64,000 nt of DNA from positions 1-64,000 of the forward strand of contig JADILM010000015.1 in the NCBI GenBank assembly GCA_016617785.1, written 5' to 3'. The position numbers and the translations under genes were made by a program. Positions 1 through 64,000 of this stretch are shown here, one piece after another. Source of the DNA: Sporobolomyces roseus. Taxonomy: Eukaryota > Basidiomycota > Microbotryomycetes > Sporidiobolales > Sporidiobolaceae. The notes beneath the pieces were generated by a model. The model searched no databases and was not told where the DNA came from. It saw only the letters and a list, made by a program, of their open reading frames with translations. Every line of letters starts with the position of its first letter. Position 1 is the first letter of the stretch.

Positions 1-1521
1 GCGGTACCGCTTTCTTCTTCTCGTCCTGCTGGTCAGGCCGCTATTTCGCCCGTACAGCTAACACGTGCGACTTCTGTAACATTCTTCTTCGCTGCAGCCT
101 TATCGTTCAACGCTTACTACGTTGCAACTTTAGGTTCAGGAGTGAGTCTTTACAGTGGATTATTCCATGTTAGCACAGTTTCAATGGCAATCGAGTGCTT
201 TATCTTCGTTGTCGGAGGACTAATTCTTCTTCCATGAGCATCATCAGCAAACACTGTTAACCCAATTCAGGGTGAGTCAGTACGTCCAACAATTGCTGAG
301 TACCCTATGATCATTGTATTCACTACAATTGGTGCCTCATTCTTAGTATCTAGTACTGATCTTGTATCACTGTACTTAGCTATTGAGTTACAAAGTTTCG
401 CTGTGTACATTCTTGCTGCTCTTTACCGGAACAACGAGTCTGCTACAGCTGCCGGACTTAAATACTTCCTACTTGGAGCATTATCTTCAGCCTTAATTCT
501 TCTAGGATCAAGCCTAATCTACGGATACACAGGTCTAACTAACCTTGATGCTATCAGTAGCTTACTATCTGTATCATCTGCAGACAGTGTGACACAAGGT
601 GTAGTTCTAGGTCTTGTAATTATGACTGTAGGATTCTTATTCAAGATTGCCTCAGCTCCATTCCACAACTGGGCTCCTGACGTATACGACGGAGTACCAA
701 CAATTGTAACAACTTGGCTTGCTGTAATGCCTAAGATCTCAATCTTTGTATTACTATTAACAGTAAGTTCATGTGTTGCACCATGTGTGACAACTGACGG
801 TTTAGGATTATCATTCGGTGATGTTACAGTGAACGTATGGCAAGCTCTATTACTAGTTTGTTCATTACTATCATTAATCACCGGTACTGTTGTAGGATTA
901 GCTCAATTCCGAATCAAACGGCTATTAGCTTACAGTACAATTTCACACGTTGGATTCATGTTACTAGCACTTGCTGTTAGCGGACAAGAGTCAATCGACG
1001 GGTTCTTATTCTACTTAATCCAATACAGTGTAACAAGTCTAAACGGATTCTTAATCCTATTAGCATTCGGGTACTTAATTTACAACAAATCAAGTGCTTC
1101 TGCTAACACTGATGTTCAGTTTATTTCACAATTAGCTGGACAGTTCCGACAAAACCCTATTCTTGCTCTAAGTATGATTATCTGTCTATTCTCTATGGCT
1201 GGAATTCCTCCATTAATGGGATTCTTCGCTAAATATGCAGTATTATACACAGCTATCCACAACGGATACTACTTTATCTCACTAGTTGGAATTATCACTA
1301 GTGTTATCAGTGCTGCTTACTACTTACGAGTAGTTCGAGTACTTTACTTCGATTCAGGGGACACTTCTGAGGCTTCAAACGCTTCTGGTGCATTAAACCT
1401 GACAAGTACACATAGTTACCTAATTGCAGTACTAACTGCAGCTATCGTTCTATTCGTACTACAACCTTCACTAATCTTAAACAGCACTCAGTTAATGGCA
1501 ATGTCTATCTATGGTTACTAA
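1..1521 (+). CDS. nad2: NADH dehydrogenase subunit 2, 5' end cut by window start (left inverted copy)
   Basis: Complex I membrane-arm subunit with many hydrophobic helices. It is open in frame 1 from the first base to TAA at 1519-1521 if the TGA at 235-237 is read as Trp; that TGA falls in the conserved run between LILLP and ASSANTV. About 19 N-terminal residues lie before the window; they are visible in the inverted copy (30075-31625), giving about 525 aa in total, normal for fungal Nad2. The stop overlaps the nad3 start by one base, the usual fungal nad2-nad3 coupling. This copy is intact where the other is damaged (around 31,261-31,300), so it is the better reference for this gene. Confidence 0.95.
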
Positions 1522-2132
1522 TGACAATGGTTGTATTATTCATCTTTGTTCCAGTACTTGTTGCAATTCTATTAGCACTAAACGTGTTATTAGCAGTTCA
1601 CCGACCTGACACAGAGAAAGTTACTCCTTATGAGTGTGGGTTTAACCCAATCTACGGACAAGTCCGAGCACCGTTCGCTATTCAATACTACTTAGTTGGT
1701 ATTCTGTTCTTAATCTTCGATCTTGAGATCGCTGTTCTATACCCATTAGCTGTAACACTATACCAAGTATCAGTTTACGGATTCTGGGTTGCCATGATTT
1801 TCTTAGTACTTCTAACTATCGGATAAATGAGTCCGGTATACTATTACACTATATTCTGAAACCAAACAAGACTAATATGCCTGCATTTAGGAAACAAATA
1901 CTAGTTGGGAATCAGAAGATAAATCTCAGAGACTACAAGTGTAAACCTCTATAATGCTTCCCATTTTCCGTAGGAAGTGCAGCGTATAAATAGAGGTATG
2001 ATATAGTCCTTGTCTCGCGCTTATTTTATAAATACCTAGGCGTGAAGATTAGTCGTTTACGAGTTCGGTAAAGGAGCCCTGAAATTCACAGACCACCGAT
2101 CATCAATTAACCGAGCTACAATTGAAGCTTAA
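1521..2132 (+). CDS. nad3: NADH dehydrogenase subunit 3, two exons (left inverted copy)
   Basis: Exon 1 is 1521-1824 and exon 2 is 2053-2132, separated by a 228-nt group I intron (1825-2052). Splicing after the T at 1824 restores the conserved C-terminal run [16 protein letters not shown], which unspliced reading loses to a stop just after the exon. The product is 127 aa, the core Nad3 at the base of the complex I membrane arm. Same sequence as 29464-30075 on the minus strand. Confidence 0.93.
1825..2052 (+). other. Group I intron in nad3 (left copy)
   Basis: Starts after an exon T and ends in G. P7-like pairing AGACTA / TAGTC (core GACTA near 1930, TAGTC near 2005). No ORF. Details at the reference copy 29544-29771. 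Confidence 0.85.
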
Positions 2133-2289
2133 TCTATTATCCCCCTTTTTATATCAATATAAGAGATGAACATTATACTATAATTTAGCTTATTATTAGG
2201 AACATGTAAATCTTATTCATTATTGCTTTCCTCACTTAAGGTAGGGACTAGTAGTAATGAAGTTAAGATATAAGCGAGTTAAAACTCAA

Positions 2290-3692
2290 ATTAAATTAAG
2301 GGCTTAATCATGGCCCCGAACGAATGCTATCTGGTTGTTTGACACATGCAAGTCTTCAGTTATTTATATAACTGTGGCGTACGGGCGAGTATAATTAGGA
2401 AGCTACCTTTAGGATGAATCGTATTCACCTATTGATGCTCTTAATTCACAGCAGCTAGTTGGTGAGGTAATGGCTTACCAAGGCGATGACGTGGAGGTGA
2501 AGGATGAAAGTCTCAACACCCGCAGTGGAGAATGAAAAGTCCCACACTCTAATTTTAGAGGCAGCAGTGGAGAATCATTGTCAATGATCGAAAGATTGAA
2601 CATGCAAACCAGAATCTAACGCCTGATTATGTCAGGTCTGAGTTTCGGCTCTATAGATATAGTAAAGCAGGATAATGACCAGTTTTACTAATAGTCGCGA
2701 CCAACCCCGGTGCCAGCAGTTGCGGTTACACCGGTGCGGCAAGCATTGTTCGTTGTGAATAGGCGTAAAGGGTACGTAGGTTGCCTCTCTAATAAGCAAA
2801 AGGAGGGGCTAGAATCCAATAGGAGTAACCAGTATTTCGAGAGTAGTGCTGATATACTTTGATACTCGAAGGACTACCAATAGCGGAAGCAGGTTACTAG
2901 GTAGAGATTGACACTGAGGTACGAAAGCGTAGGGAGCAAACAGAATTAGATACTCTGGTAGTCTACGCCCTAAACGATGAGTGCTAGAGCTCTTCATATA
3001 TTAGGAGGACTCTTAGCAAACGCAATAAGCACTCCGCCTGGGAAGTACAGTCACACGACAGAACACCAAATGATTAGACGGTTCCGAGAACCCGCAGTGA
3101 AGCATGACGCTTAATGCGATGACCCGCGCATAACCTTACCTACACTTGAATCCTAGCTTAAGCTAGTGACAGGTGCTACATGACCCTCTTCAGCATGTGC
3201 TGTCAAGTGCTTGGTTAAATCCGCTAACATGCGCAATCCTTACTACTAATTATATACTTAGTAGTTTATAGCTGACATAGCTATAGAGTAGGGCTAAGAG
3301 AGGTCCCCATGACCCTTATGTGTAGGGCTGCCGTTGTGCTGCGAAGAACTCAACAATATGATGCAACGCCGTGAGGCTGAGCTAATCACCAAATGAGTTC
3401 ACACGGATTGTAGCCTGCAATCGGCTACATGAAATAGGAATTGCGAGTAATCGTGTAGTAGTGCGACACGGTGAAAATACCACTCGGAATGTACTAATTA
3501 CTCGTCACATCTGGAAAGAAAATAGATGGCGAAACCTGGTTGAACCTAGTCAGACTTCTATGAACATTTTAGCTGAACCCTCAGTTATTATGCTTAGTTG
3601 ATCAGGTTAGAAGAAACTTTGTGACCTATCTACTTCGATTTGGATGAAGTCGAAATATAGGAGTGGTACGGGAACGTGCTGCTGAAAAATAT
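2290..3692 (+). rRNA. rns: Small-subunit rRNA (left inverted copy)
   Basis: Universal blocks are visible in order: CTTAATCATGG near 2303, GTGCCAGCAG of the 530 loop near 2710, ATTAGATACTCTGGTAG near 2945, and the 3' GGAACGTGCTGCTG near 3671. The 3' terminus has no CCTCC anti-Shine-Dalgarno. The decoding-site stretch after TGTAC (about 3490-3510) differs strongly from the bacterial version. Ends are estimated from alignment by eye to E. coli 16S. Confidence 0.9.
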
Positions 3693-3917
3693 AACAATTA
3701 AATCCCCCTTCTTACATAAATATAAGAGACTTACTTGTATTATATGTATATTATTTTTCTTTATCTTGTTTTGAAAGCCGGGGGGTGGGCCTGGAGCGGG
3801 GGTCGGAATTTGAAGACCAAGGCTGGAGTCGGAATTTGATAGCTTACATGTTTATATATAAGAGATGTACATGTTTATCATTAAATGAGAGTAATAAGAA
3901 TCGATAACAATGTGGAA
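3693..3917 (+). other. rns-rnl spacer with promoter-like motifs and a GC-rich stretch (left copy)
   Basis: Holds the C5-T2 motif at 3701-3710, two ATATAAGAGA motifs (3719-3734 and 3854-3870) pointing at rnl, and a G-rich stretch near 3778-3805 followed by an imperfect tandem repeat of GGAGTCGGAATTTGA type (about 3797-3840). Confidence 0.6.
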
Positions 3918-6313
3918 TATATCATCAAGTGACTAAAGGGATTGTTAGGGATGACTAGCAAGCATATCAGAAAAGAAGTGGAAACACTAAAGGCGCTAGT
4001 ATTTTATGACTAGTGCGATCTTAAGGGAAACCATAAACCTGATTGGTATTTATATCGATCAAGGTGATTAATACTACGGACTGAACCGAAACATCGTAGT
4101 AAGTCTAGGAAAGGAAATCAACCGAGACCCTGTTAGTAGCGGCGAGCGAACGCAGGATAGCCTAGTAATATAGTTAGTAAATCTAATACTCTGGAATGGG
4201 TACTACCATAGAAGGTAATAGTCCTGTGGATCTTACTACTTATTACATCTAGCTTATGTTTAAGTACATAAGTGAGTAGAGCGGCATCAAACCTGCTCGA
4301 ATACGGGGGTACCATCCTCCAAGGCTAAGTATGATATGTTTAGCGATAGTGAAGAGTACTGTGAAGGAAAGTTTAAAAGCAAGTCGATGACTGGTGAAAT
4401 AGAGCCTGAACTAGCAATCCTATAAGCAGACAGAGTATTTAGTTATAATGTCGTACCTTTTGCATAATGGGTCAGCAACTTAATAGTGTAGGCAAGATTA
4501 ATAAGTCCAAGCGAAAGCGACTATCTTAATATATATATTGGGATGGGATAAGTCTGCATTATTAGACCCGAAACGACGTGATCTAGCCATGGGCAGGATT
4601 ATAGGTCCGAACAGATGTACGTTGCATAGTGCTCTGATGATCTGTGGTTAGGAGTGAAATGCTAATCTAACGTCGTGATAGCTGGTTCTCTGCGAAATGC
4701 ATTGCAGTGCAGCGTCAATATAGAGCTTATAGTAGGTACAGCACTGATTGACATGCCCGCTATACTTATTTAACGATAAGATATAAACGGCCGACTAGGG
4801 GGGTGTGAAAGCCCTATCTAGGTCAGTTAACCTCGGAATGATTATAAGTATTCATTGGCAGTGAGTCGTAGGGTGATAAGGTCTTATGACGAGAGGGAAA
4901 CAGCCCAAACAATGTGTTAAAGTCCCTAAGATATTGACAAGTGAAATTAAGGAAGTGTGTGACCTGATACAGCCATGATGTGGGATTGGAAGCGTCCATC
5001 ATTTAAAGAAAGCGTAACAGCTCAGTGGTCTAGGTCGCATGCGCCGAAGATATACCGGGTCTTAATCAATACACTAATACCATTGTATAAATCCAGCTTT
5101 TGTAACCCTAATATGGAGCGGGAGTTGGGTTTAATAAGTAGCAGAGCGTCCAGTACTAATGAAGAGCAGTATTTTATTGTTTGGAGGTAACTGGAGTGAG
5201 GATGCTGGCATGAGTAGCATAAATGAATGTTAAATCATTCACACCGAAAGAGAAAGGTTTCTGAGGGCAAGTTAGACTTCCTCAGGTTATCATTCCATCT
5301 AGTCGCCCACCGCAGGTGGGCGCATAGATGGTTTGGCGGTATCTAAGGGATTAGCCAATGCGACATCTCGATGATTATATTGCAAAACGGCCTATAATAT
5401 ATAGGTCCAGGAAAAAATGCAATCTAGCTACCGTACCTTAAACCGACACAGGTTCTCGGGTAGAGTATACTAAGGTGACGGAATAATCAAATTTAAGGAA
5501 CTCGGCAAAATGATCTCGTACGTTCGACAAGAAGAGATGCCCTCTATATCTTTATATAGCGGGGTGGCACAGAATCGGGGGGTGCGACTGTTTACCTAAA
5601 ACACAGCAGCCTGCTAACACTAACAGTGGTCGTATAGGTTGTGATTCCTGTCCGGTGTCTCGTGATATAGTGATTGAGGTTGTATTTTTCTAGAAATAGG
5701 AAGTATGACTTTGAAACTTGAAGACGAGATAAACGACGGTCTTAACTATAAGGATCCTAAGGTAGCGAAATTCCTTGGCCGCTAATTACGGTCCTGCATG
5801 AAAGGAACAGCGATGCCCCCACTGTCTTAAATTTGAGTCCGGTGAAATTGAACTAGCCGTGCAGATGCGGTTTACCACCAGTTAGACGGGAAGACCCTAT
5901 GCAACTTTACTATAGTCAGATATTGTGTTAATCTAACGTTTGTCACAGGTATGAGGTAGCCGATAAGGCGTAAGTGAGAGACCTCAACAAATCTTAGATG
6001 CACTAACCTGTAAATAACAGGGAAAGTGTCTGATGGGTAGTTTTACTGGGACGGTACCCTCCAAGAAAGCATCGGAGGGGTCCAATAGGTACACATAGCT
6101 TAGACGGGGACTAAGTGATCATGTAAGATCAATAACAGCATAATGGCAAAAGTGTGCTAAACTGAGAGACTGACAGGTCAATCAGGTACGTAAGTAGGGC
6201 ATAGTGAACCGATAGTATATTATGGTATAGCTATCGTTCAACGGATAAGTTACGCTAGGGATAACAGGCTAATAGCGCGAAAGAGTTCATATCGTAAGCG
6301 CTGTTTGGCACCT

Positions 6314-6545
6314 CAAATACATCGGGGTTGCTTGATAGTAATATCAAGTTATTATTAGCTATATGCTGGGACAGCCTTAGAGCTTCCATATTCAAATTTG
6401 AATTAAAGTTGGAAGATTGGCTAATCAGCAGATTATAGATCTCAACGATCATACGCTAAGGTCCTAATATGGACTGAGATATGATCTAACTTAATTGAAA
6501 GATTAAGATCGCTATATATACATACACATATATTATAGCAAATTG
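6314..6545 (+). other. Group I intron at rnl L2500 site (left copy)
   Basis: Interrupts GGCACCT / CGATGTCG. Reference copy at 25051-25282. Confidence 0.85.
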
Positions 6546-6630
6546 CGATGTCGACTCATCACATCCTCCTGGTGTACAAGCTGGGAAGGGTTCGACTGTT
6601 CGTCGATTAAAGTGGTACGTGAGTTGGGTT

Positions 6631-6832
6631 AAAATTAGAGCCCAAATCAATTCTACTGTATGCTAGAATCCTTTAAATGGACGACCTAAACGTAGGGAAC
6701 ACAGTCTAGTAATAAGGTAACTAGCAGAAATAACCTCAGAGACTACATGTAGAACAATTACTGGTTAATTTAGCTAGTATTGGTAATATAGTCCAGCCAT
6801 TCATATACATTATACAAATATTTGAGTGGCAG
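6631..6832 (+). other. Group I intron at rnl L2563-like site (left copy)
   Basis: Interrupts GAGTTGGGTT / TCAATACGACGTGAG. Reference copy at 24764-24965. Confidence 0.82.
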
Positions 6833-7193
6833 TCAATACGACGTGAGTCAGTATGGTCCCTATCTTCTGGTGGGACATATAGAATAAGAAGAACATCTGG
6901 TTAGTACGAAAGGACCATCAGGTGCACATCTCTGGTGTATCTGCTATTAGTTGCGTTTAAAAGACGTTAATGGTATCGCAGAGTAGCTACATGTGTTAAG
7001 GATAAGATCTGAAAGCATATAAGATCGAAGCTGTTCTTTGGAAGCTAGCAAGCGACAGGATGTAGACCACGTCCTTGATAGGTCACATGTGTAAGCGCTG
7101 CAAGGCGTCAGCTGAGTGATACTAATGAGTCGCTAGACTTGATGATACCACATTGTTCCCCCCATTTTCTTAAATGGTAAATATATAAGTATC

Positions 7194-7265
7194 CGGAGGA
7201 AAGCCTAATGGCCGGGCGCTTCATTTGGGTTGAAGAACGTTTGGGTTCGATTCCCAATTCTCCGA
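7194..7265 (+). tRNA. trnP: tRNA-Pro(TGG) (left copy)
   Basis: Anticodon arm CTTCA-TTTGGGT-TGAAG. It lies 45 nt after rnl, and ATATAAGTA ends 3 nt before it. Confidence 0.9.
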
Positions 7266-7559
7266 TTTATTATAAGAGACAAACAAGAATATGATACTAG
7301 AGAGGTAAACTTGTACTATAAACAACGAATAAGAAGTATACAACTTATATAAACATAGGTTATATATATATACACGCTCATACAATTAATATAAGAGACG
7401 AACAAGTATTGGCGATGAAAAGGGATTATAAAACTATTCGTATAGTAATGTTGATACTGAGTAGTGTAGATTACCGCCCCTTAGGGCGGGTAAGCTTACC
7501 CCCTCTTCGAGGGGGGTGGTAAGGGGGATTATAATACTATTTGTATAGTAATGTTAAAA

Positions 7560-9008
7560 CTATTCGTATAGTAATGTTGATACTGAGTAGTGTAGATCAG
7601 TAAGAATGATGTTAGGGAATAGTCCGAATAGGAACATAGTGATTAGTAATGGTAATAATACCATGAACTCACGTCGAGTTACATCAATAGCGTAACCAAG
7701 GAAAGGAGACCAAGAACCGTTACATAGTCGTGCGTATAGCCAAATTGAGTATGCCGCAGAGAATACAATACCGGAACTCATAGCTAATCCAATTAGTGGA
7801 CTTCGTTGAATTGAGCCCATCAAGGCCATTAATTCTCCTGCCCAGTTAACAGTTAATGGTGTAGACATGTTTCCTAAGATGAATAGGAAGAATAGTAATG
7901 AGAACATTGGCATGTACTGAGTAAGTCCTCGGTAGTATCGGATCACACGTGTGTGGTATCGATCGTAAAGAATTCCACCTACACACATGAACATAGCTGG
8001 TGACACAATACCGTGGGCAATTCCTAATAGAATAGCACCTTCGATACCTTGTAATGTGTTAGAGAATAGACCAATAACAACTACTGACATGTGGGCAATT
8101 GATGAGTAAGCAACAAGAACTTTAAAGTCAGTTTGTCGTAGTGTAGTTAATGAACTGTACACTAGTGTAACAACAGCAATAGTTTGTACTAATGGTGAGA
8201 AGTATGATGTAGCCTCAGGTAAGAATGGAATTAGAACTCGTAGGAATCCATATGTAGCTAGTTTAAGAATTAACCCAGCCAGAACCATTGACGCAGCAAC
8301 GGGCGCCTCTACGTGTGCACGACTTAGCCAAATGTGAACTGGTAATAATGGAGTTTTAATAGCTAGACTTAAGAAAATAGCTAACCATAACCATCGCTGG
8401 CTCTCGAAACTAATGTCAGCTAATGATAACACTTCGAAGTCAGTACTTCCAACGTGGTAGAAGATAACTAGGAAGGCTAGTAGCATGAATAATGAACCGA
8501 ATAATGTGTATAGGAACAGTAGGAATGAAGCACGGATACGATCTGCACTTGCTCCCCAAACTCCAACAATAATGAATAGTGGAATTAATACTGACTCGAA
8601 GAATACGTAGAATAGTAATAGATCTAATACTACGAATACTGCAATTAGAAGACTCTCTAGTACTAAGAAAGCAATCATGTATGATTTAATGTTGTGTTTA
8701 ACATTCTCCCAACTTGCTAATACACAGATTGGCATTGTAAATGTTGTAAGTAATACGAAGTAAAGTGAAAGACCGTCAACTCCCATGTGCATGTGCAGAT
8801 AGCTAAGTTGGTTGTACTCTACAGTAAACTGGTACTGGCTTGAGCTTGAGTCAAATTCACCCCACATAACCATTGATAAGATGAAAGTTACTACAGTTGT
8901 AAGTAAAGCTACTCGCTTAACTTGTGAAATTTGTAGTGGTGTGGTTTCCGACATAGGAGCTAGAATTAACGCTCCTAGTAATGGAATAAGAATAAGTGCT
9001 GTAATCAT
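7560..9008 (-). CDS. nad4: NADH dehydrogenase subunit 4 (left inverted copy)
   Basis: Inverted duplicate of 22588-24036, identical in length. The gene end is followed by the double-hairpin element and the 42-bp duplicate of its own 3' end (7430-7471). Confidence 0.95.
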   Translation of the reverse strand: MITALILIPLLGALILAPMSETTPLQISQVKRVALLTTVVTFILSMVMWGEFDSSSSQYQFTVEYNQLSYLHMHMGVDGLSLYFVLLTTFTMPICVLASWENVKHNIKSYMIAFLVLESLLIAVFVVLDLLLFYVFFESVLIPLFIIVGVWGASADRIRASFLLFLYTLFGSLFMLLAFLVIFYHVGSTDFEVLSLADISFESQRWLWLAIFLSLAIKTPLLPVHIWLSRAHVEAPVAASMVLAGLILKLATYGFLRVLIPFLPEATSYFSPLVQTIAVVTLVYSSLTTLRQTDFKVLVAYSSIAHMSVVVIGLFSNTLQGIEGAILLGIAHGIVSPAMFMCVGGILYDRYHTRVIRYYRGLTQYMPMFSLLFFLFILGNMSTPLTVNWAGELMALMGSIQRSPLIGLAMSSGIVFSAAYSIWLYARLCNGSWSPFLGYAIDVTRREFMVLLPLLITMFLFGLFPNIILTDLHYSVSTLLYE

Positions 9009-9342
9009 AATAATAATAATAAATTTACCTCCTATCCTTAATATCATCCAGTACTTAGACTGGACGTATAATTAAGCAATATAATGCTGTGAACTAGTAA
9101 TAATTTGTATTAACTAGCCCATCCTTAGCATCCTCCATGTACTGGAGGCGAACTAGGTAGAGCAATCACAATAGAAACGTGCAAACTTGCGTTTACAAGG
9201 TGGTCAAGTAATAATCTCGACGTTGTCTATTAAGAAGTCACATAACTATAAGAGATGTACATGCATAATTGATATAAACAATCGATAAAGGGGATTGTAT
9301 TGCCTAACTACTTTAAGTAAGAAAGGGTAATAAGATTAAGAG
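9009..9342. other. nad4-cox3 spacer (left copy)
   Basis: No gene seen. Contains an ATAAGAGATGTAC motif on the plus strand and the 25-bp repeat shared with the rps3 leader; see 22254-22587. Confidence 0.6.
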
Positions 9343-10369
9343 TTATGAACCCCACCAGTAAATTGAGATGTAAAGGAATAACCAAACTACATCAACGAAG
9401 TGCCAGTATAGGATTGAAGCCTCGAAACCTAGGTGGTGGTGGTCTGTTAAGTGGTATGATAGAATTCGGAAGAATGCTACTGCAATGAATGCTGTACCAA
9501 TAATAACGTGAATACCGTGGAATCCTGTAGCAAAGAAGAATGTTGAACCGTATGCTCCATCTGCGATTGTAAATGGTGCCTCGTAGTACTCTAATCCTTG
9601 TAGACCTGTGAAAATCACAGCTAATACTACAGTGATAATAATTCCTAATAGTGTACCTCGTCGGTTACCCTCAATTAATGAGTGGTGCGCGTATGTAACA
9701 CTAGCTCCTGATGACAGAAGTAGGATTGTGTTTAATAATGGGATCTCGAATGGGTTTAATGGGTCGATTCCGGCTGGAGGCCAAGCGTTACCTAACTCTA
9801 CAGTAGGTGCTAAGGCTGAGTGGAAGTCTATTTATAGACGTGATGTTTATTATATCAGTACTATAATCAGACTATATCTTACGAGAGTATCTCGCTTAAA
9901 CATGTAGTCTTTGAGTTAGTTATAACTGCTAGTCAGGGCTTTAGGTTTATAGAATAGAGTTGTCACTATAATATTTAATAGTACCTATATCTAGAAGCAC
10001 ATTTCTGGCATATAGTTTAATTTAAAGGGCCCACTTCTAGTGTTTGAAGGCCCAGAAGATTGAGATGAAGAAGAAGATTTCACTGATAATGAACAATGCT
10101 ACACCAAGGTTAAGACCTTTTTGTACAGCAAATGTGTGGTTTCCTAATAATGTACCCTCAGCTACTACGTCTCGGAACCATAGAATCATTGAACTTAGAG
10201 TTGTAATGAATCCGATAGCTACTAGAATACCTCCGTTAGCAAACCCGTTAAAGTACATTGCTGCGGCGATAGTTAAAATTAGTAATGAGAATGAAGTAAG
10301 TAATGGCCATGGTGAAGGAGTCACAAGGTGGAACGGGTGTCCTTGGAATTGAGCTCGTGATAATTGCAT
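9343..10369 (-). CDS. cox3: Cytochrome c oxidase subunit 3, two exons (left inverted copy)
   Basis: Exon 1 is 10048-10369, the group I intron 9828-10047, and exon 2 9343-9827. Duplicate of 21227-22253. Confidence 0.94.
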
Positions 10370-10564
10370 ATTTAAATAATTATAGAATCAGACACCAATT
10401 AGTTGTCTTTGTTTACTTACTAAAAGATAAACGCATAATCTATGAACCTTAAAGGTAAGGTTTTTAGAACAAGATATCGACATAATAATTGATACTTAGA
10501 GGTTTGACTCTACTCCTTTCTCCGTGTTTCCCCATTGTTAGGGGGAGAAATTAGAGGAAGAGTA

Positions 10565-10650
10565 CGGATAAAATAGGATTCGAACCTATGGTACCGGAAA
10601 GGCACATCATATTTCAAGTATGACACATTCGACCACTCTGTCATTTATCC
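10565..10650 (-). tRNA. trnS: tRNA-Ser(TGA) (left copy)
   Basis: Duplicate of 20946-21031; long variable arm. Confidence 0.88.
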
Positions 10651-10869
10651 TAAGCGCTATATAGTATCTGTTCCTTGGTGTGTTTTATAGGTGTATTTGT
10701 CCACCCCCCTCGTATTCTTATAAAATAATGTTTAAGTAGTATGTCTCTTATATTAAATTATTCTCTTGTCTTTAATCTAGGATTTGGGAAGTATATATAA
10801 GAGTAATTTTATATTGTTCCTTTCTCTTACTTGGCATAAAAGGAGCAGAGAGTTAAGGGACAGATAAAA

Positions 10870-10952
10870 GCAAGTATGCTGGAACTGGTAGACAGGTGGT
10901 TCTTAAGCAACCATGACGTTATGTTGTATGGGTTCAAGTCCCATTACTTGTA
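10870..10952 (+). tRNA. trnL: tRNA-Leu(TAA) (left copy)
   Basis: Anticodon arm TGGTT-CTTAAGC-AACCA with a long variable arm. It lies opposite in strand to its tRNA neighbours. Confidence 0.9.
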
Positions 10953-11012
10953 TTTATTTACCCATGTTCTTATAAGAGAAGTACTTGTTCCCCAAAGGGA
11001 AAGAGGAAGAAA

Positions 11013-11085
11013 CAGGAATGGCTTGATTCGAACAAGCTCCGCGAGACTTTGGAGATCTGCATGCTACCATTGACACCACATTCCT
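11013..11085 (-). tRNA. trnW: tRNA-Trp(CCA) (left copy)
   Basis: Duplicate of 20511-20583. Confidence 0.78.
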
Positions 11086-11129
11086 AATTATTAATTTATC
11101 TTATATGTTTTTTCACTTACTGTCCAAAA

Positions 11130-11200
11130 CAAGGATAGCACGATTCGAACATGCATTGACGAATTTGAAGTTCGCTATTCTACCATTGAACTATACCCTT
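11130..11200 (-). tRNA. trnW: tRNA-Trp(TCA) (left copy)
   Basis: Duplicate of 20396-20466. Confidence 0.86.
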
Positions 11201-11210
11201 ATATATATAT

Positions 11211-11285
11211 AGGGTTAAGAGGGAATCGAACCCTAAATCAACAGATTTGCAATCCGTGTGTAGTACCATACTACCGCCTTAGCCC
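11211..11285 (-). tRNA. trnC: tRNA-Cys(GCA) (left copy)
   Basis: Duplicate of 20311-20385. Confidence 0.88.
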
Positions 11286-11290
11286 AGCGA

Positions 11291-11361
11291 TTAACACTAA
11301 AAGAGTCGAACTTATATACGTAAATTAGGAATTTACTGCTTTACCATTAAGCTAAGCATTA
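11291..11361 (-). tRNA. trnR: tRNA-Arg(CCT) (left copy)
   Basis: Duplicate of 20235-20305. Confidence 0.78.
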
Positions 11362-11404
11362 TCCTTTTATTCTATTAAAAGGTTCGGACTTAACAAAAGG
11401 GGGA

Positions 11405-12064
11405 TTATGATTTGTTTGCAGGAGCTGGGCTCATACATAACACAATTGGTCCTACCATTGCTAGTAAGAAAATTACACTTGCAACCACTAACCATAGTGA
11501 TGCGTATGTGTATAGACCTTGACCAATACTCTCAATTTGAGTAAAGGTTGTTAAAGTGTTATCTGCAATAACTGGGTTGAACGCTGCGTGCACTCCTTCT
11601 CCTTTCCCCGCTAGCGGGGAACAAGAATCAAGAGATGCGTCAGTGTTAGAAATACCTAATAAAGTAGTATTTAACCAGTTAAAGATACTTAATGATACGT
11701 GTAGTGACCCACCGTCGTGGTAGCTCACTGGTAAGATTGATAGTAACTCGAAGAAGAATAGTGATCCTAAGAATGCTCCCATAGGTAAGCTCTTAGTGTA
11801 CTCTTGTCCAGTATCAACTAACTCAACCAGTCGTAGGTTAAGCATCATGATAACGAATAAGAATAAGATGGCGATAGCACCAACATAGACAATTAAGTAT
11901 ACCAGTCCTAAGTAGGCTACACCTAATAGAACTAAGTAACCTGCAACGTTAAGGAATACAGCAATTAAGAATAATACTGAAATTACAGGGTTTTTAGCAG
12001 TGATAACCATAATACCTGATAAAATGGCACCTAAAGCTAGTAAGTCTAATAATACGTTGTTCAT
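11405..12064 (-). CDS. nad6: NADH dehydrogenase subunit 6 (left inverted copy)
   Basis: Duplicate of 19532-20191, including the in-frame GC palindrome. Confidence 0.92.
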   Translation of the reverse strand: MNNVLLDLLALGAILSGIMVITAKNPVISVLFLIAVFLNVAGYLVLLGVAYLGLVYLIVYVGAIAILFLFVIMMLNLRLVELVDTGQEYTKSLPMGAFLGSLFFFELLSILPVSYHDGGSLHVSLSIFNWLNTTLLGISNTDASLDSCSPLAGKGEGVHAAFNPVIADNTLTTFTQIESIGQGLYTYASLWLVVASVIFLLAMVGPIVLCMSPAPANKS

Positions 12065-12292
12065 ATAAATGAAAAATACTCTATTATCACCTCCTTGCAT
12101 TTACAAAATATTAGTGTAGAATAAGGAAAATGCTAAATTAAGAGTCATAGACTATATCGCCCACCTAGGTGAGTGGGTACACAATAGTAGGATAAACCAG
12201 AAACAAACTCGGGTGAAAAACTCCGAGAAGCGCATTCCCTCTGTCCCCGTCTATAAAGACGGGTAAGCTTACTCTCTTTGGTGAGAGGAGGA

Positions 12293-12364
12293 AGTCCTCA
12301 ACTGGAGTCGAACCAGCTATCTAAGAATTAACAGTTCTTCGCTGCACCGTATAGCCCTGAAGAC
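12293..12364 (-). tRNA. trnN: tRNA-Asn(GTT) (left copy)
   Basis: Duplicate of 19232-19303. Confidence 0.9.
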
Positions 12365-12904
12365 TATTAATATGCGCATTTGATTCTATTCCTTGTCCAT
12401 TCTCCACACCAATATACTAATAAAAGGACATGACTTATATTCGTATAAGTAATACCTAATTATATAACAATACGTTTCTTATAAAACTTTTAATGTGTTA
12501 GATCATATATACTAGTACAATCATTGCCTATTTATTGGATAAATCCAATAAACAGCTACTATCATAGTAACGCTCTTCCTTAGATACTTTAAAAATATTA
12601 ATATATAAAGGAAGAGCTATAGTTATAGTACCGTAAATATCGGGTTTCTGCTATTATTAATTATCGCCTTACGGCCTTCTTTTATAGCATCTATAAAATG
12701 TTCCTTTCTTATATTTTGGTAAAGTAAATAATAGATATAACTATGTCACCAGGTAATAGGTTATAGGCTGTACTAATTACTAGTAACGATAAGCTTAAAT
12801 ATATTAAATAACCGTAGCCTAAGAGGCTGGAAAAAGGGGGATTATACACTTGAATACTAATACTCAAGTGATAGAAAAACGTATGTTCTTCTAGAAGGGT
12901 ACAA
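12365..12904. other. Non-coding spacer trnN-atp6 (left copy)
   Basis: Inverted duplicate of 18692-19231. No convincing gene. Confidence 0.6.
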
Positions 12905-13857
12905 TTAGTGTAAGTCAATTGCGTCCCGTAGGTAAACACAAGTAAGAACTACGAATACGTAAGCTTGGATGAAACTTACCGCGATCTCTAGTCCTACAAG
13001 AGCTAAGAAGATAGCCATTGGAAGTAATGCTACGATGAACATTAGGATTCCTGATGTTAAGATAGGCCATAGCATTCCACTTAAGATTTTAAGTAGAGTG
13101 TGTCCGGCAACCATGTTTGCGACGCCCATATGATTTATGGGTGGACTATATAATAACAATTATGTCTTTCGTGTATAGTCTCTGAAGTTATAAACTTGCT
13201 GATTAAACTTAGTTAACGATGTCTTACCTTTTATAAGGTCCCGTTAACGGCTTATATTTTAAAATAAGTAGTTATCCTAGCATATAACGAAATTTAGCGA
13301 CTGCTCTAATTTAACAGTCGTACTCCTAGACTGAAGGCTCGGGCTAGGTATGAGATTAACTCAATAAGTACTAATAATGGAACCATTCCTAATGGTGTTC
13401 CAGCAGGTACGAAGTATGAGAAGAAGTGTACACCGTGTCGGTAAAGTCCTAGAATTGTAACTCCGAAGAAGATAGTGAAACTAAGACCGATAGATACGAT
13501 AATTGATGTTGTCAGAGTGTACCCGTACGGAACGTTTCCGTTTAGGTTAGCTAAGATGATGAAGAAGAATAGAGAGTAAATGAATGGTAGGAACATTTCG
13601 TTCGCTGATCCAATTTGCTCTTTAACCATTCCGTGTAGTGAAGCGTATGATGACTCTAGTCCGATAGACCATCGGCTAGGTACAAGTCGTCGGTCGTTTG
13701 ATGCAAGTACGTGCACACCGATTGATAATACTAGAACTACTAATGAGTAGAATCCTAGGTTAGTTAATGATAGGTTTAACCCTCCAAGTAATGGAGCGTT
13801 AAGAGCAACGAAAGAAGTAACTTCGAATTGCTCTAATGGTGATGTAAAGATTGTCAT
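12905..13857 (-). CDS. atp6: ATP synthase subunit a, two exons (left inverted copy)
   Basis: Exon 1 is 13314-13857, the intron 13123-13313, and exon 2 12905-13122. Duplicate of 17739-18691. Confidence 0.94.
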
Positions 13858-14021
13858 AATTTAATAATTAATTGTTACTAGATTAACTTTTTACATGTAT
13901 GTTCCTCCGCACCCTCTTACGAGAGAGAAAGAGTTATTATGTAAAATAGTGACTACGGTCTCTTATATAAATCTCTATATAATGTATTACTCTTATATTT
14001 TACCATGGGAAGGTTATTTTA

Positions 14022-14104
14022 TACAAGTAGTGGGACTTGAACCCACATGGCTGGAGGCCACAGTTTCCTAAGAACTGCCCGGCTACCAATTACGGCATAC
14101 TTGC
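14022..14104 (-). tRNA. trnL: tRNA-Leu(TAG) (left copy)
   Basis: Duplicate of 17492-17574. Confidence 0.9.
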
Positions 14105-14148
14105 ATGAAAAAGGGGGGTTAAATAATTTAATGTTGTAACAAATAATA

Positions 14149-14505
14149 CTATGAGTATAGTAATAGGAATGACATCATTAGCGCGAATAGTCCTGTTGCC
14201 TCTGATAGAGCGAATCCTAGAATTGCGTATGAGAATAGTTGCCAAATATACCTATTATTAAGTTCCTTTTAATTCTAAGGAATAGGAATAAGTATAATGA
14301 GATCATATCTTATGATAATAGCAAGGTCATTTGAGCCTTATCATTTTAACATCTGATCGTTGAAGATTTATCTTGCTGGTTAGTATGTACATAGAATTCT
14401 GTAACCATATTGTTGGTGATTTATGCTTATACTGTTCCAGCATACAGTTAATTATAACGGCCCCATTAAGGTCGTAGAGCAGGGTTTCGAGCTGTAGCTT
14501 AATTG
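14149..14505 (-). pseudogene. atp9: atp9 copy broken at fold-back junction
   Basis: Exon 2 (14149-14241) and intron (14242-14468) are intact. Exon 1 is clean only for its last 37 nt (14469-14505); beyond 14505 the sequence becomes a corrupted version of the gene, so about 92 nt including the start codon are lost. This is probably sequence damage and not a true pseudogene, because the other three copies are intact. Confidence 0.85.
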
Positions 14506-15512
14506 CCAGGAATACAACTCCGATAAATTTCCGTAGGACATAGAGATTATAATTTGTTTTTGCGCTTTAACATAAATTAATAAGTTATTTAAAAGGCCTA
14601 ATCAAATTGTATCAAGGAGACATCTAATTACGTTTGGGTTACCCTATATCTTTTTTAAAAAAAACTTTAATAGAGAACCTTTTATATTTCAAAAGCCCTT
14701 ATATTTAAATCTTTAAAAGATTTATTTTTAATAGGACTTACAAGTTTCCCTTGTAGGGTAAAATTGTTTGACTAAATTCAGTTCGAAGGTATAAATTTTT
14801 CCCCTTTAAGGAATTATTCCGGTTAATAACCCAGGAAAATTAACATTTATATTGTCAAGCCCAAATTAAAATTAATTTAAATCCAGTGTTTAAGCGCGGT
14901 ATTCCTTTCCGTTTCCCACTTTGGGGAAAATTCATAGAAATTAAACTTAAACGTTAGTTAAATAACTTTATTTATTGGCATAAGTTAAACTTGAATATCC
15001 TATTGGATTTATAATTAAGTTGTTTAAATTTTTCCATAGCTTTGTCCTAGGATATTAAGAAAATTAATTAAAATTATTCATAGGACCTTGGTTTTAACGT
15101 TTTATTATGCATTTGAAATATTAAAGGGCAAGCCTCCCTTTAATTTAAACGTGTTAACATTATTGATTATTATCCTGGGCATTAAGAAAAATTGGCCCTG
15201 TTCCCTAAGGACCCACAATAGGTTGTTAGTGTTCCAGTAAGGGAGCACTCGTCAAGACGATTTAAGAAACCAAGGAACCCTTAAAGATCCCTACATATAT
15301 GGTTTCTGATTTAGGTTGTTTCCGAAAATTTAATCTAATCCCATAGGAAAATTAGGTGCCCCTACTAGATTGTAGTCATTAAGTTGAGACTTGTGGTACT
15401 CAGCATTAATATTGATTGTGTCAGAGCACGACGGTCTTGTACTTAGTTGCATTCCCATTACAGATCATTCTCTACGTTAGTTATGTACCTATCATTCTGA
15501 ACCTATAGTGCC
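14506..15512. other. Corrupted palindrome junction (first fold-back)
   Basis: A degraded inverted version of about 15,600-17,090. Patches are recognisable, for example AATACAACTCCGATA from atp9, and near 15,365-15,500 a plus-strand nad4L ending in CTCTACGTTAGTTATGTACC. Bases are AT-shifted and about 450 bp are lost overall. Around 15,505-15,513 the sequence turns round: nad5 is read forward for its first codons, then resumes on the minus strand about 114 nt into the gene. No tRNA or rnpB is intact here. Confidence 0.8.
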
Positions 15513-15626
15513 AGTGCTCATACAAACACATGTGATAAGGTGTGCACCAGTAACTCCTAATTTACGTCCAAGTAGACCAGAAGTAGCAGCACCTAGTAAA
15601 GGTAATGCAAGAATAGATAGGTACAT
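15513..15626 (-). pseudogene. nad5: nad5 5' fragment at fold-back
   Basis: The first 114 nt of nad5 (ATG at 15626), cut off by the fold-back. Complete at 41762-43765. Confidence 0.88.
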
Positions 15627-15628
15627 AA

Positions 15629-15892
15629 CTAACGTAGAGTAATAGATCCTCGTAATCGGTAGAATGCAACTAAGATACCAAGACCGATCGCTGACTCTGC
15701 ACCAGCAATGGCAATGATGTAGATGCTGTAAGTTTGACCTACAATGTCATCGAAGCTGAATGAGCTAACAATAACTAGTAGAGTCACCGCTAGTAGCATC
15801 ATCTCAATACTGATTAGCATTAAAATAATGTTTTTACGGTTTAGAACGAATCCTAAAATACCTACAAGGAATAACACTAATGATAATGTCAT
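15629..15892 (-). CDS. nad4L: NADH dehydrogenase subunit 4L (first clean copy)
   Basis: Duplicate of 43768-44031 on the same strand, 28,139 bp away; 87 aa. Its nad5 partner is truncated here. Confidence 0.95.
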
Positions 15893-16163
15893 GCATCTTG
15901 TAATAGTTCCTATTGGTTTCCTTTATAATATGACGTCTTAGAGACGAGTAAGCTCCCTTTTACCTTGGGATACCAAAGTTCTGTAAACCACACCTTAATT
16001 GATAAGGGATCCAGATTTAAGGGAACTAGTTACAAAGTTTTTTAAACTTTTAATGCCTTCAATGTATTGAAAATAGATCAATAAACTGGTTAAACTAGAC
16101 TGTTAATTAAGTTAACGTTAGACTTGCTCTTTATTAGAATTATTTTGCATAATGCTAGATATA

Positions 16164-16235
16164 CGTGAACAACGGGATTCGAACCCGCAGCTGCCTCAAT
16201 GACACTGAGGAATTTTACCATTAAACTATATTCAC
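16164..16235 (-). tRNA. trnD: tRNA-Asp(GTC)
   Basis: Acceptor GTGAATA/TGTTCAC; anticodon arm CCTCA-GTGTCAT-TGAGG. Part of the minus-strand run trnH-rnpB-trnM-trnD-nad4L-nad5. Confidence 0.9.
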
Positions 16236-16268
16236 TTTAGATATCCTATGGGACCATAAGCATATGGA

Positions 16269-16340
16269 AGCTAATAGTAAGAATCGAACTTACATTATAT
16301 CCACATGAGGGATATGTTCTAACCGTTGAACTATATTAGC
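16269..16340 (-). tRNA. trnM: tRNA-Met(CAT), one of two CAT tRNAs
   Basis: Acceptor GCTAATA/TATTAGC fully paired; anticodon arm TATCC-CTCATGT-GGATA. A second CAT tRNA is at 41263-41331. Sequence alone does not tell me which is initiator, elongator or a lysidine-type Ile tRNA. Confidence 0.87.
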
Positions 16341-16358
16341 CTTAATAACGGAATAAAA

Positions 16359-16612
16359 GGGATTATTATAAGCCTAATTCTGTTTAAGGGCTGATAAATT
16401 ACTACGTTATCTAATGTACAATTTTTGTACTCCCCTAAGCTAGGGGAAGACGTGTATAAGTAATACGTGCGCTATTAAAAACTACTGGACTTTTTAATAG
16501 ATTATTTCTATAACTATCTACAGCTCTGGCTGTTCTTTTCGGACAAGATATACAATATCGTCTAGGACTTTCCTGAGGCTATCACTTGCATAGCCACCAG
16601 CCCAATAATCCC
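16359..16612 (-). ncRNA. rnpB: Mitochondrial RNase P RNA
   Basis: RNA subunit of the enzyme that removes 5' leaders from tRNA precursors. Read on the minus strand, the ends form a P1 helix (GGGATTATT with AATAATCCC). CAGGAAAGTCC lies about 43 nt in and matches conserved region I; near the 3' end ACAGAATTAGGCTTATAA matches conserved region V of bacterial-type RNase P RNA. At 254 nt it is a reduced form. A GC hairpin (CCCCTAGCTTAGGGG) sits inside. It lies between trnH and trnM on the same strand, so excision by the tRNA enzymes is plausible. Second copy 44498-44751; third 53052-53305. Confidence 0.85.
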
Positions 16613-16650
16613 TCTCTCTCCTAATATGAAGAGAAATATGCTAATATAAG

Positions 16651-16721
16651 GGTCAACTCCCAGAATCGAACTGGAATCATTAGATCCACAAACTAATGTT
16701 CTACCGTTGAACTAAGCCAAC
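16651..16721 (-). tRNA. trnH: tRNA-His(GTG)
   Basis: Anticodon loop TTGTGGA with T33; acceptor GTTGGCT/AGTTGAC with G-T pairs. First tRNA of the minus-strand cluster leading to nad4L-nad5. Lost in the rightmost copy. Confidence 0.85.
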
Positions 16722-16782
16722 CTTTGTTATTAGGTCCCTTATATATAAAATGAACTCTTTTATTTAAATGCTGTATATTGTA

Positions 16783-16799
16783 AAATATAAGAACGGAAC
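16783..16799 (+). promoter_or_regulatory. Promoter-like ATATAAGAACGGAAC
   Basis: Sense to atp9, about 200 nt upstream. Resembles the yeast mitochondrial nonanucleotide ATATAAGTA. Confidence 0.35.
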
Positions 16800-16825
16800 A
16801 AATATATCGTGAAATATATATAAAA

Positions 16826-16842
16826 TTTGTCTCTTATATAAA
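16826..16842 (-). promoter_or_regulatory. Promoter-like ATATAAGAGAC
   Basis: Sense to the trnH-rnpB-nad4L-nad5 run and divergent from the atp9-directed motifs either side. Confidence 0.4.
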
Positions 16843-16860
16843 GTACCTTAAGTCAATATT

Positions 16861-16876
16861 AATATAAGAACGGCAT
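16861..16876 (+). promoter_or_regulatory. Promoter-like ATATAAGAACGGC
   Basis: The nearest such motif before atp9, about 123 nt upstream of its ATG. Confidence 0.35.
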
Positions 16877-16983
16877 GTATAGGGCGGTGACCCTAGACCA
16901 CTGCTGCAACTTAGAGCTACGTCTGCCTTGCACCTAACCTACTATTCTTGTGATATAGGCGCTGTAGGGTGTGACGAGGCTAA

Positions 16984-17447
<464 letters not shown>

Positions 17448-17473
17448 TATTATTTGTTACAACATTAAATTAT

Positions 17474-17488
17474 TTAACCCCCCTTTTT
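17474..17488 (+). promoter_or_regulatory. 3' motif of atp9 (C6T5)
   Basis: 26 nt after the stop and just before trnL(TAG); could be a 3' processing signal. Confidence 0.45.
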
Positions 17489-17491
17489 CAT

Positions 17492-17574
17492 GCAAGTATG
17501 CCGTAATTGGTAGCCGGGCAGTTCTTAGGAAACTGTGGCCTCCAGCCATGTGGGTTCAAGTCCCACTACTTGTA
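17492..17574 (+). tRNA. trnL: tRNA-Leu(TAG)
   Basis: Anticodon arm CAGTT-CTTAGGA-AACTG; long variable arm; acceptor GCAAGTA/TACTTGT. Its acceptor and T arm are almost the same as those of trnL(TAA). Confidence 0.92.
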
Positions 17575-17624
17575 TAAAATAACCTTCCCATGGTAAAATA
17601 TAAGAGTAATACATTATATAGAGA

Positions 17625-17640
17625 TTTATATAAGAGACCG
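17625..17640 (+). promoter_or_regulatory. Promoter-like ATATAAGAGACC
   Basis: Sense to atp6, about 99 nt before its ATG. Confidence 0.4.
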
Positions 17641-17738
17641 TAGTCACTATTTTACATAATAACTCTTTCTCTCTCGTAAGAGGGTGCGGAGGAACATACA
17701 TGTAAAAAGTTAATCTAGTAACAATTAATTATTAAATT

Positions 17739-18691
17739 ATGACAATCTTTACATCACCATTAGAGCAATTCGAAGTTACTTCTTTCGTTGCTCTTAACGC
17801 TCCATTACTTGGAGGGTTAAACCTATCATTAACTAACCTAGGATTCTACTCATTAGTAGTTCTAGTATTATCAATCGGTGTGCACGTACTTGCATCAAAC
17901 GACCGACGACTTGTACCTAGCCGATGGTCTATCGGACTAGAGTCATCATACGCTTCACTACACGGAATGGTTAAAGAGCAAATTGGATCAGCGAACGAAA
18001 TGTTCCTACCATTCATTTACTCTCTATTCTTCTTCATCATCTTAGCTAACCTAAACGGAAACGTTCCGTACGGGTACACTCTGACAACATCAATTATCGT
18101 ATCTATCGGTCTTAGTTTCACTATCTTCTTCGGAGTTACAATTCTAGGACTTTACCGACACGGTGTACACTTCTTCTCATACTTCGTACCTGCTGGAACA
18201 CCATTAGGAATGGTTCCATTATTAGTACTTATTGAGTTAATCTCATACCTAGCCCGAGCCTTCAGTCTAGGAGTACGACTGTTAAATTAGAGCAGTCGCT
18301 AAATTTCGTTATATGCTAGGATAACTACTTATTTTAAAATATAAGCCGTTAACGGGACCTTATAAAAGGTAAGACATCGTTAACTAAGTTTAATCAGCAA
18401 GTTTATAACTTCAGAGACTATACACGAAAGACATAATTGTTATTATATAGTCCACCCATAAATCATATGGGCGTCGCAAACATGGTTGCCGGACACACTC
18501 TACTTAAAATCTTAAGTGGAATGCTATGGCCTATCTTAACATCAGGAATCCTAATGTTCATCGTAGCATTACTTCCAATGGCTATCTTCTTAGCTCTTGT
18601 AGGACTAGAGATCGCGGTAAGTTTCATCCAAGCTTACGTATTCGTAGTTCTTACTTGTGTTTACCTACGGGACGCAATTGACTTACACTAA
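17739..18691 (+). CDS. atp6: ATP synthase subunit a, two exons
   Basis: Exon 1 is 17739-18282 and exon 2 18474-18691, giving 253 aa. Subunit a provides the two proton half-channels beside the c-ring. Splicing restores SLGVRLFANMVAGH, which contains the conserved Arg that faces the c-ring Glu; unspliced, the first exon would end early at LLN-stop. The 191-nt intron sits inside this most conserved helix. Start ATG has FTSPLEQFEV, as in other fungal Atp6. Four copies occur, all identical in length. Confidence 0.95.
18283..18473 (+). other. Group I intron in atp6
   Basis: 191 nt, the shortest of the eight. P7-like pair GACTA (near 18416) / TAGTC (near 18448). Exon T before, G at its 3' end. No ORF. 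Confidence 0.87.
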
Positions 18692-18750
18692 TTGTACCCT
18701 TCTAGAAGAACATACGTTTTTCTATCACTTGAGTATTAGTATTCAAGTGT

Positions 18751-18765
18751 ATAATCCCCCTTTTT
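18751..18765 (+). promoter_or_regulatory. 3' motif of atp6 (AATC5T5)
   Basis: 59 nt after the stop, following a GAGTATTAGTATTC-like inverted repeat. Confidence 0.5.
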
Positions 18766-18880
18766 CCAGCCTCTTAGGCTACGGTTATTTAATATATTTA
18801 AGCTTATCGTTACTAGTAATTAGTACAGCCTATAACCTATTACCTGGTGACATAGTTATATCTATTATTTACTTTACCAA

Positions 18881-18896
18881 AATATAAGAAAGGAAC
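18881..18896 (+). promoter_or_regulatory. Promoter-like ATATAAGAAAGGAAC
   Basis: Sense to trnN-nad6. The same 15-mer with one change occurs on the minus strand at 32251-32270 before trnR-trnG-nad2. Confidence 0.4.
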
Positions 18897-19231
18897 ATTT
18901 TATAGATGCTATAAAAGAAGGCCGTAAGGCGATAATTAATAATAGCAGAAACCCGATATTTACGGTACTATAACTATAGCTCTTCCTTTATATATTAATA
19001 TTTTTAAAGTATCTAAGGAAGAGCGTTACTATGATAGTAGCTGTTTATTGGATTTATCCAATAAATAGGCAATGATTGTACTAGTATATATGATCTAACA
19101 CATTAAAAGTTTTATAAGAAACGTATTGTTATATAATTAGGTATTACTTATACGAATATAAGTCATGTCCTTTTATTAGTATATTGGTGTGGAGAATGGA
19201 CAAGGAATAGAATCAAATGCGCATATTAATA

Positions 19232-19303
19232 GTCTTCAGGGCTATACGGTGCAGCGAAGAACTGTTAATTCTTAGATAGCTGGTTCGACTCCAGTTGAGG
19301 ACT
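19232..19303 (+). tRNA. trnN: tRNA-Asn(GTT)
   Basis: Anticodon arm AAGAA-CTGTTAA-TTCTT; acceptor GTCTTCA/TGAGGAC. Followed within 7 nt by a double-hairpin element. Confidence 0.92.
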
Positions 19304-19309
19304 TCCTCC

Positions 19310-19351
19310 TCTCACCAAAGAGAGTAAGCTTACCCGTCTTTATAGACGGGG
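19310..19351 (+). repeat. Double-hairpin element before nad6
   Basis: CTCTC...GAGAG hairpin, core GTAAGCTTACC, then a CCCGTCT...AGACGGGG hairpin. One of four such elements. Confidence 0.65.
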
Positions 19352-19531
19352 ACAGAGGGAATGCGCTTCTCGGAGTTTTTCACCCGAGTTTGTTTCTGGT
19401 TTATCCTACTATTGTGTACCCACTCACCTAGGTGGGCGATATAGTCTATGACTCTTAATTTAGCATTTTCCTTATTCTACACTAATATTTTGTAAATGCA
19501 AGGAGGTGATAATAGAGTATTTTTCATTTAT

Positions 19532-20191
19532 ATGAACAACGTATTATTAGACTTACTAGCTTTAGGTGCCATTTTATCAGGTATTATGGTTATCACTGCT
19601 AAAAACCCTGTAATTTCAGTATTATTCTTAATTGCTGTATTCCTTAACGTTGCAGGTTACTTAGTTCTATTAGGTGTAGCCTACTTAGGACTGGTATACT
19701 TAATTGTCTATGTTGGTGCTATCGCCATCTTATTCTTATTCGTTATCATGATGCTTAACCTACGACTGGTTGAGTTAGTTGATACTGGACAAGAGTACAC
19801 TAAGAGCTTACCTATGGGAGCATTCTTAGGATCACTATTCTTCTTCGAGTTACTATCAATCTTACCAGTGAGCTACCACGACGGTGGGTCACTACACGTA
19901 TCATTAAGTATCTTTAACTGGTTAAATACTACTTTATTAGGTATTTCTAACACTGACGCATCTCTTGATTCTTGTTCCCCGCTAGCGGGGAAAGGAGAAG
20001 GAGTGCACGCAGCGTTCAACCCAGTTATTGCAGATAACACTTTAACAACCTTTACTCAAATTGAGAGTATTGGTCAAGGTCTATACACATACGCATCACT
20101 ATGGTTAGTGGTTGCAAGTGTAATTTTCTTACTAGCAATGGTAGGACCAATTGTGTTATGTATGAGCCCAGCTCCTGCAAACAAATCATAA
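19532..20191 (+). CDS. nad6: NADH dehydrogenase subunit 6
   Basis: 219 aa from ATG at 19532 (MNNVLLDLL), a typical Nad6 start. An upstream in-frame ATG at 19496 would add 12 residues (MQGGDNRVFFIY); its codons overlap AAGGAGGTGAT, so I prefer the later start. About five membrane helices; NPVISVLFLIAVFLNVAGYL and YVGAIAILFLFVIMML are family landmarks. Unusual: an in-frame GC palindrome at 19975-19992 encodes part of CSPLAGKGE, in the loop before the last helix. The stop codon merges with the C5T4 motif. Confidence 0.93.
   Translation: MNNVLLDLLALGAILSGIMVITAKNPVISVLFLIAVFLNVAGYLVLLGVAYLGLVYLIVYVGAIAILFLFVIMMLNLRLVELVDTGQEYTKSLPMGAFLGSLFFFELLSILPVSYHDGGSLHVSLSIFNWLNTTLLGISNTDASLDSCSPLAGKGEGVHAAFNPVIADNTLTTFTQIESIGQGLYTYASLWLVVASVIFLLAMVGPIVLCMSPAPANKS
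19975..19992 (+). repeat. GC palindrome inside nad6 coding sequence
   Basis: TTCCCCGCTAGCGGGGAA, a perfect palindrome within the reading frame; the frame is kept. Confidence 0.75.
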
Positions 20192-20201
20192 TCCCCCTTT
20201 T
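20188..20201 (+). promoter_or_regulatory. 3' motif of nad6 (AATC5T4)
   Basis: Overlaps the TAA stop codon itself. Confidence 0.5.
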
Positions 20202-20234
20202 GTTAAGTCCGAACCTTTTAATAGAATAAAAGGA

Positions 20235-20305
20235 TAATGCTTAGCTTAATGGTAAAGCAGTAAATTCCTAATTTACGTATATAAGTTCGACTCTTTTAGT
20301 GTTAA
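20235..20305 (+). tRNA. trnR: tRNA-Arg(CCT)
   Basis: Anticodon arm GTAAA-TTCCTAA-TTTAC, D arm GCTT/AAGC, acceptor TAATGCT/AGTGTTA; T arm has one mismatch. CCT would read AGG, a codon I did not notice in the protein genes, where Arg is almost always CGN. Confidence 0.78.
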
Positions 20306-20310
20306 TCGCT

Positions 20311-20385
20311 GGGCTAAGGCGGTAGTATGGTACTACACACGGATTGCAAATCTGTTGATTTAGGGTTCGATTCCCTCTTAACCCT
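20311..20385 (+). tRNA. trnC: tRNA-Cys(GCA)
   Basis: Anticodon loop TTGCAAA; acceptor GGGCTAA/TTAACCC with one C-A mismatch. Confidence 0.88.
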
Positions 20386-20395
20386 ATATATATAT

Positions 20396-20466
20396 AAGGG
20401 TATAGTTCAATGGTAGAATAGCGAACTTCAAATTCGTCAATGCATGTTCGAATCGTGCTATCCTTG
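20396..20466 (+). tRNA. trnW: tRNA-Trp(TCA)
   Basis: Anticodon arm GCGAA-CTTCAAA-TTCGT; TCA reads UGA and UGG. Acceptor AAGGGTA/TATCCTT. Agrees with in-frame TGA codons. Confidence 0.88.
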
Positions 20467-20510
20467 TTTTGGACAGTAAGTGAAAAAACATATAAGATAA
20501 ATTAATAATT

Positions 20511-20583
20511 AGGAATGTGGTGTCAATGGTAGCATGCAGATCTCCAAAGTCTCGCGGAGCTTGTTCGAATCAAGCCATTCCTG
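20511..20583 (+). tRNA. trnW: tRNA-Trp(CCA), second Trp tRNA
   Basis: Perfect acceptor AGGAATG/CATTCCT and T arm GCTTG/CAAGC. Anticodon stem CAGAT/GTCTC (one C-C mismatch) gives loop CTCCAAA, anticodon CCA with T33. The frame shifted by one would give TCC (Gly), but its stem does not pair, and a tRNA-Gly(TCC) exists at 31730-31800. Confidence 0.78.
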
Positions 20584-20643
20584 TTTCTTCCTCTTTCCCT
20601 TTGGGGAACAAGTACTTCTCTTATAAGAACATGGGTAAATAAA

Positions 20644-20726
20644 TACAAGTAATGGGACTTGAACCCATACAACATAACGTCATGGTTGCTTAAGAACCAC
20701 CTGTCTACCAGTTCCAGCATACTTGC
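20644..20726 (-). tRNA. trnL: tRNA-Leu(TAA)
   Basis: Anticodon loop CTTAAGC; long variable arm; nearly the same acceptor and T arm as trnL(TAG). It is the only minus-strand gene in this plus-strand run. Confidence 0.92.
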
Positions 20727-20840
20727 TTTTATCTGTCCCTTAACTCTCTGCTCCTTTTATGCCAAGTAAGAGAAAGGAACAATATAAAATTACTCTTATA
20801 TATACTTCCCAAATCCTAGATTAAAGACAAGAGAATAATT

Positions 20841-20856
20841 TAATATAAGAGACATA
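20841..20856 (+). promoter_or_regulatory. Promoter-like ATATAAGAGACATAC
   Basis: Sense to trnS(TGA)-cox3, about 90 nt before the tRNA. Confidence 0.4.
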
Positions 20857-20945
20857 CTACTTAAACATTATTTTATAAGAATACGAGGGGGGTGGACAAA
20901 TACACCTATAAAACACACCAAGGAACAGATACTATATAGCGCTTA

Positions 20946-21031
20946 GGATAAATGACAGAGTGGTCGAATGTGTCATACTTGAAATATGATGTGCCTTTCC
21001 GGTACCATAGGTTCGAATCCTATTTTATCCG
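20946..21031 (+). tRNA. trnS: tRNA-Ser(TGA)
   Basis: Anticodon arm TCATA-CTTGAAA-TATGA; long variable arm; acceptor GGATAAA/TTTATCC. Confidence 0.9.
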
Positions 21032-21226
21032 TACTCTTCCTCTAATTTCTCCCCCTAACAATGGGGAAACACGGAGAAAGGAGTAGAGTCAAACCTCTAA
21101 GTATCAATTATTATGTCGATATCTTGTTCTAAAAACCTTACCTTTAAGGTTCATAGATTATGCGTTTATCTTTTAGTAAGTAAACAAAGACAACTAATTG
21201 GTGTCTGATTCTATAATTATTTAAAT

Positions 21227-22253
21227 ATGCAATTATCACGAGCTCAATTCCAAGGACACCCGTTCCACCTTGTGACTCCTTCACCATGGCCATTACTTAC
21301 TTCATTCTCATTACTAATTTTAACTATCGCCGCAGCAATGTACTTTAACGGGTTTGCTAACGGAGGTATTCTAGTAGCTATCGGATTCATTACAACTCTA
21401 AGTTCAATGATTCTATGGTTCCGAGACGTAGTAGCTGAGGGTACATTATTAGGAAACCACACATTTGCTGTACAAAAAGGTCTTAACCTTGGTGTAGCAT
21501 TGTTCATTATCAGTGAAATCTTCTTCTTCATCTCAATCTTCTGGGCCTTCAAACACTAGAAGTGGGCCCTTTAAATTAAACTATATGCCAGAAATGTGCT
21601 TCTAGATATAGGTACTATTAAATATTATAGTGACAACTCTATTCTATAAACCTAAAGCCCTGACTAGCAGTTATAACTAACTCAAAGACTACATGTTTAA
21701 GCGAGATACTCTCGTAAGATATAGTCTGATTATAGTACTGATATAATAAACATCACGTCTATAAATAGACTTCCACTCAGCCTTAGCACCTACTGTAGAG
21801 TTAGGTAACGCTTGGCCTCCAGCCGGAATCGACCCATTAAACCCATTCGAGATCCCATTATTAAACACAATCCTACTTCTGTCATCAGGAGCTAGTGTTA
21901 CATACGCGCACCACTCATTAATTGAGGGTAACCGACGAGGTACACTATTAGGAATTATTATCACTGTAGTATTAGCTGTGATTTTCACAGGTCTACAAGG
22001 ATTAGAGTACTACGAGGCACCATTTACAATCGCAGATGGAGCATACGGTTCAACATTCTTCTTTGCTACAGGATTCCACGGTATTCACGTTATTATTGGT
22101 ACAGCATTCATTGCAGTAGCATTCTTCCGAATTCTATCATACCACTTAACAGACCACCACCACCTAGGTTTCGAGGCTTCAATCCTATACTGGCACTTCG
22201 TTGATGTAGTTTGGTTATTCCTTTACATCTCAATTTACTGGTGGGGTTCATAA
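21227..22253 (+). CDS. cox3: Cytochrome c oxidase subunit 3, two exons
   Basis: Exon 1 is 21227-21548 and exon 2 21769-22253; 268 aa. Third core subunit of complex IV, seven helices. Splicing after GCC-T joins FWA to YFHSALAPT, matching other fungal Cox3; without it exon 1 ends at AFKH-stop. C-terminal landmarks are [31 protein letters not shown] and the terminal YWWGS. The 3' motif is the weak C4T3 form. Confidence 0.95.
21549..21768 (+). other. Group I intron in cox3
   Basis: 220 nt, no ORF. P7-like GACTA (near 21687) / TAGTC (near 21722); exon T before, G last. Confidence 0.86.
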
Positions 22254-22587
22254 CTCTTAATCTTATTACCCTTTCTTACTTAAAGTAGTTAGGCAATACA
22301 ATCCCCTTTATCGATTGTTTATATCAATTATGCATGTACATCTCTTATAGTTATGTGACTTCTTAATAGACAACGTCGAGATTATTACTTGACCACCTTG
22401 TAAACGCAAGTTTGCACGTTTCTATTGTGATTGCTCTACCTAGTTCGCCTCCAGTACATGGAGGATGCTAAGGATGGGCTAGTTAATACAAATTATTACT
22501 AGTTCACAGCATTATATTGCTTAATTATACGTCCAGTCTAAGTACTGGATGATATTAAGGATAGGAGGTAAATTTATTATTATTATT
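22254..22587. other. cox3-nad4 spacer
   Basis: Contains the cox3 3' motif, an ATAAGAGATGTAC motif on the minus strand (22336-22350), the repeat GCTAAGGATG-R-GCTAGTTAATA near 22467 shared with the rps3 leader, and an ATT run before nad4. No gene seen. Confidence 0.6.
22298..22310 (+). promoter_or_regulatory. 3' motif of cox3 (AATC4T3)
   Basis: 44 nt after the stop; weaker than most. Confidence 0.35.
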
Positions 22588-24036
22588 ATGATTACAGCAC
22601 TTATTCTTATTCCATTACTAGGAGCGTTAATTCTAGCTCCTATGTCGGAAACCACACCACTACAAATTTCACAAGTTAAGCGAGTAGCTTTACTTACAAC
22701 TGTAGTAACTTTCATCTTATCAATGGTTATGTGGGGTGAATTTGACTCAAGCTCAAGCCAGTACCAGTTTACTGTAGAGTACAACCAACTTAGCTATCTG
22801 CACATGCACATGGGAGTTGACGGTCTTTCACTTTACTTCGTATTACTTACAACATTTACAATGCCAATCTGTGTATTAGCAAGTTGGGAGAATGTTAAAC
22901 ACAACATTAAATCATACATGATTGCTTTCTTAGTACTAGAGAGTCTTCTAATTGCAGTATTCGTAGTATTAGATCTATTACTATTCTACGTATTCTTCGA
23001 GTCAGTATTAATTCCACTATTCATTATTGTTGGAGTTTGGGGAGCAAGTGCAGATCGTATCCGTGCTTCATTCCTACTGTTCCTATACACATTATTCGGT
23101 TCATTATTCATGCTACTAGCCTTCCTAGTTATCTTCTACCACGTTGGAAGTACTGACTTCGAAGTGTTATCATTAGCTGACATTAGTTTCGAGAGCCAGC
23201 GATGGTTATGGTTAGCTATTTTCTTAAGTCTAGCTATTAAAACTCCATTATTACCAGTTCACATTTGGCTAAGTCGTGCACACGTAGAGGCGCCCGTTGC
23301 TGCGTCAATGGTTCTGGCTGGGTTAATTCTTAAACTAGCTACATATGGATTCCTACGAGTTCTAATTCCATTCTTACCTGAGGCTACATCATACTTCTCA
23401 CCATTAGTACAAACTATTGCTGTTGTTACACTAGTGTACAGTTCATTAACTACACTACGACAAACTGACTTTAAAGTTCTTGTTGCTTACTCATCAATTG
23501 CCCACATGTCAGTAGTTGTTATTGGTCTATTCTCTAACACATTACAAGGTATCGAAGGTGCTATTCTATTAGGAATTGCCCACGGTATTGTGTCACCAGC
23601 TATGTTCATGTGTGTAGGTGGAATTCTTTACGATCGATACCACACACGTGTGATCCGATACTACCGAGGACTTACTCAGTACATGCCAATGTTCTCATTA
23701 CTATTCTTCCTATTCATCTTAGGAAACATGTCTACACCATTAACTGTTAACTGGGCAGGAGAATTAATGGCCTTGATGGGCTCAATTCAACGAAGTCCAC
23801 TAATTGGATTAGCTATGAGTTCCGGTATTGTATTCTCTGCGGCATACTCAATTTGGCTATACGCACGACTATGTAACGGTTCTTGGTCTCCTTTCCTTGG
23901 TTACGCTATTGATGTAACTCGACGTGAGTTCATGGTATTATTACCATTACTAATCACTATGTTCCTATTCGGACTATTCCCTAACATCATTCTTACTGAT
24001 CTACACTACTCAGTATCAACATTACTATACGAATAG
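22588..24036 (+). CDS. nad4: NADH dehydrogenase subunit 4
   Basis: 482 aa antiporter-like proton-pumping subunit of complex I. Conserved runs are FYVFFESVLIPLFIIVG (with the key Glu), SLAIKTPLLPVHIWLSRAHVEAPVAASMVLAGLILK, and GIAHGIVSPAMF. I start at 22588 (MITALILIPLLGA), after an ATT run; an upstream ATG at 22549 would add 13 atypical residues and overlaps a GGAGGT sequence. The last 42 bases of gene and flank (23999-24040) recur at 24125-24166. Confidence 0.94.
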   Translation: MITALILIPLLGALILAPMSETTPLQISQVKRVALLTTVVTFILSMVMWGEFDSSSSQYQFTVEYNQLSYLHMHMGVDGLSLYFVLLTTFTMPICVLASWENVKHNIKSYMIAFLVLESLLIAVFVVLDLLLFYVFFESVLIPLFIIVGVWGASADRIRASFLLFLYTLFGSLFMLLAFLVIFYHVGSTDFEVLSLADISFESQRWLWLAIFLSLAIKTPLLPVHIWLSRAHVEAPVAASMVLAGLILKLATYGFLRVLIPFLPEATSYFSPLVQTIAVVTLVYSSLTTLRQTDFKVLVAYSSIAHMSVVVIGLFSNTLQGIEGAILLGIAHGIVSPAMFMCVGGILYDRYHTRVIRYYRGLTQYMPMFSLLFFLFILGNMSTPLTVNWAGELMALMGSIQRSPLIGLAMSSGIVFSAAYSIWLYARLCNGSWSPFLGYAIDVTRREFMVLLPLLITMFLFGLFPNIILTDLHYSVSTLLYE

Positions 24037-24040
24037 TTTT
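23999..24040 (+). repeat. Direct repeat, copy 1 (3' end of nad4)
   Basis: Identical to 24125-24166; the inner part is seen a third time, with one change, at 24041-24062. Confidence 0.85.
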
Positions 24041-24062
24041 AACATTACTATACAAATAGTAT

Positions 24063-24075
24063 TATAATCCCCCTT
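24063..24075 (+). promoter_or_regulatory. 3' motif of nad4 (AATC5TT)
   Basis: 26 nt after the stop; a second form (AATC3T4) follows the repeat copy near 24168-24178. Confidence 0.45.
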
Positions 24076-24078
24076 ACC

Positions 24079-24122
24079 ACCCCCCTCGAAGAGGGGGTAA
24101 GCTTACCCGCCCTAAGGGGCGG
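24079..24122 (+). repeat. Double-hairpin element after nad4
   Basis: CCCCCTCGAAGAGGGGG hairpin, core GTAAGCTTACC, CGCCCTAAGGGGCG hairpin. It separates the two repeats of the nad4 end. Confidence 0.75.
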
Positions 24123-24124
24123 TA

Positions 24125-24166
24125 ATCTACACTACTCAGTATCAACATTACTATACGAATAGTTTT
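24125..24166 (+). repeat. Direct repeat, copy 2 (duplicated nad4 end)
   Basis: Non-coding duplicate of 23999-24040, placed right after the double-hairpin element. Confidence 0.85.
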
Positions 24167-24330
24167 ATAATCCCTTTTCATCGCCAATACTTGTTCGTCT
24201 CTTATATTAATTGTATGAGCGTGTATATATATATAACCTATGTTTATATAAGTTGTATACTTCTTATTCGTTGTTTATAGTACAAGTTTACCTCTCTAGT
24301 ATCATATTCTTGTTTGTCTCTTATAATAAA

Positions 24331-24402
24331 TCGGAGAATTGGGAATCGAACCCAAACGTTCTTCAACCCAAATGAAGCGCCCGGCCATTAGGCTTTCCTC
24401 CG
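24331..24402 (-). tRNA. trnP: tRNA-Pro(TGG)
   Basis: Anticodon loop TTTGGGT; acceptor CGGAGGA/TTCTCCG. Downstream of rnl on the same strand. Confidence 0.9.
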
Positions 24403-24763
24403 GATACTTATATATTTACCATTTAAGAAAATGGGGGGAACAATGTGGTATCATCAAGTCTAGCGACTCATTAGTATCACTCAGCTGACGCCTTGCAGCG
24501 CTTACACATGTGACCTATCAAGGACGTGGTCTACATCCTGTCGCTTGCTAGCTTCCAAAGAACAGCTTCGATCTTATATGCTTTCAGATCTTATCCTTAA
24601 CACATGTAGCTACTCTGCGATACCATTAACGTCTTTTAAACGCAACTAATAGCAGATACACCAGAGATGTGCACCTGATGGTCCTTTCGTACTAACCAGA
24701 TGTTCTTCTTATTCTATATGTCCCACCAGAAGATAGGGACCATACTGACTCACGTCGTATTGA

Positions 24764-24965
24764 CTGCCACTCAAATATTTGTATAATGTATATGAATGGC
24801 TGGACTATATTACCAATACTAGCTAAATTAACCAGTAATTGTTCTACATGTAGTCTCTGAGGTTATTTCTGCTAGTTACCTTATTACTAGACTGTGTTCC
24901 CTACGTTTAGGTCGTCCATTTAAAGGATTCTAGCATACAGTAGAATTGATTTGGGCTCTAATTTT
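24764..24965 (-). other. Group I intron in rnl, L2563-like site
   Basis: 202 nt between GAGTTGGGTT and TCAATACGACG, matching the E. coli 2563 region where group I introns are known. P7-like GACTA/TAGTC. No ORF. Confidence 0.84.
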
Positions 24966-25050
24966 AACCCAACTCACGTACCACTTTAATCGACGAACAG
25001 TCGAACCCTTCCCAGCTTGTACACCAGGAGGATGTGATGAGTCGACATCG

Positions 25051-25282
25051 CAATTTGCTATAATATATGTGTATGTATATATAGCGATCTTAATCTTTCA
25101 ATTAAGTTAGATCATATCTCAGTCCATATTAGGACCTTAGCGTATGATCGTTGAGATCTATAATCTGCTGATTAGCCAATCTTCCAACTTTAATTCAAAT
25201 TTGAATATGGAAGCTCTAAGGCTGTCCCAGCATATAGCTAATAATAACTTGATATTACTATCAAGCAACCCCGATGTATTTG
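25051..25282 (-). other. Group I intron in rnl, L2500 site
   Basis: 232 nt between GGCACCT and CGATGTCG, the known 2500 site. P7-like pair is GATCA/TGATC, as in atp9. No ORF of note. Confidence 0.87.
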
Positions 25283-26273
25283 AGGTGCCAAACAGCGCTT
25301 ACGATATGAACTCTTTCGCGCTATTAGCCTGTTATCCCTAGCGTAACTTATCCGTTGAACGATAGCTATACCATAATATACTATCGGTTCACTATGCCCT
25401 ACTTACGTACCTGATTGACCTGTCAGTCTCTCAGTTTAGCACACTTTTGCCATTATGCTGTTATTGATCTTACATGATCACTTAGTCCCCGTCTAAGCTA
25501 TGTGTACCTATTGGACCCCTCCGATGCTTTCTTGGAGGGTACCGTCCCAGTAAAACTACCCATCAGACACTTTCCCTGTTATTTACAGGTTAGTGCATCT
25601 AAGATTTGTTGAGGTCTCTCACTTACGCCTTATCGGCTACCTCATACCTGTGACAAACGTTAGATTAACACAATATCTGACTATAGTAAAGTTGCATAGG
25701 GTCTTCCCGTCTAACTGGTGGTAAACCGCATCTGCACGGCTAGTTCAATTTCACCGGACTCAAATTTAAGACAGTGGGGGCATCGCTGTTCCTTTCATGC
25801 AGGACCGTAATTAGCGGCCAAGGAATTTCGCTACCTTAGGATCCTTATAGTTAAGACCGTCGTTTATCTCGTCTTCAAGTTTCAAAGTCATACTTCCTAT
25901 TTCTAGAAAAATACAACCTCAATCACTATATCACGAGACACCGGACAGGAATCACAACCTATACGACCACTGTTAGTGTTAGCAGGCTGCTGTGTTTTAG
26001 GTAAACAGTCGCACCCCCCGATTCTGTGCCACCCCGCTATATAAAGATATAGAGGGCATCTCTTCTTGTCGAACGTACGAGATCATTTTGCCGAGTTCCT
26101 TAAATTTGATTATTCCGTCACCTTAGTATACTCTACCCGAGAACCTGTGTCGGTTTAAGGTACGGTAGCTAGATTGCATTTTTTCCTGGACCTATATATT
26201 ATAGGCCGTTTTGCAATATAATCATCGAGATGTCGCATTGGCTAATCCCTTAGATACCGCCAAACCATCTATG

Positions 26274-26292
26274 CGCCCACCTGCGGTGGGCG
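26274..26292 (-). repeat. GC hairpin within rnl
   Basis: CGCCCACCGCAGGTGGGCG, extended by flanking CCATCTA/TAGATGG pairing; likely an inserted GC cluster on a variable helix. Confidence 0.65.
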
Positions 26293-27725
26293 ACTAGATG
26301 GAATGATAACCTGAGGAAGTCTAACTTGCCCTCAGAAACCTTTCTCTTTCGGTGTGAATGATTTAACATTCATTTATGCTACTCATGCCAGCATCCTCAC
26401 TCCAGTTACCTCCAAACAATAAAATACTGCTCTTCATTAGTACTGGACGCTCTGCTACTTATTAAACCCAACTCCCGCTCCATATTAGGGTTACAAAAGC
26501 TGGATTTATACAATGGTATTAGTGTATTGATTAAGACCCGGTATATCTTCGGCGCATGCGACCTAGACCACTGAGCTGTTACGCTTTCTTTAAATGATGG
26601 ACGCTTCCAATCCCACATCATGGCTGTATCAGGTCACACACTTCCTTAATTTCACTTGTCAATATCTTAGGGACTTTAACACATTGTTTGGGCTGTTTCC
26701 CTCTCGTCATAAGACCTTATCACCCTACGACTCACTGCCAATGAATACTTATAATCATTCCGAGGTTAACTGACCTAGATAGGGCTTTCACACCCCCCTA
26801 GTCGGCCGTTTATATCTTATCGTTAAATAAGTATAGCGGGCATGTCAATCAGTGCTGTACCTACTATAAGCTCTATATTGACGCTGCACTGCAATGCATT
26901 TCGCAGAGAACCAGCTATCACGACGTTAGATTAGCATTTCACTCCTAACCACAGATCATCAGAGCACTATGCAACGTACATCTGTTCGGACCTATAATCC
27001 TGCCCATGGCTAGATCACGTCGTTTCGGGTCTAATAATGCAGACTTATCCCATCCCAATATATATATTAAGATAGTCGCTTTCGCTTGGACTTATTAATC
27101 TTGCCTACACTATTAAGTTGCTGACCCATTATGCAAAAGGTACGACATTATAACTAAATACTCTGTCTGCTTATAGGATTGCTAGTTCAGGCTCTATTTC
27201 ACCAGTCATCGACTTGCTTTTAAACTTTCCTTCACAGTACTCTTCACTATCGCTAAACATATCATACTTAGCCTTGGAGGATGGTACCCCCGTATTCGAG
27301 CAGGTTTGATGCCGCTCTACTCACTTATGTACTTAAACATAAGCTAGATGTAATAAGTAGTAAGATCCACAGGACTATTACCTTCTATGGTAGTACCCAT
27401 TCCAGAGTATTAGATTTACTAACTATATTACTAGGCTATCCTGCGTTCGCTCGCCGCTACTAACAGGGTCTCGGTTGATTTCCTTTCCTAGACTTACTAC
27501 GATGTTTCGGTTCAGTCCGTAGTATTAATCACCTTGATCGATATAAATACCAATCAGGTTTATGGTTTCCCTTAAGATCGCACTAGTCATAAAATACTAG
27601 CGCCTTTAGTGTTTCCACTTCTTTTCTGATATGCTTGCTAGTCATCCCTAACAATCCCTTTAGTCACTTGATGATATATTCCACATTGTTATCGATTCTT
27701 ATTACTCTCATTTAATGATAAACAT

Positions 27726-27742
27726 GTACATCTCTTATATAT
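27726..27742 (-). promoter_or_regulatory. Promoter-like ATATAAGAGATGTAC before rnl
   Basis: About 50 nt upstream of the rnl 5' end, sense strand. Confidence 0.45.
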
Positions 27743-27861
27743 AAACATGTAAGCTATCAAATTCCGACTCCAGCCTTGGTCTTCAAATTCCGACCCCCGC
27801 TCCAGGCCCACCCCCCGGCTTTCAAAACAAGATAAAGAAAAATAATATACATATAATACAA

Positions 27862-27878
27862 GTAAGTCTCTTATATTT
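27862..27878 (-). promoter_or_regulatory. Promoter-like ATATAAGAGACTTAC in rns-rnl spacer
   Basis: Just after the rns 3' motif and sense to rnl. Confidence 0.4.
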
Positions 27879-27884
27879 ATGTAA

Positions 27885-27896
27885 GAAGGGGGATTT
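27885..27896 (-). promoter_or_regulatory. 3' motif of rns (AATC5TT)
   Basis: About 7 nt after the inferred rRNA end. Confidence 0.5.
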
Positions 27897-27903
27897 AATT
27901 GTT

Positions 27904-29306
27904 ATATTTTTCAGCAGCACGTTCCCGTACCACTCCTATATTTCGACTTCATCCAAATCGAAGTAGATAGGTCACAAAGTTTCTTCTAACCTGATCAACT
28001 AAGCATAATAACTGAGGGTTCAGCTAAAATGTTCATAGAAGTCTGACTAGGTTCAACCAGGTTTCGCCATCTATTTTCTTTCCAGATGTGACGAGTAATT
28101 AGTACATTCCGAGTGGTATTTTCACCGTGTCGCACTACTACACGATTACTCGCAATTCCTATTTCATGTAGCCGATTGCAGGCTACAATCCGTGTGAACT
28201 CATTTGGTGATTAGCTCAGCCTCACGGCGTTGCATCATATTGTTGAGTTCTTCGCAGCACAACGGCAGCCCTACACATAAGGGTCATGGGGACCTCTCTT
28301 AGCCCTACTCTATAGCTATGTCAGCTATAAACTACTAAGTATATAATTAGTAGTAAGGATTGCGCATGTTAGCGGATTTAACCAAGCACTTGACAGCACA
28401 TGCTGAAGAGGGTCATGTAGCACCTGTCACTAGCTTAAGCTAGGATTCAAGTGTAGGTAAGGTTATGCGCGGGTCATCGCATTAAGCGTCATGCTTCACT
28501 GCGGGTTCTCGGAACCGTCTAATCATTTGGTGTTCTGTCGTGTGACTGTACTTCCCAGGCGGAGTGCTTATTGCGTTTGCTAAGAGTCCTCCTAATATAT
28601 GAAGAGCTCTAGCACTCATCGTTTAGGGCGTAGACTACCAGAGTATCTAATTCTGTTTGCTCCCTACGCTTTCGTACCTCAGTGTCAATCTCTACCTAGT
28701 AACCTGCTTCCGCTATTGGTAGTCCTTCGAGTATCAAAGTATATCAGCACTACTCTCGAAATACTGGTTACTCCTATTGGATTCTAGCCCCTCCTTTTGC
28801 TTATTAGAGAGGCAACCTACGTACCCTTTACGCCTATTCACAACGAACAATGCTTGCCGCACCGGTGTAACCGCAACTGCTGGCACCGGGGTTGGTCGCG
28901 ACTATTAGTAAAACTGGTCATTATCCTGCTTTACTATATCTATAGAGCCGAAACTCAGACCTGACATAATCAGGCGTTAGATTCTGGTTTGCATGTTCAA
29001 TCTTTCGATCATTGACAATGATTCTCCACTGCTGCCTCTAAAATTAGAGTGTGGGACTTTTCATTCTCCACTGCGGGTGTTGAGACTTTCATCCTTCACC
29101 TCCACGTCATCGCCTTGGTAAGCCATTACCTCACCAACTAGCTGCTGTGAATTAAGAGCATCAATAGGTGAATACGATTCATCCTAAAGGTAGCTTCCTA
29201 ATTATACTCGCCCGTACGCCACAGTTATATAAATAACTGAAGACTTGCATGTGTCAAACAACCAGATAGCATTCGTTCGGGGCCATGATTAAGCCCTTAA
29301 TTTAAT
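27904..29306 (-). rRNA. rns: Small-subunit rRNA
   Basis: About 1.40 kb, no intron seen. All main universal blocks are present. No anti-Shine-Dalgarno at the 3' end, so the SD-like sequence before nad6 has no obvious partner. Order nad3-rns-rnl-trnP on one strand suggests a shared transcript, although promoter-like motifs precede each rRNA. Confidence 0.92.
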
Positions 29307-29424
29307 TTGAGTTTTAACTCGCTTATATCTTAACTTCATTACTACTAGTCCCTACCTTAAGTGAGGAAAGCAATAATGAATAAGATTTACATGTTCCTAA
29401 TAATAAGCTAAATTATAGTATAAT

Positions 29425-29439
29425 GTTCATCTCTTATAT
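29425..29439 (-). promoter_or_regulatory. Promoter-like ATATAAGAGATGAAC before rns
   Basis: Sense, about 120 nt upstream of rns and just after nad3. Confidence 0.42.
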
Positions 29440-29445
29440 TGATAT

Positions 29446-29457
29446 AAAAAGGGGGAT
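29446..29457 (-). promoter_or_regulatory. 3' motif of nad3 (TATC5T5)
   Basis: 6 nt after the nad3 stop. Confidence 0.5.
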
Positions 29458-29463
29458 AATAGA

Positions 29464-30075
29464 TTAAGCTTCAATTGTAGCTCGGTTAATTGATGATCGG
29501 TGGTCTGTGAATTTCAGGGCTCCTTTACCGAACTCGTAAACGACTAATCTTCACGCCTAGGTATTTATAAAATAAGCGCGAGACAAGGACTATATCATAC
29601 CTCTATTTATACGCTGCACTTCCTACGGAAAATGGGAAGCATTATAGAGGTTTACACTTGTAGTCTCTGAGATTTATCTTCTGATTCCCAACTAGTATTT
29701 GTTTCCTAAATGCAGGCATATTAGTCTTGTTTGGTTTCAGAATATAGTGTAATAGTATACCGGACTCATTTATCCGATAGTTAGAAGTACTAAGAAAATC
29801 ATGGCAACCCAGAATCCGTAAACTGATACTTGGTATAGTGTTACAGCTAATGGGTATAGAACAGCGATCTCAAGATCGAAGATTAAGAACAGAATACCAA
29901 CTAAGTAGTATTGAATAGCGAACGGTGCTCGGACTTGTCCGTAGATTGGGTTAAACCCACACTCATAAGGAGTAACTTTCTCTGTGTCAGGTCGGTGAAC
30001 TGCTAATAACACGTTTAGTGCTAATAGAATTGCAACAAGTACTGGAACAAAGATGAATAATACAACCATTGTCAT
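29464..30075 (-). CDS. nad3: NADH dehydrogenase subunit 3, two exons
   Basis: Exon 1 is 29772-30075 and exon 2 29464-29543; 127 aa. Landmarks: ECGFNP with the conserved Cys of the Nad3 loop, and [12 protein letters not shown]. The intron interrupts the phenylalanine codon in TIGFVYE, so the second exon is short (25 whole codons). ATG overlaps the nad2 TAA by one base, suggesting one bicistronic mRNA. Confidence 0.94.
29544..29771 (-). other. Group I intron in nad3
   Basis: 228 nt, no ORF; CAGAGACTACA ... ATATAGTCC gives the P7-like pair. Exon T before, G last. Confidence 0.87.
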
Positions 30076-31625
30076 TAGTAACCATAGATAGACATTGCCA
30101 TTAACTGAGTGCTGTTTAAGATTAGTGAAGGTTGTAGTACGAATAGAACGATAGCTGCAGTTAGTACTGCAATTAGGTAACTATGTGTACTTGTCAGGTT
30201 TAATGCACCAGAAGCGTTTGAAGCCTCAGAAGTGTCCCCTGAATCGAAGTAAAGTACTCGAACTACTCGTAAGTAGTAAGCAGCACTGATAACACTAGTG
30301 ATAATTCCAACTAGTGAGATAAAGTAGTATCCGTTGTGGATAGCTGTGTATAATACTGCATATTTAGCGAAGAATCCCATTAATGGAGGAATTCCAGCCA
30401 TAGAGAATAGACAGATAATCATACTTAGAGCAAGAATAGGGTTTTGTCGGAACTGTCCAGCTAATTGTGAAATAAACTGAACATCAGTGTTAGCAGAAGC
30501 ACTTGATTTGTTGTAAATTAAGTACCCGAATGCTAATAGGATTAAGAATCCGTTTAGACTTGTTACACTGTATTGGATTAAGTAGAATAAGAACCCGTCG
30601 ATTGACTCTTGTCCGCTAACAGCAAGTGCTAGTAACATGAATCCAACGTGTGAAATTGTACTGTAAGCTAATAGCCGTTTGATTCGGAATTGAGCTAATC
30701 CTACAACAGTACCGGTGATTAATGATAGTAATGAACAAACTAGTAATAGAGCTTGCCATACGTTCACTGTAACATCACCGAATGATAATCCTAAACCGTC
30801 AGTTGTCACACATGGTGCAACACATGAACTTACTGTTAATAGTAATACAAAGATTGAGATCTTAGGCATTACAGCAAGCCAAGTTGTTACAATTGTTGGT
30901 ACTCCGTCGTATACGTCAGGAGCCCAGTTGTGGAATGGAGCTGAGGCAATCTTGAATAAGAATCCTACAGTCATAATTACAAGACCTAGAACTACACCTT
31001 GTGTCACACTGTCTGCAGATGATACAGATAGTAAGCTACTGATAGCATCAAGGTTAGTTAGACCTGTGTATCCGTAGATTAGGCTTGATCCTAGAAGAAT
31101 TAAGGCTGAAGATAATGCTCCAAGTAGGAAGTATTTAAGTCCGGCAGCTGTAGCAGACTCGTTGTTCCGGTAAAGAGCAGCAAGAATGTACACAGCGAAA
31201 CTTTGTAACTCAATAGCTAAGTACAGTGATACAAGATCAGTACTAGATACTAAGAATGAGGCCCCAAATTTGTTGGACGGGTACTAAAAACTCACCCCCT
31301 GAATTGGGTTAACAGTGTTTGCTGATGATGCTCATGGAAGAAGAATTAGTCCTCCGACAACGAAGATAAAGCACTCGATTGCCATTGAAACTGTGCTAAC
31401 ATGGAATAATCCACTGTAAAGACTCACTCCTGAACCTAAAGTTGCAACGTAGTAAGCGTTGAACGATAAGGCTGCAGCGAAGAAGAATGTTACAGAAGTC
31501 GCACGTGTTAGCTGTACGGGCGAAATAGCGGCCTGACCAGCAGGACGAGAAGAAGAAAGCGGTACCGCAATTAACAGAGATAATAGTGTAATAACTAGCA
31601 TTGCTTTTTGATGCATTGATTTCAT
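30075..31625 (-). CDS. nad2: NADH dehydrogenase subunit 2, damaged internally
   Basis: Supplies the N-terminus missing at window start ([13 protein letters not shown] from 31625). The TGA-encoded Trp follows LILLP. Between 31,262 and 31,300 the sequence differs from the left copy and is 27 bp shorter with mismatches, replacing codons around [19 protein letters not shown]. The net loss is a multiple of three, but the patch holds a TAA in the shifted reading. I judge this a consensus error, because the left copy is open throughout. Confidence 0.85.
31262..31300. other. Corrupted patch in nad2
   Basis: Mismatched and 27 bp shorter than positions about 267-334 reversed. Confidence 0.8.
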
Positions 31626-31729
31626 TTACTACCTTTTCTAACTAAGAGGATCAAGGAAGACGAAAAACAAAATAACCAAATCTACAGAACTTTAAAAAAT
31701 ATATATATATATATATTAGTGCATTTTAA

Positions 31730-31800
31730 TACGCAAGATCGGGATCGAACCGATGAGAACTCATTGGAAGTGAGCTATGTTACCACTACATCACATGCGC
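31730..31800 (-). tRNA. trnG: tRNA-Gly(TCC)
   Basis: Anticodon arm GCTCA-CTTCCAA-TGAGT. Upstream of nad2 on the same strand. Confidence 0.88.
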
Positions 31801-31838
31801 CATATAAACTGGCGGGCAGTCCAAGCGTTATTGATACT

Positions 31839-31910
31839 TACACCGCGAAGGACTCGAACCTCCATCATCTTATCCGAAGTAAGGTAGTCTACCAATTAAC
31901 CTAGCAGTGC
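31839..31910 (-). tRNA. trnR: tRNA-Arg(TCG)
   Basis: Loop CTTCGGA gives TCG, reading CGN, the dominant Arg codons here. Acceptor GCACTGC/GCGGTGT; one mismatch in the anticodon stem. Confidence 0.83.
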
Positions 31911-31971
31911 GAAAAAAGAGGCTATATAAAATATTTAACATACTTATGCGTACTTAATTTATAAATATGTG

Positions 31972-31987
31972 TATATCTCTTATATTA
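31972..31987 (-). promoter_or_regulatory. Promoter-like ATATAAGAGATA
   Basis: Sense to trnR-trnG-nad2, 62 nt before trnR. Confidence 0.4.
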
Positions 31988-32250
31988 AATTATCTTGCAC
32001 AAAAGTTTATACGTATCTTATAAGTTAGTCAGATATTAAAAGAAGGCCAAAGGCCCCACTAACACATAGGGAAAAAAGGCCATAGAATAAAAGTATTATT
32101 AATTAATAAGCTTCTCCCTGTAATACTATTCAACTGTAAAAATGAATAGGGAGGAGCGATACCTATTGATAGTATTAAAACCTTGAATGCATAAACATTA
32201 AACACTAATTAATGTTTGAAGTATTTAACAATAATATAAGATATTTATTA

Positions 32251-32270
32251 AACGTACCTTTCTTATATTT
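32251..32270 (-). promoter_or_regulatory. Promoter-like ATATAAGAAAGGTAC
   Basis: Near-copy of 18881-18896. Confidence 0.38.
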
Positions 32271-32387
32271 AATAAATTTTCATAAGAGGACTTACCCCTT
32301 GTCCCTATGTCTAGAGTAAGGGGTGTCAAATATTATGTATACTAGAGTTGTTTATCGTCCCTCCCCAACATTTCCACCCACCTACTT

Positions 32388-32404
32388 CCCAATCGTAGAT
32401 TGGG
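32388..32404. repeat. GC palindrome (CCCAATC family) 1
   Basis: CCCAATCGTAGATTGGG; related palindrome 108 nt downstream. Confidence 0.65.
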
Positions 32405-32511
32405 ACAGGGTTGAGAAAGGGAACATTGGACACATAATTTGGGTTAGGGTTATAATCCTTAGTCTCCCCCAGCATAACTGGGAGCAAAAAAATTAGTTCT
32501 TTCCTCCATGT

Positions 32512-32530
32512 CCCCAATCTACGATTGGGG
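32512..32530. repeat. GC palindrome (CCCAATC family) 2
   Basis: CCCCAATCTACGATTGGGG, the loop inverted relative to copy 1. Confidence 0.65.
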
Positions 32531-32589
32531 AAGAGCTGGAGGCGGAACACAAAAAAATTAAACTATTGAGCGTATAAACAATTTAAAAT

Positions 32590-33357
32590 ATGGCTATCTT
32601 TACAAGCTTATTATCATTTGTATTACCAGTGCACTGTGACGCACCTTACCCTTGGCAAATTGGATTCCAAGACGGAGCTACTCCAACATTCGAGGGAATT
32701 GTTGAGTTACACGACACTATCTTCTTCTACCTGGTTGTTATCAGTTTCTTAGTATTCTGGATGATGTCTGTTATTATGGTTAAATTCAGTAGCAGCAAAG
32801 TAGGTATTGTACACAAATACCACAACCACGGAACTTTAATCGAGTTAGTATGGACTATTACTCCTGCTCTAATTCTTATCGCTATCGCTTTCCCTAGTTT
32901 CAAATTACTTTACCTGATGGATGAGGTTATCTCACCAACAATGACAGTTAAAGTAGCCGGTCACCAATGGTACTGGTCTTACGAGTACAGTGATTTCGTT
33001 AGCGCGGACGGAGAGTCAATTGAGTTTGACTCATACATGGTTCCTGAGTCAGATCTTGAGTTAGGACAATTACGACTTCTTGAGGTTGACAACCGTGTAG
33101 TAGTGCCAGTAGACACACACATTCGATTTATCGTTACAGGACAAGATGTTATCCACGATTGGGCCGTACCTTCACTAGGAATTAAAATGGATGCCGTTCC
33201 AGGGCGACTGAACCAAACTTCAGTAATCATCCAACGTGAGGGAACTTACTATGGACAATGTAGTGAGATCTGTGGAGTATACCACGCCTTTATGCCAATC
33301 GTTGTAGAGGCTGTTTCTCTAGAGAAATACTTAAGCTGGTTAGACAGCCAAGTTTAA
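32590..33357 (+). CDS. cox2: Cytochrome c oxidase subunit 2
   Basis: 255 aa, intron-free. Receives electrons from cytochrome c at the dinuclear CuA site: ligand run [12 protein letters not shown] near the C-terminus, plus a His in the [15 protein letters not shown] region. Two N-terminal helices, then the intermembrane-space domain with the aromatic run [13 protein letters not shown]. First gene of the plus-strand run cox2-nad1-cob. Confidence 0.96.
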
Positions 33358-33380
33358 TAGTTAACTTTTTATCACTCATT

Positions 33381-33395
33381 CGCCCAGATTGGGCG
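33381..33395. repeat. GC palindrome after cox2
   Basis: CGCCCAGATTGGGCG, 23 nt after the stop; related to the GCCCAGC palindromes near atp8 and cox1. Confidence 0.6.
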
Positions 33396-33420
33396 CATAC
33401 ATAAGTGGTAATAGTAAACA

Positions 33421-33434
33421 AATCCCCCTTTTTT
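33421..33434 (+). promoter_or_regulatory. 3' motif of cox2 (AATC5T6)
   Basis: 63 nt after the stop, following the palindrome. Confidence 0.5.
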
Positions 33435-33519
33435 CAACCTTGCTTACTAAAGCAAGAGTAACCTCTTTATGTATAGAATGGATTAATTTTCATTCTATAG
33501 TTTATTAAATATTTTAATT

Positions 33520-34509
33520 ATGCTATCTGCACTATACAGTTTATTAGAAATTGTTATTGTATTAGTTCCAATTTTACTGTCAGTTGCTTTCATGACTATC
33601 ATCGAGCGTAAAGTTCTTGCTAGTATGCAACGACGAGTTGGGCCTAACACAGTAGGATACTTAGGAGTTCTGCAACCCTTTGCCGACGCCCTAAAGTTAG
33701 TGGTTAAAGAAACTGTAGTACCACAACACGCTACACGAAGTCTATTCTTCTTAGCCCCTGTTATCAGTCTAGTGTTTAGCCTATTAGGTTGGGCCGTAAT
33801 TCCATTCGGAAGCGGTTTAGCCTTATCTGACTTTAGCCTTGGTATTCTATACTCATTAGCGATTTCATCAATCGGAGTTTACGGAGTACTATTCGCGGGT
33901 TGGTCTGCTAACTCTAAGTATGCGTTCCTTGGATCTCTTCGAAGTACAGCTCAAATGATTAGTTACGAGTTAATTCTTAGCTCTGCTGTTCTAGCTGTAA
34001 TTCTATTAACAGGAACATTCCATTACACAACTATTATTGAGAGCCAACAAAGTGTTTGGTTCTTAATCCCATTATTCCCACTATTCATTATCTTCTTCAT
34101 CTCAGTATTAGCTGAAACTAACCGGACTCCATTTGACCTGCCAGAAGCTGAGTCAGAGCTGGTAGCTGGATTCTTTACTGAGCACTCAGGAATGATCTTC
34201 GTATTCTTCTTCTTAGCCGAGTACTGTAGTATTGTTTTAATGTCAGCATTTACTGCTATCCTATTCATGGGAGGGTACATTATGCCTGAGATTATTCCTA
34301 ACGATACATTTATTAATGTACAAAGTGTAGTATTAGCACTTAAAACATGTATCTTCTGTTTCATCTTCGTATGGTTCCGAGCTACACTTCCACGGTTACG
34401 ATATGATCAATTAATGCAAGCATGTTGGACAGGAATCCTTCCAGTTGTTATTGCACTAATTATCTTAGTACCATCACTGTTAGTAGCATTTGATATTGCA
34501 CCTTACTAA
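33520..34509 (+). CDS. nad1: NADH dehydrogenase subunit 1
   Basis: 329 aa, intron-free. Forms much of the quinone-entry channel of complex I: ERKVLASMQRRVGPN in the first loop and ETNRTPFDLPEAESELVAGF in the acidic loop are both complete. Eight or so membrane helices. Confidence 0.96.
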   Translation: MLSALYSLLEIVIVLVPILLSVAFMTIIERKVLASMQRRVGPNTVGYLGVLQPFADALKLVVKETVVPQHATRSLFFLAPVISLVFSLLGWAVIPFGSGLALSDFSLGILYSLAISSIGVYGVLFAGWSANSKYAFLGSLRSTAQMISYELILSSAVLAVILLTGTFHYTTIIESQQSVWFLIPLFPLFIIFFISVLAETNRTPFDLPEAESELVAGFFTEHSGMIFVFFFLAEYCSIVLMSAFTAILFMGGYIMPEIIPNDTFINVQSVVLALKTCIFCFIFVWFRATLPRLRYDQLMQACWTGILPVVIALIILVPSLLVAFDIAPY

Positions 34510-34517
34510 TAGTTTAC

Positions 34518-34528
34518 AATCCCCCTTA
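34518..34528 (+). promoter_or_regulatory. 3' motif of nad1 (AATC5TT)
   Basis: 8 nt after the stop. Confidence 0.45.
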
Positions 34529-34575
34529 CCGCCCCGCCCCCTTATTTTCCCCCTTGGGGAACAGGGTAAGCTTAA
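34523..34575 (+). repeat. Degenerate double-hairpin element after nad1
   Basis: C/G-rich arms around CCCCTTGGGG followed by GGGTAAGCTTAA; the second hairpin is missing or worn. Confidence 0.45.
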
Positions 34576-34637
34576 CACTAGATATTTAATCCCCTTTATA
34601 CCCATCAACGCGTATGTCTCTTATATTTAGATAACTA

Positions 34638-34646
34638 ATATAAGTA
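34638..34646 (+). promoter_or_regulatory. Exact yeast-type nonanucleotide ATATAAGTA
   Basis: 274 nt before the cob ATG, sense strand. Identical to the S. cerevisiae mitochondrial promoter core; function here is inference. Confidence 0.4.
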
Positions 34647-34919
34647 AATAATCTTGGCCACATTGAACAGTTATTGCTGTTTATTTAATCACGCTTTTGC
34701 CTGACTAAACACCTATTATACTTTAGACTGAAGATAAGCTTTACCCTCTTAGTCGTTATTAAAGTATTGGGTTCTATTATCATTATTCATTTTAATATTC
34801 CACACTATCATAAACACGTAGGTGTCTGACCTACTCTTATGTTATGATTAATCATTATCATAATTTTAAGATTAGTTTATTAGCGAAAGCAACTAATAGA
34901 CTAAGAATTATTTACATCC

Positions 34920-36098
34920 ATGCGATTACTTAAATCACATCCTATTTTAGGACTTGTAAACAGCTACATGGTTGATTCACCTCAACCTGCTAGCTTAACA
35001 TACATGTGGAACTTTGGTTCACTACTAGGTGCTTGTCTAGTAATCCAAATTATCACAGGTATCACACTTGCAATGCACTATACGCCTAACATCGATCTTG
35101 CATTCGTAAGTGTAGAGCACATTATGCGGGACGTTCACTACGGATGGTTAATCCGATACCTTCACGCTAACGTTGCTTCATTCTTCTTCATCTTCGTTTA
35201 CCTACACATTGGTCGAGGACTGTACTACGGATCATACCGATCACCACGAGTACTACTATGGTCTATCGGAGTTATTATTCTAGTTCTAATGATGGCTACT
35301 GCATTCCTTGGTTACGTTTTACCTTACGGTCAAATGTCACTATGGGGAGCTACTGTAATTACTAACTTACTGTCAGCTATTCCTTGGATTGGAACAGACT
35401 TCGTGCAATTCGTATGGGGAGGGTTCAGTGTAAACAACGCTACTCTTAACCGATTCTTCTCATTACACTACTTACTACCGTTCATCTTAGCTGCTTTAGC
35501 TGCAATGCACCTATTAGCACTACACGAGCACGGAAGTAGTAACCCATTAGGTATCTCTGGTAACACTGATCGATTACCATTCCACCCATACTTCGTATTC
35601 AAAGATCTTGTAACAGTATTCTTATTCTTACTAGTTCTTGGAGTGATGGTATTCTACGCACCTAACTACCTAGGTCACAGTGATAACTACATCCCAGCTA
35701 ACCCAATGCAAACACCTGCATCAATTGTTCCTGAGTGATACTTACTACCGTTCTACGCCATCTTACGATCTATTCCAAACAAATTACTTGGAGTATTAGC
35801 CATGTTCATGTCACTGCTAATCCTACTTGCAATGCCAATTGTGGATACATCACGAGTACGAGGATCACAATTCCGACCATTAATGCGATGGGCCTTCTGG
35901 CTATTCGTATCTAACTTCTTTGTATTAATGTACATTGGAAGCCAACACGTTGAAGAGCCATTTATTACTGTAGGTGCTATTTCAACAGCATTCTACTTTG
36001 GATGGTTCCTAATTGTTGTACCAGTAATTGGTATCGTAGAGAACACTCTACTTGATATCGCTACTGAGCCTAAAACAGCAACAGCAACAGCATCATAA
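34920..36098 (+). CDS. cob: Cytochrome b
   Basis: 392 aa, intron-free, with one internal TGA (35736-35738) read as Trp in the Qo-site motif PEWY. Haem ligands are seen in YLHANVASF / VYLHIGRG and HYLLPF / LLALHEHG. The C-terminus ends in a Thr-Ala repeat (TATATAS) encoded by an ACAGCA run. Catalytic core of complex III. Reading TGA as stop would remove 120 residues. Confidence 0.96.
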
Positions 36099-36100
36099 TT

Positions 36101-36115
36101 TAATCCCCCTTTTTA
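36101..36115 (+). promoter_or_regulatory. 3' motif of cob (AATC5T5)
   Basis: 2 nt after the stop. Confidence 0.5.
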
Positions 36116-36171
36116 TGACAATTCTTGTATGTCTCTTATATTTAAATAATATAGGTATAAGAGATGAACAG

Positions 36172-36200
36172 ATAAACTAGATAAACTAGATAAACTAGAT
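36172..36200. repeat. Tandem 9-bp repeat ATAAACTAG
   Basis: Three units plus two bases between cob and atp8. Confidence 0.8.
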
Positions 36201-36213
36201 TACTCCCAGGGGA

Positions 36214-36226
36214 GAAAGGGGGATTA
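36214..36226 (-). promoter_or_regulatory. 3' motif of atp8 (AATC5T3)
   Basis: 60 nt after the atp8 stop, beyond the GCCCAGC palindrome. Confidence 0.45.
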
Positions 36227-36260
36227 TGTTCCCAGCATAACCGGGAGAGCATATACAATC

Positions 36261-36277
36261 GCCCAGCGTAGCTGGGC
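36261..36277. repeat. GC palindrome after atp8
   Basis: GCCCAGCGTAGCTGGGC. The same palindrome follows cox1 at 36752-36770. Confidence 0.75.
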
Positions 36278-36286
36278 GCATAATAA

Positions 36287-36433
36287 TTATAGTTTAGTGA
36301 TGTACATTCGTGTTACAAATAGCTCAGCGAATGCTGGTAGGATGTAAGTACCGAATACGTAAACCATAGTGATTAACACTAAGAATGCAAATGATAATTG
36401 GTTAACGAAGTAGAATGGTAATAGTTGTGGCAT
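36287..36433 (-). CDS. atp8: ATP synthase subunit 8
   Basis: 48 aa, starting [15 protein letters not shown], the hallmark of fungal Atp8, with one membrane helix and a short charged tail (VTRMYITKL). A small F0 stator protein. Lies downstream of cox1 on the same strand with 355 nt between. Confidence 0.93.
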
Positions 36434-36664
36434 AATTAATATTATTATAGGCTTTACTCTGTTCCCTGTTGGCCCCTATAGGAAGGAGCTGGGGTAGGGA
36501 AGGTACAAAAATACGCACCCATGCTCCCAATATTTCTAAAGGAAGTAGCTGGGTGAAAGAGTTTATAAGCGTGCCTTGCGTCCATATTAGTAATAGATGG
36601 ACTATAGGCTTGGTGTTGGGTTTATAATTTATTTCGCCCCTTGTCATCACCAAAGGTGGGGAAG

Positions 36665-36681
36665 AAAAAGGGGGGTTTATT
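36665..36681 (-). promoter_or_regulatory. 3' motif of cox1 (AAAC6T5)
   Basis: 107 nt after the stop; the most distant of the set. Confidence 0.4.
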
Positions 36682-36751
36682 CTTAACTCTTACACAATCT
36701 AAGTCCCTTTGAGTAAAGGGGATAAAATGCTTAATTAACTTAAAAAAGTCT

Positions 36752-36770
36752 CGCCCAGCGTAGCTGGGCG
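36752..36770. repeat. GC palindrome after cox1
   Basis: CGCCCAGCGTAGCTGGGCG, 18 nt after the cox1 stop. Confidence 0.75.
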
Positions 36771-36788
36771 CATAAAACATACTAACAG

Positions 36789-38773
<1,985 letters not shown>

Positions 38774-39130
38774 ATTTAAATAAGATATGTTGTTGTTCTA
38801 TTCACGTTTAAATACATAACGTACTTTTGTCCTTAACTGTTTGTTACTCACTTATTGCCCAGTATTTCTACATTGTCCTCTTTCCCCCCTACGGGGGGAA
38901 CATGGGGTGAGGAAGGAAAGCAAGAGTAAAGGTGCATACTGAATTGATTCTACCTTTTGATAGACTCTGAATGCTAAAAGATATTAAAGTTATGATGTCT
39001 TCTTATTATTTTAATTCATTTATAAGAGACGAACTTGACTAATTAAATGACAGGTGAGTTACTAGTTATTAGTTAGCGTATCTGTTTCTTATACTACCGC
39101 ACTACTCTATTTAATAAAGTGAGTTTGAAT
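38774..39130. other. trnI-cox1 spacer
   Basis: No gene. Has a CCCCCCTACGGGGGG palindrome (38881-38900) and a plus-strand ATAAGAGACGAAC (39019-39034), antisense to cox1. Confidence 0.6.
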
Positions 39131-39201
39131 TAGGACCAGGGGGAATCGAACCACCATACTACAATTATCGGCTGTATGCTCTACCGTTGAGCTATGATCC
39201 C
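39131..39201 (-). tRNA. trnI: tRNA-Ile(GAT)
   Basis: Anticodon arm TACAG-CCGATAA-TTGTA; position 33 is C instead of T. Confidence 0.85.
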
Positions 39202-39313
39202 TTTACTTGCTTATTAACTTCTAGGTAATAAAAGTACTTACATAGTTAAAATTAATCATCCTTATACAGAGTCAGTTAAATATAAGAAACTTACTCTTGC
39301 AACAGTTAGACGG

Positions 39314-39329
39314 GAAAAGGGGGGTTGTA
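39314..39329 (-). promoter_or_regulatory. 3' motif of rps3 (AACC5T4)
   Basis: 13 nt after the stop. Confidence 0.45.
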
Positions 39330-39342
39330 TGCGATAAATAAT

Positions 39343-40017
39343 TTATCGACTTTGTTGGCTAATCCAAACTTTCATTGTGAATGCACCTAACTTGTTCTTA
39401 GCAGTGTGTTGGCTGTAATCAACTGTACCGAATTGGCCTTTAGCTGATGAACCTAGTCGTCCTGCTTGTACTGTTTGTCGTGGTCCAGATCGTTGTGTTG
39501 TCAGTCGTCCTGATAGTTTCACTTTTACACCAGTAATATGTGATGTAGGAGTTACGCTATCGTCTACTGATCCTTCAGAAACAACTGTTGGTAAGCTAGC
39601 TTTCAGCATATCTAAGATACGGTTGAATGAGTATTTACCAGCATTAGCAGTTAAGTATTGTGCGAAGATTGAACTATCTAGAGCTGAATGGTTAAGACGA
39701 ATTAATCGTAACTCAACTGTTCGACCCCATGATCGTGTTAAAGCATCTCCTAGTGTAGCAATACTTTGGTTGTTTGCCCCGAGCTCCGCTCGGGGAGTAT
39801 CAGTAGGTGCGTAGTAGAATAACTGCACGATAACTTTATCAGCGTTTACCGTAAATACAGGCTTACCTACTAGCGCTGGAGAACCAGTGTTAGTTGATTT
39901 TTGTCCTAATTTAGAAGGTAAAGCAGCAAAGAATGACTGAATAATTGAAATGGCTTGACGTTGCATTGACATAATGTTAGTTCGATTAGATTTATCAAAC
40001 ATGTATGTTGTTGTCAT
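39343..40017 (-). CDS. rps3: Ribosomal protein S3-like (fungal mitochondrial rps3/var1 family)
   Basis: 224 aa, basic. Identified by place in a fungal gene set, the KVKLSGRL-type segment and C-terminus (GTVDYSQHTAKNKLGAFTMKVW), which resembles fungal mitochondrial Rps3. It is shorter than many family members. Unusual: an in-frame GC palindrome (39777-39795) encodes part of TPRAELGA. Sits at the end of a tRNA cluster on the same strand. The family call is from general resemblance. Confidence 0.75.
   Translation of the reverse strand: MTTTYMFDKSNRTNIMSMQRQAISIIQSFFAALPSKLGQKSTNTGSPALVGKPVFTVNADKVIVQLFYYAPTDTPRAELGANNQSIATLGDALTRSWGRTVELRLIRLNHSALDSSIFAQYLTANAGKYSFNRILDMLKASLPTVVSEGSVDDSVTPTSHITGVKVKLSGRLTTQRSGPRQTVQAGRLGSSAKGQFGTVDYSQHTAKNKLGAFTMKVWISQQSR
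39777..39795 (-). repeat. GC palindrome inside rps3 coding sequence
   Basis: CCCCGAGCGGAGCTCGGGG, 7-bp stem, frame maintained. Confidence 0.75.
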
Positions 40018-40224
40018 ATTTATATATTTAGTAGGGTATTCTACTAGGCCTTGTTTATTGAATTGATCAAGGCTGTGTATAAGATGCGCTTCTAGTTGTG
40101 ACCTAGAATAGCTTATATATTGCTAAGGATGAGCTAGTTAATATAAGTTGCACCGAAGTTAATGTATTATCATTATTTATAACTTATTAAGCCTATTAAG
40201 CTTGTTTATTTCTTATAAACTATA

Positions 40225-40307
40225 TTGGGTAGGCATGACTCGAACATGCGGTAGCGTAGCTAACTTATTTACAGTAAGTCTCCTTAACCAACTAGGAAAA
40301 CTACCCA
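40225..40307 (-). tRNA. trnY: tRNA-Tyr(GTA)
   Basis: Loop CTGTAAA; long variable arm; acceptor TGGGTAG/CTACCCA perfect. Confidence 0.9.
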
Positions 40308-40345
40308 TTATAATATATATGCATATTCATAATACTAATTCGGAC

Positions 40346-40419
40346 TGCCAAAGGACGGATTCGAACCGATCACTAACGAGATCTTCAGTCAAGTGCATTA
40401 CCAACTATGCTACTTTGGC
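40346..40419 (-). tRNA. trnF: tRNA-Phe(GAA)
   Basis: Acceptor GCCAAAG/CTTTGGC and D arm GCAT/ATGC pair well; loop CTGAAGA gives GAA, but anticodon and T stems have mismatches. Phe is otherwise missing from the set. Confidence 0.75.
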
Positions 40420-40459
40420 TTGGGGTTTAATACGCTAGGCGAAGGGCCCAGGATTATTA

Positions 40460-40530
40460 TGGAGATAGCAAGAATCGAACTTGCGTCACAATGATGCAAA
40501 CACCGTGTAATGCCATTATACTATATCCCC
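40460..40530 (-). tRNA. trnA: tRNA-Ala(TGC)
   Basis: Anticodon arm CGGTG-TTTGCAT-CATTG; acceptor GGGGATA/TATCTCC. Confidence 0.88.
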
Positions 40531-40604
40531 CTATATATATACTTATATATACCTCTCTGATTATAAGAGTCTAACCACTCTAAAGCAAGAGTACATAATT
40601 AGTT

Positions 40605-40691
40605 CAGACAAGATAGGATTCGAACCTACAATACGGTTATGCCGTATACTGAATAGCAATCAGTTTACCCCTTCCAATAGGCGACTTATCC
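40605..40691 (-). tRNA. trnS: tRNA-Ser(GCT)
   Basis: Anticodon arm ACTGA-TTGCTAT-TCAGT; long variable arm. Confidence 0.9.
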
Positions 40692-40808
40692 TTTGGTACC
40701 TATGCTTGCCTTATTCTTTTTATAATCCAAATATGTCTTATAAAAAGAAAAGAATAAAGAATCATTTTCATCTTCTATTTATCGTAAGTAATGCATAAAC
40801 AACACTAT

Positions 40809-40881
40809 CAGGTGCTAACAGATTTGAACTGTTGACCATCTAGTTAAAAGCTAGACGCTCTACCAACTGAGCTAAGCACCC
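40809..40881 (-). tRNA. trnK: tRNA-Lys(TTT)
   Basis: Anticodon arm TCTAG-CTTTTAA-CTAGA; T loop TTCAAAT. Confidence 0.92.
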
Positions 40882-40928
40882 TTATTTTGTTATTGGTTCA
40901 AGAGCAAAGGGTGCGAATAAATAAACGA

Positions 40929-41000
40929 TTGGGTTAACTTGAATCGAACAAGTATCGTGGACTCCCAAAAAATCCCGTCATGCCATTAGACCATAACCCA
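40929..41000 (-). tRNA. trnQ: tRNA-Gln(TTG)
   Basis: Anticodon arm GGATT-TTTTGGG-AGTCC; acceptor TGGGTTA/TAACCCA. Confidence 0.87.
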
Positions 41001-41051
41001 ATTAGGACCTACCACTTTGTTTCTCTTACTTATATTGTCCTTAAGTTATCT

Positions 41052-41120
41052 ACCAAATCCGTGAATTGAACACAGGATTACTACTTACAAGGTAGTCGTT
41101 TTACCACTAAACTAATCTGG
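41052..41120 (-). tRNA. trnT: tRNA-Thr(TGT)
   Basis: Anticodon arm ACTAC-CTTGTAA-GTAGT; acceptor CCAGATT/GATTTGG. Confidence 0.88.
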
Positions 41121-41124
41121 CCAT

Positions 41125-41193
41125 AGACTGGACAGGAATCGAACCTGCGTGCACAGCATGAAGAGCTGTTATCCTACCACTAGATGACCAATC
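41125..41193 (-). tRNA. trnE: tRNA-Glu(TTC)
   Basis: Anticodon arm ACAGC-TCTTCAT-GCTGT. Lost from the rightmost copy. Confidence 0.85.
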
Positions 41194-41200
41194 CTGTTCT

Positions 41201-41246
41201 TCCCCCCCCTTTGGGGGTAAGCTTACCCTCCCTTTGGGAGGGGGAC
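41201..41246 (-). repeat. Double-hairpin element between trnM and trnE
   Basis: CCCCCTTTGGGGG hairpin, core GTAAGCTTACC, CTCCCTTTGGGAGGG hairpin. Confidence 0.75.
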
Positions 41247-41262
41247 ATGATAAATTAATATA

Positions 41263-41331
41263 CGCGGACCCGGGAATCGAACCCAGAACTACCGATCATG
41301 AGTCGGTGATTATACCGTTTAACTAATCCAC
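41263..41331 (-). tRNA. trnM: tRNA-Met(CAT), second CAT tRNA
   Basis: Anticodon arm ACCGA-CTCATGA-TCGGT. Lost from the rightmost copy. Confidence 0.87.
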
Positions 41332-41373
41332 TTTCTGTTACCATCTAAATTAAGGTAAATGCAATCAGCATAA

Positions 41374-41445
41374 TACAAGATAGTAGAGTCGAACTACTGT
41401 CTCTTACGTGTAAAGTAAGCGTTCTAACCGTTGAACCAATCTCGC
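41374..41445 (-). tRNA. trnV: tRNA-Val(TAC)
   Basis: Anticodon arm CTTAC-TTTACAC-GTAAG; acceptor GCGAGAT/ATCTTGT. Lost from the rightmost copy. Confidence 0.87.
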
Positions 41446-41516
41446 GTAACTTTTGTTCCTATATGAGCCTTTACTCATCTGTGTAGACGATCGTATGTGA
41501 AGCTGTAACAAATATT

Positions 41517-41611
41517 CTTATATATGTTATATTTTAAGTACCCTCCTTATATGTTATATCCTAAGTACCCTCCTTATATATTATAAACACCTTTATATGT
41601 TCTAGGTACCT
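41517..41611. repeat. Imperfect tandem repeat near nad5 3' flank
   Basis: Unit of about 28 bp (CTTATATGTTATAT-YY-TAAGTACCCTC), two good copies and a worn third. Confidence 0.7.
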
Positions 41612-41722
41612 TTCCAGGCCCCCCGGCTGTATAGCCGGGGGAGACAGGTTCCTCGAGCCGGAACCTTCCTGATACCTCTCTCCCTTCCTGATAGTCGGTC
41701 GAGAGGAACTTATCTCTTTTGG

Positions 41723-41738
41723 TAAAAAGGGGATTATA
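41723..41738 (-). promoter_or_regulatory. 3' motif of nad5 (AATC4T5)
   Basis: 23 nt after the stop. Confidence 0.45.
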
Positions 41739-41761
41739 TTAGTTAGCTAAAAAGCGAACCA

Positions 41762-43765
41762 TTATGAAGACTTAGCAGGTGAGAATCCTGTGATGAACAG
41801 AAGTCCAGCAACATAGATTAATACAAGTCGTAAGTCACCAATGTTATCTAGTGAAATACCTGATAAGATTGGTACAAATAGTAGTAATGTGATTGAGATT
41901 AAACCAATCATGATGTATAGAGCGTATTGTGTTACAATTCCAGTATCTAGTCGTGAGATTTGTTGGCTACCTCCGTATAGTGAGTTAGTTAGTCCGAATG
42001 GTCCTAATAGCTCGATAGCTCCTCGATCTAACACTTTAGCTGTAATCATTCCAAGACCTAGAGCCTTGTTAATTACGTAGTGGTTAATTACTGCATCAAA
42101 GAACCATTTAGCGTTTAAGAATGTGTATAGCCGTTTACCTAAATCACTTAGAGCTAAGTCTACAGTGAAGTTAGCAAGTCGGTGGTACATTAATAAAGCT
42201 AGTGAGGCACCTCCAATAGTCCCGATTGCAGGTAATAGTTTGTAGAATGTTGGAATTGAGAACTCAGCCTCAACTAATGTTACGTGAGATGGGTGTACGA
42301 ATAGTGATGTTGCAAGCATATCACTTCCCATACCTACGAATGCATCTTTAGCAATGTATCCAAAGAAGATAGACATTAATGCTAAGATCACTAAAGGAAC
42401 CACAATAATTAATGGTTGCTCGTGTGTGTGCTCGTAGTCACCTTTAGGTGCGTTAGGTGTAGTTAAGAATGTCATACTAATTAGACGGAATGAGTAGAAT
42501 GCTGTAATCATAGCCGTTAATGTTCCTAACCAGTATACGATGTGTCCACTCATAGTGTATTGTGCGTATCCTGACTCAAGGATTAAATCTTTAGAGTAGA
42601 ATCCTGTCATGAAAGGAATGGCCATTAGACTTAGTGAACCAATTAAGATAATTGTGTAAGTGAAAGGTAATAAGTTAATTAAACCTCCAAGTCGTCGCAT
42701 GTCCTGTTGGTCCGCCATTGAGTGTAAGACACCTCCAGCTGCTAAGAATAGTACTGCCTTGAAGAACGCGTGGTTAACAAGATGGAATAGTGCTACTGAG
42801 TATTGTGAGATTCCCACCGCCATAAATAGGTAACCCATTTGTGAACAAGTTGAGTACGCAATAACACGTTTAATGTCATTTTGTAGTAGACCTGTTGTAG
42901 CAGCGAAGAATGCTGTAATAGCTCCTACCCAAGTAATTACAACAAGAGTAGTTGGAGCAAACTCAAGTAGAGGTGATGATCGAAGTAGTAAGTAAACACC
43001 GGCTGTAACTAGAGTAGCGGCGTGAATTAACGCAGAAACAGGAGTTGGTCCCTCCATTGCGTCGGGCAGTCAAGTGTGTAGTCCTAATTGAGCCGATTTA
43101 CCCATTGCAGCGAATAGGAATAGTAGACCAATAATAGTTAGAACTGTCTCGTTCATGTAAGGTGACAGACTGTAAACTGTAGCGTAATCTAAGTTACCGA
43201 ATGCCCAGAATACTCCGAAGAAGGCAACACTTAAGAAAGTATCACCTACACGGTTAACTACCATAGCTTTAATAGCTGATTTGTTAGCTTGGATTCGTGT
43301 GAACCAGAAGTTAATTAGTAAGTATGAAGATACTCCAATACCCTCCCAACCTACGAATAAAATTAAGTAGTTGTCTCCAGCTACTAGAATTAGCATGAAG
43401 AATGTGAACATTGAAAGGTATGAGAAGAACCGTTGGTTGTGTGGATCTCCAGCCATGTAACTAATTGAGTAAATGTGTACCATTGATGAAACTACTGTAA
43501 CAGGTAGTAACATTGATACTGTAAGACTATCGAACATAAATGCCCAGTCTACAGACATCATTCCTGAGTCAATCCAACTAGTTAAGTGAATTGATACAGG
43601 TGAACCACATAATGCAACTTCGTAGAAAGCAACAATAGATAAGATTGCTGCAGTGCTCATACAAACACATGTGATAAGGTGTGCACCAGTAACTCCTAAT
43701 TTACGTCCAAGTAGACCAGAAGTAGCAGCACCTAGTAAAGGTAATGCAAGAATAGATAGGTACAT
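41762..43765 (-). CDS. nad5: NADH dehydrogenase subunit 5
   Basis: 667 aa, the largest antiporter-like complex I subunit. One TGA (43070-43072) is read as Trp in [30 protein letters not shown], a strongly conserved stretch. Other landmarks: [19 protein letters not shown] with key Glu, and [22 protein letters not shown]. Starts 2 nt after the nad4L stop, implying coupled expression. The only complete, undamaged copy. Confidence 0.95.
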
Positions 43766-43767
43766 AA

Positions 43768-44031
43768 CTAACGTAGAGTAATAGATCCTCGTAATCGGTA
43801 GAATGCAACTAAGATACCAAGACCGATCGCTGACTCTGCACCAGCAATGGCAATGATGTAGATGCTGTAAGTTTGACCTACAATGTCATCGAAGCTGAAT
43901 GAGCTAACAATAACTAGTAGAGTCACCGCTAGTAGCATCATCTCAATACTGATTAGCATTAAAATAATGTTTTTACGGTTTAGAACGAATCCTAAAATAC
44001 CTACAAGGAATAACACTAATGATAATGTCAT
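43768..44031 (-). CDS. nad4L: NADH dehydrogenase subunit 4L
   Basis: 87 aa, three helices; the conserved run [24 protein letters not shown] carries the membrane Glu. Followed by nad5 with a 2-nt gap, without the 3' C-T motif in between. Confidence 0.95.
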
Positions 44032-44302
44032 GCATCTTGTAATAGTTCCTATTGGTTTCCTTTATAATATGACGTCTTAGAGACGAGTAAGCTCCCTTTT
44101 ACCTTGGGATACCAAAGTTCTGTAAACCACACCTTAATTGATAAGGGATCCAGATTTAAGGGAACTAGTTACAAAGTTTTTTAAACTTTTAATGCCTTCA
44201 ATGTATTGAAAATAGATCAATAAACTGGTTAAACTAGACTGTTAATTAAGTTAACGTTAGACTTGCTCTTTATTAGAATTATTTTGCATAATGCTAGATA
44301 TA

Positions 44303-44374
44303 CGTGAACAACGGGATTCGAACCCGCAGCTGCCTCAATGACACTGAGGAATTTTACCATTAAACTATATTCAC
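44303..44374 (-). tRNA. trnD: tRNA-Asp(GTC) (second copy)
   Basis: Direct duplicate of 16164-16235. Confidence 0.9.
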
Positions 44375-44407
44375 TTTAGATATCCTATGGGACCATAAGC
44401 ATATGGA

Positions 44408-44479
44408 AGCTAATAGTAAGAATCGAACTTACATTATATCCACATGAGGGATATGTTCTAACCGTTGAACTATATTAGC
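44408..44479 (-). tRNA. trnM: tRNA-Met(CAT) (second copy)
   Basis: Direct duplicate of 16269-16340. Confidence 0.87.
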
Positions 44480-44497
44480 CTTAATAACGGAATAAAA

Positions 44498-44751
44498 GGG
44501 ATTATTATAAGCCTAATTCTGTTTAAGGGCTGATAAATTACTACGTTATCTAATGTACAATTTTTGTACTCCCCTAAGCTAGGGGAAGACGTGTATAAGT
44601 AATACGTGCGCTATTAAAAACTACTGGACTTTTTAATAGATTATTTCTATAACTATCTACAGCTCTGGCTGTTCTTTTCGGACAAGATATACAATATCGT
44701 CTAGGACTTTCCTGAGGCTATCACTTGCATAGCCACCAGCCCAATAATCCC
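44498..44751 (-). ncRNA. rnpB: RNase P RNA (second copy)
   Basis: Direct duplicate of 16359-16612. Confidence 0.85.
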
Positions 44752-44789
44752 TCTCTCTCCTAATATGAAGAGAAATATGCTAATATAAG

Positions 44790-44860
44790 GGTCAACTCCC
44801 AGAATCGAACTGGAATCATTAGATCCACAAACTAATGTTCTACCGTTGAACTAAGCCAAC
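44790..44860 (-). tRNA. trnH: tRNA-His(GTG) (second copy)
   Basis: Direct duplicate of 16651-16721. Confidence 0.85.
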
Positions 44861-45122
44861 CTTTGTTATTAGGTCCCTTATATATAAAATGAACTCTTTT
44901 ATTTAAATGCTGTATATTGTAAAATATAAGAACGGAACAAATATATCGTGAAATATATATAAAATTTGTCTCTTATATAAAGTACCTTAAGTCAATATTA
45001 ATATAAGAACGGCATGTATAGGGCGGTGACCCTAGACCACTGCTGCAACTTAGAGCTACGTCTGCCTTGCACCTAACCTACTATTCTTGTGATATAGGCG
45101 CTGTAGGGTGTGACGAGGCTAA

Positions 45123-45586
<464 letters not shown>

Positions 45587-45630
45587 TATTATTTGTTACA
45601 ACATTAAATTATTTAACCCCCCTTTTTCAT

Positions 45631-45713
45631 GCAAGTATGCCGTAATTGGTAGCCGGGCAGTTCTTAGGAAACTGTGGCCTCCAGCCATGTGGGTTCAAGT
45701 CCCACTACTTGTA
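45631..45713 (+). tRNA. trnL: tRNA-Leu(TAG) (second copy)
   Basis: Direct duplicate of 17492-17574. Confidence 0.9.
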
Positions 45714-45877
45714 TAAAATAACCTTCCCATGGTAAAATATAAGAGTAATACATTATATAGAGATTTATATAAGAGACCGTAGTCACTATTTTACATAATA
45801 ACTCTTTCTCTCTCGTAAGAGGGTGCGGAGGAACATACATGTAAAAAGTTAATCTAGTAACAATTAATTATTAAATT

Positions 45878-46830
45878 ATGACAATCTTTACATCACCATT
45901 AGAGCAATTCGAAGTTACTTCTTTCGTTGCTCTTAACGCTCCATTACTTGGAGGGTTAAACCTATCATTAACTAACCTAGGATTCTACTCATTAGTAGTT
46001 CTAGTATTATCAATCGGTGTGCACGTACTTGCATCAAACGACCGACGACTTGTACCTAGCCGATGGTCTATCGGACTAGAGTCATCATACGCTTCACTAC
46101 ACGGAATGGTTAAAGAGCAAATTGGATCAGCGAACGAAATGTTCCTACCATTCATTTACTCTCTATTCTTCTTCATCATCTTAGCTAACCTAAACGGAAA
46201 CGTTCCGTACGGGTACACTCTGACAACATCAATTATCGTATCTATCGGTCTTAGTTTCACTATCTTCTTCGGAGTTACAATTCTAGGACTTTACCGACAC
46301 GGTGTACACTTCTTCTCATACTTCGTACCTGCTGGAACACCATTAGGAATGGTTCCATTATTAGTACTTATTGAGTTAATCTCATACCTAGCCCGAGCCT
46401 TCAGTCTAGGAGTACGACTGTTAAATTAGAGCAGTCGCTAAATTTCGTTATATGCTAGGATAACTACTTATTTTAAAATATAAGCCGTTAACGGGACCTT
46501 ATAAAAGGTAAGACATCGTTAACTAAGTTTAATCAGCAAGTTTATAACTTCAGAGACTATACACGAAAGACATAATTGTTATTATATAGTCCACCCATAA
46601 ATCATATGGGCGTCGCAAACATGGTTGCCGGACACACTCTACTTAAAATCTTAAGTGGAATGCTATGGCCTATCTTAACATCAGGAATCCTAATGTTCAT
46701 CGTAGCATTACTTCCAATGGCTATCTTCTTAGCTCTTGTAGGACTAGAGATCGCGGTAAGTTTCATCCAAGCTTACGTATTCGTAGTTCTTACTTGTGTT
46801 TACCTACGGGACGCAATTGACTTACACTAA
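45878..46830 (+). CDS. atp6: ATP synthase subunit a, two exons (second copy)
   Basis: Exons 45878-46421 and 46613-46830; intron 46422-46612. Direct duplicate of 17739-18691. Confidence 0.95.
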
Positions 46831-47370
46831 TTGTACCCTTCTAGAAGAACATACGTTTTTCTATCACTTGAGTATTAGTATTCAAGTGTATAATCCCCCT
46901 TTTTCCAGCCTCTTAGGCTACGGTTATTTAATATATTTAAGCTTATCGTTACTAGTAATTAGTACAGCCTATAACCTATTACCTGGTGACATAGTTATAT
47001 CTATTATTTACTTTACCAAAATATAAGAAAGGAACATTTTATAGATGCTATAAAAGAAGGCCGTAAGGCGATAATTAATAATAGCAGAAACCCGATATTT
47101 ACGGTACTATAACTATAGCTCTTCCTTTATATATTAATATTTTTAAAGTATCTAAGGAAGAGCGTTACTATGATAGTAGCTGTTTATTGGATTTATCCAA
47201 TAAATAGGCAATGATTGTACTAGTATATATGATCTAACACATTAAAAGTTTTATAAGAAACGTATTGTTATATAATTAGGTATTACTTATACGAATATAA
47301 GTCATGTCCTTTTATTAGTATATTGGTGTGGAGAATGGACAAGGAATAGAATCAAATGCGCATATTAATA
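46831..47370. other. Non-coding spacer atp6-trnN (second copy)
   Basis: Direct duplicate of 18692-19231. Confidence 0.55.
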
Positions 47371-47442
47371 GTCTTCAGGGCTATACGGTGCAGCGAAGAA
47401 CTGTTAATTCTTAGATAGCTGGTTCGACTCCAGTTGAGGACT
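47371..47442 (+). tRNA. trnN: tRNA-Asn(GTT) (second copy)
   Basis: Direct duplicate of 19232-19303. Confidence 0.9.
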
Positions 47443-47670
47443 TCCTCCTCTCACCAAAGAGAGTAAGCTTACCCGTCTTTATAGACGGGGACAGAGGGAA
47501 TGCGCTTCTCGGAGTTTTTCACCCGAGTTTGTTTCTGGTTTATCCTACTATTGTGTACCCACTCACCTAGGTGGGCGATATAGTCTATGACTCTTAATTT
47601 AGCATTTTCCTTATTCTACACTAATATTTTGTAAATGCAAGGAGGTGATAATAGAGTATTTTTCATTTAT

Positions 47671-48330
47671 ATGAACAACGTATTATTAGACTTACTAGCT
47701 TTAGGTGCCATTTTATCAGGTATTATGGTTATCACTGCTAAAAACCCTGTAATTTCAGTATTATTCTTAATTGCTGTATTCCTTAACGTTGCAGGTTACT
47801 TAGTTCTATTAGGTGTAGCCTACTTAGGACTGGTATACTTAATTGTCTATGTTGGTGCTATCGCCATCTTATTCTTATTCGTTATCATGATGCTTAACCT
47901 ACGACTGGTTGAGTTAGTTGATACTGGACAAGAGTACACTAAGAGCTTACCTATGGGAGCATTCTTAGGATCACTATTCTTCTTCGAGTTACTATCAATC
48001 TTACCAGTGAGCTACCACGACGGTGGGTCACTACACGTATCATTAAGTATCTTTAACTGGTTAAATACTACTTTATTAGGTATTTCTAACACTGACGCAT
48101 CTCTTGATTCTTGTTCCCCGCTAGCGGGGAAAGGAGAAGGAGTGCACGCAGCGTTCAACCCAGTTATTGCAGATAACACTTTAACAACCTTTACTCAAAT
48201 TGAGAGTATTGGTCAAGGTCTATACACATACGCATCACTATGGTTAGTGGTTGCAAGTGTAATTTTCTTACTAGCAATGGTAGGACCAATTGTGTTATGT
48301 ATGAGCCCAGCTCCTGCAAACAAATCATAA
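47671..48330 (+). CDS. nad6: NADH dehydrogenase subunit 6 (second copy)
   Basis: Direct duplicate of 19532-20191, 219 aa. Confidence 0.93.
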   Translation: MNNVLLDLLALGAILSGIMVITAKNPVISVLFLIAVFLNVAGYLVLLGVAYLGLVYLIVYVGAIAILFLFVIMMLNLRLVELVDTGQEYTKSLPMGAFLGSLFFFELLSILPVSYHDGGSLHVSLSIFNWLNTTLLGISNTDASLDSCSPLAGKGEGVHAAFNPVIADNTLTTFTQIESIGQGLYTYASLWLVVASVIFLLAMVGPIVLCMSPAPANKS

Positions 48331-48373
48331 TCCCCCTTTTGTTAAGTCCGAACCTTTTAATAGAATAAAAGGA

Positions 48374-48444
48374 TAATGCTTAGCTTAATGGTAAAGCAGT
48401 AAATTCCTAATTTACGTATATAAGTTCGACTCTTTTAGTGTTAA
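48374..48444 (+). tRNA. trnR: tRNA-Arg(CCT) (second copy)
   Basis: Direct duplicate of 20235-20305. Confidence 0.78.
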
Positions 48445-48449
48445 TCGCT

Positions 48450-48524
48450 GGGCTAAGGCGGTAGTATGGTACTACACACGGATTGCAAATCTGTTGATTT
48501 AGGGTTCGATTCCCTCTTAACCCT
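48450..48524 (+). tRNA. trnC: tRNA-Cys(GCA) (second copy)
   Basis: Direct duplicate of 20311-20385. Confidence 0.88.
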
Positions 48525-48534
48525 ATATATATAT

Positions 48535-48605
48535 AAGGGTATAGTTCAATGGTAGAATAGCGAACTTCAAATTCGTCAATGCATGTTCGAATCGTGCTAT
48601 CCTTG
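48535..48605 (+). tRNA. trnW: tRNA-Trp(TCA) (second copy)
   Basis: Direct duplicate of 20396-20466. Confidence 0.86.
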
Positions 48606-48649
48606 TTTTGGACAGTAAGTGAAAAAACATATAAGATAAATTAATAATT

Positions 48650-48722
48650 AGGAATGTGGTGTCAATGGTAGCATGCAGATCTCCAAAGTCTCGCGGAGCT
48701 TGTTCGAATCAAGCCATTCCTG
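48650..48722 (+). tRNA. trnW: tRNA-Trp(CCA) (second copy)
   Basis: Direct duplicate of 20511-20583. Confidence 0.78.
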
Positions 48723-48782
48723 TTTCTTCCTCTTTCCCTTTGGGGAACAAGTACTTCTCTTATAAGAACATGGGTAAATAAA

Positions 48783-48865
48783 TACAAGTAATGGGACTTG
48801 AACCCATACAACATAACGTCATGGTTGCTTAAGAACCACCTGTCTACCAGTTCCAGCATACTTGC
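48783..48865 (-). tRNA. trnL: tRNA-Leu(TAA) (second copy)
   Basis: Direct duplicate of 20644-20726; a corrupted inverted copy lies near 49,300-49,380. Confidence 0.9.
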
Positions 48866-49084
48866 TTTTATCTGTCCCTTAACTCTCTGCTCCTTTTATG
48901 CCAAGTAAGAGAAAGGAACAATATAAAATTACTCTTATATATACTTCCCAAATCCTAGATTAAAGACAAGAGAATAATTTAATATAAGAGACATACTACT
49001 TAAACATTATTTTATAAGAATACGAGGGGGGTGGACAAATACACCTATAAAACACACCAAGGAACAGATACTATATAGCGCTTA

Positions 49085-49128
49085 GGATAAATGACAGAGT
49101 GGTCGAATGTGTCATACTTGAAATATGA
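49085..49128 (+). pseudogene. trnS: tRNA-Ser(TGA) 5' part, cut by fold-back
   Basis: First 44 nt of trnS, through the anticodon region; sequence turns back after 49128. Confidence 0.85.
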
Positions 49129-50585
49129 TTCCTTTGGTAAAAGGTTGTTTTTTTTCCACCCCTCTAATTTTTTAAAATAAAAGGGAAAAAAGTAAGGGCC
49201 CCCTAATATAATTATTTGTCTATCTTGTTTAAAAAATTTTTTAAGGTTTAATTTCTTTTCTTTTGAATAAAAAAGACAAAATTGGGCGATTTTTAAAAAA
49301 ATATGCAATTAACAGTTTCCAAGGAACCCGTTATTGTATTTCAAGGCCATTACTTTTATTTATTACAAATTTTCTATGGAGAAGTACTTTGGGGTTTCAA
49401 AGGAAAGAGGAAAAACCAAAAATGCTTGGTTCCCAACAAGCTGGGGACTTTTGGAAACCACACATTTGCACAAAAATCTTTAATTTTAATTTTCTTATTG
49501 TTTTTTTACTTACTTCCCCAAAACCAAAAGGGGTTTTTTCAAAAATTCGAAATTTAAAATTGACAATTTAATTCCCTTTTTTTTTCCCCCATTTTAAGGG
49601 TTAAGGAAGAACCCTAAAATAGGGTTTGAACCTTTAAAAACCATAAATAGCCTTCCCACCGTTAACCTAAGGTTTTAAGTTTGGTTTTTTGGGTTTTTAA
49701 AAATTACCCCCATTTTTAAAAAATTTTGGACTTTTTTTAAAAAATTTTTTTTTTTAGGAGGGGTATAATTAAAAAAATTGTTTTCCATTGGCTAAAGGGA
49801 AAATTTAAGGGGAAAAACAATTGCGATGGAGACCTTAAAAATCTTTTTGTAAAGGGTTAAAAAATTTTTTGATTATTTACCTTTCTTTGGAAATCTTTTC
49901 CCCAAAAAAAAAACAGGTGGGTTAAAATCCAATAAAGTAATTTTTTAACCAATTTAAAATACTTAATTTTTTTACTTTTTAGGTAAACCCACGCTTTTTG
50001 TATTTTAATTAATTAAACCAAAAAAGGGTTAAAATGCCCCTTAACCTTTGACCTTTAGTACCAACTACCCCCCAACCCCGGATTAAATTAAATCAATTTT
50101 TAAATAAATTTGGGAAATTTTGCCCCCAAAGCTTTTAAATTAATTTTTAAAGTTGGCTTTAACCAAAGGGGGGTTTAAGTTTAACCCCAAAAAAAAGGTT
50201 TAAGCATAAAAAATTAAACTTGAAATTTTTTAAGGGGTTTTGGGGTGATAAACCAAAACCTAATTTTTTAAAAGGAAAAATGTATCTAATAATGGGGTTA
50301 ATTATCTTTTTTTCCCCCCAACAAAATAAAAATTAGTGTTAAAAATAAAAAATGTTTTAAAATTAAGATCAATAACTTATGACCTTTACCATGTAGGGTA
50401 AACCAAAAAATGGGTGAAAAACTCCCAGGCCATTCCTTGTCCTTCCTATAAAGCGGGTTTAAATTATCCTTTGTAAAAGGGGAAGCCCCAACATAACCCC
50501 TTTAAGTTTCATTTTTTTGCTACCTATTAAAACTATTAAATTCGCAAATTTGTTCTAAATTCCCTTTTTACCCAACCAAATACTA
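49129..50585. other. Corrupted palindrome junction (second fold-back)
   Basis: A degraded inverted version of about 47,320-49,063. Recognisable patches are GAAGTACTT...AAAGAGGAA near 49,380, AAAAACTCCC...CCATTCC near 50,415 and CTATAAAG near 50,445, each matching the clean copy (10,670-12,420) with many substitutions, stretched A and T runs and lost GC clusters. The tRNAs and nad6 expected here are unreadable. Clean sequence returns at about 50,586. Short open frames within are noise. Confidence 0.82.
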
Positions 50586-51070
50586 AAAAAAGGACATGAC
50601 TTATATTCGTATAAGTAATACCTAATTATATAACAATACGTTTCTTATAAAACTTTTAATGTGTTAGATCATATATACTAGTACAATCATTGCCTATTTA
50701 TTGGATAAATCCAATAAACAGCTACTATCATAGTAACGCTCTTCCTTAGATACTTTAAAAATATTAATATATAAAGGAAGAGCTATAGTTATAGTACCGT
50801 AAATATCGGGTTTCTGCTATTATTAATTATCGCCTTACGGCCTTCTTTTATAGCATCTATAAAATGTTCCTTTCTTATATTTTGGTAAAGTAAATAATAG
50901 ATATAACTATGTCACCAGGTAATAGGTTATAGGCTGTACTAATTACTAGTAACGATAAGCTTAAATATATTAAATAACCGTAGCCTAAGAGGCTGGAAAA
51001 AGGGGGATTATACACTTGAATACTAATACTCAAGTGATAGAAAAACGTATGTTCTTCTAGAAGGGTACAA

Positions 51071-52023
51071 TTAGTGTAAGTCAATTGCGTCCCGTAGGTA
51101 AACACAAGTAAGAACTACGAATACGTAAGCTTGGATGAAACTTACCGCGATCTCTAGTCCTACAAGAGCTAAGAAGATAGCCATTGGAAGTAATGCTACG
51201 ATGAACATTAGGATTCCTGATGTTAAGATAGGCCATAGCATTCCACTTAAGATTTTAAGTAGAGTGTGTCCGGCAACCATGTTTGCGACGCCCATATGAT
51301 TTATGGGTGGACTATATAATAACAATTATGTCTTTCGTGTATAGTCTCTGAAGTTATAAACTTGCTGATTAAACTTAGTTAACGATGTCTTACCTTTTAT
51401 AAGGTCCCGTTAACGGCTTATATTTTAAAATAAGTAGTTATCCTAGCATATAACGAAATTTAGCGACTGCTCTAATTTAACAGTCGTACTCCTAGACTGA
51501 AGGCTCGGGCTAGGTATGAGATTAACTCAATAAGTACTAATAATGGAACCATTCCTAATGGTGTTCCAGCAGGTACGAAGTATGAGAAGAAGTGTACACC
51601 GTGTCGGTAAAGTCCTAGAATTGTAACTCCGAAGAAGATAGTGAAACTAAGACCGATAGATACGATAATTGATGTTGTCAGAGTGTACCCGTACGGAACG
51701 TTTCCGTTTAGGTTAGCTAAGATGATGAAGAAGAATAGAGAGTAAATGAATGGTAGGAACATTTCGTTCGCTGATCCAATTTGCTCTTTAACCATTCCGT
51801 GTAGTGAAGCGTATGATGACTCTAGTCCGATAGACCATCGGCTAGGTACAAGTCGTCGGTCGTTTGATGCAAGTACGTGCACACCGATTGATAATACTAG
51901 AACTACTAATGAGTAGAATCCTAGGTTAGTTAATGATAGGTTTAACCCTCCAAGTAATGGAGCGTTAAGAGCAACGAAAGAAGTAACTTCGAATTGCTCT
52001 AATGGTGATGTAAAGATTGTCAT
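51071..52023 (-). CDS. atp6: ATP synthase subunit a, two exons (right inverted copy)
   Basis: Exons 51480-52023 and 51071-51288; intron 51289-51479. Confidence 0.95.
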
Positions 52024-52187
52024 AATTTAATAATTAATTGTTACTAGATTAACTTTTTACATGTATGTTCCTCCGCACCCTCTTACGAGAGAGAAAGAGT
52101 TATTATGTAAAATAGTGACTACGGTCTCTTATATAAATCTCTATATAATGTATTACTCTTATATTTTACCATGGGAAGGTTATTTTA

Positions 52188-52270
52188 TACAAGTAGTGGG
52201 ACTTGAACCCACATGGCTGGAGGCCACAGTTTCCTAAGAACTGCCCGGCTACCAATTACGGCATACTTGC
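52188..52270 (-). tRNA. trnL: tRNA-Leu(TAG) (right inverted copy)
   Basis: Inverted duplicate of 45631-45713. Confidence 0.9.
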
Positions 52271-52314
52271 ATGAAAAAGGGGGGTTAAATAATTTAATGT
52301 TGTAACAAATAATA

Positions 52315-52778
<464 letters not shown>

Positions 52779-52846
52779 TTAGCCTCGTCACACCCTACAG
52801 CGCCTATATCACAAGAATAGTAGGTTAGGTGCAAGGCAGACGTAGC

Positions 52847-53020
52847 TCTTTAAGGGGTTTTAATATACAGCCTTTTAATTTAAAGATTAATTTTATATAA
52901 GGACTTTTTTAAAAACAAAGTTGCTTTATTTTTTAAAAAAGTTTTAAAAAACATTTTTTTTGGGACCCAATGGTTCAGTTCCGGGAAAAATTTTTTGGGG
53001 TTTGACCCTTTATTAATTTT
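52847..53020. other. Corrupted patch replacing the trnH region
   Basis: About 98 bp shorter than its counterpart (44,780-45,056) with stretched T and A runs; trnH is not readable. Confidence 0.8.
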
Positions 53021-53051
53021 TTGCATATTTCTCTTCATATTAGGAGAGAGA

Positions 53052-53305
53052 GGGATTATTGGGCTGGTGGCTATGCAAGTGATAGCCTCAGGAAAGTCCT
53101 AGACGATATTGTATATCTTGTCCGAAAAGAACAGCCAGAGCTGTAGATAGTTATAGAAATAATCTATTAAAAAGTCCAGTAGTTTTTAATAGCGCACGTA
53201 TTACTTATACACGTCTTCCCCTAGCTTAGGGGAGTACAAAAATTGTACATTAGATAACGTAGTAATTTATCAGCCCTTAAACAGAATTAGGCTTATAATA
53301 ATCCC
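53052..53305 (+). ncRNA. rnpB: RNase P RNA (right inverted copy)
   Basis: Plus-strand copy; CAGGAAAGTCC at about 53,089-53,099 and ACAGAATTAGGCTTATAA at about 53,281-53,298 are easiest to read here. Confidence 0.85.
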
Positions 53306-53323
53306 TTTTATTCCGTTATTAAG

Positions 53324-53395
53324 GCTAATATAGTTCAACGGTTAGAACATATCCCTCATGTGGATATAATGTAAGTTCGATTCTTACTATTAGCT
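53324..53395 (+). tRNA. trnM: tRNA-Met(CAT) (right copy)
   Basis: Inverted duplicate of 44408-44479. Confidence 0.87.
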
Positions 53396-53428
53396 TCCAT
53401 ATGCTTATGGTCCCATAGGATATCTAAA

Positions 53429-53500
53429 GTGAATATAGTTTAATGGTAAAATTCCTCAGTGTCATTGAGGCAGCTGCGGGTTCGAATCCCGTTGTTCACG
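53429..53500 (+). tRNA. trnD: tRNA-Asp(GTC) (right copy)
   Basis: Inverted duplicate of 44303-44374. Confidence 0.9.
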
Positions 53501-53771
53501 TATATCTAGCATTATGCAAAATAATTCTAATAAAGAGCAAGTCTAACGTTAACTTAATTAACAGTCTAGTTTAACCAGTTTATTGATCTATTTTCAATAC
53601 ATTGAAGGCATTAAAAGTTTAAAAAACTTTGTAACTAGTTCCCTTAAATCTGGATCCCTTATCAATTAAGGTGTGGTTTACAGAACTTTGGTATCCCAAG
53701 GTAAAAGGGAGCTTACTCGTCTCTAAGACGTCATATTATAAAGGAAACCAATAGGAACTATTACAAGATGC

Positions 53772-54035
53772 ATGACATTATCATTAGTGTTATTCCTTGT
53801 AGGTATTTTAGGATTCGTTCTAAACCGTAAAAACATTATTTTAATGCTAATCAGTATTGAGATGATGCTACTAGCGGTGACTCTACTAGTTATTGTTAGC
53901 TCATTCAGCTTCGATGACATTGTAGGTCAAACTTACAGCATCTACATCATTGCCATTGCTGGTGCAGAGTCAGCGATCGGTCTTGGTATCTTAGTTGCAT
54001 TCTACCGATTACGAGGATCTATTACTCTACGTTAG
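53772..54035 (+). CDS. nad4L: NADH dehydrogenase subunit 4L (right copy)
   Basis: Inverted duplicate of 43768-44031. Confidence 0.95.
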
Positions 54036-54037
54036 TT

Positions 54038-56040
54038 ATGTACCTATCTATTCTTGCATTACCTTTACTAGGTGCTGCTACTTCTGGTCTACTTGGACGT
54101 AAATTAGGAGTTACTGGTGCACACCTTATCACATGTGTTTGTATGAGCACTGCAGCAATCTTATCTATTGTTGCTTTCTACGAAGTTGCATTATGTGGTT
54201 CACCTGTATCAATTCACTTAACTAGTTGGATTGACTCAGGAATGATGTCTGTAGACTGGGCATTTATGTTCGATAGTCTTACAGTATCAATGTTACTACC
54301 TGTTACAGTAGTTTCATCAATGGTACACATTTACTCAATTAGTTACATGGCTGGAGATCCACACAACCAACGGTTCTTCTCATACCTTTCAATGTTCACA
54401 TTCTTCATGCTAATTCTAGTAGCTGGAGACAACTACTTAATTTTATTCGTAGGTTGGGAGGGTATTGGAGTATCTTCATACTTACTAATTAACTTCTGGT
54501 TCACACGAATCCAAGCTAACAAATCAGCTATTAAAGCTATGGTAGTTAACCGTGTAGGTGATACTTTCTTAAGTGTTGCCTTCTTCGGAGTATTCTGGGC
54601 ATTCGGTAACTTAGATTACGCTACAGTTTACAGTCTGTCACCTTACATGAACGAGACAGTTCTAACTATTATTGGTCTACTATTCCTATTCGCTGCAATG
54701 GGTAAATCGGCTCAATTAGGACTACACACTTGACTGCCCGACGCAATGGAGGGACCAACTCCTGTTTCTGCGTTAATTCACGCCGCTACTCTAGTTACAG
54801 CCGGTGTTTACTTACTACTTCGATCATCACCTCTACTTGAGTTTGCTCCAACTACTCTTGTTGTAATTACTTGGGTAGGAGCTATTACAGCATTCTTCGC
54901 TGCTACAACAGGTCTACTACAAAATGACATTAAACGTGTTATTGCGTACTCAACTTGTTCACAAATGGGTTACCTATTTATGGCGGTGGGAATCTCACAA
55001 TACTCAGTAGCACTATTCCATCTTGTTAACCACGCGTTCTTCAAGGCAGTACTATTCTTAGCAGCTGGAGGTGTCTTACACTCAATGGCGGACCAACAGG
55101 ACATGCGACGACTTGGAGGTTTAATTAACTTATTACCTTTCACTTACACAATTATCTTAATTGGTTCACTAAGTCTAATGGCCATTCCTTTCATGACAGG
55201 ATTCTACTCTAAAGATTTAATCCTTGAGTCAGGATACGCACAATACACTATGAGTGGACACATCGTATACTGGTTAGGAACATTAACGGCTATGATTACA
55301 GCATTCTACTCATTCCGTCTAATTAGTATGACATTCTTAACTACACCTAACGCACCTAAAGGTGACTACGAGCACACACACGAGCAACCATTAATTATTG
55401 TGGTTCCTTTAGTGATCTTAGCATTAATGTCTATCTTCTTTGGATACATTGCTAAAGATGCATTCGTAGGTATGGGAAGTGATATGCTTGCAACATCACT
55501 ATTCGTACACCCATCTCACGTAACATTAGTTGAGGCTGAGTTCTCAATTCCAACATTCTACAAACTATTACCTGCAATCGGGACTATTGGAGGTGCCTCA
55601 CTAGCTTTATTAATGTACCACCGACTTGCTAACTTCACTGTAGACTTAGCTCTAAGTGATTTAGGTAAACGGCTATACACATTCTTAAACGCTAAATGGT
55701 TCTTTGATGCAGTAATTAACCACTACGTAATTAACAAGGCTCTAGGTCTTGGAATGATTACAGCTAAAGTGTTAGATCGAGGAGCTATCGAGCTATTAGG
55801 ACCATTCGGACTAACTAACTCACTATACGGAGGTAGCCAACAAATCTCACGACTAGATACTGGAATTGTAACACAATACGCTCTATACATCATGATTGGT
55901 TTAATCTCAATCACATTACTACTATTTGTACCAATCTTATCAGGTATTTCACTAGATAACATTGGTGACTTACGACTTGTATTAATCTATGTTGCTGGAC
56001 TTCTGTTCATCACAGGATTCTCACCGCTAAGTCTTCATAA
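54038..56040 (+). CDS. nad5: NADH dehydrogenase subunit 5, 1-base deletion near 3' end (right copy)
   Basis: Matches 41762-43765 until about 56,026, where TCACCTGCT has become TCACCGCT. The lost base would extend the frame into the spacer to 56236 with unrelated residues. The true stop is at 56038-56040. TGA-Trp at 54731-54733. Confidence 0.88.
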
Positions 56041-56376
56041 GGTTTTTTTAGCTAATAATATAATCCCCCTTTTTACCAAAAGAATAAGTTCCTCTCGACC
56101 CCTACAGGAAGGGGGAAGGTATAGGAAGGGTTCCGGCCCAGGAATGTTCCCCCCGGTAACGCCCCTGGAAAGGTACCTAAAAATATTGTTTATTATTGGA
56201 TACTTAGGGTTAACAAAAGGGGGTATTAAAATATAACAATATAAGTATTTGTTCGTTCCCGTCGCTAAAATATAAAAACTCAAAGGAAAAAAGTTACCAA
56301 GGGGAGAACGATTTCACTAAAAGGGTAGGATTACACTTTTTATGCTGTTTCAAACCAATTTGATTCTGGTTAGTTC

Positions 56377-56450
<74 letters not shown>
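56041..56450. other. Corrupted spacer with long poly-T then poly-G run
   Basis: Replaces 41,121-41,761, losing about 232 bp with trnV, trnM, trnE and the double-hairpin element. At about 56,379-56,450 a run of over 30 T changes directly to over 35 G and then CCC. This has no match in the clean copy. Confidence 0.8.
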
Positions 56451-56453
<3 letters not shown>

Positions 56454-56519
56454 GATTAGTTTAGTGGTAAAACGACTACCTTGTAAGTAGTAATCCTGTG
56501 TTCAATTCACGGATTTGGT
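56451..56519 (+). tRNA. trnT: tRNA-Thr(TGT) (right copy), acceptor damaged
   Basis: Begins CCCGATT instead of CCAGATT, next to the poly-G run. Confidence 0.82.
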
Positions 56520-56570
56520 AGATAACTTAAGGACAATATAAGTAAGAGAAACAAAGTGGTAGGTCCTAAT

Positions 56571-56642
56571 TGGGTTATGGTCTAATGGCATGACGGGATT
56601 TTTTGGGAGTCCACGATACTTGTTCGATTCAAGTTAACCCAA
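56571..56642 (+). tRNA. trnQ: tRNA-Gln(TTG) (right copy)
   Basis: Inverted duplicate of 40929-41000. Confidence 0.87.
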
Positions 56643-56689
56643 TCGTTTATTTATTCGCACCCTTTGCTCTTGAACCAATAACAAAATAA

Positions 56690-56762
56690 GGGTGCTTAGC
56701 TCAGTTGGTAGAGCGTCTAGCTTTTAACTAGATGGTCAACAGTTCAAATCTGTTAGCACCTG
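56690..56762 (+). tRNA. trnK: tRNA-Lys(TTT) (right copy)
   Basis: Inverted duplicate of 40809-40881. Confidence 0.92.
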
Positions 56763-56879
56763 ATAGTGTTGTTTATGCATTACTTACGATAAATAGAAGA
56801 TGAAAATGATTCTTTATTCTTTTCTTTTTATAAGACATATTTGGATTATAAAAAGAATAAGGCAAGCATAGGTACCAAA

Positions 56880-56966
56880 GGATAAGTCGCCTATTGGAAG
56901 GGGTAAACTGATTGCTATTCAGTATACGGCATAACCGTATTGTAGGTTCGAATCCTATCTTGTCTG
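56880..56966 (+). tRNA. trnS: tRNA-Ser(GCT) (right copy)
   Basis: Inverted duplicate of 40605-40691. Confidence 0.9.
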
Positions 56967-57040
56967 AACTAATTATGTACTCTTGCTTTAGAGTGGTTAG
57001 ACTCTTATAATCAGAGAGGTATATATAAGTATATATATAG

Positions 57041-57111
57041 GGGGATATAGTATAATGGCATTACACGGTGTTTGCATCATTGTGACGCAAGTTCGATTCT
57101 TGCTATCTCCA
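57041..57111 (+). tRNA. trnA: tRNA-Ala(TGC) (right copy)
   Basis: Inverted duplicate of 40460-40530. Confidence 0.88.
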
Positions 57112-57151
57112 TAATAATCCTGGGCCCTTCGCCTAGCGTATTAAACCCCAA

Positions 57152-57225
57152 GCCAAAGTAGCATAGTTGGTAATGCACTTGACTGAAGATCTCGTTAGTG
57201 ATCGGTTCGAATCCGTCCTTTGGCA
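57152..57225 (+). tRNA. trnF: tRNA-Phe(GAA) (right copy)
   Basis: Inverted duplicate of 40346-40419. Confidence 0.75.
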
Positions 57226-57263
57226 GTCCGAATTAGTATTATGAATATGCATATATATTATAA

Positions 57264-57346
57264 TGGGTAGTTTTCCTAGTTGGTTAAGGAGACTTACTGT
57301 AAATAAGTTAGCTACGCTACCGCATGTTCGAGTCATGCCTACCCAA
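57264..57346 (+). tRNA. trnY: tRNA-Tyr(GTA) (right copy)
   Basis: Inverted duplicate of 40225-40307. Confidence 0.9.
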
Positions 57347-57553
57347 TATAGTTTATAAGAAATAAACAAGCTTAATAGGCTTAATAAGTTATAAATAATG
57401 ATAATACATTAACTTCGGTGCAACTTATATTAACTAGCTCATCCTTAGCAATATATAAGCTATTCTAGGTCACAACTAGAAGCGCATCTTATACACAGCC
57501 TTGATCAATTCAATAAACAAGGCCTAGTAGAATACCCTACTAAATATATAAAT

Positions 57554-58228
57554 ATGACAACAACATACATGTTTGATAAATCTAATCGAACTAACATTAT
57601 GTCAATGCAACGTCAAGCCATTTCAATTATTCAGTCATTCTTTGCTGCTTTACCTTCTAAATTAGGACAAAAATCAACTAACACTGGTTCTCCAGCGCTA
57701 GTAGGTAAGCCTGTATTTACGGTAAACGCTGATAAAGTTATCGTGCAGTTATTCTACTACGCACCTACTGATACTCCCCGAGCGGAGCTCGGGGCAAACA
57801 ACCAAAGTATTGCTACACTAGGAGATGCTTTAACACGATCATGGGGTCGAACAGTTGAGTTACGATTAATTCGTCTTAACCATTCAGCTCTAGATAGTTC
57901 AATCTTCGCACAATACTTAACTGCTAATGCTGGTAAATACTCATTCAACCGTATCTTAGATATGCTGAAAGCTAGCTTACCAACAGTTGTTTCTGAAGGA
58001 TCAGTAGACGATAGCGTAACTCCTACATCACATATTACTGGTGTAAAAGTGAAACTATCAGGACGACTGACAACACAACGATCTGGACCACGACAAACAG
58101 TACAAGCAGGACGACTAGGTTCATCAGCTAAAGGCCAATTCGGTACAGTTGATTACAGCCAACACACTGCTAAGAACAAGTTAGGTGCATTCACAATGAA
58201 AGTTTGGATTAGCCAACAAAGTCGATAA
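57554..58228 (+). CDS. rps3: Ribosomal protein S3-like (right copy)
   Basis: Inverted duplicate of 39343-40017; GC palindrome at 57776-57794. Confidence 0.75.
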   Translation: MTTTYMFDKSNRTNIMSMQRQAISIIQSFFAALPSKLGQKSTNTGSPALVGKPVFTVNADKVIVQLFYYAPTDTPRAELGANNQSIATLGDALTRSWGRTVELRLIRLNHSALDSSIFAQYLTANAGKYSFNRILDMLKASLPTVVSEGSVDDSVTPTSHITGVKVKLSGRLTTQRSGPRQTVQAGRLGSSAKGQFGTVDYSQHTAKNKLGAFTMKVWISQQSR

Positions 58229-58369
58229 ATTATTTATCGCATACAACCCCCCTTTTCCCGTCTAACTGTTGCAAGAGTAAGTTTCTTATATTTAACTGAC
58301 TCTGTATAAGGATGATTAATTTTAACTATGTAAGTACTTTTATTACCTAGAAGTTAATAAGCAAGTAAA

Positions 58370-58440
58370 GGGATCATAGCTCAACGGTAGAGCATACAGC
58401 CGATAATTGTAGTATGGTGGTTCGATTCCCCCTGGTCCTA
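58370..58440 (+). tRNA. trnI: tRNA-Ile(GAT) (right copy)
   Basis: Inverted duplicate of 39131-39201. Confidence 0.85.
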
Positions 58441-58797
58441 ATTCAAACTCACTTTATTAAATAGAGTAGTGCGGTAGTATAAGAAACAGATACGCTAACT
58501 AATAACTAGTAACTCACCTGTCATTTAATTAGTCAAGTTCGTCTCTTATAAATGAATTAAAATAATAAGAAGACATCATAACTTTAATATCTTTTAGCAT
58601 TCAGAGTCTATCAAAAGGTAGAATCAATTCAGTATGCACCTTTACTCTTGCTTTCCTTCCTCACCCCATGTTCCCCCCGTAGGGGGGAAAGAGGACAATG
58701 TAGAAATACTGGGCAATAAGTGAGTAACAAACAGTTAAGGACAAAAGTACGTTATGTATTTAAACGTGAATAGAACAACAACATATCTTATTTAAAT

Positions 58798-60621
<1,824 letters not shown>

Positions 60622-60976
60622 CTGTTAGTATGTTTTATGCGCCCAGCTACGCTGGGCGAGACTTTTTTAAGTTAATTAAGCATTTTATCCCCTTTACTCA
60701 AAGGGACTTAGATTGTGTAAGAGTTAAGAATAAACCCCCCTTTTTCTTCCCCACCTTTGGTGATGACAAGGGGCGAAATAAATTATAAACCCAACACCAA
60801 GCCTATAGTCCATCTATTACTAATATGGACGCAAGGCACGCTTATAAACTCTTTCACCCAGCTACTTCCTTTAGAAATATTGGGAGCATGGGTGCGTATT
60901 TTTGTACCTTCCCTACCCCAGCTCCTTCCTATAGGGGCCAACAGGGAACAGAGTAAAGCCTATAATAATATTAATT

Positions 60977-61123
60977 ATGCCACAACTATTACCATTCTAC
61001 TTCGTTAACCAATTATCATTTGCATTCTTAGTGTTAATCACTATGGTTTACGTATTCGGTACTTACATCCTACCAGCATTCGCTGAGCTATTTGTAACAC
61101 GAATGTACATCACTAAACTATAA
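60977..61123 (+). CDS. atp8: ATP synthase subunit 8 (right copy)
   Basis: Inverted duplicate of 36287-36433; 48 aa. Confidence 0.92.
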
Positions 61124-61311
61124 TTATTATGCGCCCAGCTACGCTGGGCGATTGTATATGCTCTCCCGGTTATGCTGGGAACATAATCCCCCTTTCTCCC
61201 CTGGGAGTAATCTAGTTTATCTAGTTTATCTAGTTTATCTGTTCATCTCTTATACCTATATTATTTAAATATAAGAGACATACAAGAATTGTCATAAAAA
61301 GGGGGATTAAA

Positions 61312-62439
61312 TTATGATGCTGTTGCTGTTGCTGTTTTAGGCTCAGTAGCGATATCAAGTAGAGTGTTCTCTACGATACCAATTACTGGTACAACAATTA
61401 GGAACCATCCAAAGTAGAATGCTGTTGAAATAGCACCTACAGTAATAAATGGCTCTTCAACGTGTTGGCTTCCAATGTACATTAATACAAAGAAGTTAGA
61501 TACGAATAGCCAGAAGGCCCATCGCATTAATGGTCGGAATTGTGATCCTCGTACTCGTGAAAAGGTTTTCCAAAATTTGTTTGGAATAGATCGTAAGATG
61601 GCGTAGAACGGTAGTAAGTATCACTCAGGAACAATTGATGCAGGTGTTTGCATTGGGTTAGCTGGGATGTAGTTATCACTGTGACCTAGGTAGTTAGGTG
61701 CGTAGAATACCATCACTCCAAGAACTAGTAAGAATAAGAATACTGTTACAAGATCTTTGAATACGAAGTATGGGTGGAATGGTAATCGATCAGTGTTACC
61801 AGAGATACCTAATGGGTTACTACTTCCGTGCTCGTGTAGTGCTAATAGGTGCATTGCAGCTAAAGCAGCTAAGATGAACGGTAGTAAGTAGTGTAATGAG
61901 AAGAATCGGTTAAGAGTAGCGTTGTTTACACTGAACCCTCCCCATACGAATTGCACGAAGTCTGTTCCAATCCAAGGAATAGCTGACAGTAAGTTAGTAA
62001 TTACAGTAGCTCCCCATAGTGACATTTGACCGTAAGGTAAAACGTAACCAAGGAATGCAGTAGCCATCATTAGAACTAGAATAATAACTCCGATAGACCA
62101 TAGTAGTACTCGTGGTGATCGGTATGATCCGTAGTACAGTCCTCGACCAATGTGTAGGTAAACGAAGATGAAGAAGAATGAAGCAACGTTAGCGTGAAGG
62201 TATCGGATTAACCATCCGTAGTGAACGTCCCGCATAATGTGCTCTACACTTACGAATGCAAGATCGATGTTAGGCGTATAGTGCATTGCAAGTGTGATAC
62301 CTGTGATAATTTGGATTACTAGACAAGCACCTAGTAGTGAACCAAAGTTCCACATGTATGTTAAGCTAGCAGGTTGAGGTGAATCAACCATGTAGCTGTT
62401 TACAAGTCCTAAAATAGGATGTGATTTAAGTAATCGCAT
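61312..62439 (-). pseudogene. cob: cob broken copy (right inverted copy)
   Basis: Matches 34920-36098 except around 61,560-61,575, where a 51-bp net loss with substitutions removes [21 protein letters not shown]. The TGA-Trp at PEW is kept. Probably a consensus error. Confidence 0.85.
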
Positions 62440-62849
62440 GGATGTAAATAATTCTTAGTCTATTAGTTGCTTTCGCTAATAAACTAATCTTAAAATTATG
62501 ATAATGATTAATCATAACATAAGAGTAGGTCAGACACCTACGTGTTTATGATAGTGTGGAATATTAAAATGAATAATGATAATAGAACCCAATACTTTAA
62601 TAACGACTAAGAGGGTAAAGCTTATCTTCAGTCTAAAGTATAATAGGTGTTTAGTCAGGCAAAAGCGTGATTAAATAAACAGCAATAACTGTTCAATGTG
62701 GCCAAGATTATTTACTTATATTAGTTATCTAAATATAAGAGACATACGCGTTGATGGGTATAAAGGGGATTAAATATCTAGTGTTAAGCTTACCCTGTTC
62801 CCCAAGGGGGAAAATAAGGGGGCGGGGCGGTAAGGGGGATTGTAAACTA
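62440..62849. other. nad1-cob spacer (right copy)
   Basis: Inverted duplicate of 34510-34919. Confidence 0.6.
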
Positions 62850-63839
62850 TTAGTAAGGTGCAATATCAAATGCTACTAACAGTGATGGTACTAAGATAAT
62901 TAGTGCAATAACAACTGGAAGGATTCCTGTCCAACATGCTTGCATTAATTGATCATATCGTAACCGTGGAAGTGTAGCTCGGAACCATACGAAGATGAAA
63001 CAGAAGATACATGTTTTAAGTGCTAATACTACACTTTGTACATTAATAAATGTATCGTTAGGAATAATCTCAGGCATAATGTACCCTCCCATGAATAGGA
63101 TAGCAGTAAATGCTGACATTAAAACAATACTACAGTACTCGGCTAAGAAGAAGAATACGAAGATCATTCCTGAGTGCTCAGTAAAGAATCCAGCTACCAG
63201 CTCTGACTCAGCTTCTGGCAGGTCAAATGGAGTCCGGTTAGTTTCAGCTAATACTGAGATGAAGAAGATAATGAATAGTGGGAATAATGGGATTAAGAAC
63301 CAAACACTTTGTTGGCTCTCAATAATAGTTGTGTAATGGAATGTTCCTGTTAATAGAATTACAGCTAGAACAGCAGAGCTAAGAATTAACTCGTAACTAA
63401 TCATTTGAGCTGTACTTCGAAGAGATCCAAGGAACGCATACTTAGAGTTAGCAGACCAACCCGCGAATAGTACTCCGTAAACTCCGATTGATGAAATCGC
63501 TAATGAGTATAGAATACCAAGGCTAAAGTCAGATAAGGCTAAACCGCTTCCGAATGGAATTACGGCCCAACCTAATAGGCTAAACACTAGACTGATAACA
63601 GGGGCTAAGAAGAATAGACTTCGTGTAGCGTGTTGTGGTACTACAGTTTCTTTAACCACTAACTTTAGGGCGTCGGCAAAGGGTTGCAGAACTCCTAAGT
63701 ATCCTACTGTGTTAGGCCCAACTCGTCGTTGCATACTAGCAAGAACTTTACGCTCGATGATAGTCATGAAAGCAACTGACAGTAAAATTGGAACTAATAC
63801 AATAACAATTTCTAATAAACTGTATAGTGCAGATAGCAT
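62850..63839 (-). CDS. nad1: NADH dehydrogenase subunit 1 (right copy)
   Basis: Inverted duplicate of 33520-34509; intact. The window ends in the cox2-nad1 spacer. Confidence 0.95.
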   Translation of the reverse strand: MLSALYSLLEIVIVLVPILLSVAFMTIIERKVLASMQRRVGPNTVGYLGVLQPFADALKLVVKETVVPQHATRSLFFLAPVISLVFSLLGWAVIPFGSGLALSDFSLGILYSLAISSIGVYGVLFAGWSANSKYAFLGSLRSTAQMISYELILSSAVLAVILLTGTFHYTTIIESQQSVWFLIPLFPLFIIFFISVLAETNRTPFDLPEAESELVAGFFTEHSGMIFVFFFLAEYCSIVLMSAFTAILFMGGYIMPEIIPNDTFINVQSVVLALKTCIFCFIFVWFRATLPRLRYDQLMQACWTGILPVVIALIILVPSLLVAFDIAPY

Positions 63840-64000
63840 AATTAAAATATTTAATAAACTATAGAATGAAAATTAATCCATTCTATACATAAAGAGGTTA
63901 CTCTTGCTTTAGTAAGCAAGGTTGAAAAAAGGGGGATTTGTTTACTATTACCACTTATGTATGCGCCCAATCTGGGCGAATGAGTGATAAAAAGTTAACT

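Follow-up and report, generated by a model that had tools for sequence, protein, structure and literature searches.

The protein-coding transcripts of a Sporidiobolaceae red-yeast mitochondrion, together with its small-subunit rRNA, are followed by one short C-rich element. With the consensus (A/T)A(T/C)C4-5T2-6, it lies in sense orientation downstream of all 13 transcript-ending protein genes and of rns in the single mitochondrial unit analysed, which suggests that in red yeasts the ends of mitochondrial messages are tagged by a C-rich signal resembling that of fission yeast. Judged from sequence, it is best read as an RNA-level signal for 3'-end maturation or protection. In full, this reading, which we hold at a probability of about 0.77, states that (A/U)A(U/C)C4-5U2-6 would act in cis to define the 3' ends of mitochondrial mRNAs and SSU rRNA in Sporidiobolales red yeasts, with read-through by the polymerase, cutting or trimming of the precursor and the participation of a nuclear-encoded protein.

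The window, that is the whole 64,000-nucleotide stretch of DNA analysed, holds repeated and inverted copies of one 28,139-bp Sporidiobolaceae mitochondrial unit, and its cob shows 98% identity to Sporidiobolaceae. Across the window, AATCCCCCTTTT with up to two mismatches was matched 51 times against 6.5 expected, with a maximum of 13 in 100 shuffles. As the repeated and inverted copies inflate this number, all further counts were restricted to a single unit (15512-43650). The sites within it are as follows:

17476..17487, plus strand: atp9 motif AACCCCCCTTTT; stop ends 17447, tRNA-Leu from 17491
18753..18764, plus strand: atp6 motif AATCCCCCTTTT; stop ends 18691
20190..20201, plus strand: nad6 motif AATCCCCCTTTT; AA from the TAA stop, tRNA-Arg from 20235
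22300..22311, plus strand: cox3 motif AATCCCCTTTAT; stop ends 22253
24066..24077, plus strand: nad4 motif AATCCCCCTTAC; stop ends 24036, next to a GC-rich double-hairpin-like insert
24169..24178, plus strand: second, weaker nad4 copy AATCCCTTTT (C3); behind a duplicated nad4 tail
24428..24440, minus strand: weaker rnl variant TTCCCCCCATTTT; Rfam end 24450
27884..27895, minus strand: rns motif AATCCCCCTTCT; directly 3' of rns, Rfam end 27899
29447..29458, minus strand: nad3 motif TATCCCCCTTTT; follows the exon 2 end, stop 29466-29464
33421..33432, plus strand: cox2 motif AATCCCCCTTTT; stop ends 33357
34518..34529, plus strand: nad1 motif AATCCCCCTTAC; stop ends 34509
34588..34599, plus strand: later nad1 motif AATCCCCTTTAT; past a GC-rich insert
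36102..36113, plus strand: cob motif AATCCCCCTTTT; stop ends 36098
36214..36225, minus strand: atp8 motif AATCCCCCTTTC; gene end 36287
36666..36677, minus strand: second cox1 motif AACCCCCCTTTT; same gene end, 36789
36713..36724, minus strand: cox1 motif TATCCCCTTTAC; gene end 36789
39315..39326, minus strand: rps3 motif AACCCCCCTTTT; gene end 39343
41724..41735, minus strand: nad5 motif AATCCCCTTTTT; gene end 41762

Measured to the nearest run, the first C stands 1-67 nt past the gene end at the 13 terminal protein genes and rns (atp9 30, atp6 64, nad6 1, cox3 49, nad4 32, cox2 66, nad1 11, cob 6, nad3 8, atp8 64, cox1 67, rps3 18 and nad5 29 nt; rns 6 nt past its Rfam end). The first-pass annotation, which had placed a C-then-T motif behind gene ends, is borne out in this respect. 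At nad6 the motif overlaps the stop codon, the final AA of TAA being the AA of the motif. For nad3, the motif noted earlier is present, but the gene is intron-split, and it is the exon 2 end, not the first in-frame stop, that the motif follows. Further copies occur behind nad1 (the last at 81 nt) and cox1 (113 nt), so that one or more of these sites may go unused. The C4-6 runs have an A at position -2 and a following TT in 16 of 16 sites; weaker sites with a C4 run are those of cox3, nad5, the first cox1 copy and the last nad1 copy. Counted against the proposed signal are the T run, which shrinks to T2 behind nad4 and in the first of the nad1 copies and is short or interrupted at rns, where the sequence is CCCCCTTCTT, and the rnl gene, behind which only a weaker form, C6-A-T4, stands at 11 nt. 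Among 7-mers of the 3' flanks, CCCCTTT, CCCCCTT and AATCCCC occur most often. CCCCTTT ranks top both here (12 of 15 flanks) and in a related red yeast (8 of 8), with none antisense in either species.

The orientation of the motif is strongly biased. Runs of C4T3 or longer (C4+T3+) number 14 on both strands of the unit, all of them noncoding. Thirteen fall in the sense zones, defined as 0-120 nt past the 15 terminal genes and covering 11.7% of both-strand noncoding sequence, and none in the antisense of the same zones (binomial p 9e-12); the fourteenth belongs to a GC hairpin between tRNAs. With a longer T run (C4+T4+) all nine are in zones, and with a shorter one (C4+T2+) 18 of 24, with one antisense. 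The earlier claim of constant sense orientation, against which an equal antisense frequency was to be set, stands after this comparison. Enrichment over shuffled sequence was likewise obtained, since 500 shuffles of the 41 noncoding segments gave a mean of 2.3 C4+T3+ runs and a maximum of 9 against the 14 observed. This is the clean test; it is weaker than, and replaces, a count requiring a preceding A (22 matches, shuffle mean 0.77, maximum 5), in which overlapping patterns count most sites twice, shuffles included. The view that C/T-rich intergenic DNA merely follows genes could appeal to the shortness of the motif, to C-rich hairpins elsewhere in the mtDNA and to the two or so runs expected in shuffles. 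However, this compositional explanation is already refuted by the excess over shuffles, the one-sided strand distribution and its replication in the relative.

The motif is absent from both abutting junctions, nad4L/nad5 (2-nt spacer) and nad2/nad3 (overlapping); the former absence had been noticed before, and that account was correct but incomplete. No C4+T3+ run occurs within 120 nt in the 3' flanks of 25 tRNAs. On the same strand, tRNA-Leu begins 4 nt past the atp9 motif; behind the nad6 motif, the tRNA-Arg cluster follows at 34 nt. Neither interval contains a promoter-like TATAAGAG. Transcription must therefore cross these two motifs, if the promoter guess holds, and the nearness of the tRNAs argues for processing over transcription termination. 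A terminator, in which the motif as DNA or nascent RNA would halt the mitochondrial RNA polymerase, possibly helped by a protein of mTERF type, is accordingly considered unlikely: a stop at atp9 and nad6 would deprive tRNA-Leu and the tRNA-Arg cluster of an upstream promoter. Nevertheless, the gene-end position, the T-run behind the C-run and the promoter-like TATAAGAG boxes found in the same orientation shortly past several motifs (e.g., nad3 and rns) are what such a terminator would display. An intrinsic type is improbable, as the C-runs are mostly unpaired (>=0.6) in 13 of 16 predicted folds, and a stable G+C-rich stem containing the C-run directly before the T-run does not characterise these 16 folds. 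Mean unpaired probability of the C-runs is 0.76 against 0.73 with shuffled flanks, and it falls below 0.5 at 3 of 16 sites, namely both cox1 copies (0.23) and atp8 (0.49). Secondary structure as the signal itself is unsupported, because accessibility matches the shuffled-flank level.

Next to the nad4 and nad1 motifs stand GC-rich double-hairpin-like inserts bearing GTAAGCTTA; elements of this kind are thus present, and the motifs might be relics of a mobile element, either a GC cluster or a double-hairpin element, that dispersed into intergenic DNA. This origin is very improbable, as the motif spans only about 12 nt, its flanks differ between sites, and random insertion would not be expected to yield sense-only copies at gene ends. 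Still less credible is base pairing of the motif with an RNA encoded in the mitochondrion (rRNA or small RNA), serving for example translation termination or mRNA storage. The recurrence of the same sequence after stop codons throughout would suit it, but the motif also stands behind the untranslated rns, and a complement of C4T3 or longer, the only length checked, is absent from rns, rnl and the tRNAs of the unit.

A search in related fungi, as had been proposed, returned the motif in a second red yeast, represented by a mis-binned mtDNA contig without rRNA, so that the observation on rns is limited to the window species. The motif follows all seven testable gene ends of this relative, with the first C at 1-88 nt and none antisense. 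Nine of its ten C4+T3+ runs lie in zones; the tenth, at 121 nt, belongs to the same tandem row behind atp8. A free-standing GIY-YIG ORF also carries the motif, and no C4+T2+ run follows the LAGLIDADG ORF borne by a cox3 intron. First-C distances (window/relative) have shifted at five of seven genes (atp9 30/25, cox3 49/43, atp8 64/88, cox1 67/41 and nad3 8/34) and are unchanged at nad6 and cob. When the 100-nt flanks of the seven genes common to both were aligned, 56-66 positions matched, and one shuffled pair gave a mean of 59 and a maximum of 67. Such shuffle-like flanks and shifted distances make it more likely that selection, rather than short divergence, has retained the motif. Judged by eye, however, the flank of atp9 does look homologous, as do portions of those behind nad6 and cob, and at these genes shared descent alone could account for it.

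In a distant fungal mtDNA taken as outgroup (contaminant contig G002:C34 in a Streptomyces assembly), no C4+T3+ run lies within 120 nt of 14 gene ends, or of 12 without nad4L and nad2, both directly adjoining the following gene; some of these ends are uncertain through introns. Bare CCCCT occurs there behind cox1, cox2 and nad6. Viral contigs were also scanned for fungal mtDNA: cob gave no match, nad4 three pattern matches of which none was confirmed, and cox1 three loci that are probably not fungal mtDNA, two matching, of the window's proteins, cox1 and cox2 only and one matching short cox1 pieces only.

Among known systems, the closest counterpart by analogy is the Schizosaccharomyces pombe C-core, ahead of the budding-yeast dodecamer to which the element had first been compared; its likening to a 3'-end signal holds, the choice of analogue does not. 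The C-core is reportedly treated by Schafer, Hansen and Lang in 2005 (RNA 11:785), with RNA ends mapped, whereas the signal described here is read from DNA sequence. In both cases a C-rich tract lies shortly downstream of mitochondrial coding regions on the sense strand and also follows the SSU rRNA; the C-core sits on mRNAs and SSU rRNA (PMC4618339), the same RNA classes as the 13 terminal mRNAs and rns. In contrast, the present host belongs to another phylum (Basidiomycota, Pucciniomycotina), and its element has the A at -2 and the TT after C4-6. The budding-yeast dodecamer AAUAAUAUUCUU is likewise short and lies behind most mitochondrial mRNAs, where it sets and protects the 3' end and is bound by the PPR protein Rmd9 (PMC11469412, PMC9181182). 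However, it is AU-rich and unrelated in sequence, while the element here is C-rich and also found behind rns; judged from the commonest 3'-flank 7-mers, no AU-rich dodecamer is evident at these mRNA 3' ends. TAAATT motifs form another proposed fungal mitochondrial 3'-end signal, described for Metarhizium and Beauveria (PMC8979003) as AT-rich, 1-218 nt downstream of mRNAs and including the LSU rRNA. The titles and abstract openings among the literature matches listed report no such C-rich 3' motif from basidiomycete mitochondria.

The 3'-end processing or stability role suggested by the first-pass annotation gains support from the gene-end and sense-only placement, the absence in abutting pairs and after tRNAs, and the occurrence in the relative. 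Under this reading, transcription would continue through the motif, and the precursor would be cleaved, or trimmed 3'-to-5', as far as the C/U tract. There, a putative nuclear-encoded, sequence-specific RNA-binding protein would mark or shield the end, whereas tRNAs would be freed separately by RNase P/Z. By analogy with Rmd9 on the dodecamer, the putative binder would most likely be a helical-repeat protein. Two Pfam searches of the nuclear genome gave PPR matches in ten long open frames; 7 of 13 PPR loci were translated, restricted to forward frames, and from two of these only short frames resulted. Two PPR frames were compared with solved structures, and Rmd9 was not named among the matches listed (40 and 30 rows); no firm candidate emerged from these comparisons.

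A basidiomycete C/U tag that is genome-wide and restricted to the sense strand offers a ready and testable 3'-end signal, which may be used for annotating transcript ends in industrial red yeasts. Moreover, it allows a test of the origin of C-tract processing in fission yeast, which could be ancient or could have arisen by convergence. A tentative and rather doubtful extension would be that 3'-end definition by C-tracts is an old Dikarya trait common to red and fission yeasts, with AT-rich signals later taking its place elsewhere, and that in red yeasts the tract co-evolves with one C-tract-binding protein. The co-evolution part cites the relative, in which the free-standing homing-endonuclease ORF would have acquired the tag and the tract has one C fewer at five of seven shared sites. 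Such concerted drift of the tag, if confirmed, would indicate a single binding protein.

Within one mitochondrial unit, a sense C/T tag of (A/T)A(T/C)C4-5 followed by T2-6 lies 3' of all the 13 terminal protein genes, those ending a transcript (atp9, atp6, nad6, cox3, nad4, cox2, nad1, cob, nad3, atp8, cox1, rps3, and nad5) and of rns, just as the first-pass annotation had listed, with the first C located 1–67 nt from the gene end. Among 16 sites, A at −2 and TT after the C-run are invariant (16/16 each), while T at −1 and a third T are each found at 13. The C-run is 4 long at four sites, 5 at nine, and 6 at three; the C6 runs of atp9, rps3, and one cox1 copy arise because the base preceding the C-run is itself C. 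The nad3 gene is split by an intron; its frame resumes in exon 2 and ends at 29464, with the motif directly 3'. On the 3' side of rnl only TTCCCCCCATTTT is found, its first C at +11 nt. The motif is absent from both abutting junctions, the overlapping nad2/nad3 and nad4L/nad5 with its 2-nt gap, and runs of at least four C followed by at least three T (C4+T3+) occur within 120 nt downstream, in sense, of 0/25 tRNAs.

Across its two strands the unit contains 14 C4+T3+ runs. Of these, 13 fall in the sense zones reaching 0–120 nt downstream of the 15 terminal genes, a set that takes in the rRNAs, and none lies on the antisense strand of these zones; the motif is indeed sense-oriented as first described. 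The lone run outside these zones is a C8T3 hairpin at 41202, between tRNAs. With at least four T, 9/9 runs lie in zones; with at least two T, 18/24 do, and one is antisense. The zone enrichment of C4+T3+ has a binomial p of 9e-12, but this assumes independent runs and a zone suggested by the finding itself, and thus a relative offers the cleaner test. Shuffling of the 41 noncoding segments (500 rounds) gave a mean of 2.3 runs and a maximum of 9 compared to the 14 observed. Additionally, the top 7-mer of the 3' flanks is CCCCTTT (12/15 flanks, 0 antisense).

Such a relative was found by a nad5 scan over bacterial and archaeal genome contigs. It is a 16,374-bp contig placed in a Rhodobacteraceae MAG bin, yet it is red-yeast mtDNA with 96% identical nad5. 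As proposed at the outset, the motif could be sought in a related fungus, and here C4-5T3+ is present in sense at 7/7 testable gene ends (atp9, nad6, cox3, atp8, cox1, cob, and nad3), with the first C at +1 to +88 nt. Nine of its 10 C4+T3+ runs lie in the zones and none is antisense; the tenth, third in a tandem row behind atp8, lies at 121 nt. The nad4L/nad5 junction lacks the motif here too, in line with the earlier claim for this gene pair. Moreover, a free-standing GIY-YIG ORF (5275-6289 of the relative, L039) carries the same 3' tag as the resident genes, at 10 nt; its match to PF01541 scores just over the cut-off, and it is flanked by two copies of tRNA-Trp(UCA), called as tRNA-SeC. No such C/T run follows the LAGLIDADG ORF within the cox3 intron.

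The 100-nt 3' flanks of the seven genes common to the unit and the relative gave 56–66 aligned matches (atp9 best), compared to a mean of 59 and a maximum of 67 when a single pair, that of cox1, was shuffled 100 times; the flanks of the seven genes are therefore close to unalignable. The first-C distance is unequal at atp9, cox3, atp8, cox1, and nad3 and the same at nad6 and cob. The relative has one C fewer at 5/7 shared sites (atp9, 6 to 5; nad6, atp8, cob, and nad3, 5 to 4), whereas cox1 is unchanged (6 to 4 if its second copy is used) and cox3 goes in the opposite direction, 4 to 5. These lengths hint at a concerted drift of the C-run. Homopolymer errors in assembly could imitate such drift; C-run length agrees among the repeated window copies for atp9, atp6, and nad6, although these copies are non-independent.

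A distant outgroup, a 74.5-kb fungal mtDNA contaminating a Streptomyces assembly, shares cob segments of 67–77% identity over long stretches. No C4+T3+ lies within 120 nt of its 14 gene ends (12 terminal), some ends being uncertain owing to introns, and bare CCCCT occurs in three flanks (cox1, cox2, and nad6). The signal is missing in this single outgroup and is thus not universal among fungi. Both fungal contigs, PAQV01000020.1 (the relative) and NZ_BMRP01000034.1 (the outgroup), sit inside bacterial entries through contamination or mis-binning.

The occurrence after mRNAs and rns, together with the absence after tRNAs and inside abutting pairs, is what a signal for mature RNA 3' ends should look like. 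A tRNA-Leu begins 4 nt beyond the atp9 motif and a tRNA-Arg 34 nt beyond that of nad6, and neither gap contains the promoter-like box TATAAGAG; hence transcription most likely passes the motif, which would work at the RNA level. The C/U tract is most likely bound by a nuclear-encoded protein that would fix and shield the RNA 3' end after cleavage or trimming. Ten long PPR frames are present in the nuclear genome, none of them linked to the motif. As for other candidates, predicted folds of the motif sites do not resemble a hairpin terminator, and the mitochondrial rRNAs and tRNAs hold no complement of C4T3 size with which the motif might pair. The closest counterpart is the C-core of S. pombe, a C-rich stretch that serves mRNAs and SSU rRNA (PMC4618339); the red-yeast motif probably functions in a similar way and may or may not be related to it by descent. 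The budding-yeast dodecamer with Rmd9 (PMC11469412 and PMC9181182) has a similar role and another sequence. A TAAATT motif has been proposed in two Hypocreales (PMC8979003). No basidiomycete case appeared among the literature matches listed; the motif has a fixed A-Y-C-T layout and shows hints of concerted drift.

The window belongs to C15, one contig of a 15-contig eukaryotic assembly of 22.4 Mb, and consists of the 28,139-bp unit (15512-43650) repeated in direct and inverted orientation. This mosaic is either an assembly concatemer or real flip-flop isomers. Exact AATCCCCCTTTT occurs 28 times in the whole assembly, with 12 copies in C15, 14 in contigs C13 and C14 (probably also mtDNA), and one each in C1 and C5. 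Cytochrome b is 98% identical to an entry from Sporidiobolaceae, a red-yeast family within Pucciniomycotina. The size and composition of the unit are in keeping with the Rhodotorula babjevae mtDNAs (30.9 and 28.4 kb, 38.9% GC; genomes of 21.9 and 21.5 Mb) reported in PMC9027234. Both tRNA-Trp(UCA), called tRNA-SeC by ARAGORN, and tRNA-Trp(CCA) are encoded at 20395-20584, and both are also present in the relative.

The TATAAGAG box occurs 18 times per unit on both strands (e.g., 29438, 27875, 36140, and 34625 on the minus strand and 36156 on the plus strand) and is present in the relative too. It is often extended by A(C/T)NNAC and closely resembles the yeast nonanucleotide, ATATAAGTA in PMC8979003. 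Several copies, in either orientation, lie 17–46 nt from the first C of the motif (nad3, rns, nad1, cob, and cox3). Furthermore, three GC-rich inserts that look like double-hairpin elements have GTAAGCTTA in common:
24069-24180, GC-rich double-hairpin-like insert
34521-34599, GC-rich double-hairpin-like insert
41202-41245, GC-rich double-hairpin-like insert
At nad4, a second copy of the gene's tail, along with a weaker copy of the C/T motif, lies beyond the insert.
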